DNA of 64,000 nucleotides from Eopsaltria australis (Eukaryota; Chordata; Aves; Passeriformes; Petroicidae): positions 3,045,501 through 3,109,500 of the forward strand of contig JAVTVJ010000069.1 of NCBI GenBank assembly GCA_034509425.1, written 5' to 3'. Positions 1 to 64,000 of this stretch are shown here, in pieces. The notes under the pieces were generated by a model. The model saw nothing but the letters and a program-made list of their open reading frames with translations, ran no database searches and had not been told where the DNA came from. Position numbers and translations under genes: made by a program. Numbering within the stretch: the stretch's first letter is position 1; the number at the start of each line of letters is the position of its first letter.

Positions 1-2572
1 AGATGTTTCACACTCTGATCTTAGAAAGTTGAGGTCACAGCGATTTTAAGGAATCCAACTTAAAATATTTATTCAGACTGCCTGGGGAACTCATGTCATA
101 GTGTAAATATTCCTTGTATTTTCTATTTCCTGTCATACACATTTATTTGTCAAAAAAAGAGTTGTTAAAATTCTAGATGATGAATTGAGACAGAATGATT
201 TCTGTAAAGACCTAGGAGAGACTGTTCAGCAATGCTGTGTCTGACTCCAATGGTTCTGTTAAATACGCATGTGGTATCTTTAATGATGTTTGTCTACAAA
301 TAGAGCTAATAATCGCACTGAAATATATATAATTTTAACATAAATACACTTCATTCTTATTTAAAAATTATTAGTTTCTGTAGAAGGGAAAAAAAACAAA
401 AGCAAATATCTGATGGGTGCTTTCCACTTATTTGCAATCTAAAGTGCAAGAAGGGCAGATGCAGGGCGGCTCCATCCTGACCTAGAGGATTATTCAGTCT
501 TTCTGCTCATTAACCAAAGGCTGCCCAGGCTGTCACAATGTGTTCACAGTCGTGTATAAATGTGGTGACTTAGTTATTGAGATTTCTCTCTAGCAATCAC
601 GTCAATATCAGTTTCTCAGCTATACTTGATTTTTAGGAAATACAATTGTGGTACAGCACATTTTACTACACACAGTTTTGTTGAGAATTTATTTGTGGTT
701 TGAGGTTGTTTGGTTTGGTCTTTTTTTTTTTTTAATTAAAAGGATTTCTAATAATGGTCACCTTGTCGCCTTTGTCCTCCCCTGCACTTCCCCTGCCTAT
801 TTTCCCCACACAGTCTTCAAAAATTCAGGCTTAGTCTCCTGTTCAACAAAATATGTAAACTATTTAAAAACTCATGCTAGGATGAACATTCAGGCAAAAT
901 CTGCTTACCTCAGGTCACTTAACCAACCTGTTGGATAGCCCAGTCATTGTGTTTATTCTGTTTACATCATCTTGACAAACAGCAGTTTCTTCAACTGCTT
1001 TCTCTAGTGAAGATGTGAGCTTATGCAGAAAAGGGGTGGGTAAATAGTATAGCTAAGGTTTGTTTGGGGGTTTTGTCTTTTAAAAGTATTATTATTTTTA
1101 TTTTACATAATAATTTTAATGACAATAATTGTAGACAGTACCTTTAACTTTGAGCAACACAAACTTTAGAGGAAATGTTTTGCTATATTCTGTGTTTTTA
1201 TTCCTGCTCCTGGACCAACAAAAGTACATTAACTAACTACAATTTAGGTCAAAAAAATTCATGACAGAATTATTATTTTCATTTTGCATATGAGCCTGGA
1301 GACACAAAAAGATTCAGCAATTTGATCATGGGCAGATATTATGGTTAGAGGCAGAACACATGCAGATCTTCTGCGCCTTCAACCACACTTGTCTGCACTC
1401 TGCTCAGAGGGCAGCAACATCCCTGGCTTTGTTTTCAGGGGTTTCATACTGCACATGCCTCAAAACAAGCAGCCTCAAACTGATTCGTTTCTGTTATTTC
1501 TGTAGAGTAACTGACAGAGCTAACAACAGTGAGTTCCACTTGAGGGCAAAATTTTCCTATTTTGGGAAAATGAAAGAACAGCAGCAGGAGCAAGTTGTGC
1601 ATACCTCCAGAAAAACTGGTTTTGCAGGATCAGAGATTTGGATCTCTTCTGTCAGGTTTGATGCTTGAATCGGTCATGTGCAACCAGGAAATTTAGAAAT
1701 TATTTATAAATTAAAAATAAGAAATTTATTGGTAAAGGGGAAAGACGCGTCTTGTAGATTAATAAAGAAGGTTGATTTCTTTAGGGATAATGAGGCAGCC
1801 AATCCACTTTTTATGGTGATGAATCTTAAATTGAAAGACTAATGAGGACTTATACTCAATAAGGGCATCTAAAAGAGATGAGTTATAAATAAAATTTCAT
1901 CAGTCTAGTATTCAAGGCATAAGAAGAACAAGCACAGGAACAGTTCTCTACCCTTTTTTGGGAGAGACTTATTTCTAGACACCTCAAGTCTGCCTGCATG
2001 ATAACATAGAGCTGACTATAGTTCAAGTACACTCATCCATCAAAGGCTCGGGGAAGAAAGATGAGAGAGTGGGACAAACAGTAAGGAATGCATCAATATC
2101 TGTGGGATTTGATTTTTTTAATACATAATAGTCTCCTTTATCACAGCTATTCCTATCCTATGATTTCTGAATAGGAAAGTTGTCACTACAAAACACACCA
2201 TTCCCTTTTGTCATCCTTTCATAGCAGGCAGCATAAATAAAGTCTAGCAACAGCAGAATTACATATTGCATTTTATACCCCAGCACCCTAAATCCTATGG
2301 GATAACCCATGTATTTTAAAAACACTTGTTTTTGAGGAAGCTAGTGCCAGGAACCTATGTTCCACAAATCACAGCAGAGAGCCATTACTCTCCACAGCAA
2401 GCCTGCTGGACTGTGCCCTTGTATAATCCTTGTCAGGCACAGAGCATATTTTAAGTTCTCTCATATATTAATAACAATGATTGTAATGATAAATAATACA
2501 AACTGCACCATTTCTGCAAAAAGGATCAGCTTGGCCCAACTTTTTAGTCTTGGCACTACTAAACTTTACTTC

Positions 2573-2597
2573 TTTTTTTTTTTTTTTTTTTTTTTTT
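2573..2597. repeat. Poly(T) run of 25 nt
   Basis: Uninterrupted T run on the plus strand. It could be a microsatellite or the tail of a minus-strand retroposon, but no element body is recognisable beside it. Confidence 0.9.
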
Positions 2598-2995
2598 GCC
2601 TAGTATAGACATACTTCTTGTGAAATACATATGAATCCAAACACCATAATTTTCACAAATATTTTTAGCAGATAACTAGTCTCATGAAGGAGGAAAATCT
2701 GATTTATTTCCACTCAAAATACTTATAAAATAATTTTTCTTGTAAAGAAACAATCCTTTTTCATATTTCCTAGCTAACTTTTCATTCAATTTACTGTAAA
2801 TATATAGCAATTGTTGGACTTGATGGCATATTAAAAATTTAACATACAAGAAAGGATTTGTAGGCATCACCATCCACAGAATGTGTTTTAAACATCTTCA
2901 GAACATTTTAAATGTTTAAAATGACATAGTATTAGTACCAGCCTGTGTATATCAAAAAAAGATTGCTGTAACAATATTTATTACAATGTTGCCCA

Positions 2996-3350
2996 TAGAC
3001 CATAGAATAATTTTGGTCAGCAATTACCTTTAAGATCATTGAGTCCAACTGTTAACCCAGCACTGCCAAGCCCACCACTAAACCATGTCCCTAAATTCCA
3101 CAACTACACAACTTTGAAATACCTTCAGGGATGGTGACTCTACCTGGCAACCCTTTTGGTGAAGAAACTTTTCCTAATGTGCAATGTAATCATTCTCTGA
3201 CACAACCTGAGGCCATTTTCTCTTGTCCTATCCCTTGTTGTCCTCACCCCTCTGCAGAGCCTCCCCACCCTCTGGCACATGAGTACTCCTGCCCAACTTG
3301 GTGTTGTGTGCAAACTGACCGAGTGGGCAGTGGATCTCCTCGTCATTTCT
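2996..3350 (-). mobile_element. CR1 LINE 3' fragment
   Basis: The plus strand reads in from a CATAGAATAAT-like tail through ACCTTTAAGATCATTGAGT, CCAACTGTTAACCCAGCACT and on to CAGGGATGGTGACTC. This is the complement of the familiar avian CR1 3' region, so the element lies on the minus strand with its 3' end near 2996. It is 5'-truncated and diverged. Confidence 0.85.
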
Positions 3351-4562
3351 CATTTAAAGATATATCCTGGAGCCCATGAAGAGTGAAAGGAGGTCAGTGT
3401 AACTCTGCTGCCTAGACTGAAGGTGTGTTATTGATGCACTGTTTATCGTCGCTGAGAATTGCTGGCCACAAAAGCTTCCATATGAAAAATATGTACAGCT
3501 CTCCTTCCCTCTCTCTCTTTGCCAGCAGAAAGAAACTGAATTATGAATCAGGGAGCACAAATATCTGTGAATGCAGAAGCAGAGGTCACTAGCATCTGAT
3601 GCTCTGCCTTCAAGTTTATGCTTCAGAAAATTGATAGAGGAAGATAGAAAAGAGACAGGCAAATAAATGACTGGAAGGGAAAAGGGCAAGAAATGAACTG
3701 AAGAAAAGGGGGCAATCCAACTGACTGGCTACAGTCAGCTGACAGCCCAGAGAGACAGGTACAGAAAAATATCCACATATAGAGAGTGACCTTCCTGTAA
3801 CATTAGAAGAATTATTGTTTTTATGGACACAGCTCTGAGTTGTTTACTCACTCAGCTCAGATAAGGACTAAGAGCTTTCTACAGGCTGATGGGCTACACA
3901 GGGTTATCAGCCTCTAAGGTAAATAAAATCTAAGTACCTGTTGCTAAGAAGTGTCTGCATGGTTCATTTTTCTTCTCCCAGAAAAAAATATAGGTTTGCC
4001 TTCCCTTTATACTAATTGCACAGACTTCCTTGCACAGTGAATCTTACCTTTAAAAAGCCTGACATGAGCCAGCTGGAACAGGTTGCATAGGCCAGGGGTC
4101 CACATTACAAAATACTGAATGAAGAATTAAATCAAGCAGATCAAGAAATACCATGGTTGGAAAAATGGAGCTGATCAAACTTTGCTAGATGTAAAACTCT
4201 CTAGAAAAGACAAAGAAAACTGGTGAATATGTCTACAGCATTTTATTTGAACTCTGAAAACAGATGACAGTAAAATGTCAGTGTTTCATGCTGAATTGGC
4301 ATCTTTTCATCAGCTAATCCTGGTTAATGCTACTGCTGTACATAACAGGCATCCCCAGGAACAGCATGTTGCACATAATACAAGTTTCTGGCTGAGGAAG
4401 CTGAGCTGATTTTAAATTTAACATTGAAGAGTGCAGTTCAGGATCATTGAATAGGGATGAAAATCTGCAGAGAAATTTATTCACCGTTGACCATGCTATG
4501 CATGTTTAGATGGAGAAAGGATGAGCCCAGAGAGCAAAGACAGGAAAGGATCCTGTACTCAC

Positions 4563-4694
4563 CAGTCTGCAGGCTTCATTCCATCGACTGAACTTTTCTA
4601 ATGAACTCAGCTTCTCATCATCCTCTAACATTTCACAGGTAGGAAACCAGGCACTAACCATCAGAGGAAATGCATCTCTCAGCCATAGAATTTC
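4563..4694 (-). pseudogene. DNAH11: Exon-like block, possible dynein AAA5-region exon (tentative)
   Basis: A strong acceptor (TTTCACCTACAG) and donor (GTGAGT) bound an open 44-codon phase-0 block. The peptide includes FPL followed by EMLEDDEKLSS, which could correspond to IPL...SMLTDDA in the family, but spacing differs and most residues do not align. Its place, 3' of the stalk exons, is right for AAA5. It could equally be an unrelated exon-like sequence. The splice signals are clear; the identity is inference. Confidence 0.3.
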
Positions 4695-5329
4695 CTGTAG
4701 GTGAAACTTTTTGGATTTACATTTTATGAAGTGGGTGCCACATTCCCAGCTAGTTATAATTCTGGAAACAAATTTCCTTCTAAGCTTTGTAGATTGTTTG
4801 AAGTTCTGGTGCCTGCTAACTTGCAATTTATATTTTCTTTCCTTCTAGCTGCCAGTCCTGGGGAAGCTATCAATGTCTTTTGTTATCAGTGTCTTAATCT
4901 TATGCACTACTTACAGACATTTTGAGAATTTCCAGTCTGCCACATGGTTATTAGATAAAATTAGACATGTAATTAAAACAAGGTTACTCCAATCACTTTC
5001 AAATATTTTCTTTAAATAACATTTTAAATCCTCTCCATCAACAAGTAATTATATGGTTTCTATTCTATGAGTACAATAGATACAGAAATCATTTCTACTG
5101 CAAGTGTATGGAAGCTGTTTGGATATAGCATATATATAGGTAAGCAGTTTGTGGAATTCAGTAACTTCAATCACCTCACAAATGGAAAAAAGGATGACAC
5201 ATTAGATGAATATCCTATTCCTATCCGGAATTTGCAAGACATTCAAATAAACAATATTTTGCACTGGCCTGTGCAAAGGATTGCACTGTAGCTGAAGCTT
5301 TTGAAGTGAAGTGATTGGAGGGTGTAGAG

Positions 5330-5381
5330 TGGAGCACCTGAAAATGGTGACTGTGCATTCTTCCTGAGAGATGAATGTGAC
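5330..5381 (-). pseudogene. DNAH11: Possible remnant of the dynein exon before AAA5 (tentative)
   Basis: After a good acceptor (TTCTTGTGGTCCACAG) the frame reads VTFISQEECT, comparable to KSFEAQEKTL that precedes AAA5. The match fades within 20 codons and I see no donor. Position and order fit, but similarity is slight. Confidence 0.27.
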
Positions 5382-7149
5382 CTGTGGACCACAAGAAGCA
5401 GATACATAAATGCCCAAAAGAAATAGTTTGCCTAAAAAAAAAAATTTTGCCAATAATCCTCAGTACGGAAATGGTAGATTAAGATATGAATTATGGAAAT
5501 GTATACATTTTTTAAGGTTTGTCACATAATAAAACTGAATCTCTTCTTGGCATCTTCAAGTTCCTGGACTAAGTCACAGCTCAGTTACAAGAAACATGTC
5601 AAAACCAAGTTTCTTTGTGTGCAGGAGTTTTTACTGTATAACACTTGAATATTACAAATATATCTTAGTATACATAAGAGACACACTGCATAGACAGGTA
5701 CTTCCTATTCATTCTTCTGCTGAAGTTCATCTTATAATATACTATTGGGGGTAATCCAGTCCTACTCTCAACTCAGAACAGGGCTAATTTCAAAGTTGTC
5801 TTTGAATTCTTCATGATCAACTCCTGTGTCTTCTTTCCTAAGATACTAATAACAACCAGCAATCAAGCAGTATTCATAAAAAGTTCAAATATGCACTATT
5901 TTGTATTTGTCAACAGTGAATTTGGCCAACTATAGAGTTATCCATTCAACAACCCCATGAGCTTTGAAACTGATATTTATGAGCAATACCTGTTAGAGAA
6001 TTAAAAATTAAAGCTACAGTTTCTTAGAAAAGTTCATCAGGTGGATCAGCAAGGGTATCAATCAGTTATAAAAATAATAGTTTTAATGGGATCCTCCCAC
6101 CATGTAAAGGGAATCCTGGTTCAATATGCAGTATGGATTTTTTAAAGGGGTTAGTGAAAATATTCATAATAAATGACAGTATGACAAGTGTTGGCCTAAC
6201 AGGAAACAGACAAATGCAAAGGAATTGCCACTTTGCCTGTGGTGCAGAATTCTTCCTGTTAGGAACTAAGCACAGCTGAGAGAAAGACTGCTGCTAACAA
6301 CCCTCAGAAAAATGCATGAGGAGAGGAAAGGGGAAGTAAAAAAAAGGGGAAGTAAAGAAATGTAAAAAAAGAATGATTCAGGTTTGGAGGCTGATTTAAT
6401 GGAAGGTCACCTAAACCAGGAAAAGGTTATTTGAGATACTGTCAGGCAAGGAAGAGATGTATTTGTGCTATTAAAACAACAAAATATTCCATGAATTTCA
6501 GGGGTGACTGCTGTGTATTAAAAATAAGCAAAAAAATTTAAAAATATCTCCCCAAAACAACACTAGAAGCCCATTTTTGTCCAAAAGTGTTTGTACTTAA
6601 TAGACATACATCAGTAAGATGTGTGAAATAAAAAACATGATGCTTCCATAAAGCTGTCTTTTAGTGCAGACACAAGCTTCATTAGGGCAGATTTTGATCT
6701 AAATGGGCAACTCCAAAGTCAAAAGGCTAAGGCTGTTTCACGTGGAAGAAAAATACCTGCTGTAGCAGCTGATGGGATTTTTGGGGTGGGGGTCAGAGGG
6801 GTCAGAAGAGCAAGTGAGGTGGTAAAAGCTATCTTTGTTTACTGATTAAAAATGCATCTTCTTCAGTACAAGAAAAAATGGATATTAAAATAGCTGGAAG
6901 AAAACCAGGAAATTCCTGAAATAAAGAATTTAATTCTAAAATACCATAACTCACAGCTTTAAAAGAGTTTCCATAAAAGTGAATCTGGGTCATTCTTTTA
7001 AAATGCTAATTCAAAAGAAAACAGTGAGAATAAATGCCAGATTACAGATTTGTTCAGCCTTTGTTTATTGCTTGATATTTTAAATTGTGAGATTACAGAT
7101 CTAAATATTATCAACAAAAAAGTCTTAAGGAAGTCAAAGTCTTTTAAAC
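5382..7149. other. Presumed intron, nothing recognised
   Basis: AT-rich unique sequence with short A-rich tracts such as those near 6340-6370. No exon, repeat family or RNA gene recognised. Confidence 0.5.
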
Positions 7150-7285
7150 CTAATTAATGTCATAGTTTTCAAACCATTTGAAGATTTCTTTGCTAAAAAG
7201 GTTGATTAGCTTGCAGCAGAAACTCCTTCCACCCACCATCTCCCAAGACACCATAAGATGTCTTTGTATCAAGAGTGCTTTGTGC
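7150..7285 (-). pseudogene. DNAH11: Possible remnant of second stalk coiled-coil exon (tentative)
   Basis: One frame contains CKLINLFSKEI where the family has IKLANRLVKEL, with VSWEMV upstream against VRCQEEV. The site lies directly 3' of the 7.96 kb exon, as expected. No convincing splice sites remain, and several residues are missing before the KW that may match RW. Chance similarity is possible. Confidence 0.27.
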
Positions 7286-7871
7286 TGCAGTTGCTCCATT
7301 AAATGCACACTTAAATAACAAATAATCCCTCTCAGAACTTCAATAGATACTTGATGACAAGTGTGGTCTTCAATGACATCATTAACTCACAAGACACTTG
7401 TCAGTAAAAGACTAATCAAAGTTTCCTCTTCTATGTGGATGTGTGCACACATAAGTGTCTGTGTTTGTGGATCTTTCAAAACATCAGAGGACATTTGGTG
7501 TTGTTTTTATTATACGTTTAATGACAAACATTTAAACAAACAAACGTGAGCGTCTAAAGCCTTTTCTGGGCATTATTGCTATGCTCCAGTAGGTCATTAC
7601 CAGTATAAAAACTTGGCATATATTCCTTGTAAAACTCACATCCAGTTACTCCTGTCAACCACCATTTCAATTATCAATCTATTGGTTATCGTGTGCTTAT
7701 ATGGCTTTGAGGAAATTCAGATATTTTGGGTAAACAGCTTCATGTGCTGCCACCCAAACTGCAGAGTGTTCTTCAGTATATTTGTGGGGAAAATAGTGAT
7801 AATCCCTAATTGGAGCATGCCTTAAATATTTGAACTAGATAGTAATAAAATCAATAAAAATAAACCACATT

Positions 7872-7900
7872 TAAACAAACAAATAAATAAATAAATAAAA
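7872..7900. repeat. AAAT/AAAC microsatellite
   Basis: AAAC units pass into about five AAAT units on the plus strand. Simple low-complexity repeat in an intron. Confidence 0.85.
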
Positions 7901-7963
7901 ATAACAAAATTAAATGGGCTCAAGGTGTTGGAGAATGAAGACTATTAATCAAGCAGTACTTAC

Positions 7964-8083
7964 AAGAAGTACTAGGTGAAACACAGAGTTTTTCCTGATG
8001 GTTTCTAGATTTCCTGTAGCTGCTGCTAATTCAGTGTTAGCCTGAGCCAGCATACAACATTTTGGTTCTCTCTCACAATACAC
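7964..8083 (-). pseudogene. DNAH11: Dynein exon: base of second stalk coiled-coil strand
   Basis: Acceptor TTTTTCAAG and donor GTAAGT bound 40 open codons beginning VYCEREPK and running through [19 protein letters not shown], which aligns with the family VYCDVEPK...AQANLELAAATEKLEAIRK. This is where the stalk's returning helix starts. After IRK the frame diverges (NSVFHLVLL). One lost A in the run at RKK would restore a family-like KKL, so a 1-nt deletion is likely there. The upstream partner exon is at 8819. Confidence 0.9.
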
Positions 8084-8818
8084 CTTGAAAAAGACATACC
8101 ACATTGGTACATCAGAGAAGAAATTGGTCTCACTTTATTACAAAAATTACAAATGGCTCCTGATTAAAGACTTTCAGATATTCCTAGTAGTTTTTCATTA
8201 CATATCTTTGCTTTAGACCCATCTTTCTACACAATAGTGAGTCAGGCAAAGATTTTTTTCATTATTGACTACAACAGATTTTGTGATAGCCTATAGAAGG
8301 ATATCTTAAGCAGAACTGAATGCAACCTTAGTGGGTCTACTCTCCAACTAGAATTAATTTATATGTATCACTTTCATGATTTTAGGATACAGGTGGAAAT
8401 CACACAAGCATTACATTTGAGTAGATTTCATCTAAAATTGATAAGTTTTTTACTATTCTGTAATTAAGTGCAATCACACTATACTAGGATGAATGGAGAA
8501 ATCCTGCTGCCAGGTGCACTGCAGACAGCCAGACCCAGGATGGATGTTTCAAGTGAAACATGTACATCTGGAGAATATTTCCCAACTGTTGCATTGTAAT
8601 GACAACTGAAAAGTCCTGGAGAGCTACATCTTTTTTACTGCTTCCTTCTAAAAATAAATACATGTGTACATACTGCTAAGTACTGAACACTTCCTACTTT
8701 ATCTCTAGTGGCTGTTACATGCTCCCCAGAACACTAAGCTGAGCCTGCTAAATTAATAAAAAATTAATTAATGGAAATTCCCCCATCAGGGCCAGTTCAA
8801 GAGCTGATATACACATAC

Positions 8819-8982
8819 CTCATTGAATTTTACTGTATTGATGTCCCAGGCACAGAGACCAGCTGTTGCAAAGGATTTTGTATGAACATAATTTGGGCTG
8901 AAATCTGGATCCTTCAAGTAATGTTCCTTGGCGACCTTCAGACAATTGTGAGAAATATGCTCCTTATCATAGCTGATTAAAT
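8819..8982 (-). pseudogene. DNAH11: Dynein exon: microtubule-binding tip of stalk
   Basis: The frame is open across the exon and reads [40 protein letters not shown], closely matching the stalk-tip segment of DNAH11 (DKEHIPENCLKV, EHYLKDPEFNPN, TKSFAAAGLCAW). Acceptor TTTGTAAG and donor GTATGT are present. This is among the best preserved exons in the locus, with no stop or indel seen. Confidence 0.94.
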
Positions 8983-9538
8983 CTTACAAAGAGTTATCAA
9001 CCTGTGAGAAGTTCCAGTGTATATGATGTTCAAGTTTTTGAGAAGCAGAAGTTAATCCTACTTTCATCTCAAAGGTAAAACTGGAATCGTGCACTAGCTA
9101 ATTGGTTTAGAAATGTTATTCAGTACAAAGCAGAAGTATTTCCCCCAAAAGCCAGAAGTATTCACTGTCACAAACACAATTTGTGATACATGTCTCGCTT
9201 GAGGAATTAGGGAAAAATGGGATAAATATAATGAAATGCTCTCCCTTTCATTTTCTTCTATTTTTGCATTCAATAAATCCCAGTGGTGCTCAGGCTGGCT
9301 TGAGTTTTTCACCAAATGTACACAGAAAACAGCAATGCAGGGTCATATTTTCCTCCCTTAAATTCAAGCTGCAAGAAAATGAAGTTGTGATTTATTTTCT
9401 TTTTTTTTTTCTGACTCTCTTTTTAGACTATCATTTTCTTCTCTCATCTCAGATATTATCTGATGTCCCTTTGATAATTACCTTTCCTATAAAGACTTCT
9501 CTGGCTTTCCAGCTCCAGTCCTTGGGCCCTTTCCCTCT

Positions 9539-9768
9539 GTGTGTTGGTTTCAGCTGGGGTAGAGTTAATTTTCTTCACAGGGGCTGGTGTGGGGCTGTGT
9601 TTTGGATTTGTGCTGAACACAAAGTTGATAATACAGAGATGTTTCTGTTGTTGCTGAGCAGGGCTTGAACAGAGCCAAGGCTTTTTCTGCTTTTTGTGCT
9701 GTAATGCTGGTGAGGGGACTGGGGGTGCATGGGAGGCTGGGAGGAGACACAGCCAGGACAGCTTCATA
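9539..9768 (+). mobile_element. 5' part of an avian ERV LTR
   Basis: Begins TGTGTTGGTTTCAGCTGGGG, then TAGAGTTAATTTTCTTC, and ends near GACACAGCCAGGACAGC. This is the opening third of a common avian (ERVL-type) LTR family as I recall it. The 3' remainder with poly(A) signal is absent here, although a 3' part of what looks like the same family occurs at 46 kb. Open frames across it are incidental. Confidence 0.65.
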
Positions 9769-9787
9769 TCTTAATCAGTGACACAGA

Positions 9788-9880
9788 CAGTGAGAGCTAG
9801 TTCACCCTTAGCAAATTTGCAGATGATGCCAAAGTGGGTGGTGTGACTGACATGCCTGAGGGATGGGATGTTATCTAGTA
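9788..9880 (+). mobile_element. CR1 LINE fragment (end of reverse transcriptase region)
   Basis: TTAGCAAATTTGCAGATGAT, then GCCAAAGTGGGTGGTGTGAC and GACATGCCTGAGGGATGGGATG, resembles the CR1 ORF2 segment around the LSKFADDTK region. The match fades after about 9880, so the element is short and old. Confidence 0.6.
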
Positions 9881-12800
9881 ATGCAGGATAGGAGATCAGG
9901 TATCTGTACAAAAAGGCTGGGGGATATTAGGCCAGTCTGTTACTCCTGAGGAGTTACTGAACACAGGGAGGAACTCAGCAGCCTATGCCATTGCAGTAGG
10001 TTAGCTGCAAGCATTTCATGATCTAGGTTCAAATGCAAAAGCTGGAGGTAAACAAGAGAGTCAAGACATTTTGCTAAAATTTTGAGATGCATGGACTTTT
10101 TCCCCTCACTGCTCCTTCTCCTTCTCCAAGCCTTTCCTTTTAGATAATCAGAGGAAACACCAAGAAGCCAATGACTGGTTCAATGTTTCACTGGAGCTTT
10201 CCCTACATAGTAAAATATTCACTCCTGTTTTGAGGTATAGGAAAACACGCAAAATTTGTCAAACCAGCCTCCATGTTTTGCCAAATTTGCCTTTTTTTAT
10301 TCCTCAGTTTCAAGTCTAAAACCATAGGTCACAACAAGAGAGGGAATGGGAGAGATGGAAATATCCTATACAAAAACACTGTACTTACCTAATTTCAGGT
10401 TTGGAAATTAAACAGTTCAAGCAGCTTTGTCAAGACAATTATTTTGGCTTAACAGAGGCTTAGATCAGTGACTTTACATCAGTTAACATCTGTCTTACAT
10501 GAAATCTGAGTGCCTCCACAACTTTCTGCAACAATTTAATTATCTGTTTAAAAGTGGATTATGATTTCATTGGTGCAAATTTATCCGGGAGAGGAAACCT
10601 GGGGTGTGTTCTGTACCATCAGCAATTGTGTTTTTGGAAGATTATCATACACACTGTTAAAGATACATTGCCTGAGGCTGAAGTCAGTTATATTTGGTTC
10701 ATCCTTATCCTTGTACCTCATGCTCATCTCACAGGCCCACTTCCTGTCAGGTCTTGCTTAAACCTAGTTTAATTACAGAGAAAGAAGGTATTACAGTGAT
10801 CAAGATGCTAATACTTGGATCAAGCACTCTGCATTGGCAGTAACAAGCCTCTGTAAAAATTTAATATCCTTACAAAACCTGTTTCCACAATTGTTGGGAG
10901 CCTTTTCCATGTACACATTTATTAGACAGGACACACATAGATACTTTCTGTGGAAATAGTAAATATTAAAAATGAATATGCATTACATTATAAATGACAA
11001 GTTACTAATCAAGTTAAGTATGTCCCCCATCTCTTGTGATGTAGTTTTTATGATTTGCTCCTAATCCTTAGCTAGTGTCACTATCACACATATACCTACA
11101 CCATGCTCTGCACGTTTTCTCTCTTTAAAAGGGTAGGTCCTGTTTTAAAAGGCAATGGCATAGGCACCTTCATGTGTAAGCTGCTCTGGCTGACAACATT
11201 CAGAGCACAATATGGCCAGCAAAATGACACCAGTGTTACTGCCCACTATTTTAAAACCTTACCAGTGTCGCATTAATGGTAAAACCCTTGTTTATTACTA
11301 TACAGGTGTGTAGCCCTGCCATGTTTATGTGGAAACCAGACTGACCTCACTTGTCCTGATAAGTCTGATCTAAAGTGATTTCCATTCTTCACTATCCTTT
11401 CTTTAGTAATACTTCACTCCAAGTCAATACCTCCAAGGTATTTACTTGCTTAAGGCTGTAAAACTCAAAAAGCTCTTGTAAGCTTCAGTTTGAAATCTAT
11501 AGAACAGGAAAGCAAAGCTAATTTTTTAAAAGGGTGACGTATTTTAATCAATTAGGAAGAGTCTTCACAAATTACTTAGCTGAAGATGTTGTCTCATTTG
11601 CTGGGCTTTTTTTGGTAACAAAAAAATGAGAGAAGATTAGTGTTTAGAAACTATTCATAGCCTTATGAAACAGTTTTAGATTAATGTAGCAAAAAATGAC
11701 ACTTGCATTTCCAATGAAAACATTTCAGAAGTGCAATAAAGCAATGAACAGTGGAGTGCAGTAATCATTAGTGTCAGGTGCTGAACTTCATCCCTGAAAC
11801 AAAGTGGCCCAAAGATGTGATTATCTCACAATAATCACTCTATGTGTTTCACCTAGCTGCTTAATGAAGCAATTAAAATTGTGTTAAGGGTGTATTTTGA
11901 ACATCCAAATTTGTCAGAAGCACATGGAACCAATACAGGAAAAGCAACACTGAAAAGTGTTTGGTAGGATGTTGAGCTGCTGGATCCCATTTGTACAAGT
12001 TCAACCAATTGCACTATTTGGACTTGAAACTCCATGGCCATTTTTAAGTCCTACATGAGATATGGATCAGCAAAAAGCTGAAGTTAGCACATTCCAGAGA
12101 AATGTAAGGGTCCTGATCATATCTTCATTTATCTCAGTATCAAAAATTACTTTTCTCTCAATAAAATTAGAATTAGACACAAGGTTGTTAGAAATGTATT
12201 AAATATGATCTAATGGTAAGTATTTAAGAAATAAAATAGAAAAAAATGAGAGACCCTTTTGATTGTTTAGACAGGACAGTCTTCCCTGTTGGTCAGTATC
12301 TGGAAACTACAAAATCCTTGGCAACTTGAAGTTTCCACATCTGAAAATCAGGCATTAACAACTAGTTAACAACAACAAGTCAATTAAGAACTTCTCTCTG
12401 CACTTCTGATAAATGACACAATGTACGTGAGATTTTGTAGCAAAATGCCAGACTTGAATGAGCCTTCCAGACTTTAAAGGCAGAGGAACTTCAATTTACA
12501 GCACTCCATACTGCTGGTGCTTTATTTCAAAGGCCATGCTTGCAACTGTAGATGGAAATTTTAGACTCCTGATGAAATTATGCATTTCTATTCTTTCTAT
12601 GGTGAACACTTAAGCATGTAAGACTCTGTGTTTTCAACACGGATGTTGATAACTAATGCTAATAGCCTGAACTGAGAGCAAAAAGGAGAGTCAGCCCTGA
12701 AGACATATATTATCAGCAATGCTATTATAATCTGAAGATTCAAGGTTTGCACCTTGTAAGGTGGTGGAATGAACTTCTGTATCAATTGAGCTGTTCAATT

Positions 12801-13153
12801 TACCTAGAGCCTCAAAGTCTCTAGAAAACTGAAGTGCTAAGAGATGACTCTTTGACCTTTACTGTATTACAAATAGGTCTGATTCTCAAGATCCACATCC
12901 ATTAAATGCTTCAATGAGCTCAGTATTTATTGTTCTTTCATCTCATTAGAACAGCTAAAAGGTTAGGAAAAGGCATAATGTAAAGAAAGGTCAAGTGGTA
13001 ATCATGGTGTGAAAGGCTGTTACACATGTAAGTATAATAATTCTTTAGATTTTATGCTCCCTGGAGAGGAAGTTGTTCAAAACTGTTCACCTAAAAAGGT
13101 TTATTTTGTGCTAAATATAGCTCAACATCAGTAAATAGGAGAATTAGACTGAC

Positions 13154-13300
13154 CTTTAGGTCCTCTGCATCTGCAATGGCCTTTTCTTGGCTCAGTTTTT
13201 CGGTCTGAAACCCTATCTTAGCAATCAAAGCTTCAGTATCGTGATTTTTCAGTTGCAGTTCTGCCTTTTGAACAGCAAGTTCGGATTTTAGATCCTCTAC
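13154..13300 (-). pseudogene. DNAH11: Dynein exon: first stalk coiled-coil strand
   Basis: Exactly 49 open codons begin [20 protein letters not shown] and end [13 protein letters not shown] before donor GTCAGT. This heptad-rich helix is the outgoing strand of the stalk. [12 protein letters not shown] is the residue stretch that best separates DNAH11 from DNAH9/17. The base pair before the exon at 13301-13302 reads AA where AG is required (CCCTGTAA then GTAGAG), so the acceptor is lost. The next AG would shift the frame. Coding sequence itself is intact. Confidence 0.94.
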
Positions 13301-13479
13301 TTACAGGGCAAAAGGTAATGCATTATTCAGGTCATTAGTCATGGTTCTGAGAACCAAAAGTTGAACTGGAAACAGAATTCATGCTTTGTGGGTCTCTAAC
13401 GAGAAGCATCGTCTTTTCATTTTTTTTTTCTTCCGTGTGTACCTGACAGAATTTTGTTGACATAAATAATTTAATAATG

Positions 13480-14095
13480 GCAGCCTAAGTGTTCCCACCA
13501 CGGACCCCGCAGCTCACCTGAGGTGTTCAGATGTCTGTCCTGCTGCTGAGGTTGTGGCTGCAGCCAGGTGTCTCAGCAGTGTGAAAGGGGCTCAGTGTGG
13601 GGGCTATTGAAGCCAAGAATAACACCCCCCAAAAAAGCCCTTGGTGAAACAGACCCAAGGACCAGCAGGATCCCCCCTTGGGCAGGGCAAGGTGTGGTAG
13701 ATGCTGAGTTGGGGTGTGTTCTTAGTAAGCCAGCCCCTCTCTCCCCATTGGTTTATGCTTATGTTCATCAATTGTCTATCACCCTTAGTTTCTAGAATGT
13801 TCAGCTCAGTTCGGTGGTTGGTTGGTTTTCTCCCTCCTCCTTCTCTCAGTCCCCTCCCCGAAATACCCTCCGTTGGTCTCCTTCCCCTTGTCCCTCCCTT
13901 GTCCCACCTTGGTGCCCTAATCCCATTGATTGTTATGATCACAATAAAAGTCTGATGCACGCTGGGCTCGGGGCTCTCAGCACCTGAGGCTCTCAGCACC
14001 TGAGGCTCTCAGCCCTCAGAGCTCACGGAGCACGGATCCCCCGACGCTTTGTTTCAGTGTCATTATTCCGTCTCGGGAGCCCGTCGCTTTGCTAC
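13480..14095 (+). mobile_element. Endogenous retrovirus LTR (CpG-rich)
   Basis: A CpG-rich block that differs sharply from its AT-rich flanks. It has a pyrimidine-rich U3-like part, a poly(A) signal (AATAAA at 13942-13947), a short direct repeat (CTCTCAGCACCTGAGG twice near 13975-14010), and a U5-like end of AGTGTCATTATTCCGTCTCG then GCTTTGCTACA. This is the usual layout of an avian beta/ERVK-type LTR. The 5' border is uncertain (13480 or 13692). Sequence to about 14300 stays GC-rich and may be a short 5' leader. I see no gag, pol or env. Confidence 0.6.
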
Positions 14096-16031
14096 AGTTT
14101 CGGCAGCCGCTGTAGCCTTTGCCTGCCTGCTTTGGAAAGCTGCAACCCACGGCTTGGGGTCCCAGGATCCTGGCGAGCGTGGACCTGACCCCAGGGACAC
14201 TCCCTCGCTGCTTCTCGGGTTGCTGACTCTAACCCTGGCGGTCAGCCCTGTCTTGGAACACCCGAGGGTCGCGGCAGCACAGCAAAGATGCCAGCGTAAA
14301 GTCAGAAGGATGTTATGGAAAATGCTGGGTGTTCACTCTGAGCAGGTAACTCCAGCAGAGCTTTGCTGAAAGGTTGAGGCACACTCGGAGGCTGCTGAAC
14401 AAAAACTACCTGTTAGTTTGCTGAAATAGCAATTCATGGTCTGCCGGTTGAGAAACTCATAAAAAAATATCCAGCCACAGCATCTCTTCACATATAAAGA
14501 AATTGTTTCAAATAACTGCGGATTTGGCATGGCTTGGGATTTTTTTTTGTTTTTCTGCTAACCTACCAATCATTTTGTCTGGCAACTATTCAAGATACAT
14601 TTTTACCAGAGGGGTCTTGTTAATCTGATCTGGATAGGGGTGATAAAGTGAAAGACAAGTATTAGAGGGCTTAAACTTTAATCACATGTAAGGTCTTGAG
14701 GCCTGTCTTGATTTGGTGGGCTCCTGTAATCTTACAAAACCTACAAATTTCACCTTTTCAAAATTTAACCATTTGATTTGACAAAGCTGTAATACTGAGT
14801 TTTAACAGATGGCTGTAGAGATCCCAAATCTCTCCACTCACTTTATTTTTCAATTTATTTGTGCTGATTTTATGTCTTTTTCTTTAAGAAAAATACTAAA
14901 CAGTGCTTCATTTGATATTCTTCTGTAAAGCTCCAGAGTGCAGGGTAAAAATGGCTCAGTGTTCAAGTGTTTGGCTAGATAGAGCCTGGAGCTGTGGGTC
15001 TGTCAGCCAGCACAGCATGCAGCACATGAAATTGTCCAATTACCATTTGGTCCTCATCAAATTAGAAATCAGAGAAAAAGAGCATTTTAATAATTTACTA
15101 GCAGGGGCTATTTTATTAAAAACAGACTTTAAAAACTCTGCCACTCTTCTCTGTTGACCATTTTTTTTAAGGTCTTCAGCTGACAAAGTGGGACTTAGCC
15201 AGCCAGCTCCCATTATTAACCTCATGCAGCAGCATCAAGATGAAATGTTATGCAGACTGCAGCTGAGCATTTCATTTGCATAAAAGCACACAGAATTTTA
15301 GTTTCTAATAAAGAAATCACAGGATTATGGTTTGTCTTCAGCATTTGCAAAGGGGATTAAGGAACACATGTGTGGGTAGGATGGGGTAAGGGCTTCCAAG
15401 CAGTTTCCCCTCCTTGCTGTCTTTGTGGGCTGATCACCCACCAGTGGACTGTGAGTAGAAGCACTGACTGGGGGCTAAGTGGTACCAGCTTCACAAGGAG
15501 GTGACAACACCTGATGGAAAGGCTTCACACGTGTTCCTCCTGCTTTCATTACCCCTCAGCTGGTCACTGGCCATGCACAAAATCCACGAGTATGGAGCTG
15601 CCTCTTCTCTCTCCTTGGGTTTAGCTTTTACTGTGGCACTTGCTTCCACTCCCTCCCTTCTACTGTAGCCCCACTACACTCCCCCTCCCTCCAGACTTTG
15701 TCCTTGCTTAAATGGACAGTCCCCTCTTTCCAAAGGCAGCTAAAGAGCTCAAAGAGCTTCTATGCCAAAAAAACAAAACAAAACAAACAAACAAACAAAA
15801 AAAACAAACCAAACAAAAAAACCCAAAAAACAACCCAGTTTCAAAACTCTGGTAGTTTCAATGAAAAGCAAAAATGCTACCCTACAACTAATCAGTCTAA
15901 TGAAACTCTGATGCAACAACCATGTTTTATTTGCAGTAAAACAAAGGTTTGTTTTACTGCAAATAGGTATGTATACTGCAAAAAGGTATGTATAAAGGAT
16001 AAAAGAAAATATTGTGACTTTCACAGTGTAC
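14096..16031. other. Intron with possible ERV leader and simple repeat
   Basis: 14096-14300 is GC-rich and may continue the retroviral element. The remainder is AT-rich unique intron, with a CAAA-rich microsatellite at 15766. No exon recognised. Confidence 0.45.
15766..15834. repeat. CAAA-rich microsatellite
   Basis: Imperfect AAAC/AAAAC units on the plus strand. Open frames through it are low-complexity artefacts. Confidence 0.9.
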
Positions 16032-16277
16032 CTGGAAAGTTACTGCCTTCCTTCTTTCTGAAGAAAGCTTCTGCATGCCATCTACCAAGTGCTCCATGTG
16101 TCGTGACATCTTCTTGCTTTTTTTTTTGTCTAGGAGGATATTAAAAATAATTATTTGCTCCAGAAAACTATTTGGAGTGGTGTAATTGCACTGCTTCTTG
16201 TTTTGTTTGTACTTGGCACTCAGGACATTCACACTGGTGTGGGCAGAAGCCATGAAATCCCCGTAAACCATGGAGTC
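16032..16277 (-). pseudogene. DNAH11: Dynein exon: end of AAA4 and start of stalk
   Basis: Open over 82 codons (phase 0 at both ends). It has acceptor CACTTGTGCAG and donor GTACAC. The frame starts DSMVYGDFMASAHTSVN and includes QCNYTTPNSFLEQIIIFN and EHLVDGMQKL, matching DSISLFMAHVHTTVN, HNYTTPKSFLEQISLFK and ERLVNGIQKL of DNAH11. NYTTP is the conserved lead into the stalk helix. No stop or frameshift is visible, though several otherwise conserved residues differ. Confidence 0.94.
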
Positions 16278-16350
16278 CTGCACAAGTGGCTGTACACACC
16301 CAAGGAAAAGGAAAAAATGGAAACACAGGAACAAAGAAACCCTTCCAAAA

Positions 16351-16388
16351 TTAAGTATATCCATATAAGTTAAGTATATCCATATATG
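16351..16388. repeat. Two tandem copies of a 19-bp unit
   Basis: TTAAGTATATCCATATAAG is followed directly by a second copy that differs at the penultimate base. It lies in the intron just upstream (in gene sense) of the 16.03-16.28 kb exon. Confidence 0.85.
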
Positions 16389-17006
16389 TTTCTAAGGGTG
16401 ATTCATTCACAAAACTCTTCTTCAATTTGCCCTAAATATAATGTCAGCATGTAAAAACATTAAAGCAAAATGAGCCTTCCGCAACTGTTTTGCATATAAA
16501 TTAATTAATTCTGCACTGGCATTCATCAAGTCTTCATCACCACAGAAGCTCAGTGCTTCAACATACTTTAATATTTTTGATAAACACTCCTAAAAGCTAG
16601 GAACAGAGATTAAACCAGTTCACTATAGTGCTACATGCAGAGTAAATATTCTATGGATTTTCTACTTCACCTCTGGAACTCCTGTCTAAGAGAAATCCTC
16701 TATAGGTTAAAGAAATACAGTAGAGTGGTTGCTCTAGTCACACTGGTCCCCACACACTTCATATATCATCAAATTCCTGCTTGGAGTGAAGTGCATTTTT
16801 GCCATCAACTTCAGTTTGAACAGAACTGGACACCACAATTTAGATTTTCAAAGTTGTACCATTCCTGCTTATCTGTGCTTCTAAAAGATAGACTAACGAA
16901 TTGTAACAAGGGCAATATTTAGACCACTGCAGAGTGCTTCTGAAAGCTGAGCCTCTAGGTACCGTAAAATGTCAGAAAACCAGCAACATTTCTGTACTAA
17001 AGTTAC

Positions 17007-17200
17007 CTCTTATCAGCTTCAAGGGGTATTGACCAGAAAAGTAGCTCTGACTTCATGGAGTTCAGATTCACTCCGTCAAACCACCAACTATAACTCCAGC
17101 TGCAAGCAAACGTCAGCACACTGCACAAGGGACCCCAGAGCATTATTGTGGTCCTGTGTTGGGTCCCACACAGAACCACATGGAGTTTCTCTCTCATCAA
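17007..17200 (-). pseudogene. DNAH11: Possible dynein AAA4 exon remnant (tentative)
   Basis: Expected here is the exon reading IILCFSPVG...[21 protein letters not shown]. One open frame gives VVLCGTQHRTT, then SYSWWFDGVNLNSMKSELLF, ending in a good donor (AAGAG then GTAACT). LC, WF, S and F line up roughly with the family, but most residues do not and the acceptor is unclear. Position and donor support it; sequence is weak. Confidence 0.33.
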
Positions 17201-20200
17201 AGGTAACAAAATGGAGATGGAAATCATAAACTTCTCTTCACATGTTATGTAAAAACCAAAACAGGCCAGGAAGATTTAAAGCAGCTCCAGATGATCATTA
17301 AGTCATGTGTTTCTGAGCAAAATGCAGAGATAAAACGCCTGTCTTTATTCACCTCTGACAGCAAGAAGAGGGATTGGGGATCAAAGTTCTAAGATCCTTT
17401 TTCTAAATTTGTTGAAAACTGAACTAGCAAATACCACTCCAGTCCTTTGAATTAGAGTATACTTTGCCAGGATAAACAAGAAATAAAAAATCCTCAGGAC
17501 TAATTTTCTCTTGTTTTAAAGGACCCTATCCATGTATATTATGAGAATAAATTAATGTATATGTCTAAGCAAGAGTATTGTATGCAAAATTTAAAAGAAA
17601 ATACTAAGAAAACCTATTTAACTCCATCTCTGTAACTAACTTTCATTTTGTCCTCTATGACTTCTAGCACATTTAAACTTTATCATTTGTGGAGTCACAT
17701 CTCCCTCATTTTAATGATTATTTATTGCATTCTGTACAAGATGAACCCAGTTCAATTAATCAAGGGAAGCCTAAAAATCAATTAATATGAATTAAATGAG
17801 CTACACCAACTCTTAGGAAAGTCACACATAATTTACCAAAGCATTGTCAATAATGCTTAGGGAACTTTGGGAAAATTGCTCATGAGTGGCTGTTGATGCA
17901 GTCAAATGTTTTAAGCCTACATCATTAATATTGCAATCAGGTTGATGCACAAAGACTTGCCATTTTTTGTCAGTAGGAAAACTCATTATTTTCTTGTGCC
18001 TTTTCAGAGCTAGTTTAGAAGAATACTTATTTCACCTATGATCAGAAAAACAGAAATTAAAGCAAGAACTAAATAAAGAATGATTTGCATTCAGGAAAAG
18101 CAGAAGCAAATTGCTTTACAAATAGGAAAAAGCAGGACATCATTAGTGGAAGAAAAGTAGCATAAATTTATCTTTTAAAAAATTGTTTGTAAGAGCAAGG
18201 CTAGTCAGCAGGAATAGACATTTTCTGCAGATTTGAGCAGCATTTAGCTTCCAACTGAAACGTGTTTCAGCCCTTTTCTCTTTTTCATTGTTTGTGACAC
18301 ACATGCACCCTGCAGTACAGCTCTTCCCAGTGAAAGACAACCTCCTCACACATGATCCTTATGAGAGGTCTCTACCCAGCAGCCCTGAAAAGCCCTCTAA
18401 CAACAGTTTCATTTGTCAGTGAGGGACGGAGCGGGTTCCGGTAGATCTGGAAGTGGCCCGAGACAACTTGTCTCAATGGGGCAAAATAACTATTGTTATG
18501 GAGCTTAACAAAATGGCACAGCATGGGAGACACGCTGAGCCAGAGAGCAGCTGGTTGTAATTCACACTGGTTTTCAGAAAACACTAATCGTTCCCGAACA
18601 GACCTCTTTGAGGATTGGTCTTCCCTGCATTTTCAATTTGTCACTTTCTCTTATGATAAGGTCAGCGGTGACAGCACTTCCTGACATTAACAGCTGTGGC
18701 TTTTAAAAGGGTCATTGTGGAACTACTAATTGCAGTAATTTCATTAGCATAAATTATTTATTCTGCCATTCATTTATCTCCAGGATTTTTTTTTAATACT
18801 ACATTGTACTTTTCAATATATGCCCGTTCAGGGTTGTAGGCAAAGGAAATTGTTATTGCTAATTTAGCCTTCTTTATGGGGGAAAAAGAAGGCAAACAAA
18901 AAAGAGTTGATACAGTAACAAAATCTGATTTAACAGCAGTTCACCAGAAAACATAAAGTAGCTTGAAGCCAATAATGAAGATTAGGCTGGTACAAATCAA
19001 ACCCATTCATTAGGGCTAAAGACAACTGAGCATTAAACCTATATACATTTTGAAAGAAAATATGAGGGTGAAGTAGGTTCATTCTTATACAATCTCTCTA
19101 CTCTAGGCCTTGGCTGATTGACTTTAAACATGAAAAAACCCCAAGGCAAGTTACGAGTAGTTTATACAGGAATTTTGCCTGCATCCTCCCTCTATCTTTA
19201 CTCAGGATGTAAAATAGTCATTACTATAAAATATATACACCTTAACTCTTGGCAGTTGAGCTAGCTGAAACGTGCCAAGCAAAGAACAAAAAAGACCAAT
19301 GTCACTGAAAATTCACATATGTTGCAGGCAATTAACAAAATTGAGAGAAAAAGCCAAGTCAAGGTTTGCTTGAAGGAAAAGGTGACTGGGAATTGTGGGT
19401 GGGTGGACAGGGGGGAATTTAAGAGGCAAGAAGAGCAAGCCAAATATTACACCAGGTGGCTTCTTTGCCACACTGCATGTTGTAAAATACCTTGGAGTAT
19501 GATGAATTTATCCTTGGTATGCTTAGCAGTGTGTGCCGCTTGGTGCTAAACAGCAGAAAAGCAGCAGGAAAGACTGCAACAAAAAAATATTCCAAGATGA
19601 TAGAGATGTACATGGTTGTTATTTTCAAAGAGGTGAATTAAACAATTCTGATCCTTTTATTCTGCACTGATATGTGACATCAGATGAAAGTAAGAAAGGG
19701 AGGGTGCCTGTCATGCTGAATTTGGACACAGATTATTTTAAAATACTGTAGATTGTGTCTTATATCAGATGAGGTATAAAAGCACCTTTGTGAGTTCATG
19801 AAGCTCAGTACACGGATTTCAGAACTGCTACACCCTGTTCTTTCCTTGTGCTCTTTTAAAATGAGGTTTAGCAATTTCAGTACTGAAACAGAAGAGGGCT
19901 CTTTTCCTCTCTGTTCTCCCAAGAAATCAAAGACATCAGAATTGCATAAATTCCTGATACTTTCCACTTCCCTTCAAATACCTCTGAACTCACTGTTTCT
20001 TGTCCTTAACCCACACACTGGCCAATGTCCTCCCAGGTGAAAAGAGTTTCATGATGCCTACTTCCAACAGGCACCACAATTAGGGAGGATCACTTGTTCT
20101 TTCTGTTGAGACAGGGCAAAAGGGATGTTCACAGCAGCACCCTTCACAGAACATGCTGACTGTGCAGCTCACTATCTCCCTGCTGAGTTCAACCTGACCC

Positions 20201-21673
20201 ACTTGTTTCCCTGGATAAACTATATTCCAGAAGGGTAACTGTTTTTTGAAAACAAAGAGATAGAAAAAAAACCCCCAAACAAAACCCCGCCAAACTTCCT
20301 TCTCAGTTCCCACAATCACTTGTGTTTTTTATGGTTTTCCTTCACCATTTAAACTCAGAAATTTCCCCTTTTTTTGTTAAAGCAGTATAAATATGATGCC
20401 ATATTTGTATTGAACTTTAAAGAGAAAAAAAATCATTGGCTTAACTTCAAGCTACCCTAAAAAGCAATCTGTAATATTGTTATACAGCATTAAACAAAGA
20501 ATCATTTATCAGCTACTATTGTCAATTTTTTGAAAGTATGAAAAAGAAAATTAGGAGCTAAACGTCCATTATGCCAAAATAATCACTCAATAGTAGACCT
20601 CACTCTGCTGATCAATGATAAGGGACATCATGATTACAGTGCATTTCAGAAGCCCAGACATAAGTGAGCACTAGCTTACAAGATTTCTGTGCAAAGAACA
20701 AAGGACTTTCCTGAAGTATCTAAAATGGAGCAAGCAAAATTACACATTGACACACCAACACTAGAGAGAAGGAGAGGAGACCACCTCCTATAAATCTTTG
20801 ATGGAGAGGGCATGGCACATGCCTCTAAGATTCCCTCTTCTCCAGGGTGGTCCTTTACACCCAGCCTCTCTCATTCTTTTGATATCCTAATACATCTCTG
20901 CATATCTCTAATATAACTGTCCTGTTGCCCTTCCCTTTACAAACTTGGTCGCTCTCCCTTGACTTTCCTTCTACTCCTCCTCAAACCCTTTACTTTGCAC
21001 CTCTCCTACCATTCTGGTTCAGTTTTGCTTTTTTTTCCTGCCTCCCCTTCTCTCCCCACCCATAACACGGACATAGCTTCTCTGTCATTTCAATGCCTCT
21101 GTTCTGAGTATCCTTTCCTCATAATTTTAAAATCTTTCCCTTGCCTCATCCTATTTTTTTGCATTCTACTCTTTGTTTGTTGGTCTTCCCATCGACTGCA
21201 CATGACTCATGCACCCAATACTGCTTTACGTACATTGATGACACAAACCCCTTCATTCCCTGTCAATAAAGTGTCATGTTATTTTGTTAGTTGACATTTA
21301 TTTCACTGGTTGGGAAGCAAACAGGGAAGATACTTACCAGGAGCAATTAACACCAATATGAAAAAAGAAACTCATTAACAGTTGCTGAGATCAGTGAAAT
21401 CTTTCTTAAATATCTAAAAAGATAAGAAATATAGAGGAACATAATACTCAAATGAAAAAAAATCTCATTTCTCCATGCAATCCTATCTGTTTTTTTCAAA
21501 TAAGAATTTGGTATCACGTTAAAAATTAGTGCAATTGTATATCCCCCTGAGCTCAACAGAGAACAAATAACTACCCTGATGACACTGTAAGTCTCTGTTA
21601 AAATAAAGCAGGAGCAGCTGACAGAATAAGCAAATGCCAGGTTTATTTGCAAACATCTCTCCCTCCCCCGCAG

Positions 21674-21718
21674 TCCTACAGGAGGCATCCGTGTGCCGCC
21701 GGAGTGCCTCCTGTAGGA
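21674..21718. repeat. Perfect 14-bp inverted repeat in a GC-rich islet
   Basis: TCCTACAGGAGGCA at 21674-21687 is the exact complement of TGCCTCCTGTAGGA at 21705-21718. Three more pairs form past a one-base bulge, leaving a small GC-rich loop. The surrounding 21650-21810 is unusually GC- and CpG-rich for this intron. It could be a small mobile element, a structured RNA or a promoter-like islet. Open frames on both strands here look incidental. Confidence 0.8.
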
Positions 21719-24700
21719 GCGGCAGCCAGGGAGCCTGGACCGGGTCCCGCAGCCCCGCACGGCCCCGGGAGGGTGAGCGCCCGCGGGTTCCCTGGAAGCA
21801 GCACCAGACATCCCTTGCCCTCTCCTTCACCTTCATTTCACTACTATTGCTGTGTTTTGTATGGGTCTGAATGGAGTGTAAACACTGCAAATACAGAGTT
21901 GCCTGGTGCTACACTCGGCTAAAATCTGACTGCTCTTCCTTGGGAATTCCTGAAATCATCTGTCTTACATGATTAAAACCCCCCTATACAAATAGATGGT
22001 CTCAAATATAACAGCACTCCAGAACAAAACTTCTGCAATGGCAGTCTCTGAAGCAAAGCAAGCATTTTCCAGACCTACATTAATAACTCCAGCAGTCTCA
22101 CTGCCAGCGTGGAAGTTGTTGCATGTTGTCCTGTGCTAGGACAGACATCAGAGGCAGCTTGCTAAAACTCTTAGAAAAACATGAGAATATTCCTCTTCCC
22201 TGAACAGAAACTCACTAATGCATGTGATTTGTTTGGGTTTTTTTTCTGAAAACAAACATGTCACACTGCATCAATCAGCAATAAAAAGAGAAAAGTTGCC
22301 CAGATGTTAAAATGTTAAATGCATTTGCCATGTGGTGCCATGGATTGCCTTTCTAGGGGAAATGTCTACCTGTCTAATTGCTGAATAGATGGAGGACTCT
22401 TTAGTTTGCCTGCACTGTACACAGCAATATTTCAGCCTCACTTGCTACAGCTCTAGTGAATATATTTAACTGCATTGGAAAGGGTTAAATAAACTCTGTA
22501 TCTATAAGATCTATCTATAAGAATTCTTGAATGGAAGGATTCTGCAAAGACAGTGTTATGAGTTACATGCTTCTCTTTCCCTCACTTCTCTGCCTGTGCT
22601 AGACAGCTCCCTGATATCTTCTGAAGGAATCAGGCAGTAACGTATCATTAAAATTCAACTTCTAGCAGGGGTGAACTTGAACAACACCAAAGGCACTAAG
22701 TATGCAGGAAGGAGTAAAAAGAGTGTTGCTTTTTCCCAGCATCTTCAGTTATTGATCTTTCAGTGATGTCCATTGCTTCCTTAGGAAAATGACAAGCTTG
22801 AAACTGTACCTTGACCCCTTGACCTCAGGTTCCTCACTGAACCTCCTACTGCTGGAAATTCCCAGCTCATGCTCACAGGATGGCACTGATGGGACAGAAA
22901 CACAGGACAATCTGCAGAGAGGGGGAATAGGGAGAGAAAAGAATCAAATGGCAAATTGAAGCCAACAAAGAGAGGCATGAAATGACCCATGGTCTAGTAC
23001 CAGCCAGGACACAGCTGAGGCTCCAAGCCACATTTGGCAGCTAATAAACTTTGTCAGAAACCTTGGGCAAATAGGTCTTGCTCCTTTTCCCTTGTACAAA
23101 CCTGGCACCTTCCACTGTCTCCACATTGGTATCTGTATCTCATGGTGACAGAAACCCAGTTCTTGAGTTTCTAAATCTATTTAAGCCTCTGTAATATGCA
23201 GTGAGACTCCTCTAAAAGAGCAGGAAGAATAGGAGATTTGGATCTCAGTTTGCATGGGAATTTTAAAGGATGATTCTTAATAAAATTGGAAAGAGATGTC
23301 CAAAAAGGGTAGGCCAAAATATTCACAGAAAAATAAAACTGACTGGGTCTTGATATCACCAGTTCTACATGAAACAACTTGCATTTGAGAAGGAAGGGTT
23401 ATTCTAATCCTCAGTCGAGTCCGTGAACCTACTTATTGCACACGCTTTGGCCTTTGTATATGTTCTTTGTTAATTGACATGAAAGACATCAGGCTGTTAA
23501 GACAGGAATGAACTCTGTCCTCTATGCTTCTTCCTAAAGGAGCTATATTTATTGCACAGGGCCTCTCAAACCATATGTCACTGATGATGTTAATTCCAAC
23601 AGAAAACATCCAAATGGTTTCACAAGAGTTTATAACTTGTCCAACAGCCACAAGAGCCAGGGCAGAGCCCAGTCAGGCATGCCAGGGAAGTGACAAGTTA
23701 ATTCTTACTTTGGACTAATTGGGAATTGACATTCCTATTAAGAGAAAACTGGATTAAAAAGGAAGAAGAGCAGAATGTTGAAAGAAAAGAAGTAAAAAAA
23801 GAAGTGAGAAGATGTTGACCTGGCTCAATACTTCCCTGAGTTTTAAAGCAGTCAGATAGGAGAGATAAAGTGATAAGGAGATAGTAACAACAGAAAAAGG
23901 TTCAATGGTATCTGGAAAGAAGATTAAATGGAAAATGGAAAAGAATTGCCATAGTTTCTAAAAACACATCTCCTCACTAGAAAACATAAAACAGGAATTT
24001 ATGCAAATAAACCAGATAGTAGAACCAAGTCAAACCAAGAATACCCAGGTTGTCCAGAAATGTTACAAAGATAGGCCAATCAGCAAGTTGGCTTAAGGTA
24101 CAGAAGAAATCATCTTCTTTGAATGTTTGAAGGGGCAAATGGCAGAAATGTCCATGTAGAATTCCAGCCAAGTGGTGAAAATTACACTAAAATTGTACAA
24201 AGATACAGAAAGACCTTGGAATTTACTGGTGATGAGAAAGATGGGCACACACAGAAGAAACAAACGAAAAGATGCAAGTATAAATAGTCTCTACCACAAA
24301 ACTCTGAATCAGAGAAGAAAAAAAAGTAGGGGAAGGATCTGCTTGGTCTTTTTCATGACTCTTGAATATTGTTGCGTTTTCTGTATTTGGTTCTTGGTTA
24401 CACTATGTATCCTTCAGTTAGACATTGTTTCTCCCTCATGTCACCTCATTTTCTGAAAAAATTCAGTGCTCATTTTAATACCAAGACTCATGGTGAGCAA
24501 TGTTGAAGCCCAGGGAACCTAATTTCTCTTCTTTATTCCTGTAGTAGCCACTTTCTCAGACCTGCACACCATCCCTGCTGTGGCAGCAGCAGCAATGGAG
24601 AGCCTGGAGAGATCTGTCCCTGCTTTGATGTGCTTCTCACAAGTGCCCTTGCTACAGCAGTGGTGCCAAACTGAATCTCTCACACCTCCAAAGCTGCAAA

Positions 24701-27700
24701 CCATACACAGACTTGATTGAAGTTTCCTCTTCTACACCCTCCTACACTGCTCACATTGCTCATATACAGACTTAACTCTCTAAGTACTGGACTGCAAGAA
24801 GAGTTCAAATCAAAGACTTGGCCCATTTGCCAGAAAAAACCCCAGAATTTAGTGTTTTCCGTAGTCTTGTATCCTAAGTAATTCTTTATTCTCCCTAAAT
24901 ACTGAAAAATTGTTTGTGTGGGATGATGACTTTTTATATACAGTCTTATGTTGAACTTTAGGGGAGAGGTTGCTTTCCCTATCCAATGTAATTTGTTAGG
25001 AGTGATTCAGAAGAATTATTTGTATATATAAGGAGCTGCATTAGTTTACATGAAATGCAGATCCCTGAGAAGGCAATACTGGGCTTTTAGGACTGTTTAC
25101 TTTAAGCCTTACTCTAGCATCTAAATTCTAGATTTACTAAGTGATGCCCAGAACTCTTCTGTTCTCTCCTCGTCCTTGGCAGATGTATTCAAGTGTATCA
25201 GTAGAGTTTTACAAGCACAGGTTTACAAAGTAATAGATAACAATTGAATTTAACTGCTATGAAAGCTAAGAAGAGAGAAAAGGAGATGAGAGGATCTGCA
25301 AAACTGAATTCTAGAAACCTTACAGGGAATGAAGAGAAATTATCAAATCTAATAAAAATGCAGTGATGGGTAAAATGAGTTGCTTACACAAAAACTTTGT
25401 AGATCATTGTGACAGGATGAAGTTCAGAAGAACAATTTCTCAATCATTTTATAAATTACTTCTTGGAATATCTAGTCCTAGAGCTCAAACTGTAACTCAA
25501 TATTCATAATTTCCATTCTTTTTCCTTATAACACATAGCTAAGAGATTTTTACTATACTGTTAGGCAGGAAATCCCAGCACAGCCCTGGCTATAATAAAA
25601 TACCCTGATTAGATAACTATCTATTTGTTAATTACTTTTTGTGAACAAAAACATAGGAAACAGCACATACTTGAAAAGGTAGTAATGAAAAGAATGTGAC
25701 CAGATCCTGACCACAACATAAGTCTTCTTTCTCCTTTAGCTTTAGTGAAGTTTGGTAAATTCACACCAGGCATAGATTTGATATGGCATGTTTTCAGGGT
25801 TCATTTGCATACCCCCCAGTGAATTCCCTATACTACAAAGGACCTTGTGCAGCGCTTGCTTTGCACACAGAATAATGAAGATGCCATGTGATCTGATAGC
25901 AAGAGAGCTGTGAGGAAAATTGAGTAATTATTACTGACTACATTTTGAACAATCTTTGCATAAGCAAGAAGGTCTTATTTTGAAAACATTTATCTTTTCT
26001 CCAAGCCATACATTACAGTTTAATTTGACAGAGGGAAAAAACCCAAAGAATAGGAAATTCTCCATGTAAAAAATAGGGAATATCTTGTAAGACAACTAGG
26101 ATATATATATCACAGTGAAGGGATTTCATACAGAAATAGAAAAATGTAGTAAGTTCTCCAAGATAGAGACATCCCTTTCTTTGAGGATTTTTGAGATTTA
26201 AACATGTGCAATGGAGTAATGAAGAAAATAATTGTGGAAAAAAGAAGTGCTATCTTGTGAAATAAGTATCAACTTCCACATAACATTCACCACCCCTGAG
26301 AACACAAACCCCCTGTTTTCTCAAGTGTCCATTTGAGCCTCACACTCACATGTCACTCTTACTACAGATGTGCATCTCACTTATATTTTTTGGCTCAGCC
26401 TCCTCCTGCTCATCTCAAATATGCAAGCCCCTAGGTTCACTAAGTGCTTTGAACAGAGCAAGACAGAAAACTGAAGAGCATCTTGGCACATACCTGACTA
26501 CTGATCTGACAGGGTTCATCCTATTTAAGTGTTAGTGCACTGTCATGGTTTTCCCATATGAAACTAAGCACTGCCGTGGCAGGAGTGAGGAGCTGCACAG
26601 ACCAGGAATTAGTTCTGAGCAGCTCTATGCCACCACCATCATTTTGTGAGCAGGAAAAGCTCAGCCATATGGATACCAGCCTTTTCATGCTACTGGTCCT
26701 CAGGACCACAAAATGCCCTTCATAATTTTACTAATACAGATGTATCCTTAAAAGTCATCTCTCTGAGTGCTCAAGAAGAGATGGCTGACATCCAAATACG
26801 AAAAGCCTGGAGCTTTTCATACAGAAAGAGGAACTTTGTAAGAGCCCGCCAACTGCAGAAACAGATGTTTTCTTTGCTACAGAACTTAGAAATCCTCAAT
26901 AGCTACTCCCCACTGAATCAAACAAAACAAACAGCAGAAAAAAACCCAAACCAAAATCCAAAAAAAATCTGGGGTCAGTATTAGTTTAACATAGAACTAT
27001 AAACCCTAAAAACATGGTCATTTTGGCTGGCATTTAAGCACTCAAGCAGATAGATGTGTTTTTATGCCCTCTAAGGAAAAACCATGAGAGCTGGCCAAAA
27101 CTGAGCTCTGATGGGGCTTCACAAGTTCCTCTCAGATTCCCAGATAAAAATAGATATTCTGTCAGTGGCAAAACAAACCACAAGGAAAAGGCCTAATGAA
27201 AGAGAAATTGGAAATGAAAGACAATAATTTAAAAGAAAATTAATAAAAACATGGACAAGATCGCCTGTGGCAATGCAGGACACCCACACTGCCTATGTTC
27301 AACTTTAATTCTGGTTGAAGTATGAAAATACTGTACTCCTAAGTTCCATAGCAAATGGGGAACCAGCTAAATCCTGACAGGACTATAGAAAGAGAAGACC
27401 ATTATAAGGATGTGATGACTAAAGTAGTCGTGCCAAGTTGGAAGGAAATTGCAGAAATGGCATTGCCCTAAAACTAGCAAATTTAGTTCTCAATGCTGGG
27501 ACTTCACAACAGCCACTGAGGGATTGTAAAATTTACACAAGGAAAATACACTATGAAGAAACTTGCTCAAGGATGGAGGAGAAAGTATTTGTAGCACCCA
27601 TCAGCAGCTCATGAAGAAAACTGGCACCACATGGACTGAATACCAGAGATTCAATTCAAAAGACAAATAATTTAACATGTCTGACTTTAGAATATATAAT

Positions 27701-27875
27701 AATGTTTAAGAGCACTGAGGAGACTGAAGAACCTGGCAAAGATGAAATGTTGCAAAGAGTATACTTGCTGGAAAGAATGCATTTGAAGGTATGCTTTTGT
27801 AGGGCATGAGGGCTGTGAGGTGTTTAGGCACGGTGTTCACATTTTTGGGCAAAAGCGGAAGGGTTACCATGACCA

Positions 27876-27943
27876 ATAAAGTAAAGTCAAAGTAAAATCA
27901 AAGTAAAGCCAAAGTAAAGCCAAAGTCAAGTCAAAGTCAAAGT
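27876..27943. repeat. Minisatellite of AAAGTCAAAGT-like units
   Basis: Repeated AAAGTAAAGTC / AAAGTAAAGCC / AAAGTCAAGTC variants (units of about 11 bp built from 5-6-mers) over 68 bp, then unique sequence. Confidence 0.85.
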
Positions 27944-28943
27944 GAGCTCCTGAGACAGCAAGACTGACTGATCTCATCATATTCATGCTTTTGAGAAATA
28001 CAAGCCTTCTTCTAGCCTTCACTTTTCCAAGAAATTTTGGTGATGTGCAGAGTATTTAAGAGTGATTACTGCACAGGGGTTTGGGATATTGAAAAAATTC
28101 TGGGACCCAAGTAAGTCACTGAGCCTTAGAAATGTCTCATCTTGTGTGTGCCTTAGACCCATCAGCACATAAACATTTACAGTGTTCAACAATCAACTTT
28201 GCTTCCTCTATAATTTATTTCATCATTATTCATGAAAGTTTTTTAAATTCTCAGGTGCTTATCTGTCCTCACATACCCTTCAGTTGTGGACCCATATTTT
28301 ATAATGGTGCAACCTCTTGCCTTCACCTGACATACTTTCAACTCAAATTTGGTCACCTACACACATAGCATGTTCTCAGTACATTGACATTAGAATTGAT
28401 TGCAATGTCCAGACTGAAAACAAGCAAAACTAAACAAACACAAGCTCAAAGAGATCCAAAGAACAGTACTGTGTAGTTTTGGTTCCTGAGCTACAGATTC
28501 CTCAGCATAAACAGAACTGCAGGATGTAAGATTATAAGCGAGCTCGAGGGAAAATGTGGCTTAATGTAGGGTGCTGATTTTTATAAAATGAAATGGAAAA
28601 ATGAGACTATATCACTTCACTGAGATTTAACATTATGAAACTGTCTAAATTCACCCTTTTGTTCTCTTTCACATTATATTAGTCTTTTACTCTTCAAATC
28701 TAGGGAAATGAGGAGGTGATAGGTCACCCCTGCACTAACTGAAAGTTCATATTGAGATCTACTGGTGTGTTAACTCATGAAATTTGTGTCTCCTTCAGTA
28801 CTATAATGTCACTACTTTGCTTTCCTGCAACATGAATAGATATCTCCTGTTCTTGCCTCCAGAAGTGCTAATTTGCACAGTAGGGGACTGGTGAAATTGT
28901 TGCAAGGTAAAAGGAGTTTGAAAGCTGGCTTTCAAAGAGCCCT

Positions 28944-28983
28944 TAAAAAGAAAAGAAAAAAAAAAAAAAAGAAAGAAAAGAAA
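28944..28983. repeat. AAAAG/A-rich simple repeat
   Basis: Purine-rich run of AAAAG and AAAG units around a poly(A) core. Confidence 0.85.
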
Positions 28984-30355
28984 TTACTGTGGGAGTAAGA
29001 AAAATATAAAGGGTAAAAATGTGAAAGGAGAAAATGAAGAAAATTATTGGAAATAATTTTTTCCCCATCTTTTCTTTAAAAAATATACAAGTGCCATAGT
29101 AATGAATCAGAGACAAATAGCACTGTCAGAAAGAGATACGCAGAAAGTAAGCACCGCTATTGACCACATCAATGAAGTCCGTAAAATTGAAAATGATACA
29201 GAATATGTCACACAAGATTGTATACAAGTCTCCATTGGCCTTTAAATTGCAGAATAAATTTATAGAATGAAGAAGTAATGGCAAGGAAATTAGAGATAGG
29301 AGGGAACTTCAGCAAAACTTAAGCAGGATTGGGGAAACAGATGAGGAGGGGAAAAAAGAGAAAGTGGTATGTTTTTAAGTGTAAGAACATGATAAAAACT
29401 CTTAGTCAAATCAGAATGCTCTTTAGAACAGTGATGGTTAAACACCTCAGAATATTGAGAAGCAGAGCCTGCATAGAAGATCACTGTGGAATAATCTGCT
29501 GTAGGAAGGCTCTTCTCTCCTCAATCAAGCAGATAATTTTAATATAAAAAGTATGGGGCATATATCCCTTTCAAAACATTCTCATTCTTAAGGGCTAATG
29601 GTCTTCAGACTTCTCATTTTCTTATCAGCTACACGGATGTTTCAGATGTTGTCTGAAATTGAAGCCTACATAACCTGAAAGTTCCTAAAGATGCCACTGC
29701 AAAACCAGTTTTCCCAGCTACTGTTTTCCAGCTCTCCAGAGACAACTACAGTCTCCCTCCTAAACAGTGTCTCTAAAACAGAGTTTAGGGGAGACAGTTG
29801 TTGCAATTATGGTATCATATTATGTATATTGCCAAACTGTTTTAAATCTGAAAACATCTACATGGATACTTTAATTTTTCCAGGTCTATGTGACATAGGA
29901 AAAGTAGAAAGAACTAGCATTTTCTGTGAAATTTCAATCGTTTGTGCAAAAGTTTTAGAGTTGAGTACACATACAGAATTACTACGTGTATAGTCAGGAA
30001 GAGTATTTACAATTGCATTAACAGCACCACAAACACTTCATGAGCACCTCACTTCTCTCTGAAGTGCCTCATTATGTCCGAGATGTGAAACTAAGTCACC
30101 GAGCAGCTATGTGATTTTCCTATGAACAGGCAGGAAGTAAAGAGCCAGATCTAGGAGCAAAACTTGGTGTACACCAAGCCTCCACACAGGCAGGTTATTA
30201 CAGGGGTAACACAAGAGAGGAAAATTTGGTTCCACACGGCAGTGAGCGAGTTTTCAAGATAAGTATGCTAACATATGCTGGGTTATGAGATAACTGAAAT
30301 ATGTTGCTATTTTGATCAGCTCATCACTGTTTCTTGCCCCTGAAATATGCCTTAC

Positions 30356-30495
30356 TTTCTACAGCAGTCACAGTCTCAGGAATCACCTCCAGGAGTGCTC
30401 TCTGATGTCCATCAGGCCCAGGGCTCAGACTTTATTTCTAACTACTGCCACCATGACCTTCATGTCTCCATCACTGAACAGATCTAGAACCTCTC
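30356..30495 (-). pseudogene. DNAH11: Dynein exon after AAA4 Walker B, four stops
   Basis: Acceptor CTTTTCACAG and donor GTAAGG are intact. The frame, phased from the 31.29 kb exon, reads EVLDLFSDGDMKV and RNKV, then a stop, then ALGLMDIREHSWR and three further stops before K at the donor. It matches EIPDLFSDEDVDK, HNEV.ALGMVDSRENCWK of DNAH11. Stops are TGA at 30425-30427, TGA at 30383-30385, TGA at 30368-30370 and TAG at 30359-30361. At least one (TGA for the arginine in VRLQLK) looks like a CGA to TGA transition. Decisive evidence of loss of coding function. Confidence 0.94.
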
Positions 30496-31284
30496 CTGTG
30501 AAAAGACAAAGGGGTAGGTAGGACATGCCTTGCACAACACATGACAAATAATCTTCTACATGGTATTTAACTGAATGGGGTCTAAGCACATAACCAGAAC
30601 TACGGTATGTTGCTACATATATGTAGTAACAACACAGTCTCTTCCTGTTCCCCATGTCTTTTTGCCTAAAAGGATTATTTTCTTTTTTCTTTTTTTTAGG
30701 GATAGGAAACAACATTGTTTTGAATTTGCCCTGATAGGAAGTTCACTTACAAATTATGTTCCCCTCAGAATAGTGGTTCCTTTTTTACAGGCAGTTGGTA
30801 AATTGTTTAACAGTCTGGTTGCAAAAATAAATATAACTTCTTAAAAAGTCTTTCAAGAGGTACTCTAGCTGTCCAGATGTGCATTTTTTTCTTCCATCCT
30901 ATCCCCACATCCAGAGTCCAGGTTCTCTAATCTTCAAAGCATGGGTGAAGCTTCACTGCCACGAGCTACACTTGTGCGGTCACAGGGACATTGCTTGAAA
31001 TTAGTGAAATCACACCAAAGCAAACATTACATTAAGTCAAAGAGAGATTCACCCCCCAAATCAATGTACTTATGCATGATAAGCCTTAGCACATTTTCTT
31101 CTCAATGGGCCATGCTCTCCTAACCAAGTTAGACTCAATGCTCAGGTTGGATGGCTTGACTTGTCCGCTCTAAAATCTCCCCCTAAAAATACCTGAAAGA
31201 GAAATAATCTCTTTTAAGTTCAATGAAAACACAGATCATTTTTCACTGGAAAAGATCTTTCAAGAAATTTGTTGGTTTAATCAC

Positions 31285-31408
31285 CTGATGCCAACAAGTC
31301 ATTAATCAGCACAAGAAAGCGTTCATCTGGAACTTGGGCATCTGTCAGCAAAAACACTGTGGGCATGTTCTTGGCACCCGTCTTGATGTACAAACTGGCA
31401 AGATCTAC
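31285..31408 (-). pseudogene. DNAH11: Dynein exon: AAA4 Walker B, intact
   Basis: Forty-one open codons plus one base: [42 protein letters not shown]. Near identity to the family ([20 protein letters not shown]). The VFLLTDAQ stretch is the AAA4 Walker B strand. Acceptor TTCCTTACAG and donor GTGATT are present and the phase joins both neighbours. No lesion seen, in contrast to the exons on either side. Confidence 0.96.
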
Positions 31409-32954
31409 CTGTAAGGAAAGGAGGCAATCACTCATATTCTGTTAAAATGTTGATACAGAAAAAGCTTGAAAAACATGTTAGTGGTGGCAACACATTGCTG
31501 ATTTCTCCTTACTTTTTTTCAGTTTATTTACATATCACTAATTTGCTGTATAACATCCCAAGGGAAATGCAGTTTGCCTTTTTTTTTTTTTTTCCATATC
31601 AGACACTGAAGTTTTGACATGACCTAGCAGCAAAGATTGCAGAAATCTCTCCATGAATGTACTAAAAAGGGATATTGCAGCCATGCATCAGGAACAGCCA
31701 TTACCATACCAAATGTGTCTGGGAATGGCATGGAAGAGTCAGATCCATTTTAAAGTCTGTTATTTCCGAAAGAACTTTTTTTCCTCATTAGTGAATTTAT
31801 TTATGAAAACTTTCTCTGTTGCAAGAAAACCCTTCAAAACTGAGGTGTGCACTGTTGCACTGTTTTTTTGGCTGTAGGTCAGAGGGAGACATGGTGTGGG
31901 ACCATGTGGTATAAACACAGAACGCTTTTTGGCTTGGGTTTTCAGAAAGAAAACGACCCACATCAGTGGCATTTGAGTGTGACCACATTTGAAATACAGA
32001 ATAAGGTCACCGCTGGCTGTTATGAACAAGCTGTCACATTACCTAGCAAAACAAATCTTCAGGCTTGTTAACAGAGGCTTAGAAATTTTCCTGCTTGGAA
32101 ACAGCAGGGAGGAAATGACCACTTAAGTCCACAGCTCACACTGCACCGCATTTGACCAGGGAAGGAGGGCACAAGAAGTTAGGCACCATGAACACAATGA
32201 AGAACATGCTGCATTTTTCAAAGCAGAACAGCATCTACCGCCCTCTGAAAACCAGAGACTGAGAAAGCCTTGGGCTACACACGCTGTAGTGGTTTGGCCA
32301 TGGACCAAGGCTAACAGAAGGGCTTTTTGGGGACTGGCATCCACAAAATCTGACCACAATCAGATCCTTGTTCAGTCACATCTGAGATTCAGAAATATTG
32401 TTTGTCCACTTAGAGTGAAGATGAAAATGTTCTCTCCTTTGCTGTTTGCTCACTCAGGGCCTTGCAAGGTCTGTAAGTCTGATAAGAGCATCTCACTCAA
32501 TTATATTCCTAATCTTTGCATATGGACAGTTCAGGTGACTAAAGGCCTCACATGCATCATCAAGGGTGAAATTTTTTCTGATGTTCATCCACTTCAACTT
32601 TACACCCCTAAACCAGTACATGCTCAATGACACACAAAAATTTGTACTAAACCACTAACTATAAATACCAGAACTCCAACCACATCTTTGTAACATGTGA
32701 ATCAGCTGCCTTGGAAAAAGTGGAGAAACTACTAAAATTCCATGAAGCATATAAGCAGACACTGAAATATATTTTAACCACTTAGTTTTCAAAAATAAAG
32801 GAAATAAGAGGTACAGCTGGAAACCACAGGAACCACAGGAGTTGTTCCTGTAAATTCTACTGTTTTGCTTGTGATTTTATCAAGCCTGTGCAACAACAGA
32901 ACACATTCTTGAAGCCATGAACTCAACAGACTCAAATAATATCTATTAGTTTAC

Positions 32955-33067
32955 CCTGAGGCCCTGGTTTCTTCTGTGTAATTTGGAAAACCTCCAGGGA
33001 GCAGATGTATCCTGCCAGTCCAGACAAGCTGTGTTTACCACCTACTCCAATCAGAAGTTCATAACCC
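32955..33067 (-). pseudogene. DNAH11: Dynein exon: AAA4 P-loop with deletion
   Basis: After acceptor AAGCTTCTAG the frame reads GYELLIGVGGKHSLSGLAGY then ICSLEVFQITQKK, matching [22 protein letters not shown] and LRGLEVFQITLTE. The Walker A motif GVGGSGKQS is reduced to GVGGKHS (33028-33048): an in-frame loss of six bases has removed Ser-Gly before the catalytic lysine. The rest is open. The donor (CAGG then GTAAAC) truncates the usual end of the exon. Confidence 0.92.
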
Positions 33068-33746
33068 CTAGAAGCTTATAGGAGAGGGCTGATTCAGCAC
33101 CTGATGACAAAACACCAATAAAGTAACAGTAACATAAAGTAACTTCAACAACCTCCTCAGTGAAGTTTCTCAATTTCCTTTTACTACACCAAGCCTGTTT
33201 TCTTCCCTCCTCCCTAAAAGACGATGAATCACTTAATGACAAATTTCCATCAAACTTTAAACTACTCTCGGAATATCTCTCCCAGACTAATTAAAACATG
33301 CTGTTATTTGCTGATCATAGAATGTTATAGGAAGAATGAGGACTTGCCCCAAAATTAGACAAGTTCTAATTGCTAAAATTTTGAAATGTGTGTATTGAGG
33401 TAATTCCTCCCACAGAAAGCTGCATTTGAGACATTGAAAGAAATCTCTTGTAGTTTATATTCTAATAATTTATATAAACATCTAAAACTTATTTTCAAAA
33501 TTTCATTTTTTTAAAATCAGATGCAGATTCTAAGGGATGAAAGACCAGGGCTTAGAGCCAGCATGCTGGACCTTTTGCTCAATTTTTCTTACATGTATCA
33601 ATGAAATATCCTCTGCATTGTTTTTATGTCCCATGCCACTGAAAAAAATTACTGAAAAAAGCCTTGAAAAAAACACTGATGAGAACCTTCTTAAATAAAG
33701 GTATAATGTGCCTAATCTGCTTGCATCTAATAAAGAGCTAAAAACC

Positions 33747-33835
33747 TGTCCAACCAAAACATTACTGGAAGCCAATTCTCTTTCACCTCATTGTAGAACT
33801 TTCTCAGCCTTATTAATGATTTCACAATGGATCCA
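33747..33835 (-). pseudogene. DNAH11: Possible dynein exon before AAA4 P-loop (tentative)
   Basis: One open frame reads VKSLIRLRKFYNEVKENW and VMFWLD, comparable to LKTILTETLDNYNELNAAM and LVLFED just before the AAA4 P-loop. YNE, V and F line up and the location is right. No acceptor or donor is clear. Confidence 0.38.
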
Positions 33836-34334
33836 TAAAAAAACCCATAAAAGGTGCAGAAAAAACTTACAGGATTTAATTTCACAACTGCTTTTCTGGG
33901 ATTGCCAAACTGTAAGCCTGACACCCTGCCACTTTGTTTGCCAAACTGAGATACTACCCTCGGTCACTAGACTTCAGAGAGATGATAATGGCTCACCAAC
34001 ATTTTCAAGCAAAACTAGCGATACCTGAGAAGGTTTCTGTCTGCAGGTCTGATGATTATCACATCAACCTCTAAATAAGCCTAAAAAGAATCTACAGTCC
34101 CTATGAAAGCTCCATATGATTATCTTTGAAATTTAAGCATTTCTTTAATCCTCTTGGAGTAAAACTTCCACAATAGACTGCTTTGTCAAGAGTGCCTTCT
34201 CTTATAAAGCTCCTGTCTGATTATGGGCAAAGTGAAAAATGATGACGCTGAAATACTAGTACAATGCAGAAGAAAAGTTTGTGTGTTAAACCATTTGACA
34301 CTACAAATAATACAAACTGCTTCCACAAAACTAA

Positions 34335-34404
34335 TCTCTGCCAGCAGGGGCCTCTGTCTCTTTCTGGAAATCACTGATATTACACATGACCAGAGCAACG
34401 GCAT
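34335..34404 (-). pseudogene. DNAH11: Possible dynein exon remnant between AAA3 and AAA4 (tentative)
   Basis: After an acceptor-like CTTTCTTCAACAG one frame reads VALVMCNISDFQKE, then a stop after GRD. The family has PLIYCHFADRGKD...VKDW. L, C, D and K coincide. Weak match, but in the expected interval. Confidence 0.27.
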
Positions 34405-35406
34405 CTGTTGAAGAAAGATTACAAATAATGACAAGGAGCAACAACGAAGTCTGTGCCTCACTTACTCAGAAAAATCTTCATCTTCTGAAAACAGGCTGGA
34501 TTTCTTCTGGGCAGGAAAACTAAGCAAATGTAGTAAATCAGATTTTAGAAACAGAAGCTGAGATTTGGAGTCGTGATGGGTACTAAAATATTGCCTGACA
34601 TGACAAAACCAAATTACATTAAACTGAGGTAAGGTAGGCATATATATGAAAGAAAAGGCATGGATAGATAAAACAAATCTATGATGACACTTAGAAGTCT
34701 TGGCTGGTTTAGATTTAAAAAAGTACAAGGCTGGGCAGCAAAGCAACTCCAGGTCTGCCATACAGTGGCATTATTTACTGTATGCTTAAGGTATTGCCCT
34801 TGTTTTGAACTAATCTAATTTTAAAAGCATTTTCCCTTTCTTAGAAACAAAAGGCCGATATTGCTTTTCTTATAAAGGCCTGATACATCATTAACTAATT
34901 AAAAGATAAGGCAAACTCTCTACAGCATTATAGATTTTCCTTCCAGCCTCAGCAAATAAGTGGTGTTAATTTCTGTGGAGCGCAAAAAAAAGGGTGAATC
35001 GCCGTTTAACCAAACAAACTGGAGGTTATTTTTAACACTGAGCCACAATCTGCTCTTCCATAAGGGCACCAACACAGTCTATTTATCAGCTCTATTGCTG
35101 CATGGTGCCCCATATAAACTCTCCATTAAGAGTGTTATGAGTCTGCACAGCAAGAACCCCTGAACAGCAAAAAGCAATGACTTCATGCAGGCATGTTTAG
35201 CATCATGATGGATCCCATGTTCCCTTTATAGATATTCCAGTTACTCCCATTTATGGCACCCTCAGACAAGCCTGGGTTCACAGAAGCAGGCACATCATTG
35301 CAGCTCCCTAGGAACTCCTCAAGTAGCTCCCCACTGCTATGTAGAGTCCCAATAAATAAGGCCTGCCAGCACTCAGTTTTTAACTTGTTGGCATGAGGCA
35401 AAGTAC

Positions 35407-35574
35407 TTTCCAGCTCAAAATACTTGTCCACAGTGTCCATCACCATTTTATAACAGAAATTACAGTCTTTGCTCCCCACTAGTTTATCCCCATAGGCACG
35501 TGCTGACTCATGATCCAGAGATAATGAATATCATTTGTTTGCTGTAAGCACTTGAGTGTAGCAAACAAAATGCC
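35407..35574 (-). pseudogene. DNAH11: Dynein exon after AAA3, one-base deletion
   Basis: Acceptor TTATCTTTAG precedes GILFATLKCLQQTNDIHYLW (20 codons), matching [20 protein letters not shown]. One base is then missing (TGG AT CAT instead of TGG, codon, CAT, near 35513-35514). The frame resumes as HESARAYGDKLVGSKDCNF and DTVDKYFE, matching HESARVYGDKLIDKKDCDL and ETAYKYFE. The 3' border is approximate. The best GT (GAAA then GTACTT) is weak. Confidence 0.92.
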
Positions 35575-36354
35575 CTAAAGATAACATAATATTTTCTTTT
35601 ATAATGTTGTCATCTGGCATCAAAATAGGATGTCTTAAGGAAGACTGATATATTCTGCAAAGACATTAGTTATTCTTAGTAGATAGCCAGTAGACATTGT
35701 GCTTGAAACTACATATTCTTGAACATGAACCAGAATGTCTCTAAATTAGCAAGTTCTCCATATTTGCTAACATGCAAAATATATTTAAAACAAACGTCTG
35801 CCCTCCACTAACAGGCACACTACAGTGGGCCATTATGGCTTGAGGCTCCAGGGCAGTACAGGACACATGGAAGGATCAGCACCACCAGGACCTTCCATGG
35901 TCACTAACCTTGTTTTTCAATACTGGTCAAGAAAACAGGGCAGAGGTCATCATGACAAAATTAGCACTTTCTCAACTGTACCCCCAAACTTCCTTCTTTC
36001 ACAGCTTCCACACCAGGATGGGTGCAAACATGCATGTTGGGCTAGTGCAACCCCACCAAAACAAAGTGCCTGGTGTACAAGAGGACCTGACAAGTCCTTG
36101 CCTTCACAGTGATCCATGAGGTGGGTAGATAGAAAACATATTCCATCAAAGAACAGAGCTGCACTCCAAGGATCATGAAAGCAGATAAAAACAAACCGGG
36201 GTCAGACCCACCTTATTTTACAAGAGAGGTCAGGATTTGCTGTCCCTCTTGTAACCTTCCCCAATTTCTGTCTTTAATCTCTGCTCCAGAGTTCAGCTAC
36301 CCTTTGAAGACCCTGCTCCATGGAGAGGGTTGTAAAGAACAGGATACTCAGAGA

Positions 36355-36512
36355 TGTGGCTGAGTCACCAGCTCTGGAGGTATTTAAAAGATGTGTAGAT
36401 ATGGCACTTAGGTATGTGATTAATGGTGGACATGGCAGTGCTAGACTAATGTCTGGTGTCATTGATCTTAGAGGTCTTTTGCTACCTAAATGATTTTGTG
36501 ATTTTATGATTA
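36355..36512 (+). mobile_element. CR1 LINE 3' end
   Basis: CTGGAGGTATTTAAAAGATG, then GTGATTAATGGTGGACATGG and GATCTTAGAGGTCTTTTGCT, ending in a GATTTTGTGATTTTATGA tail. This is the typical avian CR1 3' end in plus orientation, antisense to the dynein gene and within its intron. Confidence 0.88.
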
Positions 36513-36847
36513 TTGTTTAAGAGCTTCTTAAATCTCTGTTTTGTTCTAGCTAGTCTTCCAAAAGTTGTTTTACCCTTTGAAATGCTGACCTTCTCTTCTC
36601 AAAAAACAACCAAACAAAAAAGTAAGCATAGCAAACTTTGCAAACCATTGCTCTATTTCCACTAAATACATTTTCTGTCTCAGCTTTCTACCCATCTCAT
36701 CTCATGGTTGCCTTAGGACAGGGACCATCTTCTACTTTGTACAAAAAGCGTCTGTTCTTCATCAGTCCACAACCCAATTTCCATCATTAGATTGTAAAAA
36801 TCAGCAATAACAGAGTGTTGTCAGGTACATTTGTCCATGATATAGAC

Positions 36848-37084
36848 CTGAAAGCCATTGGAGAGGTTTTTCATATTAAGGAGGTAGTGGGACCTAATAT
36901 CAGTTGCTGGGAAGTTTTAGATTCCTGCCTGTTGAAGACATAAATCTGCTTGTACTATGGCTCAAATATTCTTGATTATTGGTGTACAAGCTTGTTGCTG
37001 GAAGTGGAAGCAAACTATCTTTCTGCAGACAGTAATCAGCGAATCTGAAGAAAGGAAGTTGAAGGGAAATACTGCAAAATGTCT
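36848..37084 (-). pseudogene. DNAH11: Dynein exon: AAA3 lid region, two stops
   Basis: Bounded by acceptor TTTTTATTTTCAG and donor GTCTAT, 79 codons. It opens [16 protein letters not shown] and [11 protein letters not shown] (family RHFTVFAFNFPSLDAL and SFHFQQQAFAP). It then has TGA at 36962-36964, continues AIVQADLCLQQAGI, has TAA at 36917-36919, and ends NFPATDIRSHYLLNMKNL, SNGFQ, matching NFLPTAIKFHYIFNLRDL, SNVFQ. Both stops are in the correct frame, 15 codons apart, with no compensating indel. Confidence 0.95.
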
Positions 37085-37521
37085 CTGAAAATAAAAAGGG
37101 AAAAGGAGATGAAGATTCTCCAGCGTCAGACAGCAGAGAAGTATCAATGAAGTGTTAAATGACAATACAGCCTGGTGAGCATACAGCTACTTGTGTGTCA
37201 CAGAAAATACGTCATTTCCAGCCTCATCCTTGATGCAGTTCCACAGCAGTTGCATTTTGGTTATGAGCCCCAAGGGCACATCTGACAGGTGAACGACCAC
37301 ATGAGACTGCAATTCAGGGGACTCTCAATGTCATAATAAATCTAGTGTGTCTCTTTCTGTTTAGTTATAAGAACAGCAAGATTTTCAACCTGTACTAAAT
37401 TTCAAACACTATGTTTTCTCTTATTGCCTTTCATCTGCTACCTATTGTAGTGGAAAGCTAAATGGTAATTATTTCATGTATTAAACATAGGATTGCTATA
37501 ATATGACACTTCAAACCTTAG

Positions 37522-37624
37522 CTGGAGCTTAGGCTTGATAATGAAGCGGTCAGCAGCTGGATTCATATAGGCAACACACTGAAAATTATGAATTTCTTTA
37601 ATAGTTAGATTCTGCCTATCATAA
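37522..37624 (-). pseudogene. DNAH11: Dynein exon: AAA3 sensor region, both splice sites lost
   Basis: The coding frame is open and recognisable: YDRQNLTIKEIHNFQCVAYM then NPAADRFIIKPKLQ, against [20 protein letters not shown] and NPMVGSFTINPRLQ. However, the donor after CTCCAG is CTAAGG (CT at 37520-37521 instead of GT). The acceptor dinucleotide at 37625-37626 is AA (TTTCTCAA) instead of AG. The exon therefore could not be joined normally even though it has no stop. Confidence 0.94.
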
Positions 37625-39149
37625 TTGAGAAAGAAAATGTAGCTTGATTAATATTAGTGGCAAAACACTGAAACACTGTACATTTCCAGGCTTAATCTCA
37701 GTTGAAGAATCAATAGTTCTGTTCTACAGGAAATCTGGGATACAAATATCCATGGAAGTATCAAATTGGGATTGACATTTTAAAACTAAGAATAATGCCA
37801 CGTTTTCTATCACGACATTTTGTTCAAAATTTCTGTTGCAATTAAGAGACTACATTGTCACAAAATCTTCTGATGATAAAGGCTTTTTTAATGAAACTGG
37901 CTCCAAACACACTTGGATGAGTAAAGCACAGTCAAAAGAAGTACAAATCAGTTTGAGAATTCCCACAATCATCACAGACAGGAGCAAAATTAGCTGATCT
38001 CAATGAGAAAAAAGCCAGCGAAGATCATCATAGACTATGAGGAGGCATGCTCCTGTATTTGCTGCATTATCCAATACCCTTTCTGGCTCTCCAGATGACA
38101 CAGCTCCTGGTGAATTATAAGGCCGCCTAAAAAGTGAAACAAAAAAAAAGACTCTGAGTTGCTGACAATTTGTATTCTTTTTGTCCAAATGTGAAGAGAA
38201 TCTTGTTTTTATTGATGTTAGTGTACATCTCAACTAGGACAAGCAGGTCTTTAAAAGAAATACTGTAAAACAAAAACTCATGAATAATGCAGCTATTCCC
38301 TCCTCAAATCAACATACCCTTTCTTCCCAGAACTTCACAGAATAATGCATTCTCTTTCTTTCCATGTGTTTGCAGTGAATTTTACTCTATTTTAGAATTC
38401 TTAACTAGTTATAATAAATGCCTGAATTACACAGTCTGCATTTTTGTAATTTGATCTGCTTTGTAAAAATGGAAATTTTAAATTTTTGGATAGGTTTTGT
38501 TTTAAAAGAATTCAAAACCATTTGAAAGAAAGAAGCATCAACCCATTTAAGCACTAGGGATTTTGAGATCTGGACTCTGAAATCTTTGTGAAAGAATAAA
38601 AGGTTTTCCTGTCCCAAAAAGAATTTAGTTTTGGGAAGAAAAAAGGAGAGCATTGAGACATTAGCTTTGCATGTCACTGAATTAGACCTGATTAATTTCT
38701 CCAAGCCAGAGATGTTTCAGATTTGAGTAGTTACTTTTTTTTTTTTCCTCTTTACATTTTGTTCCTTAACAAGATATTCAGCTCATGCCTGGTGTCATTA
38801 CTTCATGGGATGAAGTATGACCTAGTGAAAAAATGTATACAACTCATCTGCATTAAAAGATGCAATAAAAGTACAGATCATTCACAATGTTTTCTTTGTA
38901 AGTCACATATTTTCTTCATGTCATATAAGATTACATGCTTTTATATGAACAACAACCTAATGTGCATTTATGATAACAGCAAAGTATTTACACAGAATAT
39001 CGGTCTACCTGTAACAGAATGAACTAAAACACTAATCCATTGGTTTTGGACTGGAAACTTTGTATTTACACAGGTTTTGGTGAAAGGATACCAACATATT
39101 TTAATTGCCAAAAAATTAAATTGCCTTGGAAAGTAAGAAGGGAATTCCT

Positions 39150-39246
39150 GTTGTCACCTACTCCAGGTGGCACTGCCTTGGCCGAGGGTTAGGCTTGATG
39201 ATCTCCAGAGTCCCTTCCAACCCTAACAGTTCTGTGATTCTGTAAT
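39150..39246 (+). mobile_element. CR1 LINE 3' end
   Basis: GGCTTGATGATCTCCAGAGT, CCCTTCCAACCCTAACAG and the tail TTCTGTGATTCTGTAA form the classic 3' end of an avian CR1 element in plus orientation. Only the last 100 bp or so remain. Confidence 0.92.
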
Positions 39247-39725
39247 TACCATAATTGCCCAAATCAAATGAGTTATTCTTCAGTGACCATCTTCTATGAC
39301 TTTATTCTCATGGCAGAGATAGATTGTTCATTAGAATCAGTACCATAAAGTTCCATGGATTCTGTCTGTTGTCTTTACAGGTGAAGAAAACAGAGAGTGT
39401 TAGAGGTTAAACACATGGGAAGCTGCAATTTAGGGAATCACTTTCTGGATCTCAGCCATCCCTGCTCTCCATAGTCAGTCAGTGGGGCCAACATTCAGCA
39501 GCTCCATCAAAAACAGCTGAAGGATACTTTCCTTCCAAGACTCTCCATAGTCCCTTCACTTTCTGCTTCTCTTTTCTGAAATGGTTTATAACCTCCCAGG
39601 AGCATATGCTTTTCTCTTTCATCGATTAATTTTGAAGCTTTCTGTTAGTCTGTGGTTTAGCGTTGCCATCATGAACCACGGCACAAAAATTATATCACAA
39701 CATTAAGTAAAACCTAAATGCTCAC

Positions 39726-39917
39726 CAGTGTCCATAATCAATGTGCTGCTGAATCAGTGCATGAGGCTGAACTGTTCCTTATCTATCCACCACAGGCAAC
39801 AATAAATTAAAAAAAAAAAAAAAAAAAAAAATCACCAATAAAATAGAAAAGTTTCTCATTCTTGTACTGGAACATAGGTATGACCAGGTTCTTTCTCCAG
39901 TTTTTTTTCAAATATCT
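39726..39917 (-). pseudogene. DNAH11: Dynein exon: AAA3 Walker B, disrupted by poly(T)
   Basis: From acceptor TTACATTTCAG the frame, joined to the 44.6 kb exon, reads KIFEKKLEKEPGHTYVPVQ (family KILEKPLEKKAGHNYGPGG). An extra base shifts it before NEKLFYFIGD (family NKKLIYFIDD). A run of 23 T in gene sense (39809-39831) replaces the next codons of IDDMNMPEVD. Then PVVDR, a TAA at 39779-39781 in place of tyrosine, and GTVQPHALIQQHIDYGHW up to donor GTGAGC (family GTVQPHTLIRQHIDYGHW). Confidence 0.93.
39809..39831. repeat. Poly(A) run of 23 nt inside a former exon
   Basis: Uninterrupted A run on the plus strand, lying within the AAA3 Walker B exon between the codons for IGD and PVVD. It may be an expanded homopolymer or the tail of a tiny retroposed insert. 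Confidence 0.92.
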
Positions 39918-42900
39918 CTGAAATGTAACACAAATGCATAAAAAATTTTACTATACAAAGCAACACTGAAACGAAACAAAATCAATAACTCAAAATCATG
40001 CTGGCTAAAATTCATGAAACATTTCACCATCTACAAGGTTGGGATTTTTTTAAACTATTGAAGTCCTTAGCAATCAGTGAAACTCACAGATTTGCTTTGA
40101 GAATATATCACCCTGGGATTCTGAATTCCAGAAAAGTCTTGTTGATTTAGTTAATTGACTACTTCACAGCTTTTGAAAACCTCACAGCCCATCCCTCTGC
40201 ATCCTTTGAAACTGAAATGCTTTGAATGTGAAATCCCCAGATATCCTGACATTCAGAAAATTAATCAGTGAGTAGATTATTTTCTCCTTCTCCTGGGAAG
40301 GATTAAATAAGAACTTTACCAAAGTACGTAAAGTGCAAAAATATGAATGATAGATATAATTTAAGAAGGACATTTAATCAGGAATCTAATGCAATATAAT
40401 CTCCCAGACTAAGGAATATAAAGGTGATTGTACTAAATTTCAGCCTATTCCCCCAAATGAGATGCTTACACGATGGTCAGTGGAGACCATCAGGTTATAA
40501 ATTTACTAAAACAGTAAACAAATTAACTCAAAGACCCTTATGTATTCATCAGAACTGTAAAATATTGAGACATAAACTTTGAATTTATACAATTTTTATC
40601 CAACTGCATCGCTTCCCTTAGATGTGTAAGGGAAAAAATAGCTACAGAAAGCTGCTAAGTCATGTTGAAAACACAGAAGAAAACAACTTTCATTAAGTGT
40701 TATTATAATGCTGAACTCTGACTGCCGCTTAGTGAAGTATTCTACAGATACATAAAAACAAGATTCATCATCCACAGAAGTTTGATTTCTAATTGCACTC
40801 TCAATTTTGTGCATGGAAATAAAAAAACCTGCAGAAATCACTAGGAATTTATTAAAGTAGCACCAGAAAACTAACAATCTTCCTTCTTAGGTCATACATT
40901 TTTGTTGTTCAAATTTTCACAGAAATTATTTTGCATAAAATAAAACCACAGTAATAGGTGGACTTCAAGGAAAACTTCAGAATATCACAGTGACTGAGGC
41001 TCTCATCTTCAACAAGCAGCCTAAAATCTCTCCATCTCAGAGCTGGGATTAGAACCAAAGGGGGGTATGAAACATTTAGGGAATACTGTGGCTAAAATCC
41101 TTACAGCACAGCAGAGAATTTAATGTGAACTTAATACTATTCAGCAAGAGGAAAAAGATTTCTCAAAAGTTTTGTACATCTAACCCTGATTTTTTTTTGT
41201 CCAGTCAATTATGTAATGAATTTGAGATACACCAGCTATTGATTTTGAGATGATGAAAGCCAGAATTCAATAAGACTTCAGTATTTGTCAATAAGAAATG
41301 CCTGTACATAAAAAAAATTAAAAAAAAATTATTATCAATTCCATGTATATAAAGTAGAAGAGGAAAAAAATGCAGACTACAGACTTTCTCTATTGCACTG
41401 TGTGTTAAAATACTTCGGGTTGAGCAAAAAAGAGAGTGAAATGTAAGTATATGGTTTTGAACTTGTCTGGCTTCTTTAAAAACTGGGCAACATGTTTGTG
41501 AGAGCTTGTAGGAAATGGAAACAGCACTTACACAGGGACAGTTGAGTGCTGGACATCACAGCACTGCCATGGTCCTGACTCGCAGCAGACTTATCAGCTC
41601 CTTGGGCAAAGCAGAATAAACAAATACATCACCGCAAGCGGTTTCCAGCAGGAATATGGAAGTGCTGTCATCTTAGATTTTTCAGTGAAATGATTCATCT
41701 GCAAACCTCAACACTGATTTTGACTGGTGAACTCAATGAACATAACAAATGCTTCCAAGGCCATTTCTGTCTAGTCACAGTCAGCTGAAAGGATGGTTAC
41801 TGACTGGAGAAGTAAAACAAGCAGATAAAGAGTGAAGGTGTGCTGGAAGACTGGACAGAAGTGGAGAACCTTAATGTATTTGCAACTGGATGATCATAAA
41901 TTTGGGGGAAAAAGCTGTGACTGCACTTACCCTGCTTTCCTACCAAAGAAGGGAAAAACTTTCTGCAAAAACTATGTATATATGAAAGGCTTAAAGTCTC
42001 TTAATTACATAAAAGACAATTTTGTTTTTTTAGCTCAGTGTGCACCCACAATTTAAAACCCCAGATTCGGAATCCTCCCCCTTGATCCTTACTTAAATTT
42101 TAAATATTGTCCACAATTATAATCTATAAACACTTGCACATTTTTGTTCTCTGTGGCAGTGTTCCAGACCTTAGCATTACCGAGGACTCCAGACTTAATG
42201 TACCAATATTAGTTTGCATCAGGACGTGCCTCCATCAAGCAACATTTTGAAATTTTCTGCTGCTCTAGAGGCAGATCGGATGAGTCATATGCCTTGGGGG
42301 AATGCTAAATAAAACCCCACACTCCATGCTAATCTCACCCACTCCAGCAGATACCTCAAAAAAAGTTATGTGGCTACACATAAGATGAGAACTGACAGAA
42401 AATACTGCAGATTAAAAGTGATATGATCTGTAATAAAAATCTTTTAACCTCTGAACTATGGAAAGAACATAGCAATGAACAGTAGTGAATCACTGCACTT
42501 TAACAAGTTCATCTCTTAAGCTCCTTTTTATGAACTAAGACTTAATTTAGATTGCTCATTTGTGCAATTTGCTGTGAATGACTCTTTCCATTATGAAAAC
42601 AATCCACAACTTGACTGTTACAAATAATTGCTTGGAGTGATAGCTTAAGACACATGAAAGTATTTCAGTGTATCACTTGAATGCATTTTCCAGGAAGAAA
42701 TACTGGTACACACAAACACAAAAATAACATAAGAAGCCATCATTTTGATCTACACATGACAGTACAAAGTCATTCCGTCACAGCTCACCGAGACAATGCT
42801 GTAAACACAATGGAAAGGGAACACAATATACTTGTTTCTGGATTGTCATGCAGTTCTTCACCTGTTGTGATTAGCAGAGGGATTTGGTAGCAGAGCCAAA

Positions 42901-44645
42901 TTTAACAAGAGGAACTTGGCTGAAGAGCAGTGGACAGAAAGAAGAGCTGCAGACAATGAGTCGAGTCCACTGCTTTGTAAGAGTGTTTATTTTTCTTAGA
43001 AGGAGGAGTGGATGTTTTAAAGCACTGATTAAAATGTGAAGGGATACTATTAAAATTTCATAGCAAATCCTTAAAGGTTCATAAACTCTCAAATTTTATG
43101 CCACAAGACTGTTGGTGGGTGTGACACACTTGGAGAACAAGCCCCTGTGATTCTGTGACTTCACATCTTTAAGAAATTTCCTTCAAGAAGAATACTTAGT
43201 CTTCGCTGCCCAGGACCTCCTTTCATCAGCTTCTCTTTGCAATGGAAAGTGTTATGCTTTTGTACTCCAGAGCCATGGCCATGGCTGCTACTGGAATAGC
43301 AGTCATTAGCTGAAAATTCCCTCCCTGATCAGAGGAATTTCTGAAAGCCTTTTAAGGCTGATTCCCCATTAAAGGAGCTATGACAGTTTGCAACAGCTCA
43401 TGATCTCACTCTGACGCACAGCAGACTTCTTTTCTCCTAATCTTTCCATTCATTTTGAGGGGCAAAAAGGTGATTAAGGTTTGTTAATGCAGGATTCTGT
43501 GTTAACATGAATTTGGAAACACTTCAAAGAATAAACTAAGGTATAAAGAAGACAAAATGGGCTTTGCTTATCTGATGTGAATGCAGAGAAATTAACACAA
43601 GAAATGAAAGAAAAAAACAGGATAAAAACTTACTCAATTAAGATTTGTGGATTTATACCTATTTTTTTAAACCGGGTGAAAATGTAAGCCATTAAAAGCA
43701 ATGTAGATTGGCTGGAAAATTAGACAATTGATTGCAAAAGCAGTTAAATTACACATCAAACACACTTAAATGCTTCCAAAGATTTTATCTGAAGACTTTT
43801 AAAATTGTAGAAAGTTTTTAAAACTGAAAAATTGTTTTTGGGGTCTTCTCCTAGAGGTTTGAGAGGACAAGCCAATGTATTAACTTACTTCTCTAATTCT
43901 TTTCATGGCATGAAAAGCTGTACAGCAAAGAGGGTACATGATTTTTTCTTTATAGATGTTTCCTGTTCAAGTTACAGGAAGGATAAAAAAAAAAGATGGC
44001 AGAGAGGGCATATCCACTGACAGCGGGGTTCTCCCTTGATTGTGTTCTTCACAAAGAGCAAAACAGACAGCTTTTGAGTCTATTTTGCTTTGACTGCCTG
44101 ACTCCTCTTGTTCCAACACCTACCACCGGTATAACATTTTTGGCCAACATACAGCCCTCTCCATTTTTATGTTATATTAATATTTCCTTTGATCTGCATC
44201 CATCTCACCTATGAAGACTCCAAACTCCACCAGACAGGGGTTGACCTTCCTTGGGTGTTGTATGATACCTAGCAAACGAAAACTCAACTCCTGTCTGTCT
44301 GTTTTAGTACACCTACAGGCACCATGCAGAGACACCCAGGCCAGCCAAAGCCGGCTCAAAGCTTCTTGCAAACATTGGTAAAGATAAACTTTCTCATCTG
44401 TAATCAGAGAGCAGCTTTTGGGAGCACAGTGTCAGTTTCAGTTTGCGCCAGGCAGTTTCGTCCTCCTTCATTCCCCTTGCCTGACACAACCTTCAAAGTT
44501 TTCCTGTTTGGAAGGCAATGGACTTTGCCAACGCCCAGACAAGAGCAGTAGCCAATGGTTTGTGATAGGACTGTAATAACTGTGGAAAACTTGTTATTAC
44601 TGCTGTTGAGGGAAGGTAAGTGTCTTGCATCTGTATGGAACTTAC
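39918..44645. other. Intron, nothing certain recognised
   Basis: AT-rich unique sequence between two AAA3 exons. It holds one doubtful CR1 tail near 43.1 kb. Open frames around 40.6-40.9, 42.9-43.1 and 44.2-44.4 kb resemble no known protein. Confidence 0.5.
43110..43160 (+). mobile_element. Possible CR1 3' tail (doubtful)
   Basis: ACACTTGGAGAACAAGCCCC followed by TGTGATTCTGTGACTT resembles the last bases of a CR1 3' end, but the diagnostic CCCTTCCAACC segment is missing. Confidence 0.3.
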
Positions 44646-44851
44646 TCTGGAGCACTGCTGATGTCGTGTGGTAGTTGAATGAATTGTTGGCCAAGAGGAA
44701 GTCTTCAGAGACAGCACCAAGCCTATTGCCTATGATTGCCTATTTTTCCTACTCCAGCATTTCCAATAAGCAAGACTGCTTTGCATTTTATTACGAGTAT
44801 ATCAATGAAGTACTGGAGACAGACAGTCTGAAATGTGTGAACAAAGATTGA
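44646..44851 (-). pseudogene. DNAH11: Dynein exon: AAA3 P-loop, frameshifted
   Basis: Acceptor TTTTCTGTTTTAG and donor GTAAGT flank the exon. It reads SIFVHTFQTVCLQYFIDI then LVIKCKAVLLIGNAGVGK, aligning residue by residue with LVHTTETARLRYFMEL and LLEKGKPLMLVGNAGVGK. The Walker A lysine is kept (44744-44764), but the next residue is Ile instead of Thr/Ser. A small duplication (ATAGGCAAT twice) then breaks the frame. The right frame resumes as RLGAVSEDFLLANNSFNYHT then TSAVLQ (family [26 protein letters not shown]). Confidence 0.93.
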
Positions 44852-45289
44852 CTAAAACAGAAAAGGAAAAATCCCCATCAAACACTTGCACATCACAGTT
44901 TACTTTTAAAAGCAAACTGTAATTTCTGTCTCTCTCTGCCTAGGACTAAATTCTAAAAAGGGATGAAACAGGATACAGTATTCTTCTATTCCCAAACAAT
45001 TACTAAAATAAATTGTTTTACTGGATTACTTCTTACACAGTATTTCTACTTGAAAAATTTTATTTAACTTCTTCTAATGGGAAGCTTTTGAAATCTGATT
45101 GTAACTGAAATGCATTCATTCCACCTCAGGCTTTACAGAACACCAATCTCCCTATAACTGTTAGAGAAGCAAAGACTGGTGCAAAATGTAGGTGGTTTAA
45201 TTTCTCAGTTATTTCTGAATTTGATTTTTGGCCTGGAGTCCACCATACCTAAAACCATTTGGACAAACAGTTGGCAATAAATAGCTTTA

Positions 45290-45400
45290 TTTGCTGTCAG
45301 CACCTAAAAGCTTCTCTGCCTGATAAATCTTTCTTTTCCAAGCTCTGTATTTTCCTATCAAAGATGAACCCTCAAAGACAACAGAAGATTTGATAATGCA
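45290..45400 (-). pseudogene. DNAH11: Possible dynein exon between AAA2 and AAA3 (tentative)
   Basis: One frame reads VFEGSSLIGKYRAWKRK then IYQAEKLL, against VFACIWAFGGTLLQDQL and SDYQADFS. VF, G and YQA fall at the same spacing, but little else matches and splice sites are unclear. It sits where two or three exons of about 120 codons are otherwise missing. Confidence 0.27.
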
Positions 45401-45951
45401 TCATATCTTTCGATCATCAGCTCCACGTTTGTATGTCCATAGACTTCTAATCTCCTCAGGAAAATTCCCACTCATCTAAGCATTAAAAAGTTGTACAATA
45501 CAAGTTAATACAATCAAAACACCATTAACCACTTGAGAATATCCTATGCAGAACACATGGAAAAAAGTGCAAAAATAACCAAACCTTCAAACTGAGAAAA
45601 TTACAACCAGCAACTCATGCTTTCTATTCCTCCACTGACAGGTATATATCCCACTATCATAACTTCTACAATTTGTCTTCCACAAATATAAATCTAACTT
45701 TTTAGGTTGTTCAGGAGCATAGTGGAAAGGTGATGAAGTGATTTTCTTCCTCTAGATCTCATACACATTTTTTTGTGTGAAGCTAATTTAGCTGGCAAAA
45801 AAATTACCTGTGCATAAGTGTGGCTGTAGGAAAATGTTAAGGCTTCAGTGTGTAGTGTGCAGTTGCTCTGGGCAGCATTTTTGTTGATTTAAATGGACTT
45901 GGAGCCTGAATTTCTCTTACTATGGAAAAAAGGTACCCCACACAGAAGTCG

Positions 45952-46586
45952 GTAGATGCCCAAAGAAGGCTGGAATCCTGTGGGAAGCCTGTGCTGGGGG
46001 TAGGCTCCTGGGAGGACCTGTGTAGAGAGGAGCCCATGCTGGAGCAGATTTGCTGGTAAGACTTGCAAACCCATGGGGGATCCACACTGGAGAAGTTGAT
46101 GAGGAACTGCAGCCCAAGGGAAGGACTCTAGCTGGAGGAGTTCGTGAAGGCCTGTCTGCAATGGGAAAGACTCTGTGATAGAGCAGGGGAAGAGTGTGAG
46201 GAGCACTTCCCCTGAGAGGGAAGGAGGAGCAGAGACATCGATGATCTGACCCCAATCCCATTTTCCATCCCCCTGTGCTAATGGGGGGAAGAGACAGAGA
46301 AAGTTGGGAGTGAAGTTGAATTGGGAAGGAGGGAAGAATGGAAGGAAGGTATTTTTAAGATTTGGGGTATTTTTCCCACTACTCTACTCTGATTTGATTG
46401 GTAATAAATAAAATTAATTTCCCCAAGTTGAATCTGTTGTGCCCATGACAGAGTGCTGAGTATTTGATTTCCCTGTCCTTATCTTGACCCAAGAGTCTTT
46501 CATCATATTTTTCTCTCTGCTGTCCAGTTGATGAGGGGGAGTAATAGTGGCTTGGTGGGCACCTGGCATTCAACCAGGGTCAGCCC
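45952..46586 (+). mobile_element. 3' part of an avian ERV LTR
   Basis: Repeated GGAGAAGTT/GGAGGAGTTCGTGAAGG-like segments, then GAGCAGGGGAAGAGTGTGAG, a TTGATTGGTAATAAATAAAA poly(A)-signal region and an end of GGTGGGCACCTGGCATTCAA, CCAGGGTCAGCC. This is the distal part of the LTR family whose start occurs at 9.54 kb. The opening TGTGTTGG segment is absent, so this copy is 5'-truncated. The 5' border is approximate. Confidence 0.65.
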
Positions 46587-46812
46587 TGCATACTACTTCT
46601 CTGATTAAGCAGTAGACATAAGAGAGGAAAAAACCCCACTTAACTGATGACAGAATTCTGAGAAGCCTATTTGAGAATATATGTGGCCCAAATAAATAAT
46701 ACATTAGCAGAATAAAAATTAGAAGGAAGACTTAATATAAATAACGGAGTTTGTTCTAATTAATCTCCAAACTGGATGTTAAAAATGCCAGCTAATATCA
46801 TCAGATACTCAC

Positions 46813-46960
46813 AGCTTCCACTCCAGGTCCTGCGGTTTCGGGTGATGACTTCCAGCTCTGGATATTGCAGCTGGAGCAGCAGCTCTTAAATGTGTACCTC
46901 AAACAGCAGCCACATTGACAGTGTCACAGGCATACATTCATTGTTTGTAAAGGCCAGAAC
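46813..46960 (-). pseudogene. DNAH11: Dynein exon: AAA2 sensor region, frameshifted
   Basis: Acceptor GATTTCTAG and donor GTGAGT are intact. The frame starts VLAFTNNECMPVTLSMWL then LFEVH (family VLTLASNERIALTPFMRL, LFEIH). A one-base deletion near 46890 would run the frame into TAA. In the shifted frame it continues LRAAAPAAISRAG and PKPQDLEWKL (family LRSATPATVSRAG and VNPQDLGWNP). The ATPATVSRAG motif, a hallmark of dynein AAA2, is still clear. Confidence 0.94.
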
Positions 46961-48009
46961 CTAGAAATCATCAGTAAACTTCTCAGCAAAAAAAAGTTAA
47001 GATATGTTTTTAACAAGAATGTGGCCAGGCCAATCGTGTTTATTACAGCCCAACAGAGGATTAGCTGCAACACACTGCATACACTATTTCTTGAACAATA
47101 CTAAACAAACTCTGTTTGAACATGCCTAGAGTTTTTTACCAGAATTGCAGAGGATGGATGACAAATTCAAAAGGTCTTACTTGCCCTTGTATGAGTTTTT
47201 CAGAGTTTAATTAATTTAAAAGGTGACTAGCCTGTTTCACCAATGTGACTTCTCCTGAAAGCAGATAAAAGCAGAGGAGGGAAAATCTGTCTGAAGGTCA
47301 ATAGAAATAATCAGAAGATGATTCAGAGCAGGACTCAACTTAAGTATTCCAAAATGTTTCTTGAAAAAAACCACTTTCTGTTTCTCAGGAAAAGTTAGAT
47401 TATATAGCTCACCCTGCCAGGCACCTTGCTGAGTAACCAGAGGGTTACTAGGGCTTAAGTTTCTATGACAGGAAAGCATAAAACTCCAATCACTTTCCAA
47501 AGGTTACATTCAGATCTTAGACTTGAATTTCACTACATTGCAGCATTTCAGAGAGCCCACAAAATTGGTTTAGCTGTATAATTAATAAGAAGGGAAGAAT
47601 AAGTCTGTATCCTACTGTGCTCAAACTGACTGATTTAGATTTCCTACACTAGCTTTCCATAGTATAGTGATACAAGGACTTCAATAATGGAATCTTAAAT
47701 CTATTTTACTGAGAGGCTTTCCAAACACCAGTTTCAATAATGTTATGACTGAGATCTCAAATTACATCAGTGAGGCACAATCAGCATTACAGTATCGGTA
47801 GGCTAATTTAAGGCTTTTTGTTGTGCCAAATAGGCAAGACACAAAGTGTTAATTAGGTGCTAAAATATTACTTAGCAATAGTGAAAACCAAAAAAATTAT
47901 AAGAATAAAGGAAAAAAGGAATGCTCACTGCAAAACTGTCTCCCAAAAAATAGAGGATGAAGAAAATAGGAAACCAGCTAGAGGGGAAGCCACTGTAATT
48001 GTGGCTCAC

Positions 48010-48137
48010 CTTGTTAGCATCCATAACAGCGTTGAGGGACTCAGTCTACATATGATCTATATCCCTATTTAAAACAAACTTTTTTGGCTCCTCACGGATA
48101 ATATTGGCTTGTCCTCTCAGAGAAGATGACAGGAGAC
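48010..48137 (-). pseudogene. DNAH11: Dynein exon: AAA2 Walker B, one stop
   Basis: Acceptor TTTTATTTGCAG and donor GTGAGC bound the exon. It reads LLSSSLRGQANIIREEPK, KFVLNRDIDHM, a TAG at 48046-48048, then TESLNAVMDANK. The family has LFSSILREQANLKHDGPK, WIVLDGDIDPMWIESLN, TVMDDNK. The invariant tryptophan of DPMWIE is now TAG, and the Walker B LDGD has become LNRD. Confidence 0.95.
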
Positions 48138-48684
48138 CTGCAAATAAAATTTCGATAGAATCTTATAACTTAAGTGCTTAAACAACAACACTCCACTGCA
48201 ATTAAAACTTCAGAAGATGATACTTCAGATGAAGCTTTTGTAGCATCAAACCTGGGTTTTCTACCTTTGCTTGTTTATTAGGTGGTTATTTAAAATAACA
48301 AAAAAATATTCAGTGAACACTCAATACAGCAAAATGACTGCATTTTATGCAATAATGATCTATTTTTGTTTTGATTACAGGAGAGTCTGTCATTAGTCTT
48401 AATGATGCGGGTGAGATAAAGGAGGTACCACGGGTCTGGGGAGAAAATAACTGTCCCTTTGAGGCAGCTGGATCAGCATTTTTCAGGCTAATATTTTCTG
48501 TCTACCAGTGTCCTGTCCTGCCCTCCAGCCTTTCCAGAACCACCAGTGCTCTGCACACACATCTCATTGCATCAAATCTAAAAAAGTAATGCAAGAATTG
48601 TATCTCTTACACATTCTCTGAATTCTAGTATTGTCTATTTTGGATGGAGAATGACATCCTAGCAAGATCATGTGTGTTTCTTGC

Positions 48685-48817
48685 CATCTTTCCACTCTGT
48701 GTGTTCCTGGTGTATAAAACCACACAGTTCATCAGCTGTCAGAACTTTTGGATTAAGCTCATTCCGAATGGGCATTTCTTTTTTGTTCACATAAATGTGG
48801 TGGAGAACTTTCAGAAC
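48685..48817 (-). pseudogene. DNAH11: Dynein exon within AAA2, open, GC donor
   Basis: Forty-four open codons plus one base follow acceptor GCTTCTCTTCAG: VLKVLHHIYVNKKEMP, then NELNPKVLTADELCGFI and TEWKDG. This matches ILRTLNRTYVNMKQKP, NDLNPKAVTTDELFGFI and REWKDG. The donor is GCAAGA rather than GTAAGA (48683-48684). This could be a functional GC-AG intron or a T to C decay event. Phase 1 joins the 48.0 kb exon correctly. Confidence 0.95.
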
Positions 48818-49484
48818 CTGAAGAGAAGCAACAGGGTGCACGTTAGTGACACAATTTTCATATAGTAGGAATTCTTGACTTTTTCCTGAACTGGATCTCT
48901 GACTGGGAATCCCCACACTCAGCCAACAGTTTACATTGATTTACTCTTGCCTCCATGCTAGTTTAGTCCCAAATTTCCATTAAATCTAAGGATAGGAAAG
49001 GAGACTCCCAGTCTGAAATAGCTGTATTCTGCACTCAATTCTATTAGAAAGTGTTAAATGAAGAAGAAAATCTATGCAGCTGCCAACATTTAGTAGCAGA
49101 AATAGGCAAGCATTATGTATTAGAATTATTTGTCTAGTGTTTTGGCAATAAATTCCATGATGTCTGTCTAGAAGTCTAATTAAAACATCCTGCTTCTCCT
49201 TCCAGAACAAAGTATTACTTAGTCTATCTGTCAAATTGAATACTCATTACTTCATGCCATGATTAACTGTCCTTTGGGGCATGCAAACAACACATAAAAT
49301 GTAGGATTTGCTTGCAACATTTGAGCTTTCTATTGCACATTGTGTGGCTGACTGAGTGGCCTCAGCAGTGCGTTATTACCCCGCAGCCTCAGGCAAAGGC
49401 AACATGAAGAATGTTTTATGCAAGAACTGTGGCAGTTTCTTTACCATGTGAGATGGAAAACATGCTACATAGGCAGGCAGATAC

Positions 49485-49562
49485 CTTATCCTTTCTACTC
49501 CCTGCAATTCCAACAACAAACACAGAGTGATACTCTGCTGGTTGCTCCTCCAGCTGAACATC
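49485..49562 (-). pseudogene. DNAH11: Dynein exon: AAA2 P-loop, motif corrupted
   Basis: Twenty-six open codons (phase 0) with acceptor GCGTGGTAG and donor GTATCT: DVQLEEQPAEYHSVFVV then GIAGSRKDK. The family has VVQLEELLAVRHSVFVV then GNAGTGKSK. The Walker A GNAGTGKS is changed to GIAGSRKD (about 49488-49511). The glycine before lysine and the Ser/Thr after it are both replaced, so nucleotide binding at AAA2 would be lost. No stop. Confidence 0.93.
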
Positions 49563-50970
49563 CTACCACGCAAAAGGGACACACAGCGACCACCTTTCCT
49601 TTGCTTTTGTAGTTCTTATCACAGAGATACAATTATTCAGAAAAACTTTTTCTCCCTCCACATTCTTATTCCCTTTAATAGGAAAAAATAAGCTTGCACC
49701 TCCTTGGCAGATTTGCCTCAGCGAATCTGATGTTACATCAAGCAGCACTATCTCTCAGAAAATAAGAGAGTTAGTGCCAAGGAATTAAAGCAGTTACCTC
49801 AGCAAGTGAGAACAAATCCTATTCTACCAGACAGCCACACAGTCTGGCAGGACAGAGAAAGCTCAAGGATACAGAACAGTTATCACAATTTTGCAATTGC
49901 TTTAGCAGAGTGAATTGCGCCATCAGTTGTACAGCTATAATTCAGAAAAATGCCAAGTCAGTCTCCTAAAGTAACACATTGCTTCCAAAGAAATAGTTGT
50001 ATGAGTCACAGAATGAAAATAGCTTGACTGCTCATGGATTTCTGTTTTAGTGAGGAGTATTCACTCTGATTTTCTAAAGTCTAACAGGAACAAGTTCATG
50101 ATCCTCAGTGCTTGTCTTCTGATTTACCCAGTTAGCAGGAAAAAAAATACACTGTAGAAAGCTGATTGTAAAGTTCATAATACCCCAAGGCTTATCTTAT
50201 TGTCTTTCACCCTTCTCTCAGGATAATGGAACAAGATAGAGAAGAGTACAAAATCCTTTGTAAATCTTCTGACCAGTGACATTCATCCAGCTTGGTTATT
50301 GCCAATACACCCTAATAAAGGTAAGCAGTGAGCTGTCACATCCAGCAGATGTGATGTCCCTTGAAGAAAGGTGGGAATATATCCACTTTTTATTTGGTCG
50401 GCAGACTAAACTGTGTTTCTACGTTTCACTTTTTCACCCTGTCTGTAATGAAACTAAATTTAACTTATGGGCAGCTAATTCTTGTGAGTATATACACATG
50501 CATACATGTACATGCATGTTTTTAATGTGTATGGCACAACATGCATTATATTATACATAAAAGCCAGAGCACTTAACAGTCACATGTAGCCATGCACATT
50601 CCAAATCCACACCTTCTTATTTATATGTTTTTGTTCCCTTACCTCAGGATATGTATCTGACCAACAATGAATTTGCTACCAAGTACAAATTCTTGTTACT
50701 GTGCACAAACAAATGTTTTTGTCACTCTAGATTGTCACTGTACACAGCTTTCCTGAGCAGGATTCACATTTCCTTATGGGCATGTATATCATACTAAGGA
50801 GCATTACTGCTGTGATAAAATGCCTTTGAAATACTGAGTCATTGAGAGACACTTTATCAATATTTTACCATACTCAAAAATAATCATCATGTTTACTACA
50901 ACCAACCCCTTGGCAATTATTTTGATCAAAAACCTTAAGGGGAGTAATTAAAGACAATGAATTCTTTTAC

Positions 50971-51165
50971 TCTGAGCATAAAGTTCTCTTCTGGCTGCAA
51001 GTACAGCTCCAGGGTAGATTATTTAACCATCTGCTCAAACTGTAGGTTCCTCGTCCTCAAAACATCCAGAGCTGGAAACAGGTCACTGAACAGGCCTGTG
51101 AAAATTGGGATATCATCTGTCACTATTTTATGCAAATTGAAGTCTCTTAAGGCTCACATAAGCAC
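50971..51165 (-). pseudogene. DNAH11: Dynein exon: AAA1 end to AAA2 start, two stops and lost acceptor
   Basis: Sixty-five codons: VLM, TGA (51154-51156), [42 protein letters not shown] (51019-51021), STLELYLQPEENFMLR, donor GTAAAA. The family reads [49 protein letters not shown]. Both stops replace Arg or Gln codons. The acceptor reads TTTTTCAT before GTG, so AG has become AT (51166-51167). Confidence 0.95.
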
Positions 51166-52129
51166 ATGAAAAAGGAAGGTAAACAATATATCACAAGAGC
51201 ATTAAATCCTTTTTTTAGGATTCTGTTTTTATTCAAAGGCAAAACACGAGAAACAAGTTTTACCCAGTTCTCAGGTCTGTTCTTGCCTCCATCTTTCATG
51301 GACCCAGAAATTACCAAAACTGACTTGATAACATGAAGTCCCCAGTCAAAACAGCTCTACAAAAACATTTTAACTAGTCATGTCAGCACACAAAATAAAT
51401 AAGGTGGTAATGTTTAGGAAGAAAACAATTTTACACACAGAGTAGAACAAGATATTTTTATTCACTTGTAGTCTTTTAGTGGCTTTTGGTCAGTGTTAGA
51501 GGTTGACTAAAAAAGTTAAAGTCTGAAATATATATATCTGTATATCTATTTAATTTTCAGTATTTCACCATTTGGTTCCTTATTCTTAACTGGCTACCAG
51601 CTGGGTAAAGTTTGAAAACATATTCTGCAGCCACACATAGGAATTCAATATAAATACAGCCTATTAGCATTATCATCCCCCCCACCCCCAAAAATGGAAC
51701 AAACAAGCCCCCCAAAAAACCCCACAAAACAACCACAAAACTGGAAGCAAATTCACAACTTAAAAACGTACCATTTCAAGTTGACAGATGCCATGCCTCT
51801 ATCCTCTTCCATTACAGGGGTAACTCTACAAGTGTGAATCAAATGCACTGAATACATGACAAAGAGTAATAAAAAAAAAGTAATTTTCAAATTCAGGACC
51901 GTTCATGATCAGTAAGAAAAAAAATTTCTGATGTAATAAAAATGCCAATTATGTCTACAGAAAAGACCAGGAAATTTAGAAATATACTATGCTTAATAAG
52001 ACTTTTGTTAGATTTAGACAAGTTTGTGGGGTGTTTTTCCAAATTTTTTTTGCTATTTTCCTCTCTGAAAAGGTGTTAAAGAGCAAGATATGCATCTCAA
52101 AAGCAGCCCAGTGTGTGCACTGTCCATTG

Positions 52130-52235
52130 TACAAGGACTTTATTTGCCATGGCATGACAGGACCAGAAGTCCCTTCCTTCACAACATATACACTGAGAGC
52201 CCTGACAACCCTGCTCTGCAGCAGTTTCATGGGCT
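52130..52235 (-). pseudogene. DNAH11: Possible dynein AAA1 exon remnant (tentative)
   Basis: One frame reads RVVRALSVYVVKEGTSG where the family has WGLRAIKSVLVVAGSLKRG. RA, SV, VV and G coincide if one codon is deleted. A GATCCTAG upstream might be the acceptor. It lies exactly between the 53.4 and 51.0 kb exons, where this segment is expected. Confidence 0.35.
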
Positions 52236-52959
52236 AGGATCCTAGGGCCCCAAAGGTATATTTAAAGATCAGAAATTGCCAACACTGGAGCAATACTCTT
52301 AGAACTCTCTGAACTGCTGTATATTTTGTGCAGAAGCCCAGGATTTTCTCAGAGGTATTTGATTTCTCCCATTTCCATTAAAAGTAAACCAAATGAGAGT
52401 TAAAATGTAAACAAACAAAAACGTTCTAGATTTTGCTTTAAACATTAATGTTAATGCTATTATTGTCACTATGATTAATACTGAAGTGGCAAACAATAGT
52501 ATAAATTACTTTTCTCAATTCAGAATATGCCTCTGGGACAAAGTAATCATTGGACTCGAGGAATCCTTGTTCTAGTGAAGCAAACAATATTAATTATCTT
52601 TAGATATGCATGGTTTAATTTCATTATCTCTAGAAAATTGCAAGAACATGTCAGAAAATCTTCAGGATATTTAGAGATAATTTTAAAATTATGCAGGCAT
52701 GAAAATAAAGTTTTTTATTTCATAATGGCCCTGCCTGCTATTTGAGTTTACAGCTTAAGGTCCAAAGGTTCTCCAGGTTCAGTGATAAAACTGAATAGTG
52801 AAAATATCTCATGAAAATTTATGCAGTTGGAAATTATTAAAACAGCATACATACAGGAAAGAAGCCATACAAGTTCTAGGTTTTACATTCTTAAGATAAT
52901 ATTTCTGAATACAGATTCTTTCCAGTGTAATAATTCAATTATTTTGAAATGTTTTGTCT

Positions 52960-52980
52960 CCCCCCCCCCTTTTTTTTTTT
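52960..52980. repeat. C10-T11 homopolymer pair
   Basis: Ten C followed by eleven T on the plus strand, in an intron of the dynein locus. Confidence 0.9.
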
Positions 52981-53408
52981 GTTTTCTAACAGCTGTCCAC
53001 TGTATTTACTGGGGAAAGTTTAAAGAAATGTTCATTCAATTACAATATTCTACCTTTTTTTCCAAATATTTTCTACTCTGTTATTCTCTTCTCCAGAAGA
53101 TAGTTATTTCCATGGGTGTTACAGAGCAGCACAATGCAGTCAGTCATCCCAGGTATGAAGTGGTGACATACAATTATTTAATATAAAATGAACACATTAC
53201 AAACATCCCAAGGTAAGAAGAAAGGACACTTTTTTCCAAATTCATGTCTGACAATTTATTAAGGATGAACGTGTGATTTTAAGTGTCTTTAAAATACAAG
53301 ATAAGAAAATATGCATAAATCCCTCCTATTATACAATATTCAGATGCACTGGTATGAAGTGTGTGTTCATGGATCTGTATTAAGTCCAGAAGCCCAATGA
53401 GCTCTCAC

Positions 53409-53547
53409 CTGTTCAGGGAGCAGCTCCCTGCAGAGAGGTTAGAATGTGATGAACTTCCTGGCTAACAGACAGGAATCAATAAACCCTTGAGCAGCCAACA
53501 TCATTTCAGAGACCAGTTCAATGTCAGGAACAACTATGGCACAGGTT
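53409..53547 (-). pseudogene. DNAH11: Dynein exon: late AAA1, one stop
   Basis: Acceptor TTTCTTCCCTAG and donor GTGAGA bound the exon: [38 protein letters not shown] at 53439-53441, PLCRELLPEQ. This matches PCAMVAPDIELICEIMLVAE, GFVDARALARKFITLY, TLCKELLSKQ. The tyrosine codon of ITLYTLC has become TAA. Everything else in the exon remains readable. Confidence 0.95.
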
Positions 53548-54321
53548 CTAGGGAAGAAAAAACCCCCATAATCCAAATACACAGATTAGTATTTAAACAT
53601 GGCAAGAATGTCAGTTAAATCAAATGTCTGATGTGTGCAAACATTTTTAAAATCAGAGCTCAAGAGAATCACAATTAAGATTGTCAATCAAAGCTGACAA
53701 GGACTCTAGTTCAAAGCAAACAGAACTAATTAGGCACTGATGATTGTTAGTATTCCAAAACACTGCTGCACAAAAGAGGCATCTCAGAAACACAGACAGG
53801 TACTGCCCAAACCCAGAACAGGCACAGGAAGCAGTGGTGTCACTTGCCGCTGATCTCTGGAGCCAACAGCTGCACAGTCATTGCTACAAATGCCATCCTT
53901 TTTTTAAGGACTTTGATTTCTTTTTGGAGAGGTTTAGTGCATTTATATGAGGGTTTGGTTGTCTTTAGAGGTTTTACTATTTCTTTTCTAAATATAACTG
54001 CTCAAACTTTTAGGAAAAAAACACAGAAATTTTAATAACACAAATGAGGAAAAATCTCATTAAATCTCATTTTTAGAGTAATGCAAATAATAATGTTATT
54101 GTTAAACAATTTCCTCATTTAAAAGCATTAAGTTACATACTAGCAAAGAGGAGATCTTGGATTTTGTGTTCAGGCCAGCTATAAACCAACAAAATTGTCC
54201 CTCAGAGCTCTTCCTTACTACTGAAAAAGCCCAAATATTTATTTTGTTCACCATTCAGAAATATACTGCTGAACAAAATGACCAGTTTTAATTTTGTCAT
54301 ATTTAAGTATGAATGGGGAAC

Positions 54322-54426
54322 CTGAGGTTCTCATGTAGCCCTGTGTGACCTGCACATCCAGGGATCATAGTAATAAATATTCCAAATCTGGATTTCAGTG
54401 TAATATTTTCACCAAGAAATACAAAT
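54322..54426 (-). pseudogene. DNAH11: Dynein exon: AAA1 sensor loop
   Basis: From acceptor TTTCTTTTAACAG the frame is open: [18 protein letters not shown] then [17 protein letters not shown]. The family has FVFLGEAITLKPSVGIFI and TMNPGYAGRTELPENLK. The near-invariant NPGYAGR motif has drifted to IPGCAGH, including loss of the sensor asparagine. The last codons (ALFR) are missing. The exon may end at AACCTCAG before GTTCCC, a poor donor, so the 3' border is approximate. Confidence 0.93.
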
Positions 54427-54439
54427 CTGTTAAAAGAAA

Positions 54440-54560
54440 GATAACACAAAGAAGTGCTAAAAGATGCCAGGATGCATGAGTGTATCTTTTTGGATCACTT
54501 ATTTTAACAAGAAATTCCATATTGGAGCAAAAACACATACACAAAAAAGTTTCCCTGTAT
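54440..54560 (-). pseudogene. DNAH11: Possible trace of AAA1 P-loop/Walker B exons (tentative)
   Basis: One open frame reads CMCFCSNMEFLVK and then THASW, which could correspond to VYVFNCSEQMDYKS and QTGAW of AAA1 with deletions. The P-loop (GPAGTGKTE) and Walker B (CFDEFNR) are not recognisable, and fewer than 500 bases separate the flanking exons. Confidence 0.27.
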
Positions 54561-54602
54561 GTGGTGTTAAAAAAAATAAATTGGTTTGGACTTTCACAAA
54601 TG

Positions 54603-54620
54603 AAAAAAAAAAAAAAAAAA
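54603..54620. repeat. Poly(A) run of 18 nt
   Basis: Uninterrupted A run between the two AAA1 exons, in the interval where the AAA1 P-loop exon should be. Confidence 0.9.
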
Positions 54621-54912
54621 CTTTGCTGAAAACTCCTGCTTAACTTTGGCAAAGATCTGCTCGTATTCCCCTTCAGACTAGGCAATGAAAATATAGATTA
54701 AGTTACGCAAAAAATATTTCAGTTATTATAAATGTAATGGCCATTAAAATCATACCATTTCTTAAGACTGCACATCTACATGCACACAGATATTGTGTCT
54801 TGATAACCTTATACATATGAGCTAGGAAAGAACACATAACTTCTAAGAAACTTTTACCTTTTCATTCACTGAAACAGATAAAGCGGGCACTGTTATTTGT
54901 AGCAGTCATTAC

Positions 54913-55073
54913 CTGTCAGTCAAAGGTGTAATAACTTGCCAATGGATATTTCCCAAGTACTCATAAAAGTACTGAAACTGAGCATCACAAGTGTTGGCAA
55001 AACAGTGTTTCTGGACGCTATCCCATCTCTGGCATAGCTGTGACAGTCAAGCACAAGCTCTGGGACTGGAGAC
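54913..55073 (-). pseudogene. DNAH11: Dynein exon: end of linker / start of AAA1, one stop
   Basis: Acceptor ATGGCTCCTAG and donor GTAATG bound 53 codons plus two bases: VSSPRACA, TGA (55047-55049), [41 protein letters not shown]. The family has [49 protein letters not shown]. The TGA replaces a conserved tryptophan. The next family exon, carrying the AAA1 P-loop, is not found downstream. Confidence 0.95.
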
Positions 55074-55529
55074 CTAGGAGCCATCAAAGTGTCATGATGC
55101 CAGGTAGGAGCTGTTCAGGTGGTAGAAATGGCACCCATCACAAAGCTGCAGCTGCCATCAGCAGGTCTCACACCTCACTCCTAGCCACTTATGACTAATA
55201 ACTACTACAACCTATTAACAAAGGATTAGATGCACCTCGAGGCACTTGTGCTTTTATATAAATGCAAGTGTAACAGAAGATAATTTTAATAGAGCTATTA
55301 CAGCAAAACACGTCGTCATTTATCAAGCCAAGACCTCTCTGTGCAAACAGTGCAGCCTTTGAAAAGGAATTGACATTACTTTGACCACAATGAGTTTCAT
55401 TTTACTCCTCAAGCCTTGTTTCTTCTTATCTTAATGCCACTTTAAAAGCCCATTTTATTTCTGAGGCTCAGGGGGAAAATAAGAATTCTTTCCTAATTGA
55501 ATCCCAATCCGGTGAAATATTTTGTTCGT

Positions 55530-55635
55530 TCAAACCAACAGCATGTGCCACCACCTTAGTTTTACCTGAACAAAAGCTATACATAGAGTGAGCACTTTGT
55601 TTTAAATAAACATTCACAATTTCAGTTGTATGCAC
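55530..55635 (-). pseudogene. DNAH11: Possible dynein linker exon remnant (tentative)
   Basis: An open frame reads LQVHTTEIVNVYLK, then SFCSGKTKVVAHAV. The missing exon should read SQLNTLITLLLGELP and TIDVHARDVVAKLI. KVVA against DVVA plus rough spacing is the main support. No donor is evident. Confidence 0.28.
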
Positions 55636-57180
55636 TTGTAAAAAGTTACCGCTGGAAGAGTGACTTGCTTTGGAGATGCACATGCCTCTGAAAGGACAAC
55701 AAAACACACTGTGAATTACTGAAGGCAGAACAAAATGCGAGTGCAAAATATAGCTGATTCAAACAAGCACCTTCTGGGCTTGAAGGCTTGCTGCTACATC
55801 TCTGCCATGAGCATCTCTGGTGCAAATGGCCATGATTTTTTCATGGTCACCTGAGGAAAGTTCTCCAAGCAGCATGGTAATAAAGAGCATTTAGCTCAGT
55901 GACCCAAAAAGATTTAGGTAACCCTCTAAAACCAGGTGGCTTCCTGTACCATCTACCATCATTACTACTAGAAATTAGTTCTGCCTACATCATGGACTAA
56001 ATCACCATAAAAACTAGCTTGTACATACAAATTTTCTGATGTTAAACATGAGATGCCAGAAAAATGAGATGCTTGGTTTGAACAGAAATTTGAACCATCT
56101 CCAGAACAATGACAATCCAGGTAAGCATTAATACTGCAGATGGTCAGCTAGGCAGGGTAGGAGGATTGGATGGGAAGATGTACATGAAATGGAATTGAAA
56201 ATCCTGTGGTTATAATCTCCATAGAGATATGTACCAGACTTTGCAAAAATTGTACAAGAACATTTATTGGCAAACTAAAAATAGTCATTAGGAAAGATAG
56301 GAGGCATTTTAAAAATAGAGCAATAAGGGGATGATTACAAAATACGATATAAATGACTACACAGAGTTATATAATAAAAAATTACTATGGAATTATTCAG
56401 GTTTCATATTAATAGGGGGGAAAAACCCCAATCTCAGCTACTGCATGTAGTTCTAAGGAGGAAAATATAAAAATATATGGAATTATCAAAAGAAAGATAT
56501 AATGCCTTTTTCTTACAGGGAAAGTTTAGACACTTCTATCAGATGTTCATGACCCTTTAAAGTCTCTTTCCTATTTTGTATTTCCCTTCAGCAGATATTC
56601 TATGGTGGAAAACAAAATCAAAACCACTGGAAGTTTTCACAAAGAGTATTCATAGCAGGATAAAAACTTACTCATAGCTTGAGGTAAAAAAGGGCAAAGC
56701 AAAAATCAAATGGCACAAGGTATCCTTCCGAAATGGGACCAAAAGTAAACATAGACATAAACTGCTAGGTTTGACATAAAACCAATAGTTTTGGCTTCCT
56801 TACACAAATATATGGGTGTAGTATTTGTATACATATTGAAAGTGTACTTTGTTTTTAGCACATCTTTGTGGCAGTATCTTTGCATTTCACTTTTGTCTCA
56901 GTTCAAAATAATCTCACAAAACCTCAGTAATTAAGATGTGATAAAAATGCCCCTGAGGTAGCACAAATGGAAGAAAAAGCCATGTTTTTTTTTTTTTCAG
57001 TAGGTGCTAATAGCAGCTTATTTACTACAGGATTAAAATTATTTTATATGTAAACTATGGTTTAATATGTTCTATTAATATGTTAATATGTTTAACATTT
57101 AATGTGTAAACTATATTAATATGACTATTTTCACACAATATTTGTTTTCTCTGAATTAAACAAAAAGGAAATGTCCATAC

Positions 57181-57382
57181 CTGCTTCTTGTGGCAATCCT
57201 TCAGGGCTGATACCAAGCCCTCTTTCAGCCTACCAGATGCCATTTCTGCATCTAAAACCCACCAGGTTTGTGAAGCACTAAGTTCAGCCTGGGCTGGGTG
57301 GTCAAAAACTCACTGCTCTCTGCCTCCATGGAGCAAAGATACAGTGTGCAGTTTCCTCAAGGGGTAGCAACCAAGACTCCAC
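57181..57382 (-). pseudogene. DNAH11: Dynein linker exon, frameshift and stop
   Basis: Acceptor TTTTTTGCTTCAAAAG precedes VESWLLPLEETAH (family VETWLLQLEQTMQ). The frame then shifts, with an apparent loss of several codons. In the new frame a TGA (57310-57312) replaces the tryptophan of RELWIFDFPAQ, followed by VFDHPAQAELSASQTWWV, AEMASGRLKEGLVSALKD, CHKKQ and donor GTATGG. The family has IFDFPAQVALTSSQIWWT, GIAFSRLEEGYETALKD, FHKKQ. Confidence 0.94.
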
Positions 57383-58446
57383 CTTTTGAAGCAAAAAACC
57401 CCCAAGCATGCATAAATTTATGGACATAACATAAATGGTATACTTTGTAGTAAAAATAAAGAAAGATCATCTCATTAATCTTCACACAGGATTTTCTTTA
57501 CATCAGGACTTCTTACAAACTTGAAATGAGAGTGGATTTTTCCCTCCATTTCCTCTGGCACTGTACCTTCAGCAGGAGTTTAATAAGATACCAGATTTTG
57601 TTTCGTTTTACATATCCATTTGACATGAACACAGACATACTGTCCTAGAGCTCCAAATATGAAAGTCTGGAGTTTTTGTGTTCACAGCCCCAGAGCAAGC
57701 ACAGACAATACAGTATTTTCTGTCTATGCACTCAAACGTAGCTGTATCTTGGAGAAACTACCTCCAAGAGGCAAGCTGCATATATTTGTTCATTCAGTCT
57801 GGGGCCTCCCTGCTGTGACAATCAATCATTAGAACCACAAGCAACATTGATTTTATGCAATGTGAGTGCTTATGCATTCAGCACTGTACTGAGAACAATA
57901 AGTTATTGTCTCAGAAGCTGCTGATCTGTTCTCTCTGACCTGCCACTACCCAGTTAGCACACACACTGGCTGGGCCAGTTGGCAAATATGAGGCTCAGAA
58001 CCAGCTGAAACCCCATTCAGCTGATAGGGGACATGTAAGAGTGCTGGAGGTTTGGAGAGGTGTGTGCTAGAGCATAAGACAGGAGGGGATCTGAAACTAT
58101 AACAGAAAATGAAGACGACAGAAAGTCTGAGAAATGTAACATTCAACCATAGTCTTGATTGGTTCTGTGATTTTAGTACTTGTTTTTCATTTTCATGACT
58201 TCCAGACAGTAAACTCTCTACACTTCTTTTAAAAAACACTTTATGTACAAGAGGAAGATAGACAATTTTAAAAATTATTAGTAAATTACACAGTATTGAG
58301 TAACAAAATGTTCTGGGTTCATTATTATTTACTATTTTTTCCCAAATTTATATAATTAAAAGTAACATTTCATGCAATTGAAAGTGTCTATTTAATCTAC
58401 ATCCCAAAGAGGGCAAAATCCTTGAAGGAGATTTCACATAACATAT

Positions 58447-58596
58447 CTGACCATTAGATCTACATTTGTCATGGAACAGAACATACTCCTTTTCTGTGCT
58501 GTACATCCCAAGGGCAACATTTATCTGTTCCTCTGTATTCTCTTGAAATTTAAGATCAGAAACATTGTCAAAAAGTTTGGTACAATGATGGGCTAT
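58447..58596 (-). pseudogene. DNAH11: Dynein linker exon, open but donor lost
   Basis: Fifty open codons: IAHHCTKLFDNVSDLKFQEN, TEEQINVALGMYSTEKEYV, LFHDKCRSNGQ. The family has VTRHLAKLFDSIADLQFEDN, AVGMYSKEKEYVPFQAECE. After GGTCAG the donor is ATATGT rather than GTATGT (58445-58446). It does not fit a minor-class AT-AC donor (ATATCC). No AG immediately precedes the first codon either; the nearest, AAAATAG, lies inside it, so the acceptor is doubtful. Confidence 0.94.
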
Positions 58597-59816
58597 TTTC
58601 ATCCAAAAATACCAGATGTATAAGGAAACCATTTACATTAGATTTGTGTCAATCACACTAAAGCATGCCTCTGTTAAAGTGGATGACTCTGACTGTTGCA
58701 TGATTACTACACATGAGAATTTTAATGGGAAAAGCTGGGCCAAAATGATAAATCAGTGATTGGAGTTAATTACACTTAAGAGTCAGAAGAGTCTGAAGGA
58801 CAAAGCTCAATATGAAACTGAGAAGTCTTGAAATTGTTGTTATTATTTATGGCTAATGCTTATTTTACAAATTGCCTATTAAGATGTAAATGCCTTTTGT
58901 AGCTACATACCTCTCCAAAGACCATGGGATTTGAAGATCACTGTCTACACACCAGCATGCTCTATTCCTGACACCTAGAACAGAAGACTTGCTTGCCTGC
59001 CTTGTATGTGGATGAAACAAATCACTGAGATTTAGTTAAGTGAAGAATCTATGAGGGCCTACCATCATGTTTGAAAAGGCTACATGTTGAAGCCTCACAA
59101 GTCCTTCATCATCTTGGAAAACAACTCACAGCCCTTCAAAAAAAAGGTTTTGCCTGAGGTACACTAAAAACTGTAACACTCAGAGAATTGATGGCTGTGA
59201 CCAGATAGTGACTGAGGCCAGGAGCATCACCTGGAATGTAGGTAATGTAGTATGAAGCTTCTGAAATACACCAAAGTGCCTGTGCTTTTATACAAATTGG
59301 TGTCACAAAAGCTAGTAGATTATTGTTCAAGGGAGGAACACAGAAGGATAGCTACAAAAACATTCCTTGTGCAAGGGTCAGCAGCTCAGTCAGTAGCAGC
59401 CTACCAGGCACCATAGATCTTTCAGTCTTACTTATCATCACTATGCATTGCTTGCCTGAAATTTGATCAATCTGCGCTAGAAGAAGAATAGATTTGATGA
59501 TCTCATTCACCTTTTCCATTTCTAATTCCTGCAAACCTGCAACCCAAAAATCCAAATAAATGCAACTTCCATGTGGCTCATTTCCAGCAAAGACAGACTG
59601 ATATTTGTAACGTCTCTCATCTCTTGCTGAACACCTTGTACTTGTCTTAGCCGGGGGAAAAAAATGTTTACTACCTTTCTTAGGCAAAATGTTCCTACTT
59701 TCAAAGTAAATTAATGCTCAGAAGCAAAGGTGCATTTCAATATTTTCAGCTCACAAGGTTAGCTGGAAAACTTTCTGTAGAGAAAATGAAGTACATTAAT
59801 ACACAAAGAGGCTCAG

Positions 59817-59943
59817 CTGTGTTGGCTGCGCTCCTCTTTAAAGGATGTCTAGCAAGTCTGCTGAGAAACCAAAATAGAAGAGAGGAAAAAGTATGTACTT
59901 GCTTTCTAAGTATTCAGCCAAAGCTTTTTCACAAAGAGACTAT
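59817..59943 (-). pseudogene. DNAH11: Dynein linker exon, two stops and lost donor
   Basis: Acceptor CTGTTTTTCAG is intact. The frame set by the 61.1 kb exon gives TAG at 59940-59942, then [36 protein letters not shown] at 59838-59840, RGAQPTQ. The family reads [38 protein letters not shown]. The donor after ACACAG is CTGAGC instead of GTGAGC (CT at 59815-59816). Confidence 0.95.
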
Positions 59944-61092
59944 CTGAAAAACAGATTTTAATGACATGTGCCTTTAATCACCTTAAAGCCACGAATTCCC
60001 TCCCAGTTAAGGTAAAAATCAGACTAATCATTAAAACATAACAATGCAATCCACTATTAATTTATAAAAATGATGAGCACAGCTGTAAGGAACAGAGAAG
60101 GTGGCAAACCTTTCAAGCTTCCTTTCCTGAAAATGAAAGGGAACATAATCTTTCGTTCATTCAGACCAAGTAAACCAAGGGAATGGAATTGTGCTAGAGA
60201 AGTCCCTCAAAAGCTAAGTCTGGCCAGGGGGAAACTCCACTTCAACCTTCCAAAGAGTCCAGACTTAGAAAGTAAAAAAAAAAAAAAATTTCTAACTCAA
60301 CAGGGCAGTTATGTGTAGATAAATTGAAAAAGAAAACCACCAAAACAACAAAGAGAGAAGTAGATAAGAATCAGTTGAGTGGGGGAGCAAAGTAAGACAC
60401 ACATATTATTTTTGATGAACAAAGAGTTAAAAACATGAAAACATATGTTGGTATTGACACAAAAAGTATTAAGGATCAAAATACTCAACTATATGTCTAT
60501 CTGGAAAGAAAAAGAAGCTATATTTATGTTTGACTGGTGCACTCCAGCTGTTAGCTTGGTGTCTCAGAACAAAAGCAGTATCTCAAGAAATAGGTTTGTG
60601 TTTGGGGTTTTTCTAACTTGCTATTGCAACATTTTCCTCCAAGAAGAAACAGTCTGTGACTCTAAACATTGCAGCCTTTAAAGCCAGGAAGAGTGAATGC
60701 CAGTGGGAAGTTCAAGGCATTCCTTCAATTGTGTGGAAGGAGGACTACTTTGGTTACAGAATCCACTGCCTCCTGTTGCAAGGGTGAACAAAGGACCCCC
60801 AGCTCCCAAAGTGTGGATAGGGAGAAATGTTCTGTTTGGATCAAATTCACTACTTTTAAGACATTTGACAATTTTGACATCATGCCACCCCTAAATAATG
60901 AACCAACGCCTCAAGTTCAATTGGTTATGTAAAGAGCAGTACAAATCCAGTGTGTCAAATAGAAACAAATGACAAAAATATCATCGGAACATCGCACATC
61001 TGGATGAAAAGGAAACAATCTGACAGCTCTCATTTCCTGCTTGTTGCAGAACTACACTTTAGAACAGTTTGTGATCATACTGGAAATTTTAC

Positions 61093-61184
61093 CTCTGCTG
61101 CAGAGCTTCAAAGCTTTCATACACCTTTGGCTTTCTTGTAGCTTCCATCACATTTTCTTTATTTGTTATTTCAGTCACCAACTG
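61093..61184 (-). pseudogene. DNAH11: Dynein linker exon, intact
   Basis: Acceptor TTTCTTTCTGTACAG and donor GTAAAA bound 30 open codons plus two bases: QLVTEITNKENVMEATRK then PKVYESFEALQQR. The family has KLMFEAVKTPNVIEATNK and PRLYEKLEDIQKR. The phase joins the next exon. No lesion visible. Confidence 0.93.
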
Positions 61185-62149
61185 CTGTACAGAAAGAAAG
61201 GGAGCTATTTCAACTCTCAAATTTATTTTTTTTTTCTACTTCATATTGTTTACTAAACTGGGAAAAGAAAAACATGAGGAAAAGAGGTGGAAGAATATGC
61301 CTAATCAGCTTGATTTAGTTTGTATTTCTTAGACGGAAAAAGAAAAATAATTAAAGCCACAAAAACCTATTTTGACAGTGTTTAGTATGAATGTGAATAA
61401 AAAGTAAAATGAACAGAGAGAACTGAAAATATCACTGATGATACTGTTAAAACACTTCTAACAAGATAAAAATGACAGATTTTAACATAATTATTACTTC
61501 AGAGTATTTCTACTCATGCAAGCTCAATGCCTTTTTCAATGTGCACCATGAAAAAACTTATTAAGAGCAGTTATTTCACTGCTGTTAACAGGGTTCTCAA
61601 CATAGTGAGATATGCTGACATAGTGAGACCATGTTTCTAAATTGCAGGTTTAAACAATTAGAAATATATTTGAAATTTCAAGCACAGAAGCTCCCTATAG
61701 AACATTACCCTATATTGGCTTTTCACAATTGTACATGATGAGAACTTGGCCTGGCATCTGTGGATAGAATTACAGATATATCGGCAACACAAAATTATCA
61801 TCCTTACTATGCAAAGGTTCAGTGACTTATTTTTGTCAAAATGAACAATTAAGGCACAATGTTTTGTGTCAGTTCAAATGTTTATGTTGAGTGCTCTAAT
61901 TACCTTTAGCCATTAATAAATAACAGACCATAAACTCGTATTCCAACCATCACTTTCCTAAATTATATAGAGTTTGCAGAAAAGATTTCTGCAACTCAGA
62001 AGTATCATTTCTCTGTGTGCCTCCAGGAGGTTAAAAAGCTAACAAAGAATAAATAAAAGAAGATATTAAAGACATGTGAAGGAATTGTGACACCAGCAAC
62101 TGCCAGTCCATGTGAAAGGAAAACAAGGCAGATAATTACTTTGATGAAG

Positions 62150-62282
62150 ACACCACATGCATTGAAATTCCATCCAAATGGAAATGACAGAATCTGCCAT
62201 GTTTAATTTACTTTGCCAGCCTTCCACTTGGTTCAATGAAATACATCACATATTTACTCTTCAGAATCATTTGCATTTGAAA
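62150..62282 (-). pseudogene. DNAH11: Dynein linker exon, frameshifted, 3' half unrecognisable
   Basis: The frame reads FQMQMILKSKYVMYFIEP, matching VQLQNLMTSKYVEYFIEQ. An extra base at about 62228 then shifts it to VEGWQSKLNMADSVISIWME (family VSGWQNKLSTVDAVISIWME). After that only WCLHQSNY against WSHLESIF is arguable, and the remaining 25 or so codons (GSEDI...DIDFK) cannot be found. An AG sits before the first codon shown (TTTTACTAG), but it may be decayed coding sequence, so the 5' border is uncertain. Confidence 0.9.
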
Positions 62283-62714
62283 CTAGTAAAACAAACAAAA
62301 CAAAGAAAGCCAGAAAAACAGCACTAATCCAAATTATTTATCAGAGGAACTAAAACTAACAAGAGCTTAACAAATTCTCCTGTAATTGTTATTATTGTAT
62401 ATCATAAGAGAAGACATCTTTAAATACTGAAAATGGACAGCATATTATTAAAGGACTTTTTTTTATATTGAAGGAAATACAAGCTTAGAAAGCTATTACT
62501 TTTTTAAACTCCTACATGGAGACAGGAATGTTTTTAGAATACATATAGTAACACAGCATACACGTAAATTCCCAGTACTAACATCTGGAGAAAATATAAA
62601 TCTGCAATAAAGATTCAGGAAAAAAAGTTTTAACTAACCAAGTATATCAAGGGAGTGAATAATATTGATACAATAATAATACTGTTATTAATTAAATTCT
62701 TATTTGATTGTTAC

Positions 62715-62826
62715 CTAAAGTTTCAGGCAGCTGTTCAAAGGACTTTAATAAAGGAATTTCTATTTTCTTTTGCTGTTGGTAAGAAAATTCCATGGCAGTC
62801 CATGTTTCGCTGATTTCTTCCAAAAC
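62715..62826 (-). pseudogene. DNAH11: Dynein linker exon, intact
   Basis: Acceptor ATTATTCCCAG and donor GTAACA bound 37 open codons plus one base: VLEEISETWTAMEFSYQQ, then KIEIPLLKSFEQLPETL. The family has VLEEISETWTAMEFSYE, MPLLKSDEQLFETLE. This marks the start of the linker (DHC_N2) domain. No stop or indel. Confidence 0.95.
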
Positions 62827-63105
62827 CTGGGAATAATAACAGCAATAATAACATCTCTCTATATGTATCACATTTCATATTTGGAATTGAGAGCTTTAAT
62901 TAAATTATATGTAATTCATAGTGATGGTAAACTACACCACAGATAAGCAGTTCATTTTGCTAGGCTGTGAATTTTGATACCTAGGTAAGTCACATGAAAA
63001 TATTCAGTACTACAATTAATTCCTTGCAACAAAACCGAAATAAACAAATAGATTTTTACATAATATTCTGCAAAAACAGAAGAAAAAAAAAAAAGCATCT
63101 CTCAC

Positions 63106-63224
63106 CTTTTCAGTACTCAATTCTTGCACAACATTGACAACTACACTTTGGACTTCATCTTCTACCTTTATGGAACTGGAGTCCCAGAAGGTCTGACAAG
63201 GTTTTCTTCTACTGAAAGCCTGAA
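63106..63224 (-). pseudogene. DNAH11: Dynein exon just before the linker, open
   Basis: Acceptor TTTCTTTACAG and donor GTGAGA bound an open frame: QAFSRRKPCQTFWDSSSI, then EDEVQSVVVNVVQELSTEK. This corresponds to the segment ending VRDIVVxAVQEQxIEK that runs straight into VLEEISETW. It is the most 5' exon I can identify; earlier tail exons should lie beyond the window. Confidence 0.85.
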
Positions 63225-64000
63225 CTGTAAAGAAAAGAGACAGCAGGGAGCAAAATAAGTCAATGAAAAAGGAAAAATCAGGCATAAGCATGTAACAAAG
63301 TATTCAAATGGAATCTAACTAAAAAACAGAATCAAATCAGTCCTATACACTCTAGATACCAGATATACTTTCAGATTTGCCACCAAAGTGTGGACGTATT
63401 TCTTGATGCTATTACAGAGGGATTTTTTTCTTTTATCTTGTACTGTGGTGTTCTGTACTTCATAACACTAAACATAAGTTTATTTGTACAGCTGCCATGG
63501 AAGCTGATGTAAGATACAGACTCAGTATCTGCAGACTAGAAACCTTGGGGAGTGATGGGTGTATTTGCAACATTTTGTTACTACATGGTAGGCCATCAAT
63601 TTAAAAAAACTTCAAAATTTTATCTATGATTTGAAAAGATGACAGGCAACACTTTTTTCATTTTCTTTTTGTTAAAAAAGAAACAATTTTGTGCTAATCC
63701 TGTTTAGGAGCTTTCTGCATTAAAAACAAGTTAAGTGTGCTTTTATCTTTTATTGGTCTTCAATTCTTTCCCCAAACGGTTTAAAACTATTTTATTCAAA
63801 TTTTCAAAACCAGCACCTGATCCATATTATAGCCTATGAACTGATTTATTTTTGAGGAAAAAAAAAGTATCAGAACTGGGTAGATTTAGGAGAAGACATC
63901 TATAATGAAGTCTGATTTTTCCCTTAGAGAACTAATAATTGGTCATGCAATGAAGCTTATTTATTTCTGAGTGAAACAAATGTATAAACAAGAAGAAACT
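63225..64000. other. Presumed intron, nothing recognised
   Basis: AT-rich sequence upstream (in gene sense) of the first identified exon. No further tail-domain exon was recognised. Confidence 0.5.

What the first reader, a model, noticed from the sequence alone, without database searches (positions are those of the whole stretch)
4563..63224. An almost complete DNAH11-like dynein gene has decayed in place
Twenty-seven exons in correct order, strand and phase, carrying at least 15 in-frame stops, six frameshifts and about six lost splice dinucleotides. Retained introns show it was a spliced gene. DNAH11 is an outer-arm ciliary motor linked to left-right asymmetry in mammals, so its loss in a bird would be physiologically notable. 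I do not know whether such a loss has been described.
Basis: partly seen in the sequence, partly recalled or inferred. Interest (0 to 1): 0.88.

Follow-up and report, generated by a model that had tools for sequence, protein, structure and literature searches.

The report
Dead DNAH11 cilia-motor gene, bird-like genome
A bird-like genome carries, in its ancestral chromosomal place, only the rotted remains of DNAH11, a cilia-motor gene whose mutation randomises left-right body layout in mice, and no working copy was found elsewhere in that genome.

Summary
The minus strand of the window carries the middle part of a dead, spliced outer-arm dynein heavy-chain gene. One fixed-threshold count gives 26 exon pieces (1101 codons) with 14 stops and 9 frameshifts; six further pieces add 3 stops and 1 frameshift. 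The collinear chain scores 895 against 117-127 for three controls. The AAA1 P-loop and Walker-B exons were not found. The remains run past both window ends, to a Dynein_C exon 39 kb downstream.

It is DNAH11 by position. CDCA7L-type exons lie 1.6 kb beyond its 3' end, tail to tail; an SP1-4-type exon, taken as SP4, lies 35 kb beyond the upstream window edge on the same strand. Two related genes cluster with mammalian DNAH17 and DNAH9, and a genome-wide search found no fourth such locus.

Two rough clocks, excess divergence 0.142 and stop density near 0.15, suggest decay for tens of millions of years, so the loss is probably clade-wide (inference). No report of DNAH11 loss in birds turned up. 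Species, reads and expression could not be tested. It is a unitary pseudogene: known kind, notable gene.

The parts
63106..63230 (-). tail/linker exon remnant (DNAH17 exon e20 equivalent), 2 frameshifts, acceptor lost
   Evidence: frameshift-tolerant alignment score 59
61098..61184 (-). e21 equivalent, splice sites kept
   Evidence: score 61
59814..59945 (-). linker (DHC_N2) exon missed by the DNAH17 gene model, 1 internal stop
   Evidence: Pfam DHC_N2 7.7e-6; score 136, shuffle maximum 35
58447..58596 (-). linker (DHC_N2) exon e23
   Evidence: Pfam DHC_N2 3.4e-6; score 111
57181..57321 (-). e24-e25 remnants, 1 stop in the e24 part
   Evidence: scores 42 and 61
55783..55903 (-). e26, 1 frameshift, acceptor lost
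   Evidence: score 107
54915..55087 (-). e27, 1 stop, 1 frameshift, acceptor lost
   Evidence: score 164
54429..54911 (-). gap where the AAA1 P-loop (e28) and Walker-B (e29) exons should lie; neither found
   Evidence: scores 23 and 26, shuffle means 25 and 22, shuffle maxima 34 and 27
54321..54425 (-). e30 (AAA1), 5' part not aligned, donor lost
   Evidence: score 96
53409..53543 (-). e31 (AAA1), 1 stop
   Evidence: score 150; Pfam AAA_6 3.7e-18
51267..51350 (-). e32a
   Evidence: score 82
50971..51165 (-). e32b, 2 stops
   Evidence: score 201; Pfam AAA_6 1.6e-10
49485..49559 (-). e32c
   Evidence: score 59
48686..48817 (-). e33, donor lost
   Evidence: score 105
48010..48135 (-). e34, 1 stop
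   Evidence: score 99
46818..46960 (-). e35 equivalent, 1 frameshift
44647..44842 (-). e37 (AAA3 P-loop), 1 frameshift
   Evidence: score 136; Pfam AAA_7 1.1e-5
39728..39915 (-). e38, 2 stops, 2 frameshifts
   Evidence: score 102
37522..37623 (-). e39, acceptor and donor lost
   Evidence: score 91; Pfam AAA_7 2.7e-4
36848..37087 (-). e40-e41, 1 stop
   Evidence: scores 46 and 64; one continuous match with the recalled reference
35423..35574 (-). e42, 1 frameshift
   Evidence: score 101; Pfam AAA_lid_1 1.2e-7
32968..33099 (-). e44 (AAA4), 2 stops, 2 codons deleted in the P-loop
   Evidence: score 102; PDB match
31286..31408 (-). e45a (AAA4)
   Evidence: score 137; Pfam AAA_8 2.8e-6
30377..30496 (-). 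e45b, 2 stops
   Evidence: score 84
22847..22911 (-). e46, 2 stops, 1 frameshift; weakest piece counted
   Evidence: score 43
16059..16289 (-). e47a
   Evidence: score 127
13142..13300 (-). e47b, stalk; donor lost
   Evidence: score 153; Pfam MT 3.9e-13
9482..9535 (-). e49, stalk
   Evidence: score 56
8816..9004 (-). stalk exon, 1 stop
   Evidence: Pfam MT 1.6e-23; score 234 with recalled reference
7982..8092 (-). stalk exon
   Evidence: score 110, shuffle maximum 27, recalled reference
918..1028 (-). stalk exon
   Evidence: score 91, shuffle maximum 31, recalled reference

Best explanation
The window is the middle of a unitary pseudogene of DNAH11, the axonemal outer-arm beta-type dynein heavy chain. 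Shown: the gene was a spliced multi-exon gene and decayed where it stood, between CDCA7L and SP4; the two exons of its main ATPase site are not found, it has gained many stops and frameshifts, and this assembly holds no other locus of its kind beyond DNAH9 and DNAH17. Inferred: once the lineage no longer used motile cilia to set left-right asymmetry, DNAH11 was left with a role that DNAH9 can cover (both pair with DNAH5), so purifying selection lapsed and the gene decayed over tens of millions of years. The remnant itself makes no motor. Its consequence would be cilia whose outer arms use DNAH5-DNAH9 along the whole axoneme.
For: Dynein families in gene order. Chain 895 against 117-127. Lesions and splice sites. 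Synteny: CDCA7L-type zf-4CXXC_R1 exons C64:3003977-3004126 and 3004799-3004933 (+), the single stop flagged in the first being its acceptor TAG, next to a Dynein_C remnant C64:3006537-3006734 (-) with a stop and a frameshift; SP1-4-type exon C64:3144211-3144396 (-) and a further SP-type exon C64:3415467-3415721 (+). Tree: C138 with bovine DNAH17, C1313 with human DNAH9, C64 outside both, nearest DNAH9; AU p 0.042, 0.021 and 0.0086 for three placements inside those clades. No fourth beta-type locus. Excess divergence at codon positions 1+2 of 0.142 (0.103-0.186), similar at position 1 (0.129) and 2 (0.152), as expected without selection. Stop density fits d about 0.15. Redundancy: passages of PMC7817014. 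Birds without a ciliated organiser: passages of PMC5872349 and PMC10126504.
Against: Nothing found against pseudogene status. The SH test did not reject two of the three inside-clade trees (p about 0.27), and C64 joined to bovine DNAH17 was not tested. 33 of 69 DNAH17 exon predictions were not chained in the 84 kb searched, partly because the gene runs beyond it and some predictions are wrong. The neighbours are named from one domain each. Chicken, said to lack motile organiser cilia too, has an annotated DNAH11 (PMC4447378), so loss of that role alone does not force gene loss. A live DNAH11 may evolve faster than DNAH9 and DNAH17, which would make the divergence clock too old.
Confidence: 0.93

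Rival explanations
1. A duplicated (segmental) dynein pseudogene, with the working DNAH11 elsewhere in the genome.
For: Dynein fragments do lie alone elsewhere (C682, C3429, C1777, C708). The assembly may be incomplete.
Against: The remnant sits in the ancestral place between CDCA7L and SP4. The only other beta-type loci found are DNAH17 and DNAH9. Of the lone fragments, C682 and C3429 are nearest C125, C1777 nearest C61, and C708 matched nothing held.
Confidence: 0.03
2. Assembly or base-calling errors in an intact gene.
For: Reads could not be inspected; indel errors occur in long-read assemblies.
Against: There are stops in frame as well as frameshifts, two conserved exons are missing, splice sites are lost, and codon positions 1 and 2 carry 0.142 excess divergence. 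The CDCA7L and SP4 exons read show no such damage, and the DNAH17 model aligns to the bovine chain over 620 and 708 query residues.
Confidence: 0.02
3. The locus lost motor function but is kept as a shorter protein or a non-coding transcript.
For: Not excluded: transcription was not tested, and several exons keep open frames and splice sites.
Against: Lesions are spread along the gene, and excess divergence is similar at codon positions 1 and 2, which shows no protein constraint over the 496 codons compared.
Confidence: 0.05
4. The decay began recently, in this species alone.
For: Many exons are still recognisable at roughly 40-70% identity to DNAH17.
Against: Two rough clocks give neutral divergence near 0.14-0.15 per site, far above a species-level age at bird rates (rates recalled).
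Confidence: 0.1

Closest known systems
DNAH11 (dynein axonemal heavy chain 11) of mammals; chicken DNAH11 annotated on chr2 (PMC4447378, passages)
   Same: Gene order and strand relative to CDCA7L and SP4 (mammalian order recalled), exon order, outer-arm beta-type sequence
   Different: Here the AAA1 ATPase exons are not found and the frame is broken throughout; no motor can be made
Losses of the ciliary genes WDR93 and CFAP46 in landfowl, geese and other birds (PMC10445033, abstract and passages)
   Same: Lineage-specific decay of a motile-cilia gene in birds
   Different: Those are central-apparatus parts; this is an outer-arm motor heavy chain. The paper's main text has 0 occurrences of 'dnah'
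Loss of the left-right gene Dand5 in reptilian clades (PMC10126504, passages)
   Same: Same context: symmetry breaking without motile cilia
   Different: DNAH11 is present and expressed in chameleon kidney and otic vesicle and annotated in chicken, so its loss here is a separate event

Membership tests
DNAH11 orthologue (by ancestry) | Lies between SP4 and CDCA7L in the vertebrate order and orientation (mammalian order recalled) | tested here: met
   neighbours named from one domain each
DNAH11 orthologue (by ancestry) | Outer-arm beta-type heavy chain, closest to DNAH9 and DNAH17 | tested here: met
DNAH11 orthologue (by ancestry) | Branches outside the bird-mammal DNAH9 and DNAH17 clades | tested here: met
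   AU p 0.042, 0.021, 0.0086 for three inside placements; SH rejects only the last; sister group unresolved
DNAH11 orthologue (by ancestry) | Clusters with database DNAH11 of other vertebrates | not testable with these tools
   No DNAH11 record held.
Working DNAH11 motor | AAA1 P-loop and Walker-B exons and an open frame | tested here: not met
Unitary pseudogene | Disabling lesions throughout a once-spliced gene | tested here: met
Unitary pseudogene | No functional copy elsewhere in the genome | tested here: met
   limited to this assembly, and the tool scores only the best candidates
Unitary pseudogene | Functional in relatives | tested here: inconclusive
   Chicken annotation in PMC4447378; not checked as sequence
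Unitary pseudogene | Lesions supported by raw reads; no productive transcript | not testable with these tools
   no reads or RNA-seq available

The most novel reading that the evidence does not exclude
DNAH11 was lost tens of millions of years ago in the ancestor of a whole bird order or larger clade, so that all its species build these outer dynein arms from DNAH5-DNAH9 alone: a natural knockout of a human ciliopathy gene across a clade.
Probability: 0.55. Interest if true: 0.65.

Novelty: new member of a known kind. Interest (0 to 1): 0.5.

Why it matters
DNAH11 mutations randomise situs in iv mice and underlie human primary ciliary dyskinesia. A lineage that has lived without it would show which DNAH11 roles are dispensable once the ciliated organiser is gone, would test whether DNAH9 can serve the whole airway cilium, and would date the lapse of constraint after birds changed how they break symmetry.

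Tried and rejected
A protein search of the large predicted-protein database with one exon stretch found no homologue. A scan for four dynein P-loop patterns on both strands found none in the window, later explained by the missing AAA1 exons and the damaged AAA3 and AAA4 loops. A Pfam scan of the plus strand of the 10 kb below the window for CDCA7L was empty; CDCA7L lies about 41 kb below the window. I considered C64 being DNAH9 or DNAH17 and rejected it by tree and synteny. I considered C1313 being an intact DNAH11 and rejected it: it clusters with human DNAH9. In a shorter comparison C1313 was only slightly closer to DNAH9 than to DNAH17 (413 against 392 bits). Species identification by globins was tried and never answered. 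A genome scan for PF12781 was asked once, not answered and not repeated. Structure prediction was not used: a broken protein would not inform. One search was a script error, redone. The paper search was badly built and uninformative.
Full report
What is there. The window is C64:3045501-3109500 of a 1.17 Gb assembly in 5919 contigs. Read-through scans of the minus strand find only dynein heavy-chain families, in the order of the gene from high to low coordinates: linker DHC_N2, AAA_6, AAA_7, AAA_lid_1, AAA_8 and the MT stalk (empty). PDB sequence search of one 15-kb read-through frame gives two chains, DNAH17 and DNAH9.

Reference and chain. This genome's contig C138 carries a compact heavy-chain gene that I modelled exon by exon; it is DNAH17 (PDB bits 1219 against 1119 for DNAH9 over 620 residues; 1176 against 964 over 708). 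The gene finder forbids stops inside exons, and the model has errors, such as a 23-residue stretch absent from the PDB chain and a missed exon. Its 69 predicted exons chain collinearly to 84 kb of C64 (window plus 10 kb on each side) with score 895, 36 of 69 exons used; antisense, reversed and complemented controls give 127, 125 and 117. Links of 16-20 bits are at noise level, since the controls also collect 43-46 such links, and they are not counted as exons.

Lesions. With a frameshift-tolerant aligner, 26 pieces inside the window scored at least 43: 1101 codons, 571 identical to DNAH17, 14 stops and 9 frameshifts. Below the threshold were e24 (42, 1 stop) and e43 (35, no lesion). A further DHC_N2 exon at 59814-59945 scores 136 against a shuffle maximum of 35 and has one internal stop (Pfam 7.7e-6). 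The AAA1 P-loop and Walker-B exons, among the most conserved of any dynein, score within the range of shuffles in the 483 bp where they should lie. Kept splice dinucleotides, 15 of 19 acceptors and 13 of 17 donors within 4 nt at hand-picked edges, many with pyrimidine tracts, show it was a spliced gene and not a processed copy.

Extent. The remains continue downstream (exons e50-e52 in L033) to a Dynein_C exon at C64:3006537-3006734 with a stop and a frameshift, and upstream to at least e17 at window-equivalent 66472. So the window holds the middle of a locus of over 100 kb.

Identity. zf-4CXXC_R1 exons, taken as CDCA7L, lie at C64:3003977-3004126 and 3004799-3004933 on the plus strand, 1.6 kb from the last dynein exon and tail to tail with it; both read open with splice sites, and the one stop flagged is the acceptor TAG. 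The only other such locus is on C29. This is the mammalian order SP8-SP4-DNAH11-CDCA7L (order recalled). In a tree of 993 columns (572 for C1313) C138 joins bovine DNAH17 (99.5/99), C1313 joins human DNAH9 (96.5/86), and C64 lies outside both, nearest DNAH9 with weak support (73.7/64). Of six trees tested, three placements of C64 inside those clades have AU p 0.042, 0.021 and 0.0086; the SH test rejects only the last; C64 joined to bovine DNAH17 was not tested; the outgroup was two Chlamydomonas chains joined. GC content fits a macrochromosome for C64 (window 37.7%, flanks 36%) and small chromosomes for C138 and C1313 (51-60%).

No second copy. Family scans for AAA_8 (42 matches), AAA_6 (69) and Dynein_C (46) fall on the same eleven loci plus C64 and four lone fragments. 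The fragments on C682 and C3429 are nearest C125, that on C1777 nearest C61, and the one on C708 matched nothing held. A direct search with the DNAH17 AAA4 stretch gives 20 matches on 12 contigs, all among these loci. In the stretches held, no other locus approaches DNAH17 over the AAA1 exons as C1313 does (694 bits against at most 409); over AAA3-to-stalk exons the contrast is weaker (375 against 256 for C181), since only part of each locus was held.

Time. Over 496 codons shared by the three genes, C64 has 0.142 more substitutions per site at codon positions 1+2 than its paralogues (bootstrap 0.103-0.186), with similar excess at position 1 (0.129) and position 2 (0.152), as neutral decay predicts. 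Position 3 also shows an excess (0.535), but it is large everywhere and affected by GC content. A simulation needs d of about 0.15 for 14 stops in 1318 codons, the count at threshold 45, which includes flanking exons. At bird neutral rates of 2-3 per billion years (recalled) this is roughly 45-75 million years. Both clocks are rough: well-kept exons are easier to find, and live DNAH11 may evolve faster than DNAH9 and DNAH17.

How it came about (inference). Passages of PMC7817014 state that DNAH11 fills the mouse node cilium but only the proximal part of tracheal cilia, that its mutation hits nodal far more than other cilia, and that a DNAH5-DNAH9 or DNAH5-DNAH11 pair is suggested to suffice. 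A review passage says birds and reptiles have likely lost the ciliated organiser (PMC5872349). Freed of that role and backed by DNAH9, whose exons were open where read (about 20 kb), DNAH11 could decay. Chicken still has an annotated DNAH11 (PMC4447378, passages) and chameleon expresses it in kidney and ear (PMC10126504, passages), so the loss is later than the change of mechanism.

Novelty. Ten paper searches were made; those bearing on DNAH11 or dynein loss in birds listed no paper describing DNAH11 loss in birds. Three of them showed only part of their hits (30 of 48, 25 of 1709, 15 of 15,882); I saw titles, abstract starts and some passages, and the library holds only open-licence papers. 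Loss of other ciliary genes in birds is published (PMC10445033).

Noticed in passing
C682:946776-946922 and C3429:42574-42723 (L037, L035): Two closely similar lone copies of an AAA1 Walker-B dynein exon, nearest the C125 heavy chain, with altered core motifs; perhaps a duplicated dynein fragment.
   Followed up: partly
C1777:22153-22308 (L036) and C708:1460591-1460746 (L038): Lone dynein-like exon matches; C1777 is nearest C61 and C6, C708 matched no held locus.
   Followed up: partly
whole genome: 141 matches to a C2H2 zinc-finger query (150 of 2061 candidates scored), many near 45-57% identity on small contigs: an amplified zinc-finger family.
   Followed up: no
window 45934-46115, 9540-9695, 3038-3173: Stretches that match fetched parts of other loci in several frames; likely interspersed repeats inside the decayed gene.
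   Followed up: no
PMC8375169, Table 1 (passage): A tetrapod survey lists 159 for Dnah11 but 239 for its neighbour Sp4 in the column Ngene; it might reflect missing DNAH11 in some clades, or only the difficulty of a 4465-codon gene.
   Followed up: no
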